Below, piece after piece: positions 1 through 54,209 of a stretch of DNA of 54,209 bases. The notes under the pieces were generated by a model. That model was not told the DNA's origin. It made no database searches and saw only the letters and a list, made by a program, of their open reading frames with translations. The translations under genes and the position numbers were made by a program. How positions within the stretch are numbered: the stretch's first letter is position 1; each line of letters begins with the position of its first letter. Source of the stretch: Lachnospiraceae bacterium (GTDB lineage Bacteria > Bacillota > Clostridia > Lachnospirales > Lachnospiraceae); assembly GCA_017634975.1 (NCBI GenBank), contig JAGBMJ010000142.1, positions 1 to 54,209 on the forward strand, in the 5' to 3' direction.

Positions 1-1061
1 CGTCTTCCGCCGAGGTACCAACCGGCGAAAAAACCGCTGCCGGCACCTCCCAAACCGCGGAAACAAGCGCTGACGGTATCTCCGGAACTGCAGACACAGG
101 CACTTCCGCAACAGCGGGCGGCACCGTTACCATCGATCTTGGAAATGCATCCGAAGGCAGTCCGGCAACTATAAGCGATCCGGAAGATCTGAGCTTCCTG
201 ACAGAGTTTATCTACGATGCCGGATCCAAAAAAGAATACACCGTGACGGAAACGATCACCACCAAGGCATCGTCTTTTGACCAGATGGAAGAATACGACG
301 AAGCGCATGCGATCCTCCTGAACTTAAACGGCAGCGGCCTGGATATCACCACCGGTGCCGCCGTTTCAAACGAAGCAAAGGAAAACTATATTTCCGAAGC
401 GATCGTAATGGAGGGGAATAAGATCTGCATCACCAAAAGCGGCACCTATATCCTGCGGGGATCCTTAAGCGGCGGGCAGATCTGTTTCCGCGGCAGTACA
501 GACGATAAGGTGCAGCTGGTATTGGACGGTGTGGATCTTTCATGTACGAGCGGCGCCCCCATCTGCTTTGAAAGCGGAGATAAAGCACTCATCACCCTGG
601 CGCAAGGCAGCGTCAATCATGTCAGTGACGGCATTGATTCTCAGGAGAAGGGCTGCATTTTCAGCAAGATCGACTTAACGATCAACGGCAGCGGCAGTCT
701 GGAAGTGACCGGAGTGCGAAACAACGGCATCAGCTGCAAGGATGATCTGAAGATCTTAAACGGCACCATCTCCGTCCAATCCGAAAAGAATGCACTGAAA
801 GGGAACGACAGCGTTGTGATCCTCGGAGGTACGATCACACTTTCCTCAAAAGATGACGGCATCCAGTCGGATAAAAAGGAAGATCCCGAAAAGGGCTTTG
901 TCTACCTTGACGGAGGAACGATCGATATCAAGGCAGACGATGACGGAGTGCAGGCAGTGACGGCACTTGTCGTTCGGGAAGGCACAACCGTTAACATCCG
1001 CTGCTATGATAAAAAGTTTAATTGTGACAATTATGTCGAGGTACCGGACAGCCTGAAATAA
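1..1061 (+). CDS. Carbohydrate-binding domain protein (Cthe_2159-like), 5' partial
   Basis: The reading frame is open from base 3, so the real start lies left of the window; the GTG at 243 is internal. The visible product begins with a Ser/Thr/Ala/Gly-rich stretch of about 65 residues, typical of a surface linker. It continues into a repetitive beta-rich domain with LVLDGVDLSC, ITLAQGSVNHVSDG and repeated short 'GG.I.I.S.DDGIQ' turns. That pattern matches the Cthe_2159 family (PF14262), parallel beta-helix proteins that bind plant polysaccharides such as polygalacturonate or cellulose. An extracellular, substrate-adhesion role is inferred; the signal peptide or anchor is not in view. The C-terminus is simple, with no transmembrane helix, so any anchor must be N-terminal. 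The enzymes elsewhere in the window (GH5, GH31, GH32) fit a fibre-degrading lifestyle but are not adjacent. Confidence 0.8.
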   Translation, partial: SSAEVPTGEKTAAGTSQTAETSADGISGTADTGTSATAGGTVTIDLGNASEGSPATISDPEDLSFLTEFIYDAGSKKEYTVTETITTKASSFDQMEEYDEAHAILLNLNGSGLDITTGAAVSNEAKENYISEAIVMEGNKICITKSGTYILRGSLSGGQICFRGSTDDKVQLVLDGVDLSCTSGAPICFESGDKALITLAQGSVNHVSDGIDSQEKGCIFSKIDLTINGSGSLEVTGVRNNGISCKDDLKILNGTISVQSEKNALKGNDSVVILGGTITLSSKDDGIQSDKKEDPEKGFVYLDGGTIDIKADDDGVQAVTALVVREGTTVNIRCYDKKFNCDNYVEVPDSLK

Positions 1062-1083
1062 ACCGGTATAACGGTCCCGAATC

Positions 1084-1112
1084 TTGATTTTTCCCGATAG
1101 ATATTATATATT
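1084..1112 (+). promoter_or_regulatory. Candidate mutS2 promoter, very close to the start codon
   Basis: TTGATT (1084-1089), a 17-bp spacer and TATATT (1107-1112). The -10 ends only 9 bp before the mutS2 ATG at 1122 and no Shine-Dalgarno sequence precedes that ATG. If this promoter is used, the transcript would start within a few bases of the start codon. Confidence 0.5.
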
Positions 1113-1121
1113 TGAACTGTT

Positions 1122-3533
1122 ATGAACGCAAAAGTATTACATACACTGGAATTTGATAAGATCACTGCGATCCTTTCCGAGCATACAGGCAGTGCGCCGG
1201 CAAAGCGCATGTGCGAAACCCTGCGCCCGTCGCAGAATGCGGAGTGGATCGAGAATGCCCAGGAGCAGACCGCGGCAGCGCTTACACGTTATCTGAAGAG
1301 CGACCGCATCTCCTTCGGGGCTAATTTTGATGTACGCCAGCTGCTCAAAGACGCCGGCATCGGACGTTCCCTTTCGATGGGAGAACTGTTATCCTTATCC
1401 CGCCTGCTGCTCTGCGTGGGTGCATGTGCGGAATACGGTACCGAGACCGGTGCTCCTGTGGAAGAGCCGCAGGACTGCCTGGCCGATTTCTTTCTGCGTC
1501 TGGATCCGCTCACCCAGCTGTCGGGCGAGATCAGCCGCTGTATTCTCTCCGAAGAGGAAATGGCAGACAATGCTTCCAAAGACCTGGCGGAGATCCGCCG
1601 GTCTTTCCAAGTGATCACCGGCCGCATCCACAGCCAGCTGAACCATATGGTAAATCAGTCTCTGCGCAGCTATCTGCAGGATGCCGTGATCACGATGCGC
1701 GGGGACCGTTACTGTATCCCGGTCAAGTCGGAATACAAATCACAGGTACCCGGTATCGTGCATGACCAGTCTTCCACCGGTTCCACCTTTTTTATCGAAC
1801 CGGCAGCGATCGTTGAGCTGAACAACCAGCTCAGCCAGTTAAAGCAAAAAGAACAGGACGAGATCCGGCGTATCCTGGCAGCACTCTCCGCGCACGTAGC
1901 GCAGTACGGTGACATCATCGCCGAAGATCAGAAGACCCTGACCTTACTGGATTTTATCTTTGCAAAAGCCAAGTACGCCTTAAAGATCAATGCCACCAGG
2001 CCGTTGTACAATGCGGAACACCGCATCCGGCTGCGCAAGGCGAGACATCCGCTTCTGGATCCCGCCAAAGCCGTACCGATCGATGTAACGCTTGGCGAAG
2101 ATTATGACCTGCTGGTGATCACCGGTCCCAATACCGGCGGTAAGACGGTTTCCCTGAAGACTGTCGGATTACTGACTTTAATGGGGCAGGCCGGACTGCA
2201 TATCCCGGCTCTGGATCGTTCGGAGCTGTCCTTATTTTCGGAAGTGTTTGCGGATATCGGAGATGAACAGAGCATTGAGCAGAGCCTGTCCACCTTCTCT
2301 TCCCATATGACTTCCATCGTACAGATCCTGAAAAAGGCGGATGCAGACAGTCTGTGTCTTTTTGACGAACTCGGTGCCGGTACCGATCCTACCGAAGGAG
2401 CGGCCCTGGCGACCGCGATCCTAAACCACCTGCACACCCGGGGGATCCGCACGATGGCGACCACCCACTACAGTGAGTTAAAGATTTACGCTTTATCCAC
2501 GGAAGGAGTGGAAAATGCCAGCTGTGAATTTGATGTAGAGACCTTAAGTCCCACGTACCGACTGCTCACCGGTATTCCAGGTAAGAGTAATGCATTTGCG
2601 ATCTCCAGGAAACTCGGGCTGTCCGATGACATCATCGAGGCTGCCGGTAGCTATGTGAGCAGCGAATCCGAAAGCTTTGAAAACGTGATCGCCGATCTGG
2701 AACACAAACGCATCCAGCTGGAAAAAGAGCGTGAAGCGTTTGACGAACAGAAGAAAGATCTGGAAAACCGCTTAAAAGACGTGGAAGTACGCGAAGATAA
2801 ACTGCAGAACCAGCGCGAACAGATCTTAAAGGATGCGCGTGAGGAAGCGAAAGATATCCTGCAGGATGCCAAGGATGTGGCAGACGAGACCATCCGTGTC
2901 TTTAACCAACAGGGCAGCCAGATGAAGATCCAGACCATGGAGAAGAAACGCCAGAACGTACGTGAATGGCTCTCCAAGCAGGACGAAGCGATCTACCGCG
3001 AGGCAATGCAGAACAGCAAAAAGAAGAAACCGGAAGAAGCAAATATTCCGAAGATCCTGACGGAAAAGGAAGCTACCCCGGGCACTCCGGTGCACATCAT
3101 CTCCATGCAGGTAGACGGTGTGATCCTCACAGCTCCCGATAAACATGGCAATGTACAGGTACAGTGCGGTATCATGCGGAGCAAGGTGCGTCTGGGGGAT
3201 CTGACCCGTGCACAGGCAAAGCCCGAAAGCACTGCCAAAAAGACCGGCTCCGTAAAAACCGGCAAGCTGGATCTGAGCAAAGCATCCCACGTATCCGCTG
3301 AGATCAATGTGATCGGCTCTACCGTGGATGACGCAGTTGCCCGGATCGATAAATATCTGGACGACGCCTATATGACGCATATGGAAAGAGTACGTATCGT
3401 ACATGGCAAGGGCACCGGTGCCCTGCGAAAAGGTATTCACGATTACCTGCGCGGCAATCCGGTCGTAAAGAGTTTTGCGCTGGCAGCGCACGGAGAAGGT
3501 GATGCCGGTGTCACGGTTGTGGAATTTCGGTAA
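1122..3533 (+). CDS. mutS2: Endonuclease MutS2 (MutS-family ATPase with Smr nuclease domain)
   Basis: An 803-residue protein of normal length for MutS2. The N-terminus (NAKVLHTLEFDKI) is the usual MutS2 beginning and supports the ATG chosen. Visible motifs are Walker A GPNTGGKT at residues 335-342, Walker B SLCLFDELGAGTDPTEG, a long charged coiled coil (about 525-640), and a C-terminal Smr domain with the conserved HGKGTGALR. MutS2 lacks the mismatch-recognition domain of MutS. Known members suppress homologous recombination or act on collided ribosomes; which applies here cannot be told from sequence. The two-component pair follows 24 bp later and could be cotranscribed. Confidence 0.97.
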   Translation: MNAKVLHTLEFDKITAILSEHTGSAPAKRMCETLRPSQNAEWIENAQEQTAAALTRYLKSDRISFGANFDVRQLLKDAGIGRSLSMGELLSLSRLLLCVGACAEYGTETGAPVEEPQDCLADFFLRLDPLTQLSGEISRCILSEEEMADNASKDLAEIRRSFQVITGRIHSQLNHMVNQSLRSYLQDAVITMRGDRYCIPVKSEYKSQVPGIVHDQSSTGSTFFIEPAAIVELNNQLSQLKQKEQDEIRRILAALSAHVAQYGDIIAEDQKTLTLLDFIFAKAKYALKINATRPLYNAEHRIRLRKARHPLLDPAKAVPIDVTLGEDYDLLVITGPNTGGKTVSLKTVGLLTLMGQAGLHIPALDRSELSLFSEVFADIGDEQSIEQSLSTFSSHMTSIVQILKKADADSLCLFDELGAGTDPTEGAALATAILNHLHTRGIRTMATTHYSELKIYALSTEGVENASCEFDVETLSPTYRLLTGIPGKSNAFAISRKLGLSDDIIEAAGSYVSSESESFENVIADLEHKRIQLEKEREAFDEQKKDLENRLKDVEVREDKLQNQREQILKDAREEAKDILQDAKDVADETIRVFNQQGSQMKIQTMEKKRQNVREWLSKQDEAIYREAMQNSKKKKPEEANIPKILTEKEATPGTPVHIISMQVDGVILTAPDKHGNVQVQCGIMRSKVRLGDLTRAQAKPESTAKKTGSVKTGKLDLSKASHVSAEINVIGSTVDDAVARIDKYLDDAYMTHMERVRIVHGKGTGALRKGIHDYLRGNPVVKSFALAAHGEGDAGVTVVEFR

Positions 3534-3557
3534 CAATTCAGGGAAGGAAGGTAATCC

Positions 3558-4262
3558 ATGGCAGAAAAACAACGCATTCTGATCGTAGATGATGACGAAA
3601 ACATTGCTGAGCTGATCAGCCTGTATCTGACCAAAGAGTGTTTTGAAACCCGGATCGTCGGGGACGGTGAATCCGCACTGACTGCTGTCAAAGAATTTAA
3701 CCCGAACCTGATCCTGCTGGATCTGATGCTGCCGGGGATCGATGGTTATCAGGTCTGCCGGGAAGTGCGCAAAGATGAACTGCAGGTACCGATCATCATG
3801 CTTTCCGCCAAAGGCGAGGTCTTTGACAAAGTGCTCGGTCTGGAACTGGGTGCGGATGACTATATGGAAAAACCTTTTGATTCCAAGGAGCTGGTCGCCC
3901 GTGTCAAAGCGGTGCTGCGCCGCTACAAGCCGGTCGTTGCCGAAGCACCCCAGCCGGAACCGGAAAATGAGGTACGGCTGACGGATCTGATCATCAACCG
4001 CTCCAACTACAGTGTCACCTACAAAGGGCGGCGTGTGGAAATGCCTCCGAAGGAACTGGAACTGCTGTACTTTCTGGCATCCCAGCCGAATCATGTCTAC
4101 TCCCGCGAACAGCTGCTGGACCAGATCTGGGGGTACGAATATGTCGGAGACACCCGTACCGTGGACGTGCACATCAAACGTATCCGTGAAAAGATCGGAG
4201 ACCATGATCATTGGAAGATCACCACGATCTGGGGCGTCGGCTACAAATTTGAACTGATGTGA
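3558..4262 (+). CDS. OmpR/PhoB-family response regulator
   Basis: 234 residues with an N-terminal receiver domain and a C-terminal winged-helix DNA-binding domain. Receiver landmarks are the acidic cluster D11-D13, the predicted phospho-acceptor D55 in LILLDLMLPG, S83 and the conserved K105 in DYMEKPF. The effector domain shows the typical trans-activation-loop region (EQLLDQIWGYEYVGDTRTVDVH) and recognition helix. The start has a good ribosome site (GGAAGG). The cognate histidine kinase begins 14 bp downstream, so the two form an operon. The regulon cannot be inferred from this window. Confidence 0.95.
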   Translation: MAEKQRILIVDDDENIAELISLYLTKECFETRIVGDGESALTAVKEFNPNLILLDLMLPGIDGYQVCREVRKDELQVPIIMLSAKGEVFDKVLGLELGADDYMEKPFDSKELVARVKAVLRRYKPVVAEAPQPEPENEVRLTDLIINRSNYSVTYKGRRVEMPPKELELLYFLASQPNHVYSREQLLDQIWGYEYVGDTRTVDVHIKRIREKIGDHDHWKITTIWGVGYKFELM

Positions 4263-4276
4263 CCGATTGATTTCCT

Positions 4277-5713
4277 ATGAAAAAAACGCTTTATATCAAG
4301 CTATTAATCGCATATCTGATCTTTGCCGTCTTCGGCTTCATCATTGTAGCTACATTCATGCAGCAGATGACCATCAACCAGCTGCGAAAGAATAAAGCCG
4401 AAGAACTTTATCGTACCGCATCATGGCTGTCGGAGAACGATGCCCTGATGCTTTATAAAAATGAGATCTCCCTGAACAGTATGAAAGCCGTTCTGGATCA
4501 GACTTCCGCCGTACAGCAGACCCGGATCCAGATCCTCAACCCTTCCGGTCTGGTCATGGTCGATTCGGGTATGCCGGTGGATCTGAAGAACACCGTTACC
4601 ATCGAGGGCTTTGATATTACCGCCCTTTCAGGTTCTTTCTACAGCGTAAGTACCTTTTACCATTTATTCGAAACCGAACATCTTTCCGTGGCAGCGCCGA
4701 TCACTCTCGGCTATGCCGTGCGCGGTTATGTGGTGATACACTATGATATGGCACATCTGCAGGATGCGGCAGATCACCTGCTGGATATCGACTATATCAT
4801 GCTCATCATCCTCTTTTTGCTTTCCCTGATCATCCTGATCTTCTTCACGGAACTGGTGTATATTCCGCTGCGCCGCATCATTGATGCCACAGAGCAATAT
4901 GCCGCCGGCAACCTGCGCTACGAGATCAATGTGGAAAGCGATGACGAGATCGGTTATCTCGCTGCCTCCCTGGCATATATGGCACAGGAACTCGCCCGTG
5001 GCGAAGACAACCAGAAGCACATCGTTGCAAATGTCTCCCACGACTTCCGCTCACCGCTGACTTCCATCAACGGCTTCCTGAAAGCCATGCAGGACGGAAC
5101 CATCCCGCCCGAGATGTATCCCAAATACATTGACATCGTTTTGAACGAGACGGATCGCCTGATCAAACTGACCAACAACCTGCTCACATTAAACAACTTG
5201 AATACCCAGGGTATGCTGCTCGAGAAAACGGATTTTGACATCAATATGGTCATCCGCCGTACCGCAGCTACCTTTGAAGGCAGCTGCCGCGAAAAGAAGA
5301 TCGCCATCGAGCTGTCCTTAACCGGCGACGAACTGTACGTTACCGCCGACCTCACACGCATCCAGCAGGTACTCTATAACCTGATCGACAATGCCGTAAA
5401 ATTCAGCCACAAGAACTCGGTGATCAAAGTAGAAACTACGGAGAAACACAACAAGGTATTCGTATCCGTCAAAGACAGCGGAATCGGCATCCCGAAAGAT
5501 AGCGTCCCTTATGTCTTTGACCGTTTCTACAAATCCGACCTTTCCCGCGGTAAGGACAAAAAAGGGACAGGCCTCGGCCTGTCCATTACCCGTGAAATCA
5601 TCCGTGCCCATGGAGAAAATATCAATGTCATTTCCACCGAAGGTGTGGGCACGGAATTCATTTTTTCACTCCCGCTCTCCGATAAGGATCCGGAGGATAC
5701 GGTGGTTGATTAA
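4277..5713 (+). CDS. Membrane sensor histidine kinase
   Basis: 478 residues. Two transmembrane segments (about 7-29 and 173-192) bracket an extracytoplasmic sensor of about 140 residues, with no recognisable ligand signature. A HAMP linker (about 192-244) leads to the HisKA dimerisation domain with H255 in ANVSHDFRSPLTSINGF, then the HATPase domain with N-box NLIDNAVKFS, G1 DSGIGIP and G2 GTGLGLSITREI. All catalytic boxes are intact. It presumably phosphorylates the response regulator encoded just upstream. The start lacks a clear Shine-Dalgarno site, so translation may be coupled to the upstream gene, whose stop is 14 bp away. Confidence 0.95.
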   Translation: MKKTLYIKLLIAYLIFAVFGFIIVATFMQQMTINQLRKNKAEELYRTASWLSENDALMLYKNEISLNSMKAVLDQTSAVQQTRIQILNPSGLVMVDSGMPVDLKNTVTIEGFDITALSGSFYSVSTFYHLFETEHLSVAAPITLGYAVRGYVVIHYDMAHLQDAADHLLDIDYIMLIILFLLSLIILIFFTELVYIPLRRIIDATEQYAAGNLRYEINVESDDEIGYLAASLAYMAQELARGEDNQKHIVANVSHDFRSPLTSINGFLKAMQDGTIPPEMYPKYIDIVLNETDRLIKLTNNLLTLNNLNTQGMLLEKTDFDINMVIRRTAATFEGSCREKKIAIELSLTGDELYVTADLTRIQQVLYNLIDNAVKFSHKNSVIKVETTEKHNKVFVSVKDSGIGIPKDSVPYVFDRFYKSDLSRGKDKKGTGLGLSITREIIRAHGENINVISTEGVGTEFIFSLPLSDKDPEDTVVD

Positions 5714-5718
5714 TCCTG

Positions 5719-5847
5719 CCCCCAAGCTTTGCTTGGGGGAGCCCGCGCCGGCTATCGGGATTTCTTCGAAATCCTTGTCGCACCCGCTGCGCGGGTTTGG
5801 AACTTAGAGGCGCTTCAAGGCTTCGCCCATAGGCGAAGCTTCCTTTT
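5719..5847. repeat. Cluster of short perfect hairpins between convergent genes
   Basis: About 150 bp separating the histidine kinase and the GLUG protein holds several perfect stem-loops in a row: CCCCCAAG/CTTGGGGG (5719-5739), GGATTT/AAATCC (about 5758-5774), ACCCGC/GCGGGT, and GCTTCGCC/GGCGAAGC. None has a long U-tract, though one is followed by a short T stretch. It probably serves as a bidirectional transcription end, but the density of stems is more than a simple terminator needs. Confidence 0.6.
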
Positions 5848-5870
5848 TACCCCCCAAGCTTCGCTTTCTT

Positions 5871-8800
5871 CTATTTCTTCTTTTTACCTATCTTCCGCAC
5901 GATCGCAAACAGCAGGATCACGAGAGCCACACCGCTGGCAATGCCGGCAATGAGCAGCGTCTTATCCTCTTTTACCGCGATGCAGTAGATCCCTTCCAGC
6001 CCCTGCATCTCCACCTGCACATAAGAGCCGCGGTCCAGGTATTCCATCTCATTCCATTGATTTCCGTCATAGCGCCACACACTGATCTTCTGCATTCCGT
6101 ACGGGTTATACAGACGCAGTGCAAAGCTTTCGCCTGCATCCTTTCCACTGTTCTCGATCTGCACAGAGTAGCATACATGCCCCATATAGCCGCTGTTTTG
6201 GAATACCGGCTCGGCCGTCATGGAAGCGGTCAGTCTTGCTTCGCTGTTAAAATCATTATCGATCAGCGCCAGCTGCTTTCCGCTCTGCGGATCGCAGACC
6301 ACACTCTCGATCACACGCACGCTGTCCACGTATTCCCCGGTGATCACCATATTCCCCATGATCTCTCCGTCTCCGATCTCCGGCCATTTCCCGTAGCTTC
6401 CTTCCTGCGCGGGGATCTCCGGAAATACAATCGTCGAATACGGGTCTCCGTAATTCACCCGCTGGGTACCCAGATATCTGTCTCCCGCACGGAAAGTCAC
6501 TGTCAGGTAATGAAATGCGATCGGTGTACCGGGACTCGCCAGCAATTCCTGATAGCCCATCGGCTCCGCCGCATCCCGATAGCTGATACGGTCAATACCA
6601 TAGAGCACTTCACTCACGTAATGATTGTCGGATAACTGATCCAGCCGCAAAAGCTGTGTGTCCTCATCGATCGCGATCTGCCCGGCGATCGCACCTCTCC
6701 GGCCGGTACAGTCCGTAATGGTCGGCATCGCATAACATCCGGTGATCGTAACACCGCTGCCGGCGATGCCGCCCACGTTATCGCCGCCGGCTAAGCTACA
6801 CAGCACATAACTGTCGCGGATGATCGCCAGAGACTGCCCGGCCACACCGCCCACGTACCCGCCTTCCGTACTTTCTACGGCACCGTATACATAGGCATTA
6901 CTGACCACACCGTTTTTCATAAAGCCCACGATGCCACCCGCACCATCATTCTTCACCGTCACATAACCGCGGTTGGTGCAGTTGTATACAATATTCCGGG
7001 AAGTATATCTTCCGCCGATCGACAGCTGCACACTGCCTGCCGCACTGCCTTCCGGATCCTCCTCATCGATCGCCATCGAACCGGTGATACCGCCGACATT
7101 CACATCCCCGCGGACCACACCGTAATTGATGCTGCCGGCTGCTTTTCCCAGCGTCGCATGCTCGATGTCACCATCCGAAATATCCGCATATATGTAATCA
7201 TGATCATCTTCCCGGATCCCGTCGATCCTCTCATTTAACTTATAGTAGATATCATTGTAGATCTGATTGATCTGGTCGTTGATCGCGCGGATCTGGCTGT
7301 TCACATCTTCACCATAATCCTGTGCATGATCCCCCAGCCGCGTCATGACCGCAGACATACTGTCCATCTGCTCCTGAATGGTATCGACGTTTTTATCCCA
7401 TTCCCCATCCACTTTGATCATCTGCAGATCATCCTGTGCATTCAGATAGTCCGTAATATCATTCATCGCATTTTGTGCTTCCTGCAGGGACTCCATTCCG
7501 TCTTCCATCTCCTGCAAGGATGTCCCCAGCCGCTGTCTGGTCTCTTCGATATCCTTCCCCGTATTGGAAGCCGTCCGGTGCAGGATCGTATCATACATCT
7601 GATACAGGCTTTCCATGGATGTTTTCATCTCCGACGAAGCCCGTTTGATTTCCTTCACGGCTTCCACCGCCTGCTCAGCCCTGCTTTTCGTTTCCGCGAT
7701 CAGCTCCACCGGCGGCTGCAGACCTTCCTCCCGGATCTGATGTATCGTATTTTCCGATGCCAGCTTCCGAAGCAGCGCGATATTATCATCGATGCTCTGT
7801 GTATCCGCCTCTATCGTCTGCGTATACTGCTCCAGCCTCTGCCGTTCTTCCTCCGTGATATTCCTGCCCGCATACAGATCGTCGTTCAGCTTCTGCAGCT
7901 GCTCTGCCATACGCAAAGCATTTTCACTTGCATCCGTCATATGCTCCGTCACTCCGGGCATCATTTCCAGCACGTGGGATACCCTGTCTCCGACATCCCC
8001 TGCCAGATCCGCATTTTCATTGACGTAGTCCGCTGCCTGATCCGCCATCACGTCTCCGGTATCCACAGCGGTATCCGCATATCCCATCAGCGCATCCAGA
8101 TCCGATCTCACCTCTGCATTATCGCTGTCCATGATACGCGTCAGCTGACCGATCATATCATGCAGTTCATTCACATCATTATGTATGGAATCCTCTTCAT
8201 TCAGCTCCAGGTACGGTTCCATCTGCCCTACGATGCCGCCGATATCCTTCCGTCCCAGTACCGTTCCACGATTGGAGCAGTTGGTCAGCAGACCGGTCTG
8301 TCTGCCGAGGATACCGCCGATATTATATCCGGCGTGCTCATATCCGATCGTTCCGTCATTGGTACAGCTGATCACGGCACCTTTGGAATACCCCGCGATC
8401 CCGCCGGTGTCGATGCCACTCTGCCGCCGCAGATCCGTCACATCCGTACCGTTTTCGGTCAGATCCTGCAGCAGATCCGTACTCATCTCATCTTCCTCGG
8501 TGATCCACTCCGCACTGTCATTCAGATTTCCGGTATTTCCGCAGCCATAGATCATCCCGTAATTCTTACCGCTGATCCCGCCGGTAAAATAATACCCGGA
8601 CAGATTGCCGTTATTGACACATTTTCGGATCTCACCGTCAGCCGTATTGACCCCGGCAATACCTCCGGTCTCACTCTTTCCGTAGATATGCCCGTCAAAG
8701 CTGCAGTCCAGGATGGTTCCGGAATTGATCCCGCACACACCACCGGTCACCTGCTGTTTTCCCTGCGCACGGATGGTACCGTCGATGTGCAGGTTTTCGA

Positions 8801-9218
8801 TCACCGCACCTTCCCCGACGTAGCGGAAAAAGCCTGTCACATAACCGTCTCCGCCGTAGTTTACGCCATATACCGTATGACCGTTTCCGTCAAAATGTCC
8901 GCAGAATATGGGGATCGTGGTAAATCCGCTGCCACCGAGCCGGATGTCCTCCATCAATACCACATCTTTGTCTGCCGAGAAACTGTCGATATGACACTGC
9001 TCCGCCAGAGCGATCAGGTCTTCCGCCGTTTTGATCTCGATCCGTTCTCTCGCTTCCTCCCCGGTATCGCCTGTACCCTCCGGAAGTGTTCCCTCATCTC
9101 CGGGTTCATAGCATACCGGACCGCAGGTATATCCTGCGGTTACATTCGCTGCATTTCCAAACAGCATTCCGGTCGCCGTCATAACAGAGAGCATTCGGTA
9201 TAATAATCGGTTACGCAT
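5871..9218 (-). CDS. Surface protein with GLUG-type beta-helix repeats, central coiled coil and C-terminal membrane anchor
   Basis: 1115 residues. An N-terminal signal sequence precedes GLUG-like repeats (GGIAGVN, GGISGKN, GGIAGYS, GGILGRQ, GGIVGQM) at about residues 60-340. A long alpha-helical coiled-coil region rich in Glu, Gln, Asp and Met follows (about 340-680), then a second GLUG block (GGITGSM, GGIVGFM, GGVAGQS, GGIAGSG; about 690-860), a beta-rich region, and a final hydrophobic helix (about 1087-1108) with a KKKK tail. No LPXTG motif is seen; anchoring is by the C-terminal helix. Its start overlaps the stop of the MMPL transporter gene by 8 bp, implying translational coupling and a joint function. 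It could be an extracytoplasmic partner or adhesin of the transporter; that is inference. Confidence 0.75.
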   Translation of the reverse strand: MRNRLLYRMLSVMTATGMLFGNAANVTAGYTCGPVCYEPGDEGTLPEGTGDTGEEARERIEIKTAEDLIALAEQCHIDSFSADKDVVLMEDIRLGGSGFTTIPIFCGHFDGNGHTVYGVNYGGDGYVTGFFRYVGEGAVIENLHIDGTIRAQGKQQVTGGVCGINSGTILDCSFDGHIYGKSETGGIAGVNTADGEIRKCVNNGNLSGYYFTGGISGKNYGMIYGCGNTGNLNDSAEWITEEDEMSTDLLQDLTENGTDVTDLRRQSGIDTGGIAGYSKGAVISCTNDGTIGYEHAGYNIGGILGRQTGLLTNCSNRGTVLGRKDIGGIVGQMEPYLELNEEDSIHNDVNELHDMIGQLTRIMDSDNAEVRSDLDALMGYADTAVDTGDVMADQAADYVNENADLAGDVGDRVSHVLEMMPGVTEHMTDASENALRMAEQLQKLNDDLYAGRNITEEERQRLEQYTQTIEADTQSIDDNIALLRKLASENTIHQIREEGLQPPVELIAETKSRAEQAVEAVKEIKRASSEMKTSMESLYQMYDTILHRTASNTGKDIEETRQRLGTSLQEMEDGMESLQEAQNAMNDITDYLNAQDDLQMIKVDGEWDKNVDTIQEQMDSMSAVMTRLGDHAQDYGEDVNSQIRAINDQINQIYNDIYYKLNERIDGIREDDHDYIYADISDGDIEHATLGKAAGSINYGVVRGDVNVGGITGSMAIDEEDPEGSAAGSVQLSIGGRYTSRNIVYNCTNRGYVTVKNDGAGGIVGFMKNGVVSNAYVYGAVESTEGGYVGGVAGQSLAIIRDSYVLCSLAGGDNVGGIAGSGVTITGCYAMPTITDCTGRRGAIAGQIAIDEDTQLLRLDQLSDNHYVSEVLYGIDRISYRDAAEPMGYQELLASPGTPIAFHYLTVTFRAGDRYLGTQRVNYGDPYSTIVFPEIPAQEGSYGKWPEIGDGEIMGNMVITGEYVDSVRVIESVVCDPQSGKQLALIDNDFNSEARLTASMTAEPVFQNSGYMGHVCYSVQIENSGKDAGESFALRLYNPYGMQKISVWRYDGNQWNEMEYLDRGSYVQVEMQGLEGIYCIAVKEDKTLLIAGIASGVALVILLFAIVRKIGKKKK

Positions 9219-11766
9219 TTTCTTCGCCCTCCTTCTTCGTCTGATCTGCGGATCCTTCGTTCATTCCGATCGCCGGCATGGCTTCCGGATCGTTTTCATC
9301 TACCTCTTCCAGACCGCCCATATGCACGATCGCTGCTACATCACCACGTACAAATGCGTGCATCTCGCCTACCACCAGGCCGTTCACCTGCCCACGGACA
9401 TAACCATCCACACGCAGCATGCCGCTTCCGCGATCCAGCTTGATCGGCACGGATACCTTAAAACTCGTCTTGTCAATGATCGTTGCTCCGATGATCAGGA
9501 TCTGCGGCAGTACAAACATTACCAAAAAGATCGAGATCAGCGTACCGCGGCACAGACACTGACCGATACCGCAGATCGCGCCATCGGAAGAAAGCTGTCC
9601 GATGGAAAATCCCGCCAGCACCATCATGGAACCGGAGGTAATGATCGTCGGGAATGCAAAGTTCAGTGTCTCAATAATCGCCTGTTTCTTAGGCATCTCT
9701 TCTTTCAGCTCCATAAAACGGCTGGAGATCACGATAGCGTAATCAATATTTGCGCCCATCTGGATGGACGATACGATCAACTGACTCATAAAGAAGATAT
9801 TCACGTTCTGGATCGCCGGGAATGCAAAGTTCGTCCAGATCGCACCCTGGATCACGGCGATCAGCAATACCGGCATTCCTGCCGACATAAAGGTAAACAA
9901 CAGCACTACCAGTACCGCCAGTATGGAAACCACGGTAACAACCTTATTATCCAACTGGAATGTCTTTTGCAGATCCATCTGGGATGTGGATTCCCCTGCC
10001 ACCAGCACATCCTCACCGTAGTACTTACCGGCGATTACATGCATTTCCCGCAAAAAGTCAAAGGTCTCCTCCCCGCCTTCCGGCAATGTCAGATATACCA
10101 GCATACGACTGTAGTTTTCCCCCTGCAGCTGATCCAGTGCCATCTGCATCTGGTCGTGTGCATCCGCCAGTTCCTGATACACATCGTCCTCCAGCGTAAC
10201 ATAGCCTTCCTGCACTTCATCGTACAAGAACATAATGATATCAATAAGCGGTATCGAATAGGACGACAGCCCGTTCACCAGCTTGGCATAGTTTTCGTCA
10301 TCCACGGCATACGCCATATACAGAAGCTGTGCCACTTCGTAATCCACATCCATCAGCTGTGAAAACTCTCTGGCCGTGATCTTATCCGTGAGCATATATC
10401 CATCCATGGCTTCGGTATTGGCAAGCCCCTGGCTGTGATCCACTTCCGGTCGGCGATCCAGCTCCGCCAGCATCTTCTTTTCCTTTTCGTAATCTCCGGC
10501 CGGCACCACCAGCGCTACCATATTGGAATCTCCGAAACTCTCCGCGATTCGTTCCTCCGCGATCTGCTGATCGTTCTGAACCGGTGTCGTCAGTTCCGAA
10601 TAGCCGTACACATACGGACACTGGTTGGAGTAATGGATCGCTACCACCACCACGATGACAAACAGGATCGGGATCACATGTCGGGTCGCATAGTCAAACT
10701 TTCCGATAAAATCGATCTTCGGGATAAAGCTGCGGTGCTTCGTCTTGTCCATCATTTTACCAAAGAGCATGATCAGCCCCGGCATAAACAGGAATACGGA
10801 TAACAGGCTGAAAAAGATCGCCTTGATCAGACAGATCGCCATATCTTTACCGATGCCGTACTGCATAAACAGCATGGCCAGCAATCCGCCGATGGTAGTC
10901 AGCGAACTGGAACAGATCTCCGGAATCGCCTTGGAAAGTGCTATGATATCAGCCTCCCGGATGTCCAGTGTGCGATGTTCTTCTTTATAGCGATTGCAGA
11001 AAATGATGGCATAGTCTACGGACAGGGCCAGCTGTAATACGATCGTTACGGAATCGGATACAAACGAGATCGTGCCCATCAGGAAATTGGTTCCCGCAGC
11101 CAGGATCGCGCTGAGCCCAAACGTCAGGATCAGTACCGGTACTTCTGCCCAGGTCTGGGATGTCAGGAGCAGTACGGATACCACGATGATCGCTACGATC
11201 ACGCTGATGACATTCATTTCTGCCGCCAGCTGTTCCGCCGCGGCATCGCCCATCGAGGTAGAGACACACAGATCATACCCCGCCAGTTTCGTCTTTACAT
11301 CTTCCAATGCTTCCAGTGCCTGCGGATCATCTTCCGAGTACGCAAACGTAATATCGTATAGGGCGGAAAAATTATTGAAATGCGTCTTGGTATTATCAAA
11401 ATCCACCCTATACACATCGTCCCGATTTTTCAGCTCCGTGGCGATACGGTCCGCATCTTCATAGGTAATGTTCATCACCATTACTTTGGCGCTGCCGTAG
11501 GTGATAAATTCATCTTCCATCCGGTGCAGTCCGATGGTGGTCTCCGCCGAATCCGGCAGATATGCCGCCAGCGAGTTTTCCACGGATACCCATTTCGAAG
11601 CGATCAGAGAAAAGATCGTTGCGATCCCCAGCACTAAAAAAAAGAGGTTGCGCCGATCCACAATAAAGGTTGCCACCCTGATCATGAACGGCTGCTTTTC
11701 TTCCCCCTTTTCATTGAACTGTATACCTGTGAGATCCTTACTATTCGGTTCTGTCTTTGCATTCAT
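9211..11766 (-). CDS. MMPL/RND-superfamily transporter
   Basis: The chosen ATG at 11766 has the ribosome site AGAAGGAAGAG at good spacing; a more distal ATG at 11811 has none. The product (851 residues) has the two-fold RND layout: an N-terminal helix, a large extracytoplasmic loop, a bundle of helices (SVDYAIIFCNRYKEE, GIGKDMAICLIKAIFFS), then a second copy (GANIDYAIVISSRFMELKEEMPKK). The paired 'YAI' helices with acidic residues are typical of proton-driven MMPL proteins, which export lipids or amphiphilic drugs. Downstream it overlaps the GLUG surface protein; upstream lies a TetR repressor-like gene 66 bp away on the same strand. The substrate is not identifiable. Confidence 0.9.
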   Translation of the reverse strand: MNAKTEPNSKDLTGIQFNEKGEEKQPFMIRVATFIVDRRNLFFLVLGIATIFSLIASKWVSVENSLAAYLPDSAETTIGLHRMEDEFITYGSAKVMVMNITYEDADRIATELKNRDDVYRVDFDNTKTHFNNFSALYDITFAYSEDDPQALEALEDVKTKLAGYDLCVSTSMGDAAAEQLAAEMNVISVIVAIIVVSVLLLTSQTWAEVPVLILTFGLSAILAAGTNFLMGTISFVSDSVTIVLQLALSVDYAIIFCNRYKEEHRTLDIREADIIALSKAIPEICSSSLTTIGGLLAMLFMQYGIGKDMAICLIKAIFFSLLSVFLFMPGLIMLFGKMMDKTKHRSFIPKIDFIGKFDYATRHVIPILFVIVVVVAIHYSNQCPYVYGYSELTTPVQNDQQIAEERIAESFGDSNMVALVVPAGDYEKEKKMLAELDRRPEVDHSQGLANTEAMDGYMLTDKITAREFSQLMDVDYEVAQLLYMAYAVDDENYAKLVNGLSSYSIPLIDIIMFLYDEVQEGYVTLEDDVYQELADAHDQMQMALDQLQGENYSRMLVYLTLPEGGEETFDFLREMHVIAGKYYGEDVLVAGESTSQMDLQKTFQLDNKVVTVVSILAVLVVLLFTFMSAGMPVLLIAVIQGAIWTNFAFPAIQNVNIFFMSQLIVSSIQMGANIDYAIVISSRFMELKEEMPKKQAIIETLNFAFPTIITSGSMMVLAGFSIGQLSSDGAICGIGQCLCRGTLISIFLVMFVLPQILIIGATIIDKTSFKVSVPIKLDRGSGMLRVDGYVRGQVNGLVVGEMHAFVRGDVAAIVHMGGLEEVDENDPEAMPAIGMNEGSADQTKKEGEENA

Positions 11767-11832
11767 GTCTTCTCTTCCTTCTGATTTATTGTCTCTTCCC
11801 GGTGTAAACATCCCTTTTCATAGGAAGTCTGA

Positions 11833-12423
11833 TCACGTATGATCCAGTTTTTTCAAAATATTTTCAAAGATTTCGATGCAGATCTCCGCCATATATTTAT
11901 CATCTTCCTGCATTCCGTCCCGAAACCATGTAATGAGGATCTGGAAAAAAGCCGTTTCTGCTGCCAGTTTGATATATTTGTCCTCGGTATCCTTTGCCGG
12001 ATACAAAGTTTCCACGATCGATCTGCCGGAAAAGAGATATTCCTGCTGTATCCCCGCTTTATCCAGCAATGTAAGGACATCCCTGTTTTCCCGCATCAGC
12101 CGGAACACATTCTCAAACCAGTTTCGGGAATCTTTAAACAACTCCGGCTTGTCCGTCAGTTCGGAAATCATATCAATCAGCTTTCCGCCCATCTCGTGCA
12201 AAATATCTTCTTTGTCCGTATAGTTACGGTAAAACGCTGTTCTGGATACCCCTGCACGACGTACGATCTCACTGACTGTGATCTTTTCGTAAGGCTGTTC
12301 TGCCATCAGGTGGATCAGCGCAAGCTGCAGACATTCACGCGTCAGCTGGTTGGATTCCTTATTATTCATCCTTAGTATTTCCTTTTTTTGTAATTCCGTT
12401 AAGGATTCCCCTTTCTCGCTCAC
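11833..12423 (-). CDS. TetR/AcrR-family transcriptional regulator
   Basis: About 196 residues. The N-terminal helix-turn-helix reads EKITVSEIVRRAGVSRTAFYRNYTDKEDIL, the TetR hallmark; the C-terminal ligand-binding half is divergent, as usual. I chose the GTG at 12423 because GGAGGTG lies 6 bp upstream; an ATG at 12438 has no ribosome site, and an ATG at 12369 is a possible shorter start. It is placed directly upstream of the MMPL transporter and the GLUG gene on the same strand, and divergent from a membrane-protein gene. The likely job is to repress one or both transcription units in response to an amphiphilic ligand. Confidence 0.92.
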   Translation of the reverse strand: MSEKGESLTELQKKEILRMNNKESNQLTRECLQLALIHLMAEQPYEKITVSEIVRRAGVSRTAFYRNYTDKEDILHEMGGKLIDMISELTDKPELFKDSRNWFENVFRLMRENRDVLTLLDKAGIQQEYLFSGRSIVETLYPAKDTEDKYIKLAAETAFFQILITWFRDGMQEDDKYMAEICIEIFENILKKLDHT

Positions 12424-12453
12424 AAACTTCACCTCCATGTTACAAATCTGCTG

Positions 12454-12482
12454 ATTTTGTTACCTCTTGTCACTTTTGTCAA
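12454..12482 (-). promoter_or_regulatory. Candidate promoter of the TetR-MMPL-GLUG unit
   Basis: On the minus strand: TTGACA (12482-12477), 17-bp spacer, CAAAAT (12459-12454). The -35 lies in a run of three TTGTCA copies on the plus strand (12467, 12476, 12485), spaced exactly 9 bp apart. Confidence 0.55.
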
Positions 12483-12524
12483 TCTTGTCAGTTCCGAGAG
12501 GCGTCCGATTGATTGACACCTGTT

Positions 12525-12549
12525 CTTGTGTTACACTTGTAAACACAAG
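12525..12549. promoter_or_regulatory. Palindrome in the divergent TetR region, candidate operator
   Basis: Perfect 8-bp arms CTTGTGTT (12525-12532) and AACACAAG (12542-12549) with a 9-bp spacer. A second overlapping palindrome (ACTTGT, 4 bp, ACAAGT) occupies 12535-12550. It sits just upstream of a TATAAC (12555-12560) facing the plus-strand gene, an ideal place for TetR-type repression. Confidence 0.5.
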
Positions 12550-12583
12550 TCAAGTATAACACCGGAAAGGAGGCAATGCAAGT

Positions 12584-13186
12584 ATGAAATACGGAATCTT
12601 TGAATTGATGCTCGCGGCAGTAGTTATCTCCTTTGTTGGATTCGCGATCGAAAACACGTGGCTTCTCCTGACCAAGGGTTACATGGATAACCGCAATATG
12701 ACGCTCCCCTTTCTTTTGGGGTATGGTATCCTTATGGTCGATTTTTATCTTATTTTCGGAACACCTTCCGATGTGAATTTACCTATCGTGAGCGACCGTT
12801 TTACCGACCGTGAGATCTATTTTGTGCTCGCCTTTTTTACCGTCAGTATCGGAGAGATCATGCTCGGTACCGCCACGGAAAAAACCACCGGCGTCATCTA
12901 TTGGGATTACAGCTGGATACCGATGCATCTGACCAGATATACCTCCCTGCCTACAAGTCTCGGGTTTGCGTATATCATTGAGAATTTTATGACCTACTGT
13001 TTTCCGGAGATCATGGGAGCGATCACTCTGTTGCCGGCGGAAATCATTCCTCCGGCCGCAGTCATCCTGTTCACTGCGCTATCGATCGATACCTTGCATG
13101 GCTTCTGGAAAATGTATTCCAGTCACAGTCTGTATTGTTTATGGAAAATAAAACGCCCGAAATTGGATCTGCGGGCTTTGATATGA
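12584..13186 (+). CDS. Small polytopic membrane protein, CmpB-like 'putative ABC transporter' family
   Basis: 200 residues, strongly hydrophobic, with about five membrane segments. The pattern AIENTWLLLTKGYMDNRNMTLPFLLGYG followed later by GEIMLGTATEKTTGVIYWDYS resembles PF06541 (named 'putative ABC-transporter type IV', function unproven); in that family the G.(L/M)..R..L..P..LGYG and WDYS segments are conserved. A good ribosome site (AAAGGAGG) supports the start. It is divergent from the TetR regulator and likely shares its operator. No ATPase partner is nearby, so an ABC-transporter role is doubtful. Confidence 0.6.
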   Translation: MKYGIFELMLAAVVISFVGFAIENTWLLLTKGYMDNRNMTLPFLLGYGILMVDFYLIFGTPSDVNLPIVSDRFTDREIYFVLAFFTVSIGEIMLGTATEKTTGVIYWDYSWIPMHLTRYTSLPTSLGFAYIIENFMTYCFPEIMGAITLLPAEIIPPAAVILFTALSIDTLHGFWKMYSSHSLYCLWKIKRPKLDLRALI

Positions 13187-13254
13187 AAAAACAACCGAAT
13201 CGCAAGAACTGCTCCGGCAGAAAAACTTCTCCTATTATAATCTGCGAATGATCC

Positions 13255-13899
13255 TCAGGAAGGCAGTCGCAGATTTACGAGACGTCCATAAACGAGATAG
13301 GCGCGATCAAAAACGATCCAGAAAATGTCCGCTGCCAGCACCAGCCCGATCCAGAAAAGGATTTCGGGGGTGTTAAACTCCGATACCGGCTCGGAAAAAA
13401 GGATGTAGAAGACTGATTGCAATGCACTGACCTGATCGTCCTGCGCCCCGGGAGGCATAGAGGATAACGGGAAAAAGACCTGACTCTTGGTGGTGCCGGT
13501 CAAAAGAGAAAAACAGAAAACGGTCAGGAGCCCTCCGGTCACGACCAGGGCATGCCAGACCAGAGCCTTGATCCCCCATTCTTTTCCCCGGGACAGCGCG
13601 TTTCCCTTGCTCCTTGCTTTGCAGACCGCTTCCGCTACGATCACATAGATCGCCAGCAGCAGGTAGATCAGGACATATGTCTTCACCGGTGCAAATAAAA
13701 AAGACAGGATCCCGGCTGCCGCCATCTCCGCCGCAGCATATCTTGCCGTGGTCAGATGACTGAGCGTTCCCGCCAGATAGGCCGCTAAGGCCAGCAAAAA
13801 AATCGTATTCCACTGCAATATGGCGGTCAGATAAAGAAGAACCACCGTCAGGGCTGTGAGCATACCGGCTACAGCAATATTCTTTACATACAGCCGCAC
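13255..13899 (-). CDS. Hypothetical polytopic membrane protein
   Basis: About 214 residues with some five to six hydrophobic helices and basic loops. I place the start at the GTG at 13899 because GGGAGG lies 6 bp upstream; a GTG at 13917 lacks a ribosome site. The gene overlaps the end of the J-protein gene by 16 bp, so translation is probably coupled. The N-terminal VAGMLTALTVVLLYL helix is reminiscent of substrate-binding S components of ECF transporters, but the similarity is too weak to name a function. It is the last gene of the sulP/DUF5685/J-protein unit. Confidence 0.7.
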   Translation of the reverse strand: MRLYVKNIAVAGMLTALTVVLLYLTAILQWNTIFLLALAAYLAGTLSHLTTARYAAAEMAAAGILSFLFAPVKTYVLIYLLLAIYVIVAEAVCKARSKGNALSRGKEWGIKALVWHALVVTGGLLTVFCFSLLTGTTKSQVFFPLSSMPPGAQDDQVSALQSVFYILFSEPVSEFNTPEILFWIGLVLAADIFWIVFDRAYLVYGRLVNLRLPS

Positions 13900-14441
13900 A
13901 GATCGCCTCCCATACACTCACACACTGTATCCATACACCACAGATCGCAGCAAAGATTGCCGGTACCACAGCCATCACCGCCGGTATAGCGCGTCGGACG
14001 TCCGTAATAGTTGCCGTAGTTCTGGTAATTCCTCTGGTACGGCTGCTGGTTCTGACCGCTGTAGCCGCCCTGACCACCGTATCCTCCCTGGCCGCCGTTT
14101 CCGTAGGAACCGCCATAACCGCCCTGACCGCCATTCCCGTAAGCACCGCCGGTATAGCTTCCCTGCCCTGCATTCCCATAGGGATTACTGTTATAGGAAC
14201 CGTTTCGCTGCCCTCTGGCGCCACCGGTGTAATCTCCCAATGCCCGTCGCTCCATGATCTCGTTATAAGCGCCCTGTATATCCGTAAATTTTTCATTTGC
14301 CAGATCCACCAGTGTCTGCTCCGCTCCGGCATAATTGTCCGGATGATACTTACGGATCAGTTCCCGGTATCTCTTTTTGATCTCGTCATCACTGGCCGTG
14401 GGAGCCAGTCCCAATGTTTCATATGGATCTTTGTTATACAT
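13884..14441 (-). CDS. J-domain protein with Gly/Tyr-rich tail and C-terminal Cys cluster
   Basis: 185 residues. Residues 1-65 are a J domain with the HPD motif at H33-D35 (KYHPDNY), the element that stimulates DnaK ATPase. The middle (about 75-150) is a Gly/Tyr/Gln/Asn repeat (GGYGGSYGNGG and similar). The tail holds a dense Cys cluster (CGTGNLCCDLWC then CECMGGDLCGC) with eight or more cysteines. The classical DnaJ zinc-finger repeats (CxxCxGxG) and client-binding domain are absent, so it is not the housekeeping DnaJ. It starts 6 bp after DUF5685 and overlaps the next membrane-protein gene. A role as a specialised, possibly metal-binding or membrane-recruited cochaperone is inferred. Confidence 0.85.
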   Translation of the reverse strand: MYNKDPYETLGLAPTASDDEIKKRYRELIRKYHPDNYAGAEQTLVDLANEKFTDIQGAYNEIMERRALGDYTGGARGQRNGSYNSNPYGNAGQGSYTGGAYGNGGQGGYGGSYGNGGQGGYGGQGGYSGQNQQPYQRNYQNYGNYYGRPTRYTGGDGCGTGNLCCDLWCMDTVCECMGGDLCGCM

Positions 14442-14447
14442 GTTGAT

Positions 14448-15341
14448 TCATCCCCGCTGATTTCCCTTATTCGGCTTTCGGTCTCCTTCTCCCGTTGGGC
14501 CGGCCTGACCGGACGAATGCTTTTTTCTGTCCCATTTGTTCCAGATTCCTGCATACAAGATGTTTCTCAGGATATCCTGATACTGCAGACAGGGCAGCAT
14601 TTCAAAGTATGCCGCCGTCTTTGCCGCATGGTCATATAGCAGATCTTCTACTTTTTTATCGTCATACCGTTTCTTATTATACAATGTTTTCAGGGGATTG
14701 TAACGTTTTTTTTCGATATCGTCCGCCAGATCGTCCCATGCATCCGTCAGATAAATATAACACCCCAGATGATAGGCCAGCCCTTTCAGCGCACGGAGCA
14801 TCGGATCTTTTTCATCATAAGAAAACAACGCCGCCATCAGACGCCCGAAGGAATCACAGGCCGCCTGCAGATCCTCTTCGGATCCGCTGTCTCTCACCTC
14901 GATCTCACGCAATGCCCGAAGTGAACGCACGATCCGTTTGCATTGCAGCGGATAACGGTCTTTGATCTTCAAATAGGCACCGCGATAAACCGCAATACCT
15001 CCCGCCGCCTTTTTACTGTTCTCATCCAGTTTATCATCCACAAAATGAAAATAGGTCAAAAGCACATTCATATCCGCGCCGTACGCGGTCATTTCCGTCA
15101 TACGTTCCACATGTGCTCTGGCCGGATGCACGATGCAGCGCCGCTTCTCTGTCTTTACCTCCGATTCATAATAGGAGGAAAGCAGCAGCACCAGAAAGGT
15201 CATATCATAGGTCAGCGTGACCTGTCCGCGGATGCCGAAACGCTCATACAAAATATGACACAGACCACAGTAGAAACTGTGATATGTGTCATAATCCTTG
15301 ATCTTCAGCTCCGGTTTTCGTATCTGTACATAACCGAACAA
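14448..15341 (-). CDS. DUF5685 family protein
   Basis: 297 residues starting at a TTG, with GAGG nearby. The opening MFGYVQIRKPELKIKDYD and the CGLCHILYERFG segment are characteristic of DUF5685, a family frequent in Clostridia and without assigned function. The protein is helical and soluble by appearance, with many Tyr/Lys/Arg residues and a Lys/Arg-rich C-terminus; the YDTYHSFYCGLCH segment carries a CxxC pair. It lies 4 bp behind the sulP stop and 6 bp ahead of the J-protein, so the three are almost certainly one unit. The gene pairing suggests it is a client or adaptor of the J-protein; that is inference. Confidence 0.8.
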   Translation of the reverse strand: MFGYVQIRKPELKIKDYDTYHSFYCGLCHILYERFGIRGQVTLTYDMTFLVLLLSSYYESEVKTEKRRCIVHPARAHVERMTEMTAYGADMNVLLTYFHFVDDKLDENSKKAAGGIAVYRGAYLKIKDRYPLQCKRIVRSLRALREIEVRDSGSEEDLQAACDSFGRLMAALFSYDEKDPMLRALKGLAYHLGCYIYLTDAWDDLADDIEKKRYNPLKTLYNKKRYDDKKVEDLLYDHAAKTAAYFEMLPCLQYQDILRNILYAGIWNKWDRKKHSSGQAGPTGEGDRKPNKGNQRG

Positions 15342-15345
15342 ATTT

Positions 15346-17013
15346 TTATTCCTCGCTTGTCTTACGCTCCGCTACCTTTCCGGCCCAGGCGATCGCATCA
15401 TCGATGTGCGGACGGAAATGTTCCTTACCGACCTTTTCGATAAAGCCGTCTTTTTCCATCGTACGCATCGGCTGCTCGTTCACGTGGGAGAATACCAGCT
15501 CGATCCCCTGTTCCCTGCACTTGTCATGGAACTGGTTCAGGGAATGCATCGCCGTCGCATCCAGTGCAGGTACACCACGCATACGCAGGATGATGGCCTT
15601 GGTGGTCTCCTTGTAGCTGATGGCAGCGATACGATCCGCATCACCAAAGAACATCGGTCCGGAGATCTCATATACACGTACATTTTCCGGGATCGGCTTC
15701 AGCGTGGTTCCGTCCGGGTCATCTTCCATATCGTAACGCTTCCAGCCGGTGATCTGGCTTTCTTCGCTCATACGCTTCATAAAAAGCAGTACTGCCATCA
15801 GCATACCGATCTCGATCGCCACTACCAGGTCAAAGACAACGGTCAGGGCAAAAGTAGTTACCAGTACTATGATATCACTTTTCGGTGCCGTTTTGCAAAG
15901 GTGTACAAAAGTACGCCACTGGCACATATTGTATGCGACCATAAAGAGGATCGCTGCAATGGTCGGCATCGGGATCAAGGCCGCGTACGGCATCAGTACC
16001 ACCAGTACCAGGATCAGTACCAGCGCATGCACGATACCGGCGATCGGCGTACGGCCGCCGTTTTTGATATTTGCCGCGGTACGGGCGATCGCACCGGTAG
16101 CCGGGATACCGCCAAACAGAGCGGATCCGATATTGCCGCAGCCCTGTGCGATCAGCTCCATATTGGAACGGTGATGGGAGTTGATCATACTGTCTGCTAC
16201 CACGCAGGAGAGCAGGGATTCGATCGCTGCCAGGATCGCAATGGTAAAGCCGTCCGGAAATACTTCACGGATCGCCTGGAACGAGAAGACCGGCATATGG
16301 AATGTCGGCAGACCACTGTGGATCGTATAAAGATCACCGATGGTATTGACCGGCAGATTTAAAAACTTCACCATCAGAATACCCACGATCACGGCGATCA
16401 GGGATCCCGGGATCTTTTCGCTGATCTTCGGCCACACGATCAGGATCGCCAGACATACGGCACCGACCAGCAATGCATACAGATTTACCGTACCGATATT
16501 GAAAGCGATCGCTTTTACCTTCTCAATGGTCTCGATCGTCTTCGTGCCCTGCGGATATGTCAGACCCAGAAAATCCTTGATCTGACCGACCAGGATCGTC
16601 ACGGCGATACCGGAGGTAAAACCGGTCGTTATAGTATAAGGAATAAAACGGATCAGACCACCCAGACGGCACACGCCCATCAGGATGAGCAGTACACCCG
16701 CTACGATGGTCGCCAGCATCAGGCCTTCCATTCCGTTCTTCGCCACAATACCGGCTACGATCGTTGCAAATGCCGCCGTCGGTCCGGCGATCTGCACACG
16801 GCTGCCACCCAGAAATGAGATGATGAATCCGGCTACGATCGCAGTGTAAATACCTTCCTCCGGTCCCACACCGCTGGCTAGTGCCAGTGCGATGGAAAGC
16901 GGGAGTGCAATGATCGCTACGATGATACCGCTGATCAGATCCGTTACAAACTGCTTACCGTTATAACTCTTCATGGTGCTGAAGAGCATCGGTTTTAATT
17001 TGTCCTTGTGCAT
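15346..17013 (-). CDS. SulP-family inorganic anion permease with STAS domain
   Basis: The start at 17013 (MHKDKLKPMLF) is preceded by GGGAGGATATC; a farther ATG at 17079 lacks a ribosome site and would cover the promoter. About 555 residues. The membrane domain shows the SulP signatures LISGIIVAIIALPLSIALALASGVGPE near the N-terminus and PVAGIPATGAIARTAANI-like motif (here GGIPATGAIARTAANI) in the middle, with about 12-14 helices. The C-terminal STAS domain (RMRGVPALDATAMHSL) carries the usual 'vDaTa' loop. The family moves sulfate, bicarbonate or other anions; the substrate is not given by sequence. First gene of a unit continuing into DUF5685. Confidence 0.93.
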   Translation of the reverse strand: MHKDKLKPMLFSTMKSYNGKQFVTDLISGIIVAIIALPLSIALALASGVGPEEGIYTAIVAGFIISFLGGSRVQIAGPTAAFATIVAGIVAKNGMEGLMLATIVAGVLLILMGVCRLGGLIRFIPYTITTGFTSGIAVTILVGQIKDFLGLTYPQGTKTIETIEKVKAIAFNIGTVNLYALLVGAVCLAILIVWPKISEKIPGSLIAVIVGILMVKFLNLPVNTIGDLYTIHSGLPTFHMPVFSFQAIREVFPDGFTIAILAAIESLLSCVVADSMINSHHRSNMELIAQGCGNIGSALFGGIPATGAIARTAANIKNGGRTPIAGIVHALVLILVLVVLMPYAALIPMPTIAAILFMVAYNMCQWRTFVHLCKTAPKSDIIVLVTTFALTVVFDLVVAIEIGMLMAVLLFMKRMSEESQITGWKRYDMEDDPDGTTLKPIPENVRVYEISGPMFFGDADRIAAISYKETTKAIILRMRGVPALDATAMHSLNQFHDKCREQGIELVFSHVNEQPMRTMEKDGFIEKVGKEHFRPHIDDAIAWAGKVAERKTSEE

Positions 17014-17057
17014 GATATCCTCCCTGAAAAACTCACTTTTTCGCAAAACCGTTCCAA

Positions 17058-17086
17058 ATAGTATCACAAAAATATACACAATACAA
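17058..17086 (-). promoter_or_regulatory. Candidate sulP promoter
   Basis: Minus-strand TTGTAT (17086-17081), 17-bp spacer, TACTAT (17063-17058). It lies about 45 bp upstream of the sulP start codon. Both hexamers are moderate matches. Confidence 0.45.
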
Positions 17087-17260
17087 GAGGAAGTTTTTTG
17101 TTAAAACGGCATAACATATGATCCCGGCATAATATACTTATCAGGCATTAAGCGAAAAGAGGGTGGATGCAAATTCCTTCTGTTTATGGTCTGATCCCCT
17201 TAGAAATATGAGGAGAATTGCTTTACGGATATTCCGGAGGAATTTCCTTTAAGGTAAATA

Positions 17261-17293
17261 AAAAAATAAGCATCCCACAGCCTTGGGATGCTT
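17261..17293 (-). terminator. Intrinsic terminator after the DHH gene
   Basis: Perfect 10-bp stem AAGCATCCCA (17268-17277) and TGGGATGCTT (17284-17293) with loop CAGCCT, followed on the minus strand by a T-rich run (ATTTTTTATTT). It ends the GH32-ptsI-DHH transcript. Confidence 0.85.
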
Positions 17294-17310
17294 ACTATGA
17301 CTTATAAATG

Positions 17311-17351
17311 TTATACTCACTAACGGAAATGATTCCCGTTAGTGAGTATAA
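17311..17351. repeat. 16-bp perfect inverted repeat
   Basis: Arms TTATACTCACTAACGG (17311-17326) and CCGTTAGTGAGTATAA (17336-17351), 9-bp loop AAATGATTC, no U-tract on either side. It lies between the DHH stop (17448) and the terminator at 17293, so it would be in the 3' end of that transcript. The rest of the 17.0-17.45 kb gap shows no gene. Confidence 0.7.
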
Positions 17352-17447
17352 GCCTCCGGCAGGATACGCACTCGCACGTAAGGAACTAAACCACTAAAGC
17401 GGCACGTGCCCGGCGCGCCTCATAAACGATACGGCAGGTCTCCTTAT

Positions 17448-18959
17448 TTATTCTTCCGTCAGCCGGTAGGTACGTTCAAATACACTCTTTGCAATAATGT
17501 AGATATCCGTCAGATCATCCGCCCGTACGGCCAGATAATCGCCTTCTTCGCCGAGATAATACTTTTCGGTATCCCAGGTGGTAAAGACCTTGACCCTGTG
17601 ATCCAGCTCCCTGGCATAGATCCCGCTGCCGCCCATTGCGATACAGCTTTTTGCATGCGGAAGAACCGGGATACGCTCGCCTCCGACATTGTCTACCACC
17701 ACCGGCGGATACTCCCCGGGGTATTCATACGGTGCATCGGAAAAGCGATAATTAGATTCAAACTTTTTCTGCCGGCACGGATAGATCTCACCATCCACCC
17801 CGAGGATGATGTACAGATCTTCCTCGACCTCCACATCCACATCCCCTTCCAGCGTACGAATCATGATCCCGGTACCCGGCTTTGCGAGATCCGTCACCTT
17901 CACATACCCAACCGACACTTCCATCTTGGTATAATGCCGGTACATGGAAATATCTTCTTCCTTCTGTCCCGCATAGATGATCTCACTTTCGCTGTGATAC
18001 TTACGCAGCCTCTCATACAGCATCTTTCCGATATCGTCTGCAGCATACGGGATTCCCTTTTTCCGGATAAGATCCTTCTTGATAAAGCCGCCGGCTTTGA
18101 TCAGATGACCGCCGCCGCCACCCATATCGTCCGCGATATATTTCGCCAGTTCGCTGGCCTTCGTGTTCTTGGTACCGCTGCGCACGGAAAATTTCACACC
18201 GTCTTCCAATAAATCATAAACCACACACGTATCTACTCCGTCCACTTCGAGCAGCATATCGCTGATCAGCCCGAGAATGTTGGAATCGCAGGGTTCTGCT
18301 TCAATGATACCGTAACGGTACTCATCATTATATACCGCATTCTGCATAGCCTTTCCGGCAATTGTCAATTCCTCTTTGGACATATTGGCCCCCCGGAAAC
18401 CCGCGATATCGGACTGGTCATATTTCGCAACATCCCGCAGATCACGATCCGCCGGGTGGAACAGCGATGAAAAATTATCCGTATCCGTCATCAATCCGTA
18501 ATACAGAGCCGTAGCCAGCCGTTTGTTTTCGTTGATGTCAAGTCCCTCCGCCGTCAGCAGTTCATACAGCACCGTAGAACAGGAACCGTAGTTGCTGCGC
18601 ACATCTGAGGGATCCGGCAGTTCCCCGCTCACACGGTGATGATCGATCACGATCACTTTTCCGGCATCAAATTTTGTGACATTGCTCTCGCCATACTGGC
18701 AGTCTACCGTGACCAGCAGTTCCGGTTCCGGCAGCTCCGTGATGTGCTCCACCGTGATCTGCAGATCATCGATCATCTTCAGCAGATTGGATTTTTGCAC
18801 AGCTTCTTTGCCGCCGTAAACAAAACGTGCATCAATATCCTGCTTTTTCAGATACCACACCAGAGCATATCCGCTGGCCAGTGCATCCGCATCCGGATTG
18901 TCATGACACTGTACCACGATATCACGATAATTGATCAGATCCTTCAAATGGAATTTCAT
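17448..18959 (-). CDS. DHH-family phosphoesterase with C-terminal extension
   Basis: 503 residues. Motif I is CHDNPDADALASG, the DHH motif is IVIDHHRVSG-like (VIDHHRV), and the DHHA1 signature is GGGGGHLIKAGG near residue 280. The N-terminal ~320 residues match NrnA/GdpP-like nano-RNases or pAp phosphatases, which cleave short oligonucleotides or phosphorylated nucleotides with Mn2+. About 180 extra residues follow, with a GYVKVTDLAKPGTGIMIRTL segment and a Gly-rich stretch I cannot assign. It starts 21 bp after ptsI and is the last gene of the GH32 unit; a functional link to sugar uptake is not obvious. Confidence 0.88.
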   Translation of the reverse strand: MKFHLKDLINYRDIVVQCHDNPDADALASGYALVWYLKKQDIDARFVYGGKEAVQKSNLLKMIDDLQITVEHITELPEPELLVTVDCQYGESNVTKFDAGKVIVIDHHRVSGELPDPSDVRSNYGSCSTVLYELLTAEGLDINENKRLATALYYGLMTDTDNFSSLFHPADRDLRDVAKYDQSDIAGFRGANMSKEELTIAGKAMQNAVYNDEYRYGIIEAEPCDSNILGLISDMLLEVDGVDTCVVYDLLEDGVKFSVRSGTKNTKASELAKYIADDMGGGGGHLIKAGGFIKKDLIRKKGIPYAADDIGKMLYERLRKYHSESEIIYAGQKEEDISMYRHYTKMEVSVGYVKVTDLAKPGTGIMIRTLEGDVDVEVEEDLYIILGVDGEIYPCRQKKFESNYRFSDAPYEYPGEYPPVVVDNVGGERIPVLPHAKSCIAMGGSGIYARELDHRVKVFTTWDTEKYYLGEEGDYLAVRADDLTDIYIIAKSVFERTYRLTEE

Positions 18960-18980
18960 AAACTCTACACTCCCCGGTAA

Positions 18981-20594
18981 TTATTCCGCCTGCAGCACCG
19001 CATCTTTCACAGATAATACAAATGGCGGTGAAACCGATAATGCATCCACACCATAATCCAAAAAAGTCTTTGTAAATGAAGTATCTGCTGCAAGTTCGCC
19101 ACAGATCTCCACCCGTATACCGGCCTTATGTCCGTTTGCGATCGTCCTTTGGATCAGTTCCTGTACCGCAGGATGATGCATATCCGTCTGTGCTTCCATC
19201 CTGGCATTCTGCCGGTCGATCGCAAGCGTATACTGTGCCAGATCATTGGTTCCGATGCTGAAAAAATCCACTTCCTTTGCCAGCATCTCACTGATCAGCG
19301 CCGCGGCCGGCGTCTCGATCATCACACCGATCTGCACATCGTCTTTATACGGGATCCCCTCCTGCTTCAGTTCCGCCTTGACCTCCGCGATGTGTCTCCT
19401 GCACTGAAGCACCTCTTCCACAGAAATGATCATCGGAAACAGGATTGCCGCTCTGCCGTATACCGACGCACGGTAAATGGCCCGCAGCTGCGTACGGAAG
19501 ATCTCGGGCCGGTCCAGACAGATCCGGATCGCACGGTACCCCATCGCCGGGTTCTCTTCATGTCCCAGATCCAGATAATCCGCCTGCTTATCCGCCCCCA
19601 GGTCCAGAGTACGGATCACAACAAGCCTGTCCTCCATAGCCTGCAATACCGCTTTATACACCGCGTATTGTTTCTCCTCCGACGGAAAATCCTTCCCCTC
19701 CAGATAAAGGAACTCGCTGCGGAAAAGACCTATGCCTTCTGCATCATTCTCCCGCGCATTCCTCACCTCTTCCACACTGCCGATATTGGCATAGACTGCG
19801 ATCTGCCTGCCGTCTTTGGTGACCGCCGGCCGCCCTTTCAATCGTTGCAGCCGCTCCCGGTGTGCTTCTTCCTCCCGTTGCTGCTCTCTGCTCCTTTCGA
19901 GCAGTGCATCATCCGGGTCCAGAAAGATCCGTCCGCTGCTGCCATCCGCCACCGCAGGCTTTCCGTTCCAGGACGGATCGGTCTCGATACCGCATACGGC
20001 CGGAAGGGAAAGCTGCCTTGCCAGGATCGCCGTATGGCTGTTCGCCGAACCCTGACGGGTTACAAAACCGAGGATCAGGGATTTCTCCAGCTGTATCGTT
20101 TCGGAAGGCGTCAGATCTTCCGCAACGATGATCGAAGGTTCCGTCAGTTCCTGCACGTCCTCCACACCGTTTAAGATACGGATCAGACGCCATACCACAT
20201 CCTGAAGATCTGCATTTCTGGCCTGCAGATACGCATCCTCCAGTCCGGCGAGCATCTCCGAAAAATGTTCTCCCGCAACAAAAACAGCATATTCGGCAGA
20301 AACTTTTGCCGTCACAATGATATCCCGGATAAATGCTTCCAGCTCATCATCCCGCAAAAGCATCTGGTGCGCTTCAAAGATCGCCGCCGCTTCTTCCCCG
20401 GTTTCCTTTACCGCTTTTTCCTTCAGTGCAAGCAGCTGCATTTCGGCCTTTTCCCTGGCCTCTTCGAAACGCTTCCACTCTGTCTCGCTGTCTTCCCGAT
20501 AGGTACGCCGGATCTGCCTTCCGCTTTTTTTATAATAAAATATGCGGCCTACGGCAATGCCCGGTGCAATGCCTTTTCCCTGTAGCTCATTCAT
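18981..20594 (-). CDS. ptsI: PTS enzyme I (phosphoenolpyruvate-protein phosphotransferase)
   Basis: 537 residues from the ATG at 20594 (MNELQGKGIAPGIAVG, the standard EI opening). H187 in GSANSHTAILARQLSLPA is the phospho-accepting histidine; canonical EI has GGxTSH here, so GSANSH is a mild variant. The C-terminal PEP-binding barrel shows FFSIGTNDLAQYTLAIDRQN and VEICGELAAD with the catalytic cysteine. It transfers phosphate from PEP to HPr; no HPr or EII gene is in the window. Its start overlaps the GH32 stop by 8 bp, so it is cotranscribed with a fructan hydrolase, an unusual place for the general PTS enzyme. Confidence 0.93.
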   Translation of the reverse strand: MNELQGKGIAPGIAVGRIFYYKKSGRQIRRTYREDSETEWKRFEEAREKAEMQLLALKEKAVKETGEEAAAIFEAHQMLLRDDELEAFIRDIIVTAKVSAEYAVFVAGEHFSEMLAGLEDAYLQARNADLQDVVWRLIRILNGVEDVQELTEPSIIVAEDLTPSETIQLEKSLILGFVTRQGSANSHTAILARQLSLPAVCGIETDPSWNGKPAVADGSSGRIFLDPDDALLERSREQQREEEAHRERLQRLKGRPAVTKDGRQIAVYANIGSVEEVRNARENDAEGIGLFRSEFLYLEGKDFPSEEKQYAVYKAVLQAMEDRLVVIRTLDLGADKQADYLDLGHEENPAMGYRAIRICLDRPEIFRTQLRAIYRASVYGRAAILFPMIISVEEVLQCRRHIAEVKAELKQEGIPYKDDVQIGVMIETPAAALISEMLAKEVDFFSIGTNDLAQYTLAIDRQNARMEAQTDMHHPAVQELIQRTIANGHKAGIRVEICGELAADTSFTKTFLDYGVDALSVSPPFVLSVKDAVLQAE

Positions 20595-22275
20595 AATCAA
20601 CCCGCATATTTTTCATATCCCAGACTTTTACCATCGGCGGACCGACCTGCAGACGGTAACTGTTTACGGCCACTTCTTCCTCAACATAGAAACGTGTGGT
20701 CATTACCTGTTCGCCGTCATTTACAAAGATCTCTGCCATGGACGTATCGATCAGAACGCGGATCTTATGAAAATCCTTCAGCCGTACTTTGCGTTCCTTT
20801 CGTCCCCGGCCCGGATGATCCTCTACCATCAGGTGCAATACAAAGGTGTCCGGTGCGCCTTCGGCGCTTTCCAAAAAGATCTCAAATACCGGCCATGCTG
20901 CCACCCAGAGCCGCATCAGCAGCAGATATTCCCGCAGTTTTCCGTCTTCCCCCATTTCGACCCCAAGTCCATCTTCTTCTCTTGCTCTGTCAAAAAAGAT
21001 CTTACCGGAATACCCCAGGCCATTTTCTCTTTCGACCAGGATATCTGCCTTTCGGGTCGGCAGCTCCAGCTTTGTGTCGCCTTTTTCCGTGACCCGCAGC
21101 CCCAGCCGCAGACTCTCGATCTCCTCTGCGGGCCACTGCCGGATGCCGCCTTCGTATGACGTGAGTACCCTCGGTACGCTGAGCGCATGCTGCCAGCCGC
21201 GTTCGGTCGTATGCAGATTGTCATAATCCGCATCAAACATCCCCACCCAGCCGATCAGGATCCGCCGTCCCCGGCTGTCCGTAAACGTCTGCGGTGCATA
21301 GAAATCAAAACCATAGTCCCATTCACGGAACGTACCTTCCGGATCTTCCAGCAGACGATAGGTTCCCGGATTCTCCGGCAGTTTATCGCCGACCAGCAGG
21401 GTTCCTCTGGCCGGATCCGTGATATCAAACCCCTCGGGTAAGATAAAATATCCGGACTGGTAGGTATTCTGCCACTTATACTCCTGTTGCTCCAATCCCT
21501 GCGGACAGCAGCTCAGATACTTCTTTCCGTCGAGCTCAAAATAATCCGGACATTCCCACATATAACCGAACGGCTCCGCTGTGGTAATGCTGTAGATCGG
21601 TTGAAAGTTCAGCGCGTCTTCTCCTTCAAACACGATCACTGCGCCCTGGTCCAGCAGGGATCCGTTACCCGCGGTAATATCATTGCTCAAAGGATCACTG
21701 TCCTTCTGTTCCACGTCCATCTGCAGCCGACGCAGCTCCAGACGTCTGCCGTCCAGACGCCCTCCCTCCACCATATAATATTTTCCGTCCTGCTTCCACA
21801 CTTTGGGATCACGGACATGACAGGTGTATTCATCCGGATAATCCGCATTGGTCAGCAGAACCTGCTTTTCCGAAAAATGTTCCCCGTCCCGGCTCCGCAG
21901 CAGGATGGTATTGGATTCCCGCCCGGCATAGGTATGATCATAATCTCCCGGCAGCTCCACATTTCCGGTATAATACAAAAGCATCTCGCCGTCATCGATC
22001 AGAGCCGAACCGGAAAAAGCCCCTCCCGCATCGGCCGAATGATCGGGAGAAACCGCAGTTCCCGCAAAACGAAAATGCAGCAGGTCATCACCGATATAAT
22101 GTCCCCACTCTTTGCATCCGCCCTTCACATCATCCGGACTATATTGAAAAAATACATGGTATTTGCCATCGAATTCACACAGGCCGTTCGGATCGTTCAT
22201 CCAGCCTGTCGGCGGCATCAGGTGAAACCCCAGCCGATACGGATCTTCTTTGATCTTCTGCGTAATCTTTATCAC
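20587..22275 (-). CDS. GH32 beta-fructosidase (sucrose/fructan hydrolase)
   Basis: 562 residues from a GTG with a G-rich ribosome site. The GH32 catalytic triad is intact: nucleophile D28 in WMNDPNG, transition-state stabiliser D156 in HVRDPKVW, and acid/base E241 in MWECPDYF. There is no signal peptide, so it acts inside the cell on sucrose, sucrose-6-phosphate or short fructo-oligosaccharides. About 30 extra residues of charged sequence (about 172-208) interrupt the second blade relative to typical members. The C-terminal beta-sandwich module (IFVNDGEQVMTTRFY) is present. It leads the minus-strand unit with ptsI and lies divergent from a fructokinase, the expected partner. Confidence 0.93.
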   Translation of the reverse strand: MIKITQKIKEDPYRLGFHLMPPTGWMNDPNGLCEFDGKYHVFFQYSPDDVKGGCKEWGHYIGDDLLHFRFAGTAVSPDHSADAGGAFSGSALIDDGEMLLYYTGNVELPGDYDHTYAGRESNTILLRSRDGEHFSEKQVLLTNADYPDEYTCHVRDPKVWKQDGKYYMVEGGRLDGRRLELRRLQMDVEQKDSDPLSNDITAGNGSLLDQGAVIVFEGEDALNFQPIYSITTAEPFGYMWECPDYFELDGKKYLSCCPQGLEQQEYKWQNTYQSGYFILPEGFDITDPARGTLLVGDKLPENPGTYRLLEDPEGTFREWDYGFDFYAPQTFTDSRGRRILIGWVGMFDADYDNLHTTERGWQHALSVPRVLTSYEGGIRQWPAEEIESLRLGLRVTEKGDTKLELPTRKADILVERENGLGYSGKIFFDRAREEDGLGVEMGEDGKLREYLLLMRLWVAAWPVFEIFLESAEGAPDTFVLHLMVEDHPGRGRKERKVRLKDFHKIRVLIDTSMAEIFVNDGEQVMTTRFYVEEEVAVNSYRLQVGPPMVKVWDMKNMRVDYE

Positions 22276-22338
22276 GTTTATCCCCCCACGGTCTGTTCCC
22301 CTATTCGCCCCTTGTCACGGGCGCGCACACTTGTTAAT

Positions 22339-22367
22339 ATTATATAGTAGCGTGCTTTTTTTGTCAA
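22339..22367 (-). promoter_or_regulatory. Consensus promoter of the GH32-ptsI-DHH unit
   Basis: Minus-strand TTGACA (22367-22362), 17-bp spacer, TATAAT (22344-22339): a perfect housekeeping promoter. The predicted start is about 57 bases before the GTG. No matching forward promoter for the fructokinase was found in the same gap. Confidence 0.85.
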
Positions 22368-22409
22368 AACGCGTACATCGGGAAATCAGACTATTCGGGA
22401 GGTATTACC

Positions 22410-23288
22410 ATGACTTACGGCGCACTGGAAGCCGGCGGTACCAAAATGGTATGCGCCATTGGCAATCAAAACGGACAGATTCTGGAGCAGGTCTCCATTC
22501 CCACAAGATATCCGGAAGAAACCGTCCCGGAGATCATTGACTATTTCAGGAAGAAAGAGATTGCCGCCCTGGGCATCGCGTGTTTCGGCCCGCTGAATCT
22601 GAACCAAAGATCAGCGACCTACGGCTATATCACCACCACACCGAAACCGGGCTGGGCGAACTACGATATCGTCGGGGCTTTTCAGAAGGCGCTACAGATC
22701 CCCATCGGTTTTGATACCGATGTGAACGGATCTTTGCTCGGAGAAGTCACCTACGGTTCTTCCAAAGGTCTGGAAAACGTCGTCTATATCACAATCGGCA
22801 CCGGTATCGGCGGCGGCGTGATGAGCGGTGGAAAGCTGCTCCATGGGATGCTGCATCCGGAACTGGGACATATGCTTCTGCATCCCCATCCGTCCGATCC
22901 GTATCCGGGTAAATGCCCGTTCCACCGGCACTGTCTGGAAGGGCTGGCTTCCGGACCCGCCATCGAAGAACGCTGGGGAGCCAAAGGAAAGGACCTGGCC
23001 GGCAGGGATGAAGTGTGGGAGCTGGAAGCTTATTACATCGGACAGGCGATCGTCAATCTGATCCTGACGCTTTCCCCCGAGCGTATCATTTTAGGAGGCG
23101 GTGTCATGCACCAGTTACAGCTCTTCGACCTGATCCGCGCCGAAGTAAAAAAACAGCTGAATGACTATATCGTCACTCCGCTGCTACAAAATATGGAGCA
23201 CTATATCGTTCCCGCCAGCCTCCACGACGATCAGGGCATTATGGGCTGTATCCGGCTGGCAATGGATGCTCAATTTGCCGACGAGTAA
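22410..23288 (+). CDS. ROK-family fructokinase
   Basis: 292 residues. The N-terminal phosphate loop GALEAGGTKMVCAIG and the ITIGTGIGGGVM adenosine motif mark the ROK fold. The zinc site HPELGHMLLHPH then GKCPFHRHCLEGLASGPA is the fructokinase/mannokinase version of the ROK consensus. It converts cytosolic fructose to fructose-6-phosphate. It faces the GH32 enzyme across a 134-bp divergent region, so both are probably induced by fructans or sucrose. Its end overlaps the convergent metallophosphatase gene by 19 bp. Ribosome site CGGGAGG supports the ATG. Confidence 0.93.
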   Translation: MTYGALEAGGTKMVCAIGNQNGQILEQVSIPTRYPEETVPEIIDYFRKKEIAALGIACFGPLNLNQRSATYGYITTTPKPGWANYDIVGAFQKALQIPIGFDTDVNGSLLGEVTYGSSKGLENVVYITIGTGIGGGVMSGGKLLHGMLHPELGHMLLHPHPSDPYPGKCPFHRHCLEGLASGPAIEERWGAKGKDLAGRDEVWELEAYYIGQAIVNLILTLSPERIILGGGVMHQLQLFDLIRAEVKKQLNDYIVTPLLQNMEHYIVPASLHDDQGIMGCIRLAMDAQFADE

Positions 23289-23983
23289 AACTCCTCTCCC
23301 GTATCCAGACAGATCACCGCGATCCGCCCGTTTTTAAAACACGACCCGCAATCGATCGCGATATGGTTATTCGCCCGGTAGATCTTCCCGGGGTTCGGAT
23401 TGCCCTCGATCAGCTGCGTCGGTGTATGGCCGGAAACCACGTAGATATCGTCATAGTATTTTTCATTAAAATCCGCCCGGTCCCACACCAGTTCATCGAT
23501 CGTATAGTCATCCATATCCTTATCCGGAGAATAATTCCCGAGGCCGGCGTGCACCAGCAGATAATGCTTTCCGTTCACTTCCAATTCCTCGTAGATCAAA
23601 AACTCCCCCAGAAAATCCAGGATCTCCTGACGTTCTTCCTTATCCAGCTGGTAATACTCATACAGGGTCGTATCGTTTCCGTTCTGCTGCCACGTCCAGA
23701 AATAGTCCAGTGTCTCTTCATCCAGCTCCATAATGGTCTTTTCCGTGATCTCCTGCATCAGAAAATTCATACACTGCAGCGCCATCAGTTCGTGATTGCC
23801 CAGGATCGGTATCGCATTGGGCATTTCCATCAGCTTCTGCAGCACTTTGATCGGATGCGGTCCCCGGTCGATCACATCCCCGATCAGATACAGCGTATCC
23901 TCATCCTTCAGATCTATTTTTTCCAGCAGCTCCATGAACTTGTCATATTCCCCATGGACGTCGCCCATTACATAGGTAGCCAT
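23270..23983 (-). CDS. Calcineurin-like metallophosphoesterase (serine/threonine phosphatase type)
   Basis: 237 residues from the ATG at 23983 (MATYVMGDVHGEYDKF), which has GGGAG six bases upstream; an ATG farther out lies inside a hairpin. The metal-binding motifs GDVHG, GDVIDRG, GNHE and a later VHAG and SGHTPT are all present, as in bacterial PrpE/PphA-like phosphatases. Targets may be phosphoproteins or diadenosine tetraphosphate. It follows mnmA on the same strand, separated by a long hairpin. Confidence 0.9.
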   Translation of the reverse strand: MATYVMGDVHGEYDKFMELLEKIDLKDEDTLYLIGDVIDRGPHPIKVLQKLMEMPNAIPILGNHELMALQCMNFLMQEITEKTIMELDEETLDYFWTWQQNGNDTTLYEYYQLDKEERQEILDFLGEFLIYEELEVNGKHYLLVHAGLGNYSPDKDMDDYTIDELVWDRADFNEKYYDDIYVVSGHTPTQLIEGNPNPGKIYRANNHIAIDCGSCFKNGRIAVICLDTGEEFYSSAN

Positions 23984-24000
23984 ATTTATCTCCCATCTAC

Positions 24001-24061
24001 ATGAGCCATGGGGACGGTTCTCCGGCCCAGAATGAGCCGGAGAACCGTCCCTGTGGCTCAT
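24001..24061. repeat. Long hairpin with GGGACGGTTCT core overlapping the mnmA stop
   Basis: Two 26-bp arms (24001-24026 and 24036-24061) pair with only two mismatches around a 9-bp loop. The arms carry GGGGACGGTTCTCCGGC and its complement. The mnmA stop codon lies in the right arm. No U-tract follows on either strand. I recall similar GGGACGGTTCT palindromes as dispersed repeats in Clostridia, but cannot confirm it here. Confidence 0.7.
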
Positions 24062-25119
24062 TTGATCACTCCGCCTCCAACAACACAGTTGTCTTCATCA
24101 TAGAATACCGCGGACTGTCCCGGAGTGACGGCGCGTACCGGCGCATCGAAACGGATCTGCACGGTATCTTCGGCGAGCATTTCCAGTTCTGCGCTCTGGG
24201 GCGTGTGATGATAGCGGATCTTGGCCAGGCAGCGGATCTTTTCTCCCACCGCCAAAGGCGCGATGCTCATAAAATTGACATCTCCGCACACTACGGTATC
24301 ACTGTATAAAGAACTGTCCGGCGCCAGCACCACTTCGTTCGTTTCCGTCCGGATCTCTTTTACATAGGCCGGCTCGCCCAATGCGATGCCAAGCCCCTTT
24401 CGCTGCCCCACGGTATAGTGGATGATGCCCTTATGCCGTCCCAGTACTTTGCCCTCTTCATCCACAAAGTTACCTTCCGGCGGCAGATCACATTCCGCGT
24501 TTTCTTCAATATAATCCGCGTAGTTCCCCTCCGGCACAAAACAGATCTCCTGCGAATCCGGCTTCTGCGCCACCGAGATCCCCGCCTGTACGGCGATCGC
24601 ACGCACTTGTTCCTTGGTCAGCTTCCCCAAGGGCATCAATGTATGAGCCAGCTGCTCCTGCGATAATTTATACAGCATATAGGTCTGGTCTTTTGCGATA
24701 TGATCCGCCTGCTGTACCGTGTATCTGCCGTTCTCCAGACGTACGACCGATGCATAATGCCCGGTGGCAATATACTCTGCCTGCATGGACTTTGCAAAAT
24801 CCAGCATCCGGTCCCACTTGATATAGCGGTTACAGCCGATGCATGGATTGGGCGTCAGACCATGGATATACGCCTGCACAAACGGGTCGATCACGCATTT
24901 CTGAAATTCCGAAATACAGTTGACCGCATAATAAGGAATGCCGATCTGATCCGCCACCAGCCTGGCATCATCGATCTCACAACAGCGGCTTTCTTTTCCA
25001 TCCGCCGCTACCCAGGTCTTCAAGGTCACACCGATCACATCATAACCGGATGCCTTCAACAGATATGCACATACCGCACTGTCCACTCCGCCGGACATGC
25101 CCACGATCACTTTTGCCAT
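24058..25119 (-). CDS. mnmA: tRNA-specific 2-thiouridylase MnmA
   Basis: 353 residues, normal length. The PP-loop SGGVDS is at residues 9-14, the first catalytic cysteine in NPCIGCNRYIKW and the second in KPDSQEICFVPEG. The C-terminal beta domain (HYTVGQRKGLGIALGEPAYV, AVFYDEDNCVVGGG) is complete. The enzyme activates and thiolates U34 of Lys, Glu and Gln tRNAs, taking sulfur from a cysteine desulfurase relay. The ATG has GGAG at good spacing. The sulfur gene metY is divergent, with 195 bp between the two starts. Confidence 0.96.
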   Translation of the reverse strand: MAKVIVGMSGGVDSAVCAYLLKASGYDVIGVTLKTWVAADGKESRCCEIDDARLVADQIGIPYYAVNCISEFQKCVIDPFVQAYIHGLTPNPCIGCNRYIKWDRMLDFAKSMQAEYIATGHYASVVRLENGRYTVQQADHIAKDQTYMLYKLSQEQLAHTLMPLGKLTKEQVRAIAVQAGISVAQKPDSQEICFVPEGNYADYIEENAECDLPPEGNFVDEEGKVLGRHKGIIHYTVGQRKGLGIALGEPAYVKEIRTETNEVVLAPDSSLYSDTVVCGDVNFMSIAPLAVGEKIRCLAKIRYHHTPQSAELEMLAEDTVQIRFDAPVRAVTPGQSAVFYDEDNCVVGGGVIK

Positions 25120-25151
25120 TGTTATACTCCACTTAAAATATCTTAAAAGAG

Positions 25152-25180
25152 ATTATATCACGAATGCCCGGTCAGGAAAA
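25152..25180 (-). promoter_or_regulatory. Candidate mnmA promoter
   Basis: Minus-strand TATAAT (25157-25152) with TTTTCC at 17-bp spacing (25180-25175). The -10 is consensus, the -35 weak. Confidence 0.5.
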
Positions 25181-25231
25181 GCACCCGTAAACTTCCCGGT
25201 AATGATCAGCAGCTGAACAGTATCACAATCC

Positions 25232-25283
25232 CTACCAAGGCGGTAGACTTTTTCTTGCCATTCTTTCGTAAAAGGCTTAAAAT
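25232..25283 (+). promoter_or_regulatory. metY promoter with palindromic site
   Basis: TTGCCA (25255-25260), 17-bp spacer, TAAAAT (25278-25283). Immediately upstream is a palindrome CTACC-AAGGC-GGTAG (25232-25246). The position just ahead of the -35 suits an activator, or a repressor that blocks polymerase. Sulfur-responsive control is inferred from the gene. No S-box or T-box leader is present. Confidence 0.65.
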
Positions 25284-25314
25284 AAGATATTATTTTAGCT
25301 TGAGGAGGCAAATT

Positions 25315-26601
25315 ATGAGCGAACAGAAGATCGGCACCAAATGCGTGCAGGCAGGCTACACACCGAAAAACGGAGAACCGAGACAGATCCCCATCGTGCA
25401 GTCTACCACCTTTAAATATGATACCAGCGAAGACATGGGCAAGCTCTTTGACCTGGAGGCATCCGGCTATTTCTACACCCGTCTGCAGAACCCGACCAAC
25501 GACTATGTTGCAGCAAAGATCGCTGCTCTGGAAGGCGGCAGCGCAGCAATGCTCACTTCTTCCGGACAGGCTGCAAACTTCTTTGCCCTGTTCAATATCT
25601 GTGAATGCGGCAGCCACATCGTGGCTTCCTCTTCCATCTACGGCGGTACGTTCAATCTGATCAGCGTCACGATGGCAAAAATGGGCATTGAAGTGACCTT
25701 TGTTTCTCCGGACAGCACCGATGAAGAACTGGACGCAGCCTTCAAAGAGAACACCCGCGCAATGTTTGGTGAGACCATCGCCAATCCGGCACTGACGGTA
25801 CTGGATATCGAAAGATTTGCAAAAGCCGCTCACAGACACGGCGTTCCCCTGATCGTGGATAATACCTTCCCGACACCGGTGAACTGTCGTCCGATCGAAT
25901 GGGGCGCCGATATCGTAACCCATTCCACGACCAAATATATGGATGGTCACGGAGCTGCCGTCGGCGGCTGTATCGTAGATTCCGGTAAATTTGACTGGAT
26001 GGCACATGCAGACAAATTCCCGGGACTTTGCACACCGGATGAATCCTATCACGGCATCACCTATGCGGAGAAATTCGGCAAGGAAGGTGCGTTCATTACC
26101 AAAGCTACGGCACAGCTGATGCGTGACTTCGGCTGCATCCAGTCCCCGCAGCATGCATTCATCTTAAACCTCGGCCTGGAATCCCTGCATGTACGTATGC
26201 CGAAACATGTGGAAAACGGTCAGGCCGTTGCGGAATTCCTGGAGAAGCACCCGCAGGTCGTAAAAGTAAATTACTCCGGCTTAAAGAGCGATCCGTATTA
26301 TGAGCGTGCACAGAAATATCTGCCCAACGGCGGATGCGGCGTCGTTTCCTTTGAACTGAAGGGCGGAAGGGATGCAGCACAGAAATTTATGAAGGCGCTG
26401 AAACTGGCCGCGATCGAAACCCACGTAGCTGATGCGCGTACCTGCTGCTTAAACCCGGCGACCTCCACACACCGTCAGATGACCGACGAGCAGCTGGCTG
26501 CAGCCGGCATCCCGGCAGGTCTGGTGCGTATGTCCTGCGGTCTGGAAGATAAGGCAGACCTGATCGCCGATCTGGCACAGGCATTGGACGGATTAAACTA
26601 A
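25315..26601 (+). CDS. metY: O-acetylhomoserine aminocarboxypropyltransferase / cysteine synthase
   Basis: 428 residues from the ATG at 25315, which is preceded by GAGGAGG; upstream in-frame codons overlap the promoter. The sequence shows the Cys/Met-metabolism PLP fold: TRLQNPTNDYVAAKIAALEGG near the N-terminus, LIVDNTFPTPVNCRPIEWGADI, and the PLP lysine in HSTTKYMDGHG. The C-terminal SLGxxxT-like region is DARTCCLNPATSTHRQM, typical of O-acetylhomoserine sulfhydrylases. It makes homocysteine directly from O-acetylhomoserine and sulfide. It is a single-gene unit ended by a strong terminator. Confidence 0.94.
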   Translation: MSEQKIGTKCVQAGYTPKNGEPRQIPIVQSTTFKYDTSEDMGKLFDLEASGYFYTRLQNPTNDYVAAKIAALEGGSAAMLTSSGQAANFFALFNICECGSHIVASSSIYGGTFNLISVTMAKMGIEVTFVSPDSTDEELDAAFKENTRAMFGETIANPALTVLDIERFAKAAHRHGVPLIVDNTFPTPVNCRPIEWGADIVTHSTTKYMDGHGAAVGGCIVDSGKFDWMAHADKFPGLCTPDESYHGITYAEKFGKEGAFITKATAQLMRDFGCIQSPQHAFILNLGLESLHVRMPKHVENGQAVAEFLEKHPQVVKVNYSGLKSDPYYERAQKYLPNGGCGVVSFELKGGRDAAQKFMKALKLAAIETHVADARTCCLNPATSTHRQMTDEQLAAAGIPAGLVRMSCGLEDKADLIADLAQALDGLN

Positions 26602-26623
26602 AAAGGCACTCCACCAAATACAG

Positions 26624-26656
26624 ACGGCAGCCCAAACCGGGCTGCCGTTATTTTTT
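26624..26656 (+). terminator. Intrinsic terminator of metY
   Basis: 10-bp perfect stem ACGGCAGCCC (26624-26633) and GGGCTGCCGT (26639-26648), loop AAACC, then TATTTTTT. Confidence 0.92.
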
Positions 26657-26681
26657 ACCACTTCATGATTCCGATGAGGGA

Positions 26682-27650
26682 TCATTCCCACCAAAAATAT
26701 GCCTCATCCATATATTTCATATTTTCGATCGCGTAACTATCGCCCTTCGAGACCAGATCAAACTCCAGACACTGCGCGGATTTGGAGAACATCTCCGCAT
26801 AGCAATGCAGATGTGCTTTCCCATTCGTTTCCAAAACCGCATAATACACCATGGCATTCTGGTCTTTCGCATCTCCATAATACCAGTAGGCCAGCTCATC
26901 CGCACCTGCGCTCACTTCACATTCAAAACCATTCTGTGCCACCTGTACCGCTACCGTGGTATCCGAAGTTTTCTGATAGTCGATGGTTATGCACTTCGCG
27001 CCGTTTTCGCCTGCTGCCAGCGGAAGCTTTTCTTCCTCATAATCCGTTCCGTTCCAGGCAAACAGCCACAAATCTCCAAAAGCAAGCGGATCCGTACTGG
27101 TATCATACGTCATCGTAAACAGTATCTCCGGCTCACCGTCTCCGTTCAGATCCCCCGCCTGTACATGCGGAAAACCGGTATTCCAGCCCTCCGGTGTGGT
27201 CAGACTGCGTCCGTTGCCAAACTCGATCGTATAGGTCGCAAGGTCTGTATCGGCTGTATGGGTACGATATACCCGATCCGTCTTTCCGTCCCCGTCGAAG
27301 TCACAATCGGCAAAATCCTTCCACCAGGTATATTCCCTGCATTCATCCACATAACCTTCGTATTCCCACAGCATCACCGGAGAAGTCTCGATATCCTCAT
27401 CCTCGGTTTCCGTCGGTGTCGCTTCTACCGGTTCTGCAGCCGTCGGTTCTGCTGCCTCCGTCGGCTGCACTGCTTCCTCACCGTTTCCGGTCTCCGCTTC
27501 GGTCGGTGCCGCTTCCTCCGTTGTCTGCGGTGTTTCCTCTTCTGCCCGGTCCGGCATCTGTCCGCGGCCGGACTCCTGTTCGCCGCATCCCGCCAGCAGC
27601 AGGATCCCCGCTGTCACTCCCAGCAACCGGATGATCGTTGTCTTTTTCAT
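26682..27650 (-). CDS. Lipoprotein with FG-GAP/VCBS-like repeats
   Basis: 322 residues from the ATG at 27650 (GGAGG six bases upstream). A signal peptide ends in the lipobox LLAGC (C22). A Pro/Glu/Thr/Ala-rich low-complexity linker of about 80 residues follows. The mature domain has two calcium-loop-like repeats, DCDFDGDGKTDRVYR and AGDLNGDGEPEILFT, as in FG-GAP/VCBS beta-propeller blades. It is therefore an extracytoplasmic, membrane-tethered protein, perhaps binding ligand or calcium; no enzyme motif is visible. It is expressed from a promoter fused to the terminator of the amidase gene upstream. Confidence 0.75.
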   Translation of the reverse strand: MKKTTIIRLLGVTAGILLLAGCGEQESGRGQMPDRAEEETPQTTEEAAPTEAETGNGEEAVQPTEAAEPTAAEPVEATPTETEDEDIETSPVMLWEYEGYVDECREYTWWKDFADCDFDGDGKTDRVYRTHTADTDLATYTIEFGNGRSLTTPEGWNTGFPHVQAGDLNGDGEPEILFTMTYDTSTDPLAFGDLWLFAWNGTDYEEEKLPLAAGENGAKCITIDYQKTSDTTVAVQVAQNGFECEVSAGADELAYWYYGDAKDQNAMVYYAVLETNGKAHLHCYAEMFSKSAQCLEFDLVSKGDSYAIENMKYMDEAYFWWE

Positions 27651-27710
27651 AGTTCTCCTCCATCTGTTCTTTCTTCTTATTTCGGTAACTTTCTCACCTT
27701 TGATCGCACA

Positions 27711-27748
27711 ATTATACCAAAAAAGCGGCGGTCTGAAAAGACCACCGC
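27711..27748 (-). terminator. Terminator fused to promoter (copy 1)
   Basis: Stem GCGGCGGTC/GACCACCGC (27725-27733, 27740-27748) with loop TGAAAA, then a T-tract on the minus strand. The stem starts at the stop codon of the amidase/peptidase gene. Minus-strand TTTTCA in the loop (27739-27734), a 17-bp spacer containing the T-tract, and TATAAT (27716-27711) form a promoter for the lipoprotein gene. Confidence 0.8.
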
Positions 27749-30096
27749 TACTCTGTACGCAATGCTTCCATACAGACCGCAGCCCATGTCTCCCGGTTCC
27801 GTTCAAATATCGCGGGAAACTCGCTGCTGTCGAGCGGACAGGTATACCGCCCTATTTCCAGAGTAAAGCCGGGCTTATTATACGAAAGATGCACCAGCTC
27901 GCCAAAGCTTCCGTACTCCGATCGCTCTGTCGGTTTCGCCGTTGCAGAAAGATCGTACCGGCAGATGCCGGACACAAGCTGCGCCCACTTCTTACATGCA
28001 TTGGCGTTTTCCTTCTCCATACCATAAGAATCAAAATAGATGACCTGCCCCTTCGCATGGTAATTGATATAACACTCAAAATCCTCCGACGATGCCATCG
28101 ACAGGATCGTCCTTGTTTCCGGCTCGGATTCCGGTGCTGTCCCGCGATAACTCCCCATCGCCGGTACCGTTTTTCCCCAATCCGCTTCCCAGCCGATATT
28201 AAAATTCCGGTTGATATCCACACCGGCAGCATTGGCTTTCCAAAGCCTCAGATATTCCTCATAGGATATATCCTCTTCGTTCAATTTTGCACTTTCCGCT
28301 ATATTACCTCTGTAATTGTCATACCATGCCGTTTCCTCACTGCTGTATCGGATGTAGATAAAGTTTTGTTTTTCAGCCGCATAAGCCGCTCTCAATACAG
28401 CCGCATATTCCTCCGTAACACCCGCTTCCCCATACTGGCTGATCGAAACCCCATCCGGATTGGTCATCGGCATAATATAAAATGCACAGTCCTCCAAAAA
28501 CTGCCCATATCCGATACCGCCGTAACTTCCCGTATCATAATGATCCGCATAGTATTCGATCATCTTCATGACCAGCTGGGATGTCATATATTCGCGGCCA
28601 TGAATGCCTGCCGTGATCAGGAATTTATGCTCCGCCTCCGGATTTCCCAGGATCAGCAGCGGAATATCCCTGCCACACAGGCTTTTTCCCGCATTCTGCC
28701 AGACCAGGATATCACTGTACTTCTGACACAACTCTCGGATATCCTCCATCATGGCATCATAGGTATACCGGTCATCGGTAACATCCACCACATCCGATAT
28801 GTTCTGCAGATCCGCTGCATAATCCACCGGAACAACCAGATCCGACTGCACATATCCTTCCAGTCCGTTTCCGATATCCGTAACGTGAAGAAAAGTCACA
28901 TTCTCTTCCGCTTCCAATACTCCGTCAAAAGCCAGATAGGTTCCGAACGGTATCTCTTCCACCGTTTCACTTAAAGATACCGGTTCTGTTTTCATCGAAA
29001 GAGAAGTCAGCGGAACGGCCTCATAGATCACATATCCTTCCTCCCGAAGTGCCGTAAACCGGTCCACCAAAGCCGGATACTCCGCATCAAAAGATACTTC
29101 TTCTTTTTCAGGCGGGATCTCTTCGAACGTATCCCGTATATACGCATCGTAATCCCCGGCTTCTTTTCCGAAAAACAGATCGATGCCCCGCATTATCCCG
29201 ACCGCATTCCGGTATAACTGCTCTGTCGACCGGTCACTGAGCTTATCTCCCAGCTCCAGATCTATACTCGGTATGGTCGAATACGACGTCTGTGTCAGAT
29301 CCAGCGGCAGGGAACCGTTGTCGTAGATCTTTATCTCCTGCTCCTTCAGTCCTGCAATGATACTGTCTCCCAACCCATGGCTCTGCTCCCAGGTATCGAA
29401 TACCGGATACATATTTCTGTAGCTTTCCACCTCCGGTACCGAACAGTAAAATGCGCCCTTATCCTTTTCCGAACTGTCCCAATGCAGGGAGATATGACAA
29501 TCCGCATAAGCATTTGCCAGCACTGTCCTGGCAACATTATCCAGCTGGACATCCTCCGATTCACGGATCATCAATACACTGTATCCGGCCTCCAGCAGCA
29601 GATCCTTCAGGATCACCGCCTGCTGCAGTGTTACTTCTCTTTCTGCAGTTCCGTCCGGAAATTCCATACCGCCAGAAACCGCCGTCGCCGTCAGTGAACC
29701 TTCCGCTGTGGATCCCGCAGTCACTTTCAGAGTTCCGTCGGGATGACACAGCGTTTTCACCTGTGTCCCGCCGTTTGTCCCATGTCCTGCATTCACACAG
29801 ACAACGATATCCCCTTTTTCTGTCCCGCTATTATGATACAGCAGTGCCGGATCGGTATGGATCGCGGAATTTTCGGCAAATTCCATCGAATCCTCCAGGA
29901 ATACTTCTTCCACGGTCATTTCGCTGACGAGCGTATTTTCCGATCCGCTCAACTGCGGTTTTTCGTCCGTAATTATATTCTCGGACACCGGATACGGTTC
30001 TGTCGTTTCCGGGATCTGCTCCCGCACTCCGCAGCCGGCAAGCAAACACAGGATTCCTGCGATTACATATGTATATTGTCTTCTGTTAGCTTCCAC
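27748..30096 (-). CDS. Lipoprotein: N-acetylmuramoyl-L-alanine amidase - SH3 - M14 carboxypeptidase fusion
   Basis: 782 residues from a GTG. A lipobox LLAGC (C22) ends the signal peptide. Residues about 85-315 are an Amidase_3 domain (VVCVNAGHGTNGG, then DVQLDNVARTVLANAYADCHISLHWD, then IPSIDLELGD), which cleaves the amide between muramic acid and L-Ala. Residues about 325-410 look like an SH3-type domain. Residues about 425-782 are an M14 zinc carboxypeptidase: HGRE with zinc ligands H499 and E502, GVDINRNF, YHAKGQ for the third ligand, and catalytic E747 in FTLEIG. The two catalytic parts could strip and trim peptidoglycan stem peptides in sequence. It is the second gene behind GH31 (44-bp gap). 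Confidence 0.85.
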   Translation of the reverse strand: MEANRRQYTYVIAGILCLLAGCGVREQIPETTEPYPVSENIITDEKPQLSGSENTLVSEMTVEEVFLEDSMEFAENSAIHTDPALLYHNSGTEKGDIVVCVNAGHGTNGGTQVKTLCHPDGTLKVTAGSTAEGSLTATAVSGGMEFPDGTAEREVTLQQAVILKDLLLEAGYSVLMIRESEDVQLDNVARTVLANAYADCHISLHWDSSEKDKGAFYCSVPEVESYRNMYPVFDTWEQSHGLGDSIIAGLKEQEIKIYDNGSLPLDLTQTSYSTIPSIDLELGDKLSDRSTEQLYRNAVGIMRGIDLFFGKEAGDYDAYIRDTFEEIPPEKEEVSFDAEYPALVDRFTALREEGYVIYEAVPLTSLSMKTEPVSLSETVEEIPFGTYLAFDGVLEAEENVTFLHVTDIGNGLEGYVQSDLVVPVDYAADLQNISDVVDVTDDRYTYDAMMEDIRELCQKYSDILVWQNAGKSLCGRDIPLLILGNPEAEHKFLITAGIHGREYMTSQLVMKMIEYYADHYDTGSYGGIGYGQFLEDCAFYIMPMTNPDGVSISQYGEAGVTEEYAAVLRAAYAAEKQNFIYIRYSSEETAWYDNYRGNIAESAKLNEEDISYEEYLRLWKANAAGVDINRNFNIGWEADWGKTVPAMGSYRGTAPESEPETRTILSMASSEDFECYINYHAKGQVIYFDSYGMEKENANACKKWAQLVSGICRYDLSATAKPTERSEYGSFGELVHLSYNKPGFTLEIGRYTCPLDSSEFPAIFERNRETWAAVCMEALRTE

Positions 30097-30140
30097 TCTT
30101 CACCTGTCCGCAATTCTGGAAGCCCCTGATCCGTTCTCCG

Positions 30141-32471
30141 TCAGATCTCCACCGTGATCTTCGCGGCCTTCGGGATCAGAAGTGTATTGTTGTTCTGTAT
30201 CGTATGTTCTGCACCTTCGACGCTCTTCACCTGCAGTCCCATCAGTTTGATCCAGCAGGGCTTAGTCCGGTTGGTTGTGATCTCGATCGTATCTCCCCTG
30301 CGTTCTGCCGTAATGGAAGAATCCTTCTCCCCATTGCCGTTATAGACGACCGCTTCCGCCTTCGTCTTTAATGCATAGATGTTATAGGTTACATGTTCGG
30401 CGTAATCATACTCCGGTGTATCTTCGGTATCACTGATCGCGATGATGGAGTTTTCCTTCACAAACAGCGGCATCTCCAGATAACTGTAATGCTTCTCAAA
30501 CCACTTGCCGCCTTCCACGGTCTCACCACTGAAGAAGTCCGTCCATGTTCCTTCCGGCAGATAGTACACACCCATACTGTCCGGATTGCAGATCGGTGCT
30601 GCCAGCAGACAGTCTCCGAGGAAATACTGCTTGTCCAGATATCGGCACATACGGTCCTTCGGATACTCCATTACCATAGCACGCATCATCGGGATGCCTT
30701 CGGTATGTGTCTTCTGCGCCATACTCCACAGATACGGCATCAGCCGCATCTTCAGGCGGGTAAATTCCCGTACCACATCCACCGCTTCTTCATCGTAGTT
30801 CCATGGTACACGATAAGAGGAACTGCCATGCAGACGACTATGGGACGAAAGCAGGCCGAACGCCACCCAGCGCTTATATACATCGGCTGTGGAAGTCTGC
30901 TCAAAACCGCCCATATCGTGGCTCCAAAAACCGAAGCCCGACATCTGCAGGGACAGCCCGCCACGAAGCGTCTCTTCCATACCGGAATAGTTCGACCAGC
31001 AGTCTCCGCCCCAGTGTACCGGAAATTTCTGACCGCCCACAGTCGCAGAACGCGCAAACAACACCGCTTCGTTTTTGCCTTTCTTTTTCTCAAGCACCTC
31101 AAAGACGGCCTGATTGTACAGATAAGTATAGTAGTTATGCATCTTACGCGGATGCAATCCGTTTGCATAGACACAATCGGTCGGGATACGCTCGCCGAAA
31201 TCGGTCTTAAACGCATCTACGCCCATATCCACCAGCGCTTCCAGTTTTTCCTGGAACCATTTCGTGGCTTCCGGATTGGAAAAGTCTACGATCGCCATAC
31301 CCGGCTGCCACATATCCCACTGCCATACGCCGCCGTCCGGCCGCTTCAGGAAATATCCCTTTTCCATACCTTCATCAAAAAGTACGGACTCCTGTGCAAT
31401 ATACGGATTGATCCATACGCAGCACTTTACACCCTTTTCATGGATACGGGAAAGCATCCCTGCCGGATCCGGGAATACCCGCTCATCCCAGAGCAGATCC
31501 GTCCAGTGAAAATCCTTCATCCAGAAACAGTCAAAGTGGAATACCTTCAGAGGGATCCCCCTTTTGAGCATCCCATCAATAAAGTGCATGACCGTCTTTT
31601 CATCATAACTGGTGGTAAAGGAAGTAGACAGCCACAGGCCAAAGGTCCAGGCCGGCGGCAGCGCCGGCTTCCCGGTCAGATCCGTATAGCGCTTCACCAC
31701 TTCCTTCGGATCCGGTCCGTCGATAAAGAAGTAATCCAGGGATTCCCCGGGTACCGTGAAACTTACCTTTTCTACAGACTCTGAACCCACTTCAAATGAC
31801 ACCTTATCCGTATGATTTACAAATACACCGTATCCCTGCGAAGAGATATAGAACGGGATATTTTTATAACTCAGTTCCGTAGACGTTCCGCCGTCTTCAT
31901 TCCAGATCTCCACACTCTGTCCGTTCTTTACAAAAGGAGAAAATTTTTCACCAAAGCCATAGAACAGTTCATCCACCGCGATGGACAGCTGCTGTCGCAT
32001 ATACACATCTTCATCGGTACTGCGCACATAGGCATCCCCAAAGTATTCTTCGCTGACATAGGCCATATCCTTCGCCGCGCTCACACTGAGCACTTTGCCT
32101 TTTCTGCGATACTCCATACGCCAGTTTTTCTTGTTGATCACCAGCTCTAGTGCGCCGCTTTTGATGCAGACCGCATTCTCATCTTCCGTCGCTTCCAATG
32201 CAGAAGTCTCCGGCAGGTTCAGATCAAAGGCAGGCGCATCCTGTACCGCTCCCTTATAATGGTAAGCTTTCACCCGGATCACACCCTCTGCCGGTGCCGT
32301 GATCTCCAGTGTAATGTTCACCCCGCCAAGTGTGTCACCGCGCTGTGTGATATGATGTGTTGGAGCTACCAGCTTCACCATATCTTTTTTCACATCACAG
32401 AAATACACTTCCTGCGGGAAAAAAGCCGTAATACCTTCCTTTTGGATCCAACAACCGTTACTGATCTTCAT
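30141..32471 (-). CDS. GH31 alpha-xylosidase (YicI type)
   Basis: 776 residues, no signal peptide, cytosolic. The N-terminus (MKISNGCWIQKEG) resembles YicI. The nucleophile D424 lies in KTDFGERIPTD, the form specific to alpha-xylosidases rather than alpha-glucosidases; the acid/base region is HWGGDCWSNYSGM. It removes alpha-1,6-linked xylose from xyloglucan oligosaccharides. Promoter for the gene is the fused terminator element at 32.5 kb, giving a leader of about 45 bases. Together with GH5 and the cell-wall enzyme downstream it suggests use of plant hemicellulose. Confidence 0.94.
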   Translation of the reverse strand: MKISNGCWIQKEGITAFFPQEVYFCDVKKDMVKLVAPTHHITQRGDTLGGVNITLEITAPAEGVIRVKAYHYKGAVQDAPAFDLNLPETSALEATEDENAVCIKSGALELVINKKNWRMEYRRKGKVLSVSAAKDMAYVSEEYFGDAYVRSTDEDVYMRQQLSIAVDELFYGFGEKFSPFVKNGQSVEIWNEDGGTSTELSYKNIPFYISSQGYGVFVNHTDKVSFEVGSESVEKVSFTVPGESLDYFFIDGPDPKEVVKRYTDLTGKPALPPAWTFGLWLSTSFTTSYDEKTVMHFIDGMLKRGIPLKVFHFDCFWMKDFHWTDLLWDERVFPDPAGMLSRIHEKGVKCCVWINPYIAQESVLFDEGMEKGYFLKRPDGGVWQWDMWQPGMAIVDFSNPEATKWFQEKLEALVDMGVDAFKTDFGERIPTDCVYANGLHPRKMHNYYTYLYNQAVFEVLEKKKGKNEAVLFARSATVGGQKFPVHWGGDCWSNYSGMEETLRGGLSLQMSGFGFWSHDMGGFEQTSTADVYKRWVAFGLLSSHSRLHGSSSYRVPWNYDEEAVDVVREFTRLKMRLMPYLWSMAQKTHTEGIPMMRAMVMEYPKDRMCRYLDKQYFLGDCLLAAPICNPDSMGVYYLPEGTWTDFFSGETVEGGKWFEKHYSYLEMPLFVKENSIIAISDTEDTPEYDYAEHVTYNIYALKTKAEAVVYNGNGEKDSSITAERRGDTIEITTNRTKPCWIKLMGLQVKSVEGAEHTIQNNNTLLIPKAAKITVEI

Positions 32472-32524
32472 AAATACCCCCTTTGTTTATGATGATTGCT
32501 CAGATTTACCTTCCTGCATTTTTC

Positions 32525-32563
32525 ATCATAACATAAAACCGGTGGTCTGAAAAGACCACCGGT
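32525..32563 (-). terminator. Terminator fused to promoter (copy 2)
   Basis: Perfect 10-bp stem ACCGGTGGTC/GACCACCGGT (32538-32547, 32554-32563), loop TGAAAA, T-tract on the minus strand. TTTTCA in the loop, 17-bp spacer, TATGAT (32530-32525). It ends the Rpn gene and should start GH31. Confidence 0.8.
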
Positions 32564-32609
32564 TAGGGATTATCTACCACCTCATTTGTATTCAGAACCA
32601 TCATTCTTT

Positions 32610-33569
32610 TTAAGCCATCACATCGGCATGCAAAGCTTTCAGTACTTTATCCAGATCATAATCCGGCGCATATTCCTCTGCTGTATTACAGATTGCCTGC
32701 ACACGGCTGATATCTTCCTCCACCTCATCCGCGATCTGCTCTATCTCCATCCCTCGGCGGAGTTTTTTACAGATCTGTTCAATAAGATGTCGATCCTCTC
32801 CCTGCTCTATACCCTTATTCCAATAATAGTCCAGCGCACTGCCCATACTTTTATTTCCTCCTCTCGCCCCTGTAAATTTCTTATCGTCAGCTACTTTCGC
32901 AAACTTTACATCACCGGTCAATCTGCTCATCAGTCGCAACACTTCCCTAACGTGTTTCATACTATCGCGCGAGCCGGTATATCTGCCTGTCTTGCGCATC
33001 TGCACAAAATAATCCGCCACATACTGAAAATCACTTTTAAACCCTTTGACCTGCTCATCACTCAGCCATGCGATCTCAAAAAGATTGATCGGATAATCCG
33101 GAACAAATGACTTCAATTCCGGCAAAAGTTTGTCTCCAAGCATTTGATGCAAAGTCTTCGGTTTGTCCCAATGCTTTTCGTAATTAAAATACAAAACCAG
33201 CGTAACCACAGGAAACACATTTACTATCTTCTTCCGGTTACCATTCACATCCGTCTCGTACCGGATCTGATCCCTGTAGGAAGCTCCATCGTATCCGATC
33301 ACTCGCACCGGCATATCATTTTCTGCCTGTGATTCATTTTCCAGTCCCAAAAGCGCGATCCTGATATCGTGATTCTTCCAGTATTTTGCTGCATCCCGTT
33401 CCAGTTCGCGGAAACCATTTTCTCCCTGGTATGTATTATGCGGTGCGGTCGTCTCCAGGTCTTCCTCCCGCACCTGTTCCTTTCCGTTAAAGATGAGATT
33501 ATTGACAATATCCGCAAATACATCCTCATACGTAAACAGTGTCTTTTCTAACACATCTTTCTCGCCCAT
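32610..33569 (-). CDS. Rpn-family recombination-promoting nuclease / PD-(D/E)XK transposase-like
   Basis: 319 residues. The N-terminal EDVFADIVNNLIFNGKE and the IRIALLGLENESQAENDMPVRVIGYDGASYRDQ segment match the Rpn/PD-(D/E)XK nuclease transposase families (PF04754/PF12784 group). The segment contains the E-x-x-Q-like catalytic region. Family members cut DNA and raise RecA-independent recombination in E. coli. A helical C-terminus and a Gln/Glu-rich tail follow. A LexA box sits inside its promoter, so it is probably SOS-induced. Rpn genes are often found as variable cargo; an IS630 fragment lies next door. Confidence 0.8.
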   Translation of the reverse strand: MGEKDVLEKTLFTYEDVFADIVNNLIFNGKEQVREEDLETTAPHNTYQGENGFRELERDAAKYWKNHDIRIALLGLENESQAENDMPVRVIGYDGASYRDQIRYETDVNGNRKKIVNVFPVVTLVLYFNYEKHWDKPKTLHQMLGDKLLPELKSFVPDYPINLFEIAWLSDEQVKGFKSDFQYVADYFVQMRKTGRYTGSRDSMKHVREVLRLMSRLTGDVKFAKVADDKKFTGARGGNKSMGSALDYYWNKGIEQGEDRHLIEQICKKLRRGMEIEQIADEVEEDISRVQAICNTAEEYAPDYDLDKVLKALHADVMA

Positions 33570-33613
33570 GTACTACTCCTCCATATACTTATTTCCGCAT
33601 GAGATATAAGTAT

Positions 33614-33642
33614 ATGATAGAACATACGTTCGCTGTTGTCAA
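33614..33642 (-). promoter_or_regulatory. Rpn promoter with LexA (SOS) box in the spacer
   Basis: Minus-strand TTGACA (33642-33637), 17-bp spacer, TATCAT (33619-33614). The spacer holds CGAACGTATGTTCT (33632-33619), a near-perfect match to the Firmicute LexA box CGAACRNRYGTTYC. Confidence 0.8.
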
Positions 33643-33649
33643 TATGCAT

Positions 33650-33928
33650 TTTGGGGAAGTGCAGAACTATCTTGCAACAAAGCCTAACGGAGGATTCGTA
33701 TTTGTTTTTACACCTACACATGGATCTTGGCTTAACCTCATCGAAAGCTTCTTTAGCAAAATGACTAAGCAGATGCTGCGGGGTATACGCGTCAATTCAA
33801 AACAGGAACTTGAAGAACGCATATACCAATACTTCGAGGAGGTCAACGCAGATCCAGTGGTATATCATTGGTCATATAAACTCGATGAGATTTCCGAAAA
33901 AGAAGCTCGTAAGCATATGGCCAGTTAA
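33650..33928 (+). pseudogene. IS630-family transposase, C-terminal remnant
   Basis: The open frame from about 33650 encodes the C-terminal third of an IS630 DDE transposase: TPTHGSWLNLIESFFSKMTKQ (with the final catalytic Glu of the DDE triad), then a helical end (RIYQYFEEVNADPVVYHW). No N-terminal HTH or first two Asp segments are found upstream; the sequence there is the Rpn promoter. It is therefore a decayed fragment, and no terminal inverted repeats were recognised. It lies divergent to Rpn and convergent with the AAA/PD-(D/E)XK gene. Confidence 0.85.
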
Positions 33929-33965
33929 TTATTTTTCAATGTACTGGTATCCATCCCAACTGCCG

Positions 33966-35567
33966 TCATGCCCTCTTTTCTATCCGGCAGCTATATTTTC
34001 CGGTCTTTTTATTGTAATTGATCCCCACCAACAGCAGTTCCCCTTTATAGTCTGTCAATGCGCCTGCGTATTCCTTATCCCGGATCTGTTTGATAGCCGC
34101 CTTCGCATTACGGTTCCACTTCAGCTCTACCACCATCGCCGGGTGCTCACCCTCATTTCTCGGAATAAAGACAATATCCGCAAAACCCTTGCCTGCCGGT
34201 AATTCCCGTTTTACATAGTAGTATTTCCGGGCGGTAAAGTAACTCATCATCACCGCACAAGCCAGGGCATTTTCATCATGAAAATTTATGATAGATGCAT
34301 AGTCCTGCTGTGACTTCGCGATGGTCTCTGCGATCCGTTTCGTATCTCCCTCCCAGGTTGCCTTCAAAAGCGCATCCGAATGATCCAGCGCATCCTGAAT
34401 ATCCGTCCAGTCGCCGACACGCACCGCACTCTCAAACACATCCCGTACCTCTTCGTTTGGGATAAACGCTTCTCCTGTTTCCGTATCATAGCCCAGATAG
34501 CCCATGTGGATCAGGGCTGTCAGCACATCGTCCTTTGTCTTATAATGCGTCAGGTCGTTCTGGAAGGTCGCTGTATTCACCACCCGGCGCTCCCCTGCGA
34601 TCATGGCGACCACATCATCCTTCAGGCCTGCCTTGTTCAATTCGATATAGTCATTCACCCCGGCAAAAGCACCGGTATTTTTCCAATAACTGCCCAGTTT
34701 TCTTCTCTGAAATGCCTCCACCACGGAATTGGGATTGTAGATATGGATCTGCTCATGGTCGTCCCAGTCCCCGGCAACCGGCATAAGGTATCCATCATAC
34801 CACTGCCTGATGTTTTCGATGGTCTGGGAATAGTACTCGCAAAGCCCCCCGATCTCCTCCTCTGTAAATCCGAAAAAAGGCATCAATGCCCCGGGTGCGG
34901 TCATGGTATATTCCCAAAAGTTATTCAGCGCGGATTCCCCCTTAACCTTCTTGATCGGCAGGATCCCCGTGATATAACCCAGCGCCAGGAACTGCTTGGA
35001 TTCCTCCGTTTTAAAGAAGCCGCGCAGGTACTTTAAATAGTCCAGTATCAGCTTTTCATCGTCCTTCGCGTCCCGAATGATGCATTCCCATTCATCAATG
35101 ACGATGATGAACTGCCTGCCCTCCCTATGATATACATCATAGATCGCCGCTGCTGCATTCGCATATTCCTTGCCGCAAAGATATGGAAACTCTTCTTTCA
35201 GGGATCCCATAATCGTCCCATCCATCAACGGGATCACATCCTCCGGTGTCTTTGCCGCATTGAAAAAACTGGCCACATCAAAATGCACTACATTATACTT
35301 ATTTAAGTGATCCTCAAAATCCGGCGCCTTTGCGATCTCATAGGGTGCAAAAAGCTCCCGCGAATCACATCCCCGGCTATAGTAGGCATCGATCATCCCT
35401 GCTGCCATGGACTTGCCGAAACGGCGCGCACGGCTCACCGCAAAATAACGGCTTTCTTTGTTTATATTTTTATTCAGGATGTCCAGCATTCCTGTTTTGT
35501 CAATATATATTTCCGATCGTACCGCCGATAAAAAGCTGTTATTCCCCGGATTTACATAGGTTCCCAT
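33966..35567 (-). CDS. AAA-ATPase-like protein with C-terminal PD-(D/E)XK nuclease domain
   Basis: 533 residues from an ATG behind GGAGG. The N-terminus (FVDKTG-like IYIDKTGMLDIL, then SRARRFGKSMAAGMI as the P-loop) is PF09820 'AAA-ATPase_like'. The C-terminus (GKGFADIVFIPRNEGEHPAMVVELKWNRNAKAAIKQI) is a PD-(D/E)XK domain, with the D...E-x-K triad intact. Such proteins are numerous and variable in gut anaerobes; function is unproven, with nuclease or phage-related defence roles proposed. Its promoter is the fused terminator element at 35.6 kb. Confidence 0.85.
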   Translation of the reverse strand: MGTYVNPGNNSFLSAVRSEIYIDKTGMLDILNKNINKESRYFAVSRARRFGKSMAAGMIDAYYSRGCDSRELFAPYEIAKAPDFEDHLNKYNVVHFDVASFFNAAKTPEDVIPLMDGTIMGSLKEEFPYLCGKEYANAAAAIYDVYHREGRQFIIVIDEWECIIRDAKDDEKLILDYLKYLRGFFKTEESKQFLALGYITGILPIKKVKGESALNNFWEYTMTAPGALMPFFGFTEEEIGGLCEYYSQTIENIRQWYDGYLMPVAGDWDDHEQIHIYNPNSVVEAFQRRKLGSYWKNTGAFAGVNDYIELNKAGLKDDVVAMIAGERRVVNTATFQNDLTHYKTKDDVLTALIHMGYLGYDTETGEAFIPNEEVRDVFESAVRVGDWTDIQDALDHSDALLKATWEGDTKRIAETIAKSQQDYASIINFHDENALACAVMMSYFTARKYYYVKRELPAGKGFADIVFIPRNEGEHPAMVVELKWNRNAKAAIKQIRDKEYAGALTDYKGELLLVGINYNKKTGKYSCRIEKRA

Positions 35568-35588
35568 AGGTATACCTCCTACGCCTTC

Positions 35589-35627
35589 ATCATAACATAA
35601 AACCGGCGGCCTGAAAAGACCACCGGT
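35589..35627 (-). terminator. Terminator fused to promoter (copy 3)
   Basis: Stem 35602-35611 with 35618-35627, loop TGAAAA, two G-U type pairs. TTTTCA (35617-35612) in the loop, 17-bp spacer, TATGAT (35594-35589). Ends the SNF2 gene and should start the AAA/PD-(D/E)XK gene. Confidence 0.78.
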
Positions 35628-35642
35628 CTGTCATGAATTTAC

Positions 35643-38600
35643 TTATTCTTCCAAAAGCTGCAGCAGTTCTTCGCGATCCAACACACTGCTGGATACCCCC
35701 TCCGCTGAGAGGATATCGTCTGCCAGTTTGGCCTTTGCTTCCTGCAGTTTCAGGATCTTTTCTTCTATGGTACCTTTAACGATCAGTTTATAAACCGTCA
35801 CGATATTCTGCTGTCCGATGCGGTGTGCACGGTCGGTTGCCTGATTTTCCGCTGCAACATTCCACCATGGATCATAATGGATCACCACATCCGCTCCGGT
35901 AAGATTCAGTCCCGTACCGCCGGCCTTTAAGGAGATCAGAAATACCGGCGTCTCATCATGATTAAACGCATTCACCAGTTCAATGCGCTTCTCTTTCGGA
36001 GTACTTCCGGTAATCTTGTAGTACGCGATCCCGCTCTTCTTCAGATCCTCCTCCAGATGCTCCAGCATCGTTGTAAACTGCGAAAATACCAGCGCTTTAT
36101 GTCCGGAATCCGCAATGCTCTCCATCATATCCATACACATCTGCCGCTTTGCTGACTCTCCGTCATAGTTTTCCAGAAACAGGGACGGATCGCAGCAGAT
36201 CTGCCGGATGCGGGTCAGCTCTGCAAGGATCTCGATCTTTCCTTTCCGAAAATCCTCGTCCCCCTGCGCATGGATCTTTTTCTTCATCTTGATCACCTGC
36301 GCATCATACAGCTTCTGCTGTTTGCTGTCCATTTTTGCAAAACGTACTTCTTCCAGTTTTTCCGGCAGATCCTTCAGCACATCCTTTTTCAGTCTCCGTA
36401 ACACAAACGGACTCACCATACGTTTCAACCGCAGGGAAGCTTCCTCATCGGCATCTTTTACCACCGGCTGCTCCAGTTCATCCCGGAAGGCAGGATAGTC
36501 ATACAGAAAGCCCGGCATAAGGAAATCAAAGATACTCCACAATTCCGACAGACGGTTTTCGATCGGCGTACCGGTCAGGGCATACTTCGTCTGCGCCCGG
36601 ATCAGCTTCACCGATTTGGTAGCTGCAGTCGTATGATTCTTGATATACTGCGCCTCATCGATCACCATAAAGCGGAACTGCTTCTCTTCATACTCGGCAA
36701 TATCCCGTTTCAGCAGATCATAAGACGTGATCCATACGCCGCCAGTTGCCTCTCCTCCGATCACGCTCCGTCTTTCTTTTTGCGTTCCGGCGATCACTGT
36801 GACCGGGATCTGCGGAGCAAATTTCCCAAACTCCTCTGCCCAGTTATAGACCAGCGACGCCGGACATACGATCAAAGAATCCTGTTTCGACATATCTTCT
36901 GCCGCAAACACTGCAGAAAGCACCGCGATCACCTGCAGTGTCTTTCCAAGTCCCATTTCATCTGCCAGTATCCCGCCAAAGCCGTACTGATCCAGAGTAC
37001 GCAGCCACCGGTATCCCGTCTTTTGATAGCTTCTCAATATACCATCCAAAGTCTCCGGCACTTCAAAATCCGCATCCTCCACAGCCTTGAATCCCTTGAT
37101 CAGTTCACGGAACTTCCGGTTGCGGTTTGCCGATACATCTCCGATCTCTTCCAACATCTTATCCAGATACAGCGCACGGTATGCCGGGATATGCATCTTT
37201 CCTTTTGCAAATTCCTTCGGCGAAATTCTGAGCATTTCCATCATACTGCCCAGTTCCTCGATGGTTTTGTTATTCTCAAGGTTCAGAAAACTTCCGTCTT
37301 TCAGACGCACATAACTCCGCTTTCTGCGATAGCCAAACAGGATATCAGACACCTCATCCTGAGTCAGATCTTCACTGCTGACAGTCAGATCCATCAACCC
37401 GCTGTCAATGGAGACACCCATCTGGAATTTCACGCCTCTTCCCCGCCGCAGACGATTGAAACGCTCTGTCGCATGCACTTCCCCGATCTGCATCATCTCC
37501 GGGATGCCCCGGAACAGCAGGTCATACAATTCCCCATCTTCCACACGCTTTACCAGAAATTTCTCCTGCCGGTCATACGAACTCACATATTTCATCGCCA
37601 CATCCATGGCAGCGCACTCCGCGTCAAAATCGCGAAACTGCTGAAGCTTCTTTCCGGGGCTCTGTTCATCCAGCAGATAGGTCAGCGGAAACGATTTCTT
37701 TCCATACAGTACCTCCGGTCTGCAGAGCACAAAATGATTCTCATAATCAATATAGTAACGAAATACCGGTTTCGGCGGAATATGCTTTCGGATCTCATCC
37801 TCATTATCGATGGTGACTTGCGCAAAAGACTCCAGTTTCGGCAGGGTATTGTAAAAGAAATCCGCCATAAACCTTCTGCCGATCCGCAGATCAAAGCGGG
37901 AACCCATCGTATATTCGTACAAAATCCTGATATCCTTCGTTGCGTTATCGGACATCCGGCAGAATCTCTTTTCATCCAGGAAATAATAACGGTTCTGACC
38001 GCGAAAGACCAGAGGACGTTCCCCCTGCACACGGATCCCGTGAAAGACCCCCTGCTCCATATCCGGAGAGATCTGCAGAGTCAGATGTAATTCTCCTTCT
38101 TCGCACCGATATAACGTTTTCCCCTTCTCACCTTTTCTGCTGATCTCCAGATTTCCCGGATATGCCGTCTGAAACAGATCATCCAGATTTTTTCCGAAAA
38201 GCGGCACCTTGCTTTTGATCCTCGGATAATCTACCTCCCATCTGGATTTTTCCTCAAGATGATTGATCTGCTGCTGCTCTTCTTCCAGCACTCCCTCAAT
38301 ATACTCCAGCCATTCGGAATCCTTTCCCTGGAAGCCGTCTCTGCGCATCAGTATTTCCGTAGACTTACCAAACTGCTGCACTTCTCCGCTCTGAATACTC
38401 TTTATGGTTTCCGACAAACTGTTGATCTTGTACAGCTTATCCGTTCCGATCCGAAAAGACGCAGATAAGTGTCCTGCTTCATCCGCCGATAGATACGGCT
38501 CCAGATGTATCTGCGGGATCATCTCCTGTTTTTCGCTTTTATCACTAATTGTATGCTGTGAGGCTCCCATCGCCTTCATCAGGTTCCAGGATGCCCGGTC

Positions 38601-39512
38601 TGTTTTATCCCCGGGATTTTCTTCCTTCAGATAATCAAAGAGAAGCAGCATTGCAGCCATTTCATGTTCGCAAAGTGTATGCCCGATACGGGATTTATTC
38701 GGCTTGCGATTACAATTCCAATCGGAACAGCGACATTCAAGGATATGATGCGCGTCAAAACTAAGCGTAACATTCGAGCTATACGAATAATAATACCGGT
38801 TTCTCTCCTCCTCATTCGGATAGAAACTGATCCGTGAAGTCCCATGCAGACTGCTATCCATCCAATCTATATGGATTTCTGTCTTCAGCTCAGATCTTAA
38901 TTTCCTCATCCGCATCTTTCCGGCGGCCAGTTCTTTCGGAGTATAAACCAGCTCTTTCATCATATCATCCGGATAAAAATACCGATATTCCTCTTCTACA
39001 AAAGTATCCTCTTCACCTGTTTCATCTTCCGGTTTCTTTTCCGCTTCCTGTTTCAGAAGCTTCAAATTCTTCAGCCCCTGTGTCAGATCCGGATGGTATT
39101 GGGGATTCTTCTTATAGAAATCGTCATCCGACTCATCTCCGGAAATGTCTTTTTTCGACCTTTCTTCCTTCCGCTCCTCTTTTTCGCGGGTATCCCCTTC
39201 GACCTCTTCCTCTGTCCAGTCTCCTCCCAAAAGGTCAATATCGCCCTGTTCCTGTTCAATAAGATAGATCATGGCCGCCACATGTCTGCAGGCTTTTTTC
39301 TCCATCCAGTCCGAACATTCACACTCTGTGGAATAAACCTTTCCACCCATAAAATCAACAGACGTATGATAATTCCTGTCATCTCTCACGACTGCCGAAT
39401 AACTGTCCGTATCTTCATCATAGGTCAGTTTCTTTGCCTTTCCGCTTTGAAAAAGAATTTTTCCTGCCTCCAGATCTTTTTTATTGAATGCCGATTGCCA
39501 TTTATTTCCCAT
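35643..39512 (-). CDS. SNF2-family helicase with two SWIM zinc fingers
   Basis: 1289 residues. SWIM finger 1 is C64-x-C66...C75-x-H77 (CECSDWMEKKACRH); a second CxC...CxH finger sits near residue 260-290 (ECRCSDWNCN then LCEHEMAA). The centre matches the bacterial SNF2-associated region. The helicase core (about 830-1289) shows ADEMGLGKT, VIDEAQYIKN, TGTPIENRLSELWS, and the C-lobe motifs ALVFSQFTTMLEHL, SLKAGGTGLNL and DRAHRIGQ. Bacterial members track on DNA and remodel protein-DNA or RNA polymerase complexes; the exact role here is unknown. A single gene between two fused terminator/promoter elements. Confidence 0.93.
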   Translation of the reverse strand: MGNKWQSAFNKKDLEAGKILFQSGKAKKLTYDEDTDSYSAVVRDDRNYHTSVDFMGGKVYSTECECSDWMEKKACRHVAAMIYLIEQEQGDIDLLGGDWTEEEVEGDTREKEERKEERSKKDISGDESDDDFYKKNPQYHPDLTQGLKNLKLLKQEAEKKPEDETGEEDTFVEEEYRYFYPDDMMKELVYTPKELAAGKMRMRKLRSELKTEIHIDWMDSSLHGTSRISFYPNEEERNRYYYSYSSNVTLSFDAHHILECRCSDWNCNRKPNKSRIGHTLCEHEMAAMLLLFDYLKEENPGDKTDRASWNLMKAMGASQHTISDKSEKQEMIPQIHLEPYLSADEAGHLSASFRIGTDKLYKINSLSETIKSIQSGEVQQFGKSTEILMRRDGFQGKDSEWLEYIEGVLEEEQQQINHLEEKSRWEVDYPRIKSKVPLFGKNLDDLFQTAYPGNLEISRKGEKGKTLYRCEEGELHLTLQISPDMEQGVFHGIRVQGERPLVFRGQNRYYFLDEKRFCRMSDNATKDIRILYEYTMGSRFDLRIGRRFMADFFYNTLPKLESFAQVTIDNEDEIRKHIPPKPVFRYYIDYENHFVLCRPEVLYGKKSFPLTYLLDEQSPGKKLQQFRDFDAECAAMDVAMKYVSSYDRQEKFLVKRVEDGELYDLLFRGIPEMMQIGEVHATERFNRLRRGRGVKFQMGVSIDSGLMDLTVSSEDLTQDEVSDILFGYRRKRSYVRLKDGSFLNLENNKTIEELGSMMEMLRISPKEFAKGKMHIPAYRALYLDKMLEEIGDVSANRNRKFRELIKGFKAVEDADFEVPETLDGILRSYQKTGYRWLRTLDQYGFGGILADEMGLGKTLQVIAVLSAVFAAEDMSKQDSLIVCPASLVYNWAEEFGKFAPQIPVTVIAGTQKERRSVIGGEATGGVWITSYDLLKRDIAEYEEKQFRFMVIDEAQYIKNHTTAATKSVKLIRAQTKYALTGTPIENRLSELWSIFDFLMPGFLYDYPAFRDELEQPVVKDADEEASLRLKRMVSPFVLRRLKKDVLKDLPEKLEEVRFAKMDSKQQKLYDAQVIKMKKKIHAQGDEDFRKGKIEILAELTRIRQICCDPSLFLENYDGESAKRQMCMDMMESIADSGHKALVFSQFTTMLEHLEEDLKKSGIAYYKITGSTPKEKRIELVNAFNHDETPVFLISLKAGGTGLNLTGADVVIHYDPWWNVAAENQATDRAHRIGQQNIVTVYKLIVKGTIEEKILKLQEAKAKLADDILSAEGVSSSVLDREELLQLLEE

Positions 39513-39608
39513 GTGTCCGATTCCTTTCCCGCTTACCCATCATTGCCATCTCCCAATCTGCAATGATACGCCAGACATAACAGTTCCGAATAGTTACCAA
39601 CAGCCTTC

Positions 39609-39647
39609 ATCATAGCATAAAACCGGTGGCCTGAAAAGACCACCGGT
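39609..39647 (-). terminator. Terminator fused to promoter (copy 4)
   Basis: Stem 39622-39631 with 39638-39647, loop TGAAAA. TTTTCA (39637-39632), 17-bp spacer, TATGAT (39614-39609). Nearly identical to the copy at 35.6 kb over about 45 bp, including flanks. Ends the GH5 gene and should start the SNF2 gene. Confidence 0.78.
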
Positions 39648-39673
39648 CTGTCACGAATTTACATGGAACCATT

Positions 39674-41773
39674 TCACTTCAAACCGCTTGCTGCACTCAG
39701 GGTGATACCGTTTGCGCCCAGCGGGATCTGGTGATCAAGGCCTACAAACTTGCCGTTCTGCTGCCACAATACCTCTTTGACAAAGGTGTATTTCTCATTG
39801 TCCCAGGTCGTAAAGTCATCCTTCAAAAGTCCGCCGGTATCACCGGAGTTTGCATTCAGACACCAGAAGGTGTGGTTCAGATGATACGTCTTGATCAGCT
39901 TGCGCATATGCGTCATCCAGGTCAGGTTCGGCTCCGTCATAAATCCACCCCATTCACCGATCAGCAGAGGTGCGGTATTGGTCTCGTAAATATAGAACCA
40001 GTTGTCATGCCAGCAGTCCTTCATCAGACTGTCGTAACTGTAACCGCCTTTGAACCACGGCTGTTCGTATACGGTCGGACCGTAATCGTGTGGAGAGTAC
40101 ACAAGCTTATTCTGATACTGTCCCAGCTGCACCGGATAATCTGCCACGCCGCGCAGGTTTCCGCCCCACCAGTTGAAGTAATAGTCCGCGCTGTTCTGAG
40201 AATGATAATCGCTGTTGGTCTTGATATCGATCGGATAGATTTCCGTACCTTCTACCATGACCAGTACATTCGGATTCTTGCCGAGTACGGTCAGAGCTGC
40301 GCGCTCTGCCATATATTTCCAGTTGTTTGCATCCTTCGAACCGTTCCAGATCGCCGCATTTTTTCCTTCATTCGGTTTGCCATGCGGCTCGTTCTTCAGA
40401 TCGTATGCAATGATCGTATCATTGTTCTTGTAGCGATCTGCACACCAAGCAAGTGCTGCCAGGTACTGATCCGCCGTTACTTTCTGGGTGCACCACATAT
40501 TTGCGTTGTGTCCCATTGCATCGGTCTCAGCGCTGTGGATATCGATCATTACCTTCAGCCCGTTCGCTTCTGCCAGTGACAGGAAGTAGTCAAAGATCTG
40601 CAGGCTGTTCATCGAATTCAGTTCGGTATTGTATGCATTGTTGTAATTTGCTTTCGGATAATTACCTGCTGCCCAGTCATTCAACAGCTGTGCGGAGATG
40701 GGCACCCGGATCAGGTTGAAACCATGATCGGCGATCGCCTTGACCGTCGGAGCCATCTGGCTGTTCCAGAGACCGTCAAACGTATTGGTACCGGTATTGT
40801 ATCCGAACCAGTTCACACCGGTCAGCCACACTTCCTTGCCGTTCTTGTCCAGGATACGGTGACCATCCGTATGCAGCCAGTCATCGCCCTGTACCGCATC
40901 GGCACAGCGCGTCAGCATCGCACTCACATCCACCGGTGCCTGCTGGTTGTTGTTATTGTTCTGATTATTATTGTTCTGGTTGTTCTGTGCATTTTGTGCA
41001 TTCGCCTGCGCATTCGGATCCACCTTACCGGCTACCACCGTACAGTTTGTTCCGTTCAAGGTCGCGCTCTTTACGGTAACGCTTCCGGTCTTTACACCCA
41101 GGTTGCATCCGCAGTTTACACTGCCGCCATTGCCGATCGCACCGTTATACCCCGCATCGGTAATCGTCATCGTTGTCCCGCTGGTCGTGAAAGTCCCGTT
41201 CCAGCCATCCACTTCTGCCAATCCTTCGATCTCCATCTTCAGCGTCCAGCCCTCGATCTGCGCACCGGAATTGTTGGTGATCTGGAAGTCCACACCGAAC
41301 ATATTCACGTCACCCTTCTGCCAGCTGTTATTTGTTCCGTAAGTCAGTACAAGACCTTTCACTGCAGACGCTCCCGCCGGAGCAGAGGCATCCGTTGTAG
41401 TGGTGGCAGTATTTACCGCGTTCGTTGTATTCGAAGCACTTGTGTTTGTCGCGGCACTTGCCACATCATTGGCATTTGGCATGGCATTACTGGTTACCGT
41501 ACCGGTCGCATCACCGCCTACCGACATTCCGGCTGCGGACTGTTCCACTGTTTCCGAAGCCACTTCCGTCGGCTCCTGCTCTCCGTCCGTGTTCTCCGCG
41601 ACTACTGTCACATCCGTTCCTTCCTGATCCGATGCCGGCTGCAGTTCCGCCACGGCTGTCCCTTCTTTAGCACCGCCCTTCATCGCAACCACCACGACCA
41701 CCATCAGAACGACTGCGGCCACTACTGCGACGATCGCCATGATCAACATCAGTTTCTGGTTCTTTTTGTTCAT
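39674..41773 (-). CDS. Membrane-anchored GH5 cellulase with CBM2-like domain
   Basis: 699 residues from the ATG at 41773, preceded by AAGGAG; an earlier ATG would overlap rsuA. An N-terminal uncleaved-looking hydrophobic helix anchors it. An Ala/Thr/Asn linker, a CBM2-like beta domain (about 145-250; GWTLKMEIEG, GWNGTFTTSG), an Asn/Gln run of about 28 residues, and the GH5 catalytic domain follow. Acid/base E462 lies in YDLKNEPHG and nucleophile E607 in LLIGEWGG; WLTGVNWFGYNTG and NLIRVPIS are also present. Acts outside the cell on cellulose or mixed-linkage glucan while attached to the membrane. It follows rsuA by 29 bp. Confidence 0.92.
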   Translation of the reverse strand: MNKKNQKLMLIMAIVAVVAAVVLMVVVVVAMKGGAKEGTAVAELQPASDQEGTDVTVVAENTDGEQEPTEVASETVEQSAAGMSVGGDATGTVTSNAMPNANDVASAATNTSASNTTNAVNTATTTTDASAPAGASAVKGLVLTYGTNNSWQKGDVNMFGVDFQITNNSGAQIEGWTLKMEIEGLAEVDGWNGTFTTSGTTMTITDAGYNGAIGNGGSVNCGCNLGVKTGSVTVKSATLNGTNCTVVAGKVDPNAQANAQNAQNNQNNNNQNNNNNQQAPVDVSAMLTRCADAVQGDDWLHTDGHRILDKNGKEVWLTGVNWFGYNTGTNTFDGLWNSQMAPTVKAIADHGFNLIRVPISAQLLNDWAAGNYPKANYNNAYNTELNSMNSLQIFDYFLSLAEANGLKVMIDIHSAETDAMGHNANMWCTQKVTADQYLAALAWCADRYKNNDTIIAYDLKNEPHGKPNEGKNAAIWNGSKDANNWKYMAERAALTVLGKNPNVLVMVEGTEIYPIDIKTNSDYHSQNSADYYFNWWGGNLRGVADYPVQLGQYQNKLVYSPHDYGPTVYEQPWFKGGYSYDSLMKDCWHDNWFYIYETNTAPLLIGEWGGFMTEPNLTWMTHMRKLIKTYHLNHTFWCLNANSGDTGGLLKDDFTTWDNEKYTFVKEVLWQQNGKFVGLDHQIPLGANGITLSAASGLK

Positions 41774-41802
41774 AGTGTACTCCTTTCCGAAACCCTTACT
41801 TA

Positions 41803-42495
41803 TCAGGATCTCAGCATCCTTACTTCTTCCTTCGTCAGCTCCCGCCACTCACCTTCCGGCAGCGTGGGATCCAACGTAAGAGTGCCCATAGATAAACGCT
41901 TCAGATATACGACCTTTTTTCCGCAGGCCTCAAACATCCTCTTGATCTGGTGAAACTTGCCCTCATGGATGGTGACCCTGCTTCGATCCGGTGACAGGAT
42001 CTCCAGCCCGGCCGGCATCAGCTGTGTACCATCCGCCAGAGTCATCCCCCCGGCAAATCTTTTCACATCCTCATCCGTGACCGGCAGATCCGTCCCTGCC
42101 AGATACACTTTATCCACATGCGATTTCGGCGCCAGCAGCCGGTGGGCAAGTGCCCCGTCATCCGTGATCAGCAAAAGCCCCACCGTATCCTTATCCAGCC
42201 GTCCGACCGGTGCCAGATTCTTCCGCAGGTTCTCCGGGAACAGATCCAGTACCGTCGGCTGCTTCCTGTCTTCTGTCGCTGTAAGGATCCCGGCCGGCTT
42301 GTTGAGCATATAGTAAAAATGCTCCTGATAACCGATCTGCACTCCGTCCGCTTCCACACAGTCTTCCGCAGAAACTCCCAGACCCGGATCCTTTACCACA
42401 GAGCCGTTTACCTGCACCCTGCCCTTCCGGATCTGTTCCTTTACCTCCGAGCGGGTGCCCACATGCATATCCGCAAGATATTTATCCAGGCGCAT
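41803..42495 (-). CDS. rsuA: 16S rRNA pseudouridine synthase RsuA type
   Basis: 230 residues. An N-terminal S4 RNA-binding domain (MRLDKYLADMHVGTRSEVKEQI) is followed by the RsuA/RluB/E/F catalytic domain with the active-site Asp in PVGRLDKDTVGLLLIT and the family's HQIKRMFEACG. It most likely makes pseudouridine at position 516 of 16S rRNA. It begins 6 bp after the CbiT-like gene and precedes GH5, so all three share a transcript. Confidence 0.9.
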   Translation of the reverse strand: MRLDKYLADMHVGTRSEVKEQIRKGRVQVNGSVVKDPGLGVSAEDCVEADGVQIGYQEHFYYMLNKPAGILTATEDRKQPTVLDLFPENLRKNLAPVGRLDKDTVGLLLITDDGALAHRLLAPKSHVDKVYLAGTDLPVTDEDVKRFAGGMTLADGTQLMPAGLEILSPDRSRVTIHEGKFHQIKRMFEACGKKVVYLKRLSMGTLTLDPTLPEGEWRELTKEEVRMLRS

Positions 42496-42501
42496 ATAGA
42501 T

Positions 42502-43407
42502 TTATGCTCCCGCCTTTGCCGAGATGATCCACGGTGCCGGCTGGTTCTCGAATACGTTCTTGGAAGTCAGCTTGGAGACAGCGATCTGGATGATCGTGAT
42601 GTCTGTGATGCCGAATTTTCCCAGAATATCCCGCATACTTGCCGCCACCTTAAAGTCCAGGGTATAGATCACAAATTCCATGTTCGGATTGATACCCAGC
42701 AGATATTCCAGTTCATGTTCCAGACTGGCCGATGCCACCAGCATCGTCGTATCCGGCACCGGAAGATTTCCCATGGTATCCTCGCCCACGTGATCTACGA
42801 TATTGACATTGCGCAGACCAAACTGGTTCACATTTTCTTCCATGGTTTCACGGTCTGCCTGCTTATATTCCACCGCGATCACGGTTCCTTCCCCGTTCAT
42901 CATAGCCGATTCGACTGCGATGGATTCCCCGGAGATCACGCACAGATTCTTTCCTTCATGGATCTGCATCTTGGAGATCAGTACGGAGCGGATCTCGGAA
43001 CCTACATATTTCACGGAACCGGAAGCAAACTTCTTATTGTCCATGCCAAACTTGATCGTAGATCTGGCATTCGGATTCAGGACGATCATACCGGCCGATG
43101 CATTGATACCACGGTCGATCATCTCCGACACCTTATTGCGCTTGATCGGACCGGCCGGCTCGGATCCTTCATTATAGATCACTTCGCAGTCACCCAGCCC
43201 CACATCCCACATTTTATAGAAGATATCCGCATTACCGGCTTCGGTAAATACCAGTACACAGCGGTGTGCTTCCACCGTCGGAATGAGGTTTTTATTCTTT
43301 TTGGTAATATCCAGAAGCTTGACATGCTCCAGATCGATGTCCGTATTCTCAGAAAAATACTGTAACCAGGAAATAATGCTCTTGTTGGAAAATAACTGAT
43401 TGTCCAT
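42502..43407 (-). CDS. Degenerate precorrin methylase-like (CbiT/CbiE-type) protein
   Basis: 301 residues. The order of parts resembles the C-terminal CbiT-like methyltransferase of cobalamin synthesis: a beta-strand/Ser-rich loop VISGESIAVESAMM, then the acidic VIAVEYKQADRETMEENVNQFGLRNVNIVDH with the usual 'E' and a downstream N..F segment. However, the glycine-rich SAM loop (GxGxG) is replaced by SGESIA, and no other cobalamin gene is in the window. It may be a repurposed or catalytically altered methyltransferase. Its promoter is fused to the terminator of the gene upstream. Confidence 0.6.
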   Translation of the reverse strand: MDNQLFSNKSIISWLQYFSENTDIDLEHVKLLDITKKNKNLIPTVEAHRCVLVFTEAGNADIFYKMWDVGLGDCEVIYNEGSEPAGPIKRNKVSEMIDRGINASAGMIVLNPNARSTIKFGMDNKKFASGSVKYVGSEIRSVLISKMQIHEGKNLCVISGESIAVESAMMNGEGTVIAVEYKQADRETMEENVNQFGLRNVNIVDHVGEDTMGNLPVPDTTMLVASASLEHELEYLLGINPNMEFVIYTLDFKVAASMRDILGKFGITDITIIQIAVSKLTSKNVFENQPAPWIISAKAGA

Positions 43408-43463
43408 ATCTTAACCCCCTTATGGTTTCTTTTTTACCGTTTCCGGTGCTTACAAGCCATATT

Positions 43464-43499
43464 ATTATACCAAAAACGACGGCTTTCTTCAAGCCGCCG
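43464..43499 (-). terminator. Terminator fused to promoter (copy 5, different stem)
   Basis: Stem CGACGGCTT/AAGCCGCCG (43477-43485, 43491-43499) with a T-tract on the minus strand. TTGAAG (43492-43487) overlaps the loop, 17-bp spacer, TATAAT (43469-43464). Same layout as copies 1-4 but an unrelated stem sequence. Confidence 0.75.
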
Positions 43500-43565
43500 C
43501 ATATATTGCTCTGTTACAGGCACACCCCTATAAAATGTATCCCTAGCTGCTCGGAACCGTTACGG

Positions 43566-43796
43566 TTACTCTTCCTTCATCTCCCGCAATAACTGGTCGG
43601 AATAGGCATCCAGCTTGCCAACGGTTTGCGCTGCATCCTGTCCGTAGGCCTTGCACCCCTTATGGGATACCTTTTCAGCCTCGGGCTGTTTATCATCAAA
43701 TTCCACTGTCACACGCATCGCACCGTTTTCCACTTCCGTATCCAATCTCTGCAATACCTTTTCGATCATACTCTGATCCGGGTTTTCCCGCTGCAT
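43566..43796 (-). CDS. Small hypothetical protein
   Basis: 76 residues from the ATG at 43796, preceded by GGGAGGAGGTGATC; farther ATGs lie inside the promoter. Acidic, helical, with a beta segment RVTVEFDDKQPE and a C-terminal helix rich in Asp/Gln/Lys. No domain recognised. It has its own promoter, divergent from rubrerythrin, and ends at the fused terminator ahead of the CbiT-like gene. Confidence 0.65.
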   Translation of the reverse strand: MQRENPDQSMIEKVLQRLDTEVENGAMRVTVEFDDKQPEAEKVSHKGCKAYGQDAAQTVGKLDAYSDQLLREMKEE

Positions 43797-43830
43797 ACGA
43801 TCACCTCCTCCCATCCGCATATCCCTCTTC

Positions 43831-43859
43831 AATATATCGTATTTTTCCGATCTGTTCAA
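43831..43859 (-). promoter_or_regulatory. Promoter of the small hypothetical gene
   Basis: Minus-strand TTGAAC (43859-43854), 17-bp spacer, TATATT (43836-43831). Confidence 0.5.
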
Positions 43860-43869
43860 CGCATAATAA

Positions 43870-43898
43870 TTGAATTTCACTCCGGACACGGCTATAAT
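43870..43898 (+). promoter_or_regulatory. Rubrerythrin promoter
   Basis: TTGAAT (43870-43875), 17-bp spacer, TATAAT (43893-43898). The two divergent promoters are separated by only 10 bp between their -35 boxes, so polymerases would compete. Confidence 0.75.
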
Positions 43899-43936
43899 AG
43901 ACTACATCCAATACTTTTTCCAAGGAGGGTACTCAC

Positions 43937-44476
43937 ATGGCAAACAAATACGCAGGTACACAGACCGAAAAGAACCTTGAAGCTGCTTTTGCAGGCGAAT
44001 CACAGGCCCGGAATAAATACACATACTTCGCTTCCAAAGCCAAAAAAGAAGGCTTCGAGCAGATTGCTGCACTGTTCCTGAAAACCGCAGATAATGAAAA
44101 GGAACACGCAAAACTGTGGTTCAAGGAACTGAACGGCATCGGCGACACCAAAGAAAACCTGGCCGCTGCAGCGGATGGTGAAAACTACGAATGGACAGAT
44201 ATGTATGAAGAATTCGCCAAGACCGCTGACGAGGAGGGCTTCCATGACCTGGCCGAAAAGTTCCGCGGTGTTGCAGCGATCGAAAAGGAACATGAAGAAC
44301 GCTACCGCGCCCTGCTCAAAAATATTGAAATGCAGGAAGTGTTCAAAAAAAGCGAAGTAAAAGTCTGGGAATGCCGCAACTGCGGACATATCGTGGTCGG
44401 CACCGAAGCACCGGAGGTATGCCCGGTCTGCAACCACCCGCAGGCTTATTTCGAAGTACGCGAAAAGAACTATTAA
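43937..44476 (+). CDS. Rubrerythrin
   Basis: 179 residues. The N-terminal four-helix diiron domain shows [16 protein letters not shown] and NEKEHAKLW, then a second EKEHEERY helix, giving the carboxylate/His ligands. The C-terminal rubredoxin-like iron site is [10 protein letters not shown]...CPVCNHPQA. It reduces hydrogen peroxide in anaerobes. Ribosome site AAGGAGGG supports the ATG. Single-gene unit with its own promoter. Confidence 0.97.
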
Positions 44477-44487
44477 TGTGACAAAAT

Positions 44488-44520
44488 GGCGGCGGAGCTT
44501 TCGCCCCGCCGCCCTTGTTC
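44488..44520 (+). terminator. Probable terminator of rubrerythrin
   Basis: GC-rich 8-bp stem GGCGGCGG/CCGCCGCC (44488-44495, 44506-44513) followed by CTTGTTC, a weak U-tract. It lies between convergent rubrerythrin and hsp20. Confidence 0.6.
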
Positions 44521-44548
44521 ACTCATTCTGTAAAATGGTTACTCTTCA

Positions 44549-44995
44549 TCACCCTTCGATGGCGATCAGTTTCTTCTCCGGGATCTTCTCGGCTTCCTTC
44601 TTAGGAATGCTCAACTGCAATACACCATTCTCGAATTTTGCCTTGATCTCCTCTTCCGTGATCGCATCACCAACGTAGAAACTTCTGGTCATCGATCCTG
44701 CATAACGCTCCTGACGGATCAGTTTGCCCTTCTTGTCTTTCTCGTCCTTGTCCAGGCCCTTCGCCGCATTGACGGTCAAGTAACCGTTCTCCAGGGAAAG
44801 GCTGATCTCATCTTTCTTAAAGCCCGGCAGATCAATGTCTACTTCATAACCATTGTCATGTTCGTGGACATCCGTCTTCATCATATTTGCTGCGTGCTTA
44901 CCATACAGTTTACGGTCAATGTCCGGAAAATCCATCCTCGGGAAGTCCATCCAATCGTCCAAAAGGTTTTCTCCAAAAATACTCGGTAGTAACAT
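44549..44995 (-). CDS. Hsp20-family small heat-shock protein
   Basis: 148 residues. The alpha-crystallin core begins at about residue 38 (MMKTDVHEHDNGYEVDIDLPGFKKDEISLSLENGYLTV) and ends with the A-x-x-x-n-GVL motif (FENGVLQLSIPKKE). A short N-terminal arm and a C-terminal IPxxK tail are present. It is an ATP-independent holdase. The ATG has AAAGGAGGG upstream. A CIRCE-controlled promoter precedes it at 45.1 kb. Confidence 0.95.
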   Translation of the reverse strand: MLLPSIFGENLLDDWMDFPRMDFPDIDRKLYGKHAANMMKTDVHEHDNGYEVDIDLPGFKKDEISLSLENGYLTVNAAKGLDKDEKDKKGKLIRQERYAGSMTRSFYVGDAITEEEIKAKFENGVLQLSIPKKEAEKIPEKKLIAIEG

Positions 44996-45111
44996 AAGTC
45001 ATCCCTCCTTTTACATAAAAGCTATAAATTATAGGTTTCATAAGCAAGGGGAAGGAGTGTTTTGATCCTTACCGGCTAGGGATCTTTCTCTTTTTCCTTT
45101 GTTCTGATTAT

Positions 45112-45154
45112 GTTATACCTCTTATTGTTAGCACTGTCAAGAGGTGAGTGCTAA
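45112..45154 (-). promoter_or_regulatory. hsp20 promoter overlapped by a CIRCE element
   Basis: TTAGCACTG-9 bp-GAGTGCTAA (45128-45154) matches CIRCE with one mismatch. Minus-strand TTGACA (45140-45135) lies inside it, 17-bp spacer, TATAAC (45117-45112). HrcA repression is therefore expected; a leader of about 110 bases precedes the ATG. Confidence 0.88.
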
Positions 45155-45198
45155 TTTTGTGTGAACATTTTGTGAAAGCCCATGAATTAAGGCTTAAA

Positions 45199-45903
45199 CT
45201 ATGTCTCATCGAATCTTTTTCTGATATCATCCGGTAAATATTTCACCAACTCTTCTACCAATTCATAAACTTTCGTCCCGGGTGCGATCATAGCCGGCGA
45301 CAGTCCTCTATGCTGATCAATGATTTTTCTTGCGTATCGGATTGCAAGTTTGGGGTTCCCATTCTTTAGCAGCACATCAAAAATATTGTCCATGTTTTTC
45401 GCGTATTTACCGATTCCCAGTTCCGAAAACTTCTTATTGAGGTAATCAATATATTCCGTCCTGTGATTGTTTGATGTATAATAGGAAAAGTGTAAAAGAA
45501 ACCAGAACTCGATACATTCATTACTCCAGGCAGTATGATACTGAATATCTTCACTGATCCGGTTCAATGACGCCGCCCTCTCAACAACACCATTAAATCG
45601 TTCCATAGGAAAACTGTCCTTATCATACACGCACCATATCTGCCCTTTTTCTATCTTATTCTTCTTTACATATTCTTCCGCCTGCCCGATTACCTGAAGC
45701 GTTTCTGCACCGCATGGCTCAATCTCTATCAGCACCATATCTTTGTATACAGGATTAGACTCAATAAACCGCTTAAAACCATTAAAATACTGTGGCTCCG
45801 TCTGTTGTCCCTCACAGAAAATGTAATACCTGTATTCCTTTTGCGCCAGATATTCCTGCCGCCTTTTCTTTTTCCAGGCTTCCATCCCGGCTTTTTTAGG
45901 CAT
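45199..45903 (-). CDS. RloB-like protein (Toprim-like nuclease candidate)
   Basis: 234 residues, matching the RloB family (PF13707). YIFCEGQQTEPQYFNGF carries acidic residues E31 and E36, and IWCVYDKDSF carries D94 and D96, in the order of a Toprim metal site. Its ATG lies inside the end of the RloA gene (8-bp overlap), a hallmark of coupled subunits. RloA/RloB were first noted as restriction-linked genes; an ATPase plus Toprim pairing resembles OLD-like and PARIS-like defence. Nuclease activity is inferred. Confidence 0.8.
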   Translation of the reverse strand: MPKKAGMEAWKKKRRQEYLAQKEYRYYIFCEGQQTEPQYFNGFKRFIESNPVYKDMVLIEIEPCGAETLQVIGQAEEYVKKNKIEKGQIWCVYDKDSFPMERFNGVVERAASLNRISEDIQYHTAWSNECIEFWFLLHFSYYTSNNHRTEYIDYLNKKFSELGIGKYAKNMDNIFDVLLKNGNPKLAIRYARKIIDQHRGLSPAMIAPGTKVYELVEELVKYLPDDIRKRFDET

Positions 45904-47125
45904 CTTCTATTTCTCCCCAATCAATAATCTTTTTCAGATACGGATCCGCTCCATATTTACCTTCCAGATACTGCTTATCAAACTTTGCATCTTTTCGAAT
46001 AGACGTGCCATCAGGACTCTTAAACTCGACCAACGAGTACAATTTCGAGTTCTGTTCATTTCCCTTCGCAACAAACCATATCTCATCCCGGCGGAACAAC
46101 CGGCTGTTCATCGTTGACAAGTCATGGGAAGTAAATATCAGCTGCGCCCCCCGCTTATTCACGGAAAAATCATTATAGAGCATTATTATATATTTCAAGA
46201 GCACCGGATGAATCTTTGCATCCAGTTCATCTATCACAAGTGTGATCCCCTTTGTCAGACTTTCTGCTATAAACGGAAGGAGCCCAAAGATTTTCTTTGT
46301 TCCGCTGGATTCTTCCGAGAGGTTTATTTCATAATCCTTCCCCGCTATACTATGTCTGGTAAAAACCCTTATATCCCCCATGCTCTGTTCTTCAACCCTA
46401 AAATCCTCGATATCCAGATCCATCTCCTTTATCATATCCAGGATAAGCGTTTTCCTATCTGAAGAGTTATCTATGGCTAATTTAAGTTCCTGTGTCGGAT
46501 TTCCGTAATTCAGAAACCGGATCCTATCTTCGAACCAACTGATACAGTCTCCGATAATCTCATTCCTGCGATATGTGATCCCCAGATACGAAAGAAGCGG
46601 TATACTATCCGAAATGTCTTCACTCACCTTTATCTTCTTAAGGACATCACCTATCGTTATTTTTCCATTCTCACGTTCAAAAATTGCTGTCGTCCGATTG
46701 GTCTCAACCTTACGCATATCCAGGCTCTCATATTCAATTTTGTCCTTTATAACATTGAGCCGATAACGATACTCTGCCCTTTCCGTCATAAAGAATACTT
46801 CAAATTCCGTTGCATTATTCTTACAGTTGTCATCAAAGGCAAACGGAATGATCCCGCCCCCCTTTATTCCTAATCCTCCATTTGCACCCGTTTCAGCAGC
46901 ATATAACGGACTGAGAATCTTTGTATCCAGCGCATGAAGTGCCTGTAAGACATTGGATTTCCCTCCACCATTCGGTCCATAAATCGCAGCCACCGGAAGA
47001 AAACCTTCATTGTTGCTGCATTTATACACCTTGTCCGTATGTTCGGATATAGCTGCCGCCTGCATATCCAATGTCATTTCATCGCGAATACTTTTAAAAT
47101 TTTTAACCGAAAACTGACTTAACAC
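45896..47125 (-). CDS. RloA-like ABC-type ATPase
   Basis: 409 residues from a GTG at 47125 with GGGAGGAG seven bases upstream; an ATG at 47158 has no ribosome site. The start VLSQFSVKNFKSIRDE and Walker A GPNGGGKSN (residues 50-58) are typical of SMC/RecF-like overcoming-lysogenisation ATPases. The signature is LSEESSGTKKIFGLLP, Walker B is GITLVIDELDAKIHP and the H-loop is TSHDLSTMN. All ATPase motifs are intact. Partner of RloB. A consensus promoter lies about 90 bp upstream. Confidence 0.85.
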   Translation of the reverse strand: MLSQFSVKNFKSIRDEMTLDMQAAAISEHTDKVYKCSNNEGFLPVAAIYGPNGGGKSNVLQALHALDTKILSPLYAAETGANGGLGIKGGGIIPFAFDDNCKNNATEFEVFFMTERAEYRYRLNVIKDKIEYESLDMRKVETNRTTAIFERENGKITIGDVLKKIKVSEDISDSIPLLSYLGITYRRNEIIGDCISWFEDRIRFLNYGNPTQELKLAIDNSSDRKTLILDMIKEMDLDIEDFRVEEQSMGDIRVFTRHSIAGKDYEINLSEESSGTKKIFGLLPFIAESLTKGITLVIDELDAKIHPVLLKYIIMLYNDFSVNKRGAQLIFTSHDLSTMNSRLFRRDEIWFVAKGNEQNSKLYSLVEFKSPDGTSIRKDAKFDKQYLEGKYGADPYLKKIIDWGEIEDA

Positions 47126-47218
47126 TCCGATTCTCCTCCCGTTCTGTCTGCCGGCCATTGATCAACACTAATTCTGTTCATTTCCACTCTGATTTATCGA
47201 TTATCCATCTATATTCAA

Positions 47219-47247
47219 ATTATATATCTCTTTTTCTTGTTTGTAAA
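47219..47247 (-). promoter_or_regulatory. Promoter of the RloA-RloB unit
   Basis: Minus-strand TTTACA (47247-47242), 17-bp spacer, TATAAT (47224-47219). It sits in an AT-rich 200-bp tract (47.16-47.40 kb) that has no gene. Confidence 0.75.
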
Positions 47248-47407
47248 TCATTATTTGAGATTATTTCTCATATATTATATTGAAATTATTATAATTGACG
47301 ATTGAGGAATTGACGAATTGCGTATGTTGATTTATGTAAATTATCGCAAATAGAAAATCCTTACACCATTTGAAATAATTCAGACATCACCTGACAGAAC
47401 AAGACCT

Positions 47408-47449
47408 AAAAAAGTGCTGTGATGCCCTATTTCCGGACATCACAGCACT
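47408..47449 (-). terminator. Intrinsic terminator downstream of the flagellin remnant
   Basis: Perfect 12-bp stem AGTGCTGTGATG (47413-47424) with CATCACAGCACT (47438-47449), 13-bp loop, then a run of six T on the minus strand. It probably belonged to the flagellin gene whose end lies at 47550. Confidence 0.85.
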
Positions 47450-47549
47450 AGTCAACATCACACGAACCCTTGAACGCTAAAGCAAAAAGTGAGTATTTCA
47501 AAACGATTCCACCATATAACAGTTAAGAAAAGAGGACTGCTCCCGTATA

Positions 47550-47759
47550 TTATTGTAGTAGAGATAACACTCCCTGGTTAGAATGATTTGCCTGTGATAA
47601 CATCGCCTGTCCTGCTTCTTGTATTACATTTGCCGCAGAATAATTCATCATTTCGCTTGCCATATCCGTATCACGAATCAACGATTCTGCCTGCTGCGTA
47701 TTCTCTATTGTATTCTCCTGATCAAAGCCGAGCGTAAAAAGCTCTACATCTCTTGATCT
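47550..47759 (-). pseudogene. Flagellin C-terminal fragment
   Basis: A 69-codon open stretch with no start codon that could make a flagellin ends in the classic flagellin D0 tail. QQAESLIRDTDMASEMMNYS, AGQAMLSQANHSNQGVLSLLQ-like (ending GVLSLLQ) are the conserved motifs. Homology begins about residue 15 (ENTIENTQQAES). An in-frame stop at 47762 cuts it upstream, and no N-terminal D0/D1 part is present nearby. It is a decayed end of a flagellin gene, with its terminator still 100 bp downstream. It separates RloAB from the restriction system. Confidence 0.9.
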
Positions 47760-47770
47760 TTAGCAACATA

Positions 47771-47800
47771 CCGTCCCGGATCAGCAAGTATCCGGGACGG
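47771..47800 (-). terminator. Hairpin after the type IIG methyltransferase gene
   Basis: Perfect 11-bp stem CCGTCCCGGAT (47771-47781) and ATCCGGGACGG (47790-47800) with 8-bp loop, about 37 bp past the stop. No clear U-tract follows, so termination efficiency is uncertain. Confidence 0.6.
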
Positions 47801-47837
47801 GCATGTCTATATTGCTGTATATATCCCTATTCTACGT

Positions 47838-49436
47838 CTAATTGCTCTGTTTCCTCATCAACCTTCGATTACGCATTTTATCCCATATCGAGTGAAGGAG
47901 TGTTACTTCCCTTTCAGTGAGTTGTAAGTTATCATAAAGAAGTATCTTATCTGTATAGGACAATATTTCCTCATACTTTCCCTCCCTCTGCAACCGATCT
48001 ATCTTCTTTATATCAAGTTTATCTGCACCTATCATTGGAATACGCATCCTTCTCATTTCACCAGGTTCAAAAGTAAGTACACCACCGCCATAACTTCTCC
48101 CAAGCGTTTCACTAAGAGCAAGTGTGTATGTATTTATAAAAGCAGATGCCACCGCATTTCCGTCCACACCTTCATTAAATCTGACCTTATGTAATGTGTC
48201 AGTTACCAGAGCTCCAGCTGTATTCAATATCATCTTAGGATATAAATTTGCCTGTCGGATTAAAAAGGCATCCGCCCTCCATGACATCGGAACATAGTAC
48301 CACCTTTTACGTATCCTGCACTTGTAATTCTTATTATATCCCTTGCTCTCACCCCATCCGATATAGGTACGTGCGCTTTCACTAAGCTCCTCAATCGGCT
48401 TGTCACCCGGAGTAAATATTGATACCTTTTTCCCTTTTTCCCGCAGATTCAGATACTCCTCTTCAGATAGAAGCACGCCTTTTACCTGTTCCGATCTACT
48501 AATGATGGGAGAAACATCCATTTCCAGTTTCCGTTCCACAACACTATCCCAGCTGGCAAGGAAAAAGTCGTTTTCTCCACTTACAAGACCAACATTTACT
48601 TCAAAAAGCTCCTGTGCTTCAGATATCCTGGTATCTGTGTTCAGCTTGTTAAGCACATCCAGTTCTTCATTGGTAAGGTAATATTTTACCCACTTATCTG
48701 TGCTGTGATCCAGTCTTTTCATTTCAGCTCTATTAAGGCAGCTGATTCCATCATTGATAAGCTCATCAAGACCTTCAAGCTCCACAACCCGGATTCCCTT
48801 CTCTTCGGACTCCTTTTCTCCCAAGAGCAGGACAACCTCCTGTTGTATGTCGTCAAAGACAAGCTTCTTAAATGTCACCAAAGTCAGCTTTTCAAAATGA
48901 GAACTCAGGTACTCCCTTGCCTCTGATGCATAATCGACCTGAAACAGTTCAGCCGGTATCACCATTCCTATCTTACCGCTATCCGTCAGTGCTTCGCACG
49001 ATAACAAAAGAAACGGCAGCCATATATTCGTCAGGCGGTTCGGATGGAATCCATGCTTCTTCATCAATTCAAATGCTACCGACCTGTACCTCTCATCAAA
49101 ATTCTGATATCGGATAAAAGGCGGATTACCAACAATAATGTCGTATCTGGTTTTACCTTCAATGTGCTTCTCGTAGAACGAAAAATAATCTCCCTGTTCT
49201 ACCTTATATCCGCATTTCCGGGCTTTCCTTGCCTCATCCGGGTCAAGTTCAATACCCAGAACACTCGCAGGGCAACCTGTTTTTTTAATTGCGCCAAGAA
49301 AACTACCATCACCACAGCTTGGCTCCAAAACCCTGCTTTCAGATGTGGGATTCGCCCATTGTATGATAAAATCCGCTATATCCGTCGGAGTATAATATCC
49401 TCCGCGCAATTTATCATATCCTTCAATCGCTTTCAT
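47838..49436 (-). CDS. N6-adenine DNA methyltransferase of the restriction-modification pair
   Basis: 532 residues. Motif I is VLEPSCGDGSFL (residues 37-48) and the catalytic motif IV is NPPF at 104-107, so it is an adenine-N6 methyltransferase of the Eco57I/TaqI group. The C-terminal half (about 260-450) carries a target-recognition region (RKRWYYVPMSWRADAFLIRQ). No nuclease motif is seen. It overlaps the end of the large RM gene by 14 bp. Probably protects the second strand or host sites for the type IIG enzyme. Confidence 0.88.
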   Translation of the reverse strand: MKAIEGYDKLRGGYYTPTDIADFIIQWANPTSESRVLEPSCGDGSFLGAIKKTGCPASVLGIELDPDEARKARKCGYKVEQGDYFSFYEKHIEGKTRYDIIVGNPPFIRYQNFDERYRSVAFELMKKHGFHPNRLTNIWLPFLLLSCEALTDSGKIGMVIPAELFQVDYASEAREYLSSHFEKLTLVTFKKLVFDDIQQEVVLLLGEKESEEKGIRVVELEGLDELINDGISCLNRAEMKRLDHSTDKWVKYYLTNEELDVLNKLNTDTRISEAQELFEVNVGLVSGENDFFLASWDSVVERKLEMDVSPIISRSEQVKGVLLSEEEYLNLREKGKKVSIFTPGDKPIEELSESARTYIGWGESKGYNKNYKCRIRKRWYYVPMSWRADAFLIRQANLYPKMILNTAGALVTDTLHKVRFNEGVDGNAVASAFINTYTLALSETLGRSYGGGVLTFEPGEMRRMRIPMIGADKLDIKKIDRLQREGKYEEILSYTDKILLYDNLQLTEREVTLLHSIWDKMRNRRLMRKQSN

Positions 49437-52400
49437 CTGGAATCTCCGTTCTTAATCCTCTCACACAGTACAATTCATCTATCAGCGTTTCTAAGTCCTT
49501 CTTTGCCGCAGTTACTGACCGTTTCATTGTAGCCTGTACCGTAGAATTGCGAGCATTATTCATTTTATCGGTAAGCTGTTCTATGAGGTGGACTTTCTCA
49601 ACAATCGCATCGTGCTTTTTTATTTCAATGGGATCTTCCCAATCAATCTTATACACAGGAAGCTTTGCGATGAACTGTTTCCCATGTGAATAATATCCAC
49701 CCCTGAATGTGCTTGCGCTCTTTTTCACAAGCATTTCCATTAGCCAGTGGTTAAGGATCGCTTGTATGTAAAAAATAGACTCTCTGGCTGTGTTCTTCAT
49801 TTCTATTCCGTAGAACGGGCCGTTTCCGCCTCCCGTAAACACAACCATTTCGTCATCATAAACGTAATTTGAATCAAGCGAAAGCACCGGCCATATAAGG
49901 TGCTCCCCTCCGACAAATCTCCTGATGCTCTGGCTTCGTCCATAAGCATACCATGTATTCTCTGTTCTTCCGGGCATATTTCTCGTATCAAGTTCTTCCC
50001 GAAAATCTGACAGATATGAAAGTGTCTCAGGATACTGGTTCCGCATAACGCTGATATCAATCAGCTTCGGCTTCCCATTCACATTCTCATACGGGAATAT
50101 GATATAGCTGTTAGCCTCAATCCTTTCATATTTGAAGAGCCTTGCGTCATATATGCTCTTCCGCAGTATTCCTTTTTCCACCTTGCGCTTCTTTTTATTT
50201 TTGTCCGTAAAATATACAAAGTCATCATCTTCGCTGTCCGCATAAACGATATAGACCTTATCCGCACTGGTTTGAACGCCTACAAATATATCGGAAAAAG
50301 CATCAAGAGTTTCACATTTTTCTTCTGCTTCCCTCAGTCTCTCGGTCACCTGTTTAGGAATAAATGTCCATGGCTCCGCCCCTATCTTGGATGCATCATA
50401 TGTCTCAAATGCCACCTTATGGTCAAACAGGAATCTGTTCCAATCCTGAATAAAGGAGATACTGTATTCTTGCTGCTCCTTTTTCGATAATTCAAGAATA
50501 CACGTATAGGTACTCCTGTTCTTAAACACCTGATGCGTTCCGAAGTGGATGATCTTCCTGACTGCTTTGTGTTCCGTAACAAATTTCCTGATCATGTCAC
50601 CGGATCTGATGTTCATAAACTTATGCGGAATGATGTATCCTATAACACCATCGTCACTGAGAAGATTCCATGCTCGCTCGATAAAAAGAAAGTATTTATC
50701 AAGCAGCTCAGATTCCGCCGTCTGATAGCCCGAATACTTACTCTTATAAAATGCATATTCATCCGGTGAATAGCGCACCATATTCTGAACACGGATATAA
50801 GGCGGATTACCAATAATAGCATCAAAACCATCTCCACCGAACTCCGTATTCCAGTCGAACATCTTCAGCATTTCAAGCTTTGAGACATCTTCATAAATGT
50901 CCGGCTTAAACCTGGCGTAAGACATATCCACAAGACTATTGCCATTCTTGATATTATCATCAAGCTTCGGAAGCACCTTTTCCCCGGTTCTCTTTGAGTA
51001 CAAATCGATTTCTTCTGATGAAGCATCATCCAACAGTTTCAAAAATAAACTGAATTTTGCAACTTCCACGGCCAGCGGGTCTATATCAACACCCCAGATG
51101 TTATTTATAAGAATCTGTCGCCTGAGATCATATGAAAGTCTGCAAACATCACTACCCGGAACCTCACTTATGTATCCCTGCTTTATGGCATCAATCCTGT
51201 CATTGTTCAAATACCAGTCTAAACAGTAATTGATGGCATATTCATATGCGGACAGAAGGAAATTACCGGATCCGCAGCAAATGTCCGCTACACGAAGCTT
51301 CATGGCTTCATCCGCACTTTTCCCCACAAATATATCTGAAAGAGTCTGCTCAACAATAATGTCTGTGACATTCTTTGGAGTATTCACCGCTCCCTGAGAA
51401 TCAACCGCTTCCGGTTTCTTCTCCTGGACAACTTTGCCGTCTTCACCTACAACAAGCTGTTCATCAAGGAACAATTCATATATCTGTCCAATGATATACG
51501 GATCTACAACATCAAATTCATATGAATTATTCGGATAATACAAATCCTTAAATATATCAATAAGCACGCTGTCCGAAAGACTGAAGTTATCTTCTTCCAA
51601 CATCTCAAAAAGCCCGGAATCATACTTATTGTCCGCTTCTCGAAACAGTTCTTTCAGTTCCTTGTAATTCTGTATTCCCTTTAACAGCTCATATTCCTCA
51701 AAGCTCCGATCCTCGCAGATTCTAAGAAAAATTATACGGTTAAGTATTCTCTGCACACTGATATTTAATGTCTCAGAATCCAGTCCCGGATTGTTTTCGG
51801 CAATATCTCTGCCAAGCATAAATCTCCAATCCTTGATCTGCTTCAGGAAGTATTCATCAAAAGGCTCTCTTCTAAATGCCCCCTCAATATTCTGGAATCT
51901 ATCCGCAAAGTCTCCGGAAAGAACCGCCTCTTTTGAAAGAAGTCCGTATATCTCTTCAAACTTTTCTACATACTCTTCATATGTATAATGTGCTATCATG
52001 GCAACACCGATGTCATCATCTTCAACCGGTCTTACGGTGCAATCATAAATGTATAGGTCATTGTAATTTGTCAGAACGGAAATCTTCAGATTGCCGCTCC
52101 ATCCATACCGTCTCAACTGGAAAGCAGGTGCATTATCCGTTGTGATATCCACATACGGCTTTTTGGTTTCAAGATAAAACAGCGTCTCTGTTCCGACTCT
52201 GAACGAATAATCTGGTTTCTTGCTTCTCTTTGCGCCATCTTCCTCCACACGCACTGTCGCCTCATGTGTTACCTCGCGTAAATGCTGTGGAAGCCCGGCT
52301 TCATTATCGACATCCCAGCCGAGTAGCTTAAAGAAAGGATTGACAAAATCCACCCTTACTTCGGTCTCATTGTAGGAAGCGCGCTTATACTCATTTATAC

Positions 52401-52494
52401 GGGAAGCGTATACCGCTACCCTTTCTGCCATACGCCTCTTTAATTCTTCCTGACCTCCCACCGGCAAATTATCTAAATCATACTTGAACGGCAT
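49423..52494 (-). CDS. Type IIG restriction-modification enzyme (Eco57I-like)
   Basis: 1023 residues combining nuclease and methyltransferase. The N-terminus has a PD-(D/E)XK site: KKPDYSF (D95) and ETLFYLETKKP (E109, K111). SAM motif I is VADICCGSGNFLLSAYEYA (about 400), catalytic motif IV is NPPY at 563-566, and a C-terminal target-recognition region follows. Such enzymes cut DNA near an asymmetric site and methylate one strand; the smaller methyltransferase downstream probably covers the other. A small HTH gene lies 19 bp upstream. Codon use is visibly more AT-rich than most neighbours, suggesting transfer. Confidence 0.9.
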   Translation of the reverse strand: MPFKYDLDNLPVGGQEELKRRMAERVAVYASRINEYKRASYNETEVRVDFVNPFFKLLGWDVDNEAGLPQHLREVTHEATVRVEEDGAKRSKKPDYSFRVGTETLFYLETKKPYVDITTDNAPAFQLRRYGWSGNLKISVLTNYNDLYIYDCTVRPVEDDDIGVAMIAHYTYEEYVEKFEEIYGLLSKEAVLSGDFADRFQNIEGAFRREPFDEYFLKQIKDWRFMLGRDIAENNPGLDSETLNISVQRILNRIIFLRICEDRSFEEYELLKGIQNYKELKELFREADNKYDSGLFEMLEEDNFSLSDSVLIDIFKDLYYPNNSYEFDVVDPYIIGQIYELFLDEQLVVGEDGKVVQEKKPEAVDSQGAVNTPKNVTDIIVEQTLSDIFVGKSADEAMKLRVADICCGSGNFLLSAYEYAINYCLDWYLNNDRIDAIKQGYISEVPGSDVCRLSYDLRRQILINNIWGVDIDPLAVEVAKFSLFLKLLDDASSEEIDLYSKRTGEKVLPKLDDNIKNGNSLVDMSYARFKPDIYEDVSKLEMLKMFDWNTEFGGDGFDAIIGNPPYIRVQNMVRYSPDEYAFYKSKYSGYQTAESELLDKYFLFIERAWNLLSDDGVIGYIIPHKFMNIRSGDMIRKFVTEHKAVRKIIHFGTHQVFKNRSTYTCILELSKKEQQEYSISFIQDWNRFLFDHKVAFETYDASKIGAEPWTFIPKQVTERLREAEEKCETLDAFSDIFVGVQTSADKVYIVYADSEDDDFVYFTDKNKKKRKVEKGILRKSIYDARLFKYERIEANSYIIFPYENVNGKPKLIDISVMRNQYPETLSYLSDFREELDTRNMPGRTENTWYAYGRSQSIRRFVGGEHLIWPVLSLDSNYVYDDEMVVFTGGGNGPFYGIEMKNTARESIFYIQAILNHWLMEMLVKKSASTFRGGYYSHGKQFIAKLPVYKIDWEDPIEIKKHDAIVEKVHLIEQLTDKMNNARNSTVQATMKRSVTAAKKDLETLIDELYCVRGLRTEIPDESD

Positions 52495-52513
52495 ATTATT
52501 CCTCCCAAAAGAG

Positions 52514-52735
52514 TTATTTTGCTGTTTCTTCGTCCGCAGGCAACAAATCTACGATGTCTCCTATGTTACAATCCAACGCTTTACATATCTTCATAAGGAC
52601 ATCCATACTTACAGTCTCGTTTTTTGACATCTTGGTTATTGACGCCCAGCTCACGCCGGAGGAGGCCTGCAAATCTTTTTTCTTCATGTCTTTATCAATC
52701 AGCAATTTCCATAATTTTTTATAACTAACATTCAT
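52514..52735 (-). CDS. XRE/Cro-type HTH protein, probable RM controller
   Basis: 73 residues. MKKKDLQASSGVSWASITKMSKNETVSMDVLMKICKAL is the YozG/Cro-type HTH. Size and place (first gene, 19 bp before the type IIG gene) match C-proteins that time RM expression. A consensus-like promoter and a direct repeat lie upstream. Confidence 0.85.
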   Translation of the reverse strand: MNVSYKKLWKLLIDKDMKKKDLQASSGVSWASITKMSKNETVSMDVLMKICKALDCNIGDIVDLLPADEETAK

Positions 52736-52765
52736 AGTATGTGCTCCTCGAAGCTCTCAACAGCT

Positions 52766-52835
52766 CTTGTAAATGGTCTTGTAAATCAATCCAAACATAC
52801 CTATGAAGTATAGCACAATGCCTGGCAATATTCAA
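52766..52835 (-). promoter_or_regulatory. Promoter and direct-repeat site of the HTH/RM unit
   Basis: Minus-strand TTGAAT (52835-52830), 17-bp spacer, TATACT (52812-52807). Downstream of the expected start, CTTGTAAAT occurs twice on the plus strand (52766-52774, 52778-52786), 12 bp apart, a candidate operator for the HTH protein. Confidence 0.7.
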
Positions 52836-52997
52836 GAGAAAATCTTCATCTTCTAAGCAATGTACACTGTACCTTGTCCAAAAATCTTCACTATCATTCT
52901 TGCATTACTATTATATTGCGCAACCTATTGCGCAGCCTCCCGCTCACCCTCTCAGCCTCTGGCTCCATCTTCTATTATACTCATGACCTGTCCCATA

Positions 52998-53041
52998 AAA
53001 AGGACTCATAGAATATATTTACAGATTCCATGAGTCCTTTT
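52998..53041. terminator. Bidirectional terminator-like hairpin
   Basis: Perfect 12-bp stem AAAAGGACTCAT (52998-53009) and ATGAGTCCTTTT (53030-53041) with a 20-bp loop; A and T runs flank both sides. It abuts the palindromic element to the right. The 52.84-52.99 kb stretch between it and the promoter has no gene. Confidence 0.75.
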
Positions 53042-53372
53042 GCATATTGCGACTGATTATTCCGCAAAATCAGCGCATGCGCTGATGCGCGTTCAGCGCA
53101 CGTAAACCGTTGATATGAGGCTGTCTGATCGCAGATCAGCACATTGCCTTAATCCGCTTAATTGTCATTCGCTCCAAGTGGCTGAATCTGTCAATGGGGC
53201 GTGAATACGCCGCCGTAAGGCTTTACCATTGACAGATTCAGCCACTTGGAGCATGCTCTCACAAGCGGATTAAGGCTAATGCTCTCACGTGCGGTCAAGG
53301 TGCGCTGAACTGCGATCAAGGTGCGCCGGGAGACCGGAATAATCATTGCGACCGCAAACGGTCGCAATATGC
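53042..53372. repeat. 331-bp nested-palindrome element
   Basis: Outer arms at 53042-53064 and 53335-53372 pair over 23 bp, with 15 extra bases in the right arm. Inside lie TTCAGCGCAC/GTGCGCTGAA (53092, 53300), a 14-bp pair GCCTTAATCCGCTT/AAGCGGATTAAGGC (53146, 53263), and a perfect 27-bp pair (53171-53197, 53226-53252) with a 28-bp loop. It also holds an 18-bp palindrome at 53069-53086, CTGATC-GCA-GATCAG, and short direct repeats (ATGCTCTCAC at 53253 and 53279; TCAAGGTGCGC at 53294 and 53316). No protein gene lies in it. Confidence 0.85.
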
Positions 53373-53506
53373 AGTGCGATACACATAAAAAAATAAAAGA
53401 GCTTGCCGAATATAATAGATGTTCCGTCAATGGAGAAGTGATCTACCTCATCCGTCAGGCCATCCGTGCTTACGAAAAAGAAAAAGACAGTGCCAAAAAG
53501 AAATAG
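53369..53506 (+). pseudogene. Ribbon-helix-helix (Arc-like) protein, 5' truncated
   Basis: The 45 visible residues include KIKELAEYNRCSVNGEVIYL then IRQAIRAYEKE, the two helices of an Arc/CopG-type DNA-binding domain. The N-terminal beta-strand that contacts DNA is missing, and the frame runs straight into the palindromic element at its 5' side, with no ribosome site. It looks as if the element replaced or cut the start of the gene. A short functional protein is less likely. Confidence 0.55.
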
Positions 53507-53523
53507 CAGCTGTCAGTTATCCA

Positions 53524-53577
53524 CATCCAATCCGTACATTGTCTTTTCGACACGGTACGGATAAGGATTGGATTGTT
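53524..53577 (+). terminator. Possible terminator of the RHH gene
   Basis: Two nested stems: ATCCAATCC (53524-53532) with GGATTGGAT (53564-53572), and CCGTAC (53531) with GTACGG (53554). TGTTATT follows. Termination is plausible but the U-tract is poor. Confidence 0.45.
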
Positions 53578-53962
53578 ATTAATATATCAGTTTTGTTATC
53601 TCAGTATCATTACCTTGTTCTTTTGCCACCCCTGACGTTTCGATATGCCACTCCCAGAATTCCGATTTTCAGTACTCCGGTATGTCCATATGAGAACTGT
53701 GGTGGTAAGTTATACACAATGTGGATAATCTTCTCTCGGATCACATATATGTTGACAATCCGCTTCATATCATAAAGCATAATCTCACTGCGGTGCACAT
53801 GGAGCGCACTACAAGAATTAAGGGGAGTCCTCACTTCCTTCGTCCCGTCTATCCATAACCAGGGTGCCAGCGTAGCTCCTCATCAGGGTCGTGCCCTATG
53901 GAAATAATTCCTCCTAATAATCTGTTATGCCGCTTTATGGCATGTGAATTTGTGAAAGTTTT
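53578..53962. other. Intergenic stretch without a recognisable gene
   Basis: About 385 bp. Small open frames on either strand have no ribosome site and no family signature. A short stem (TGCC-7 bp-GGCA near 53926) is the only structure noted. Confidence 0.5.
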
Positions 53963-54209
53963 TTATAAATATAAATCCTCAACAGTGATCCTTACTGTAT
54001 TTTGAATATTCTCTTTTTCAAACCATTTAGTAAATCCATTTAGCGAGAAAAGCAGGAAACATATAACATGATAATTTCCGGAAAGAAGCTTTGATCTCCG
54101 CAGAAGCGTTTCATATATTTCCTTATCTATCTTCTCATTCTTAAACTTGCATTCTCCTATAACCGCAGTCTTATCTACGGAAGAAATGCCAACCACGTCA
54201 ATATCCGCC
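53963..54209 (-). CDS. DUF234-type ATPase/nuclease, C-terminal part (5' partial)
   Basis: The frame is open to the window edge, so the start lies to the right. The 80 or so visible residues (ADIDVVGISSVDKTAVIGECKFKNEKID) show a PD-(D/E)XK site with Asp and E-C-K, followed by a helical end. This matches the C-terminal DUF234 nuclease-like domain that follows an archaeal-type AAA ATPase in many anaerobes. Function unproven. It is the third PD-(D/E)XK-type ORF of this accessory kind in the window. Confidence 0.65.
   Translation of the reverse strand, partial: ADIDVVGISSVDKTAVIGECKFKNEKIDKEIYETLLRRSKLLSGNYHVICFLLFSLNGFTKWFEKENIQNTVRITVEDLYL

What the first reader, a model, noticed from the sequence alone, without database searches (positions are those of the whole stretch)
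27711..43499. Five intrinsic terminators fused to the next gene's promoter
At 27.7, 32.5, 35.6, 39.6 and 43.5 kb the terminator loop holds the -35 (TTTTCA or TTGAAG), the T-tract lies in the 17-bp spacer, and TATAAT or TATGAT follows. Spacing is exactly 17 bp at all five. Four share nearly the same stem (ACCGG.GG.C ... GACCACCGG) and flanks, so the cassette looks copied; the fifth uses a different stem, so the layout itself seems selected. Readthrough or hairpin folding could then be tied to re-initiation.
Basis: partly seen in the sequence, partly recalled or inferred. Interest (0 to 1): 0.75.

Follow-up and report, generated by a model that had tools for sequence, protein, structure and literature searches.

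The report
Terminator hairpins that double as promoters
In a rumen bacterium and its relatives, the stop signal of one gene and the start signal of the next are built from the same forty or so bases; the idea of such overlaps is known, but this compact, repeated form looks new and is easy to test.

Summary
On the minus strand, five junctions carry a GC-rich hairpin, a T-tract and an extended -10 (TGnTATRAT), with the -35 hexamer over the hairpin loop and exactly 17 bp between hexamers. The four-copy stem occurs nowhere else in the genome; the layout does. A covariance model matches at E<=0.001 in 15 of 35 genus genomes, 10 of them not used to build it. Of 41 sites examined, 38 follow a same-strand gene. 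Stems change with pairing kept. Beside one orthologous gene, a relative has the layout on an unrelated stem. Best reading: a composite gene boundary, terminator of the upstream gene and sigma-A promoter of the next. Post hoc, the layout is over-represented in front of AAA-ATPase_like (PF09820) genes. In the window, three copies punctuate a 7.2-kb block that a sister genome lacks. Terminator-promoter overlap is already published in concept; I did not find this form in my paper searches. Coupling of termination to re-initiation is possible but untested.

The parts
27711..27749 (-). Site 1: hairpin 27749-27724, -35 TTTTCA 27739-27734, T-tract, extended -10 TGGTATAAT ending 27711; overlaps the stop codon of the M14 peptidase/amidase gene and precedes a gene with FG-GAP repeats
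32525..32564 (-). Site 2: hairpin 32564-32537, -35 TTTTCA 32553-32548, -10 TGTTATGAT ending 32525; between the 32610-33569 gene and the GH31 gene
35589..35629 (-). Site 3: hairpin 35629-35600, -35 TTTTCA 35617-35612, -10 TGTTATGAT ending 35589; between the SNF2 helicase gene and the AAA-ATPase_like/PDDEXK_9 gene
39609..39649 (-). Site 4: hairpin 39649-39620, -35 TTTTCA 39637-39632, -10 TGCTATGAT ending 39609; between the GH5 cellulase gene and the SNF2 gene
   Evidence: (promoter only)
43464..43500 (-). Site 5: hairpin 43500-43476 (different stem), -35 TTGAAG 43492-43487, -10 TGGTATAAT ending 43464; upstream of the 301-aa gene 42502-43407
32485..39677 (-). Block (32610-33569 gene, AAA-ATPase_like, SNF2) carrying sites 2, 3 and 4; absent from sister genome G021, where the cellulase gene runs almost directly into GH31
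35583..35642 (-). 60-nt repeat copy around site 3 (95% identical to 39603-39662)
39603..39662 (-). 60-nt repeat copy around site 4
33966..35567 (-). AAA-ATPase_like (PF09820) + PDDEXK_9 (PF08011) gene, the family recurrently found behind such sites

Best explanation
Each site is a composite gene boundary of about 40 bp. Read as RNA, from the upstream gene, it is an intrinsic terminator: hairpin plus U-tract shortly behind the stop codon. Read as DNA, the same bases are the sigma-A-type promoter of the next gene: -35 over the hairpin loop, 3' arm and T-tract as the 17-bp spacer, extended -10 at once after the T-tract. Shown by sequence: anatomy, exact spacing, recurrence across the genus, pairing-preserving stem changes, position between same-strand genes, and an independent stem with the same geometry beside an orthologous gene. 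Inferred: that termination and initiation really occur there. The arrangement keeps neighbours from reading through while starting the next gene; in this window the near-identical copies accompany a block lying between two genes that are adjacent in a sister genome, and give the separated GH31 gene a promoter of its own. Whether a terminating polymerase is handed to the promoter is open.
For: Five sites with 17-bp spacing and TGn -10. Site 5: hairpin, T-tract and GGTATA identical in G021 (-10 TATACT for TATAAT) while the upstream flank is unalignable. Of 15 close orthologs of the gene behind it (own included), 4 have the fused form with compensated stems; G010 keeps -35, 3' arm and -10 but lacks the 5' arm and has a separate hairpin upstream; G019 and G025 have a promoter without hairpin; 8 have neither. 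Alignment of 10 sites: 90 of 90 cells paired, 4 of 9 pairs changed on both sides (3 of 500 shuffles reach that), covariation score reached by 0 of 500. Model R1: E<=0.001 in 15 of 35 genus genomes. Of 37 non-window hits printed, 35 have a -10 of >=5/6, 33 have 17 as best spacing of 16-18, 28 have a -35 of >=4/6. Upstream gene on the same strand at 38 of 41 sites. Median stop-to-hairpin 30 nt (25 sites) and hit end to start codon 38 nt (26 sites), for 26 of the 36 non-window sites. G010's GH31 gene: other stem, TTGCGA-17-TATCAT, without TGn.
Against: No RNA data: neither termination nor a start site was observed. -35 matches are modest (4/6 in the window). Outside the window the TGn layout was at 0 of 129 sampled terminators, with one TGn-less case (TTGCCA-17-TATACT), and plain -10 matches show no excess. 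The model was trained on these sites, so its hits lean to their stem and loop letters, and 5 of the 37 printed hits were training rows and one more a copy of such a row. The structure was drawn from the same sequences, and one of its measures (further pair types, 7 against 7.8 shuffled) is not raised. Of the printed hits L234 is no promoter and L233 lacks TGn. At 3 of 41 sites no same-strand upstream gene could be shown (L223, L251, L263).
Confidence: 0.85

Rival explanations
1. Termination-coupled re-initiation (an addition to the best reading): the polymerase that stops at the T-tract is left on top of the next promoter and, with sigma, starts there, so upstream expression primes downstream expression.
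For: Terminating complexes would sit over the spacer and -10 (inference). Polymerase retention, diffusion and re-initiation after intrinsic termination are published for E. coli in vitro (PMC6978380, passages; PMC11347151, passages and one section). [quoted passage not shown] Site 5 has 66 nt free before the hairpin and G010 has the two elements apart at the ortholog, so overlap is not simply forced.
Against: Nothing here measures coupling. Recycling polymerase is estimated to reach promoters up to about 1000 bp away (PMC11347151), so fusion is not needed for it. Occlusion of the promoter by elongating polymerase could equally lower downstream expression.
Confidence: 0.2
2. Simple compaction (a rival for why the parts are fused, not for what they are): a terminator and the next promoter drifted together because T-rich sequence suits both; no function beyond the two parts.
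For: T-tract and the T-rich stretch before a -10 are naturally shareable; similar juxtapositions turn up sporadically in other families of the order.
Against: 17-bp spacing with the -35 over the loop recurs on unrelated stems; intergenic space is not minimal at site 5; genus and gene-family bias (the genus and order searches scored different numbers of candidates).
Confidence: 0.45
3. The palindrome is a protein operator over the -35 and the sites form a regulon.
For: Four window copies share nearly the same palindrome; an operator over -35 would repress.
Against: Stem letters vary with pairing kept, including G-U pairs that matter only in RNA; a T-run follows on the promoter strand in the printed sites; downstream genes are mixed apart from the PF09820 group; position is tied to the upstream stop codon.
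Confidence: 0.07
4. A dispersed or mobile palindromic repeat (REP/MITE-like) that happens to contain promoter-like bases.
For: Three near-identical copies at the edges and inside a block absent from G021; association with PF09820 genes.
Against: The cassette occurs nowhere else in the genome at <=3 mismatches; other sites differ in stem and flank; no target duplication was seen at the G021 junction (by eye only).
Confidence: 0.1

Closest known systems
Inter-operon terminator-promoter overlap (Salmonella tufB-secE, secE-rpoBC, S10-spc-alpha; Brandis, Cao and Hughes 2019, cited in PMC7055797)
   Same: The terminator of one unit overlaps the promoter of the next, contiguous unit; reported to affect expression and fitness.
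   Different: Here the overlap is a fixed ~40-bp geometry (-35 over the loop, 17 bp, extended -10) recurring at many unrelated junctions of one genus. The 2019 paper itself is not held, so its exact anatomy was not compared.
Post-termination recycling and re-initiation of RNA polymerase (PMC6978380, PMC11347151)
   Same: Terminator close to a promoter; a candidate mechanism.
   Different: No fused layout was seen in the passages and the one section read.
Extended -10 promoters of Gram-positive bacteria (recalled)
   Same: TGn before the -10, often with a T-rich stretch upstream.
   Different: Here the upstream spacer is also the 3' arm and T-tract of a terminator.
E. coli frd-ampC overlap (recalled)
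   Same: Terminator and promoter signals of neighbouring units intermingle.
   Different: From memory, there the terminator lies downstream of the ampC promoter and acts as an attenuator.

Membership tests
Intrinsic terminator | GC-rich hairpin followed at once by a T-tract | tested here: met
   Five of five in the folding scan, -16.3 to -20.4 kcal/mol
Intrinsic terminator | Lies shortly behind the stop codon of a same-strand gene | tested here: met
   38 of 41 sites; median 30 nt at 25 sites
Intrinsic terminator | RNA pairing is conserved | tested here: met
   (structure drawn from the same sequences, so leaning); site 5 orthologs
Intrinsic terminator | Transcripts end there | not testable with these tools
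   No RNA data
Sigma-A promoter with extended -10 | TGnTATAAT-like -10 and a -35 at about 17 bp | tested here: met
   Five of five; for 37 others, misses told; -35 only 4/6 in the window
Sigma-A promoter with extended -10 | Transcription starts about 7 nt after the -10 | not testable with these tools
   No RNA data
Inter-operon terminator-promoter overlap | The two signals share bases | tested here: met
Inter-operon terminator-promoter overlap | Interruption changes expression of the neighbours | not testable with these tools
   Needs an experiment
Transcription factor operator / regulon | Letters of the palindrome conserved across target promoters | tested here: not met
   Stems vary with pairing kept; the four window copies alone would meet it
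Mobile palindromic repeat (REP/MITE) | Many near-identical copies dispersed in the genome | tested here: not met
   Only the four window copies at <=3 mismatches, listed twice because of a duplicate contig

The most novel reading that the evidence does not exclude
A portable gene boundary: insertion-prone genes, above all AAA-ATPase_like/PDDEXK_9 (PF09820) genes, carry a ~40-bp part that closes the host gene in front of them and opens their own transcription, and insertion leaves further copies that re-promote displaced neighbours. Because terminator and promoter are one object, termination of the upstream transcript is physically coupled to (re)initiation of the next.
Probability: 0.2. Interest if true: 0.8.

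Novelty: new variant of a known kind. Interest (0 to 1): 0.58.

Why it matters
It gives a natural set of minimal, exactly spaced terminator-promoter fusions, with evolved controls (the same promoter with the hairpin lost, or with terminator and promoter apart, in sister species). That makes a live question testable in vivo: does intrinsic termination feed re-initiation at an adjoining promoter? It also suggests how genes can settle between others without disturbing them, and offers compact insulated junctions for design.

Tried and rejected
Genome-wide cassette: rejected; the exact stem is confined to four copies in the window. Regulon or operator: rejected as main reading because stems differ with pairing kept and downstream genes are mixed. 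Order-wide element: R1 matched 22 of 294 genomes at E<=0.01, own genome included. That search scored only 21 candidates a genome with stricter filters, against 150 in the genus search, so the two rates are not strictly comparable. The best others scored 41.8 (same family), 37.1 and 34.5 bits, and several of the 23 printed lack a convincing promoter. Of 80 named orthologous loci searched with R1, two had strong hits, both contigs already known (L269, L270); the rest were 23 bits or less. A loose hairpin definition gave 2142 'terminators' in 1.05 Mb, far too many, and was replaced by the strict one. One search left out L057 and L094-L113, fetched because of motif hits. Two scans missed sites through their own limits: one search scored site 1 as zero because the stem was extended into the T-tract (mended); one search misplaced the start of L421, which R1 does place behind such a site.

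The PF09820 link was noticed after reading the neighbours, so its test is post hoc. By the script's own rule 8 of 41 loci have the TGn form; I dropped L438 (hairpin only -9.0) and tested 7 of 41 against 2 of 423 background ORFs (p 8e-7). Without the three loci that gave the idea it is 4 of 38 (p 5e-4); against control families 0 of 63, of 70 loci given (p 0.001). Without the TGn condition the contrast is smaller: 10 of 41 against 19 of 423. L417 and L422 are near-identical orthologs, some control loci hold the same gene, and background ORFs include spurious ones.

Alignments A1 and A2 were dropped for misaligned rows. The paper searches (listings only, apart from the papers cited) gave the concept but not this form; one search looked for PF09820.
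Full report
OBSERVATION. The five sites are on the minus strand. Each has a GC-rich hairpin, a T-tract, and TGnTATAAT or TGnTATGAT; the hexamer 17 bp upstream of the -10 (TTTTCA four times, TTGAAG once) lies over the loop and the top of the stem. Hairpin energies are -16.3 to -20.4 kcal/mol. Sites 3 and 4 share 60 nt at 95%, site 2 shares this at 77%, and site 1 shares only 37 nt at 84-86%.

HOW UNUSUAL. The four-copy stem with promoter is found nowhere else in the genome at up to 3 mismatches; the hits on contig C103 repeat those of C6, and C103 has the window's length. In 666,922 sampled bases there are 142 strict terminators; a TGn-preceded -10 right behind the T-tract occurs at 5, all in the window (5 of 13 there, 0 of 129 elsewhere). 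One more outside lacks TGn but has TTGCCA-17-TATACT, and -10 matches without TGn are not in excess there. TTTNTGNTATRAT occurs 45 times in the genome, five times in the duplicate contig. Of 38 distinct flanks, 7 follow a clean strong hairpin: the five, C145 (no good -35) and C52 (TTGAAT 17 bp from its -10; its -11.9 kcal/mol is within the range of the 456 shuffles, lowest -13.5). A further site on C118, repeated on C137, has TTGCAA-16-TATACT with the -35 over the loop. So the layout is real and clustered here, yet not general in this genome.

CONSERVATION. In G021 (same genus) the site 5 hairpin, T-tract and -10 are the same apart from TATACT for TATAAT, while the sequence upstream cannot be aligned. 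Fifteen close orthologs of the gene behind site 5, own included, were compared. Four (G000, G021, G006, G032) have the fused element, with paired changes in the stem. G010 keeps the -35, the 3' arm as spacer and the -10, but not the 5' arm, and has a separate hairpin with T-tract further upstream. G019 and G025 have a promoter with a similar spacer and no hairpin. The other eight have the gene behind another gene whose end looks alike in all eight (a 2-oxoacid oxidoreductase beta subunit by recall; no call named it there), without the element. On ten aligned sites all 90 cells are paired, with changes on both sides at 4 of 9 pairs (the structure comes from these sequences, so the percentage paired leans, and the measure 'further pair types' is not above shuffles). 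Letters in the arms vary; pairing does not. That speaks for an RNA hairpin.

BREADTH. A covariance model from ten sites found matches at E<=0.001 in 15 of 35 genus genomes and at E<=0.01 in 18, though G001's best match at the weaker level (L234) is no promoter; ten of the fifteen contributed no training sequence; only 150 candidates a genome were scored. Thirty-seven non-window hits were printed with context, out of 47 matches (ten left out: site 2 itself, a repeat of L227, and reverse-strand matches; several hairpins match on both strands). Of the 37, 35 have a -10 of at least 5/6, 33 have 17 bp as best spacing among 16-18, and 28 have a -35 of at least 4/6; L234 is not a promoter and L224's -10 was mis-assigned by the script. 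Five of the 37 were training rows, one more (L250) a copy of one, and the model prefers loops like those it was trained on, so this is partly circular. Sites found without it show the same geometry: C142 (TTGAAG-17-TATAAT), C1 (TTGCGG-17-TATCAT), G031 (TCCACA-17-TAAAAT) and G019 C78 (TTGTGA-17-TATAAT; also a weak model hit), two in G029, and the GH31 gene of G010 (TTGCGA-17-TATCAT, no TGn, on an unrelated stem). The last is the ortholog of the gene behind site 2. In 294 genomes of the order, drawn evenly and scored less deeply (21 candidates each), 22 including the own genome had a match at E<=0.01; the best others scored 41.8, 37.1 and 34.5 bits.

POSITION. At 38 of 41 sites (5 window, 36 others, some orthologous or duplicate) the upstream gene is on the same strand. 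The automatic ORF-based count gave 33; five were corrected after reading the frames. Three are unclear or opposite (L223, L251, L263). For 26 of the 36 non-window sites, the hairpin starts a median 30 nt behind the stop codon (25 sites with an upstream ORF) and the next start codon lies a median 38 nt beyond the hit (26 sites). This is where a terminator of one gene and a promoter of the next belong.

THE BLOCK. G021 lacks window 32485-39677: its cellulase gene runs almost directly into GH31. In the window this stretch holds the SNF2 helicase gene, the AAA-ATPase_like/PDDEXK_9 gene and the 32610-33569 gene (no Pfam match), with sites 4, 3 and 2 in front of SNF2, of AAA-ATPase_like and of GH31. 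Site 2 thus supplies a promoter to a gene that in G021 has no room for one of its own in that gap. Whether the block was gained here or lost in G021 was not determined.

GENE-FAMILY LINK. Pfam scans of 9 window genes and of 20 downstream and 20 upstream neighbours elsewhere showed mixed functions, but AAA-ATPase_like (PF09820) genes behind site 3 and 3 of the 20. By coordinates, ten model hits of relatives (E up to 0.11) lie directly in front of PF09820 genes, plus site 3 itself; PF09820 has 86 matches, fragments and the duplicate contig included, in 20 of 35 genomes. By a model-free test of 41 loci (15 own, 26 relatives; two more at contig ends were dropped), 8 have the TGn form, of which I keep 7, against 0 of 307 ORFs in the own background and 2 of 116 in five relatives, and 0 of 63 loci of control families. 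Without the TGn condition: 10 of 41 against 19 of 423. The link was noticed first and tested after; without the loci that gave the idea it is 4 of 38 (p 5e-4).

MECHANISM. Shown by sequence: shared bases, exact spacing, pairing, position. Inferred: termination in the T-tract and initiation behind the -10. The terminating polymerase would lie over the spacer and -10 of the next promoter, so either occlusion or hand-over is possible. Re-initiation after intrinsic termination is published in vitro (PMC6978380, passages; PMC11347151, passages and one section). A terminator-promoter overlap that affects expression and fitness is described for Salmonella tufB-secE (one passage of PMC7055797, citing Brandis et al. 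2019, which is not held). I put boundary function at 0.85 and true coupling at about 0.2.

NOVELTY. The concept of overlap is known. The compact -35-over-loop form with fixed spacing, recurring in one genus of rumen Lachnospiraceae (kind of organism from record titles of orthologs) with covarying stems, did not appear in the listings, on PF09820, listed no paper whose title or abstract start mentions such a boundary. New variant of a known kind.

Noticed in passing
window 32485-39677: A 7.2-kb block (SNF2 helicase, AAA-ATPase_like/PDDEXK_9, and a gene without Pfam match) sits between cellulase and GH31, which are adjacent in G021.
   Followed up: partly
G000 contigs C6 and C103; C118 and C137: The assembly seems to hold the window twice (C103 has exactly the window's length and the same hits), and the C118/C137 site is repeated; genome-wide counts must allow for it.
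   Followed up: partly
L014:2246, L020 (- 787), L024 (- 4666), L026:17090, and L033 upstream of its match: A terminator-like hairpin GCGTTCTGC..GCAGAACGC recurs several times in the genome: possibly a dispersed terminator repeat.
   Followed up: no
L404 (G000:C11 near 5500): An AAA-ATPase_like gene with TTGAAG-17-TATAAT (TGn before the -10) but no hairpin by eye: the same kind of promoter without the terminator, like the site 5 ortholog in G010.
   Followed up: no
window 43811-44481: About 0.6 kb present here but not in G021.
   Followed up: no
window 45199-52494: An ATPase gene, a small partner gene and two DNA methyltransferase-like genes; they look like defence/restriction genes by recall from the translations, no family call made.
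   Followed up: no
L223 (G010:C12), 558-601: In G010 a fused site lies in front of a GH5 cellulase with CBM_2, the same domain pair as the window's cellulase that precedes site 4.
   Followed up: no
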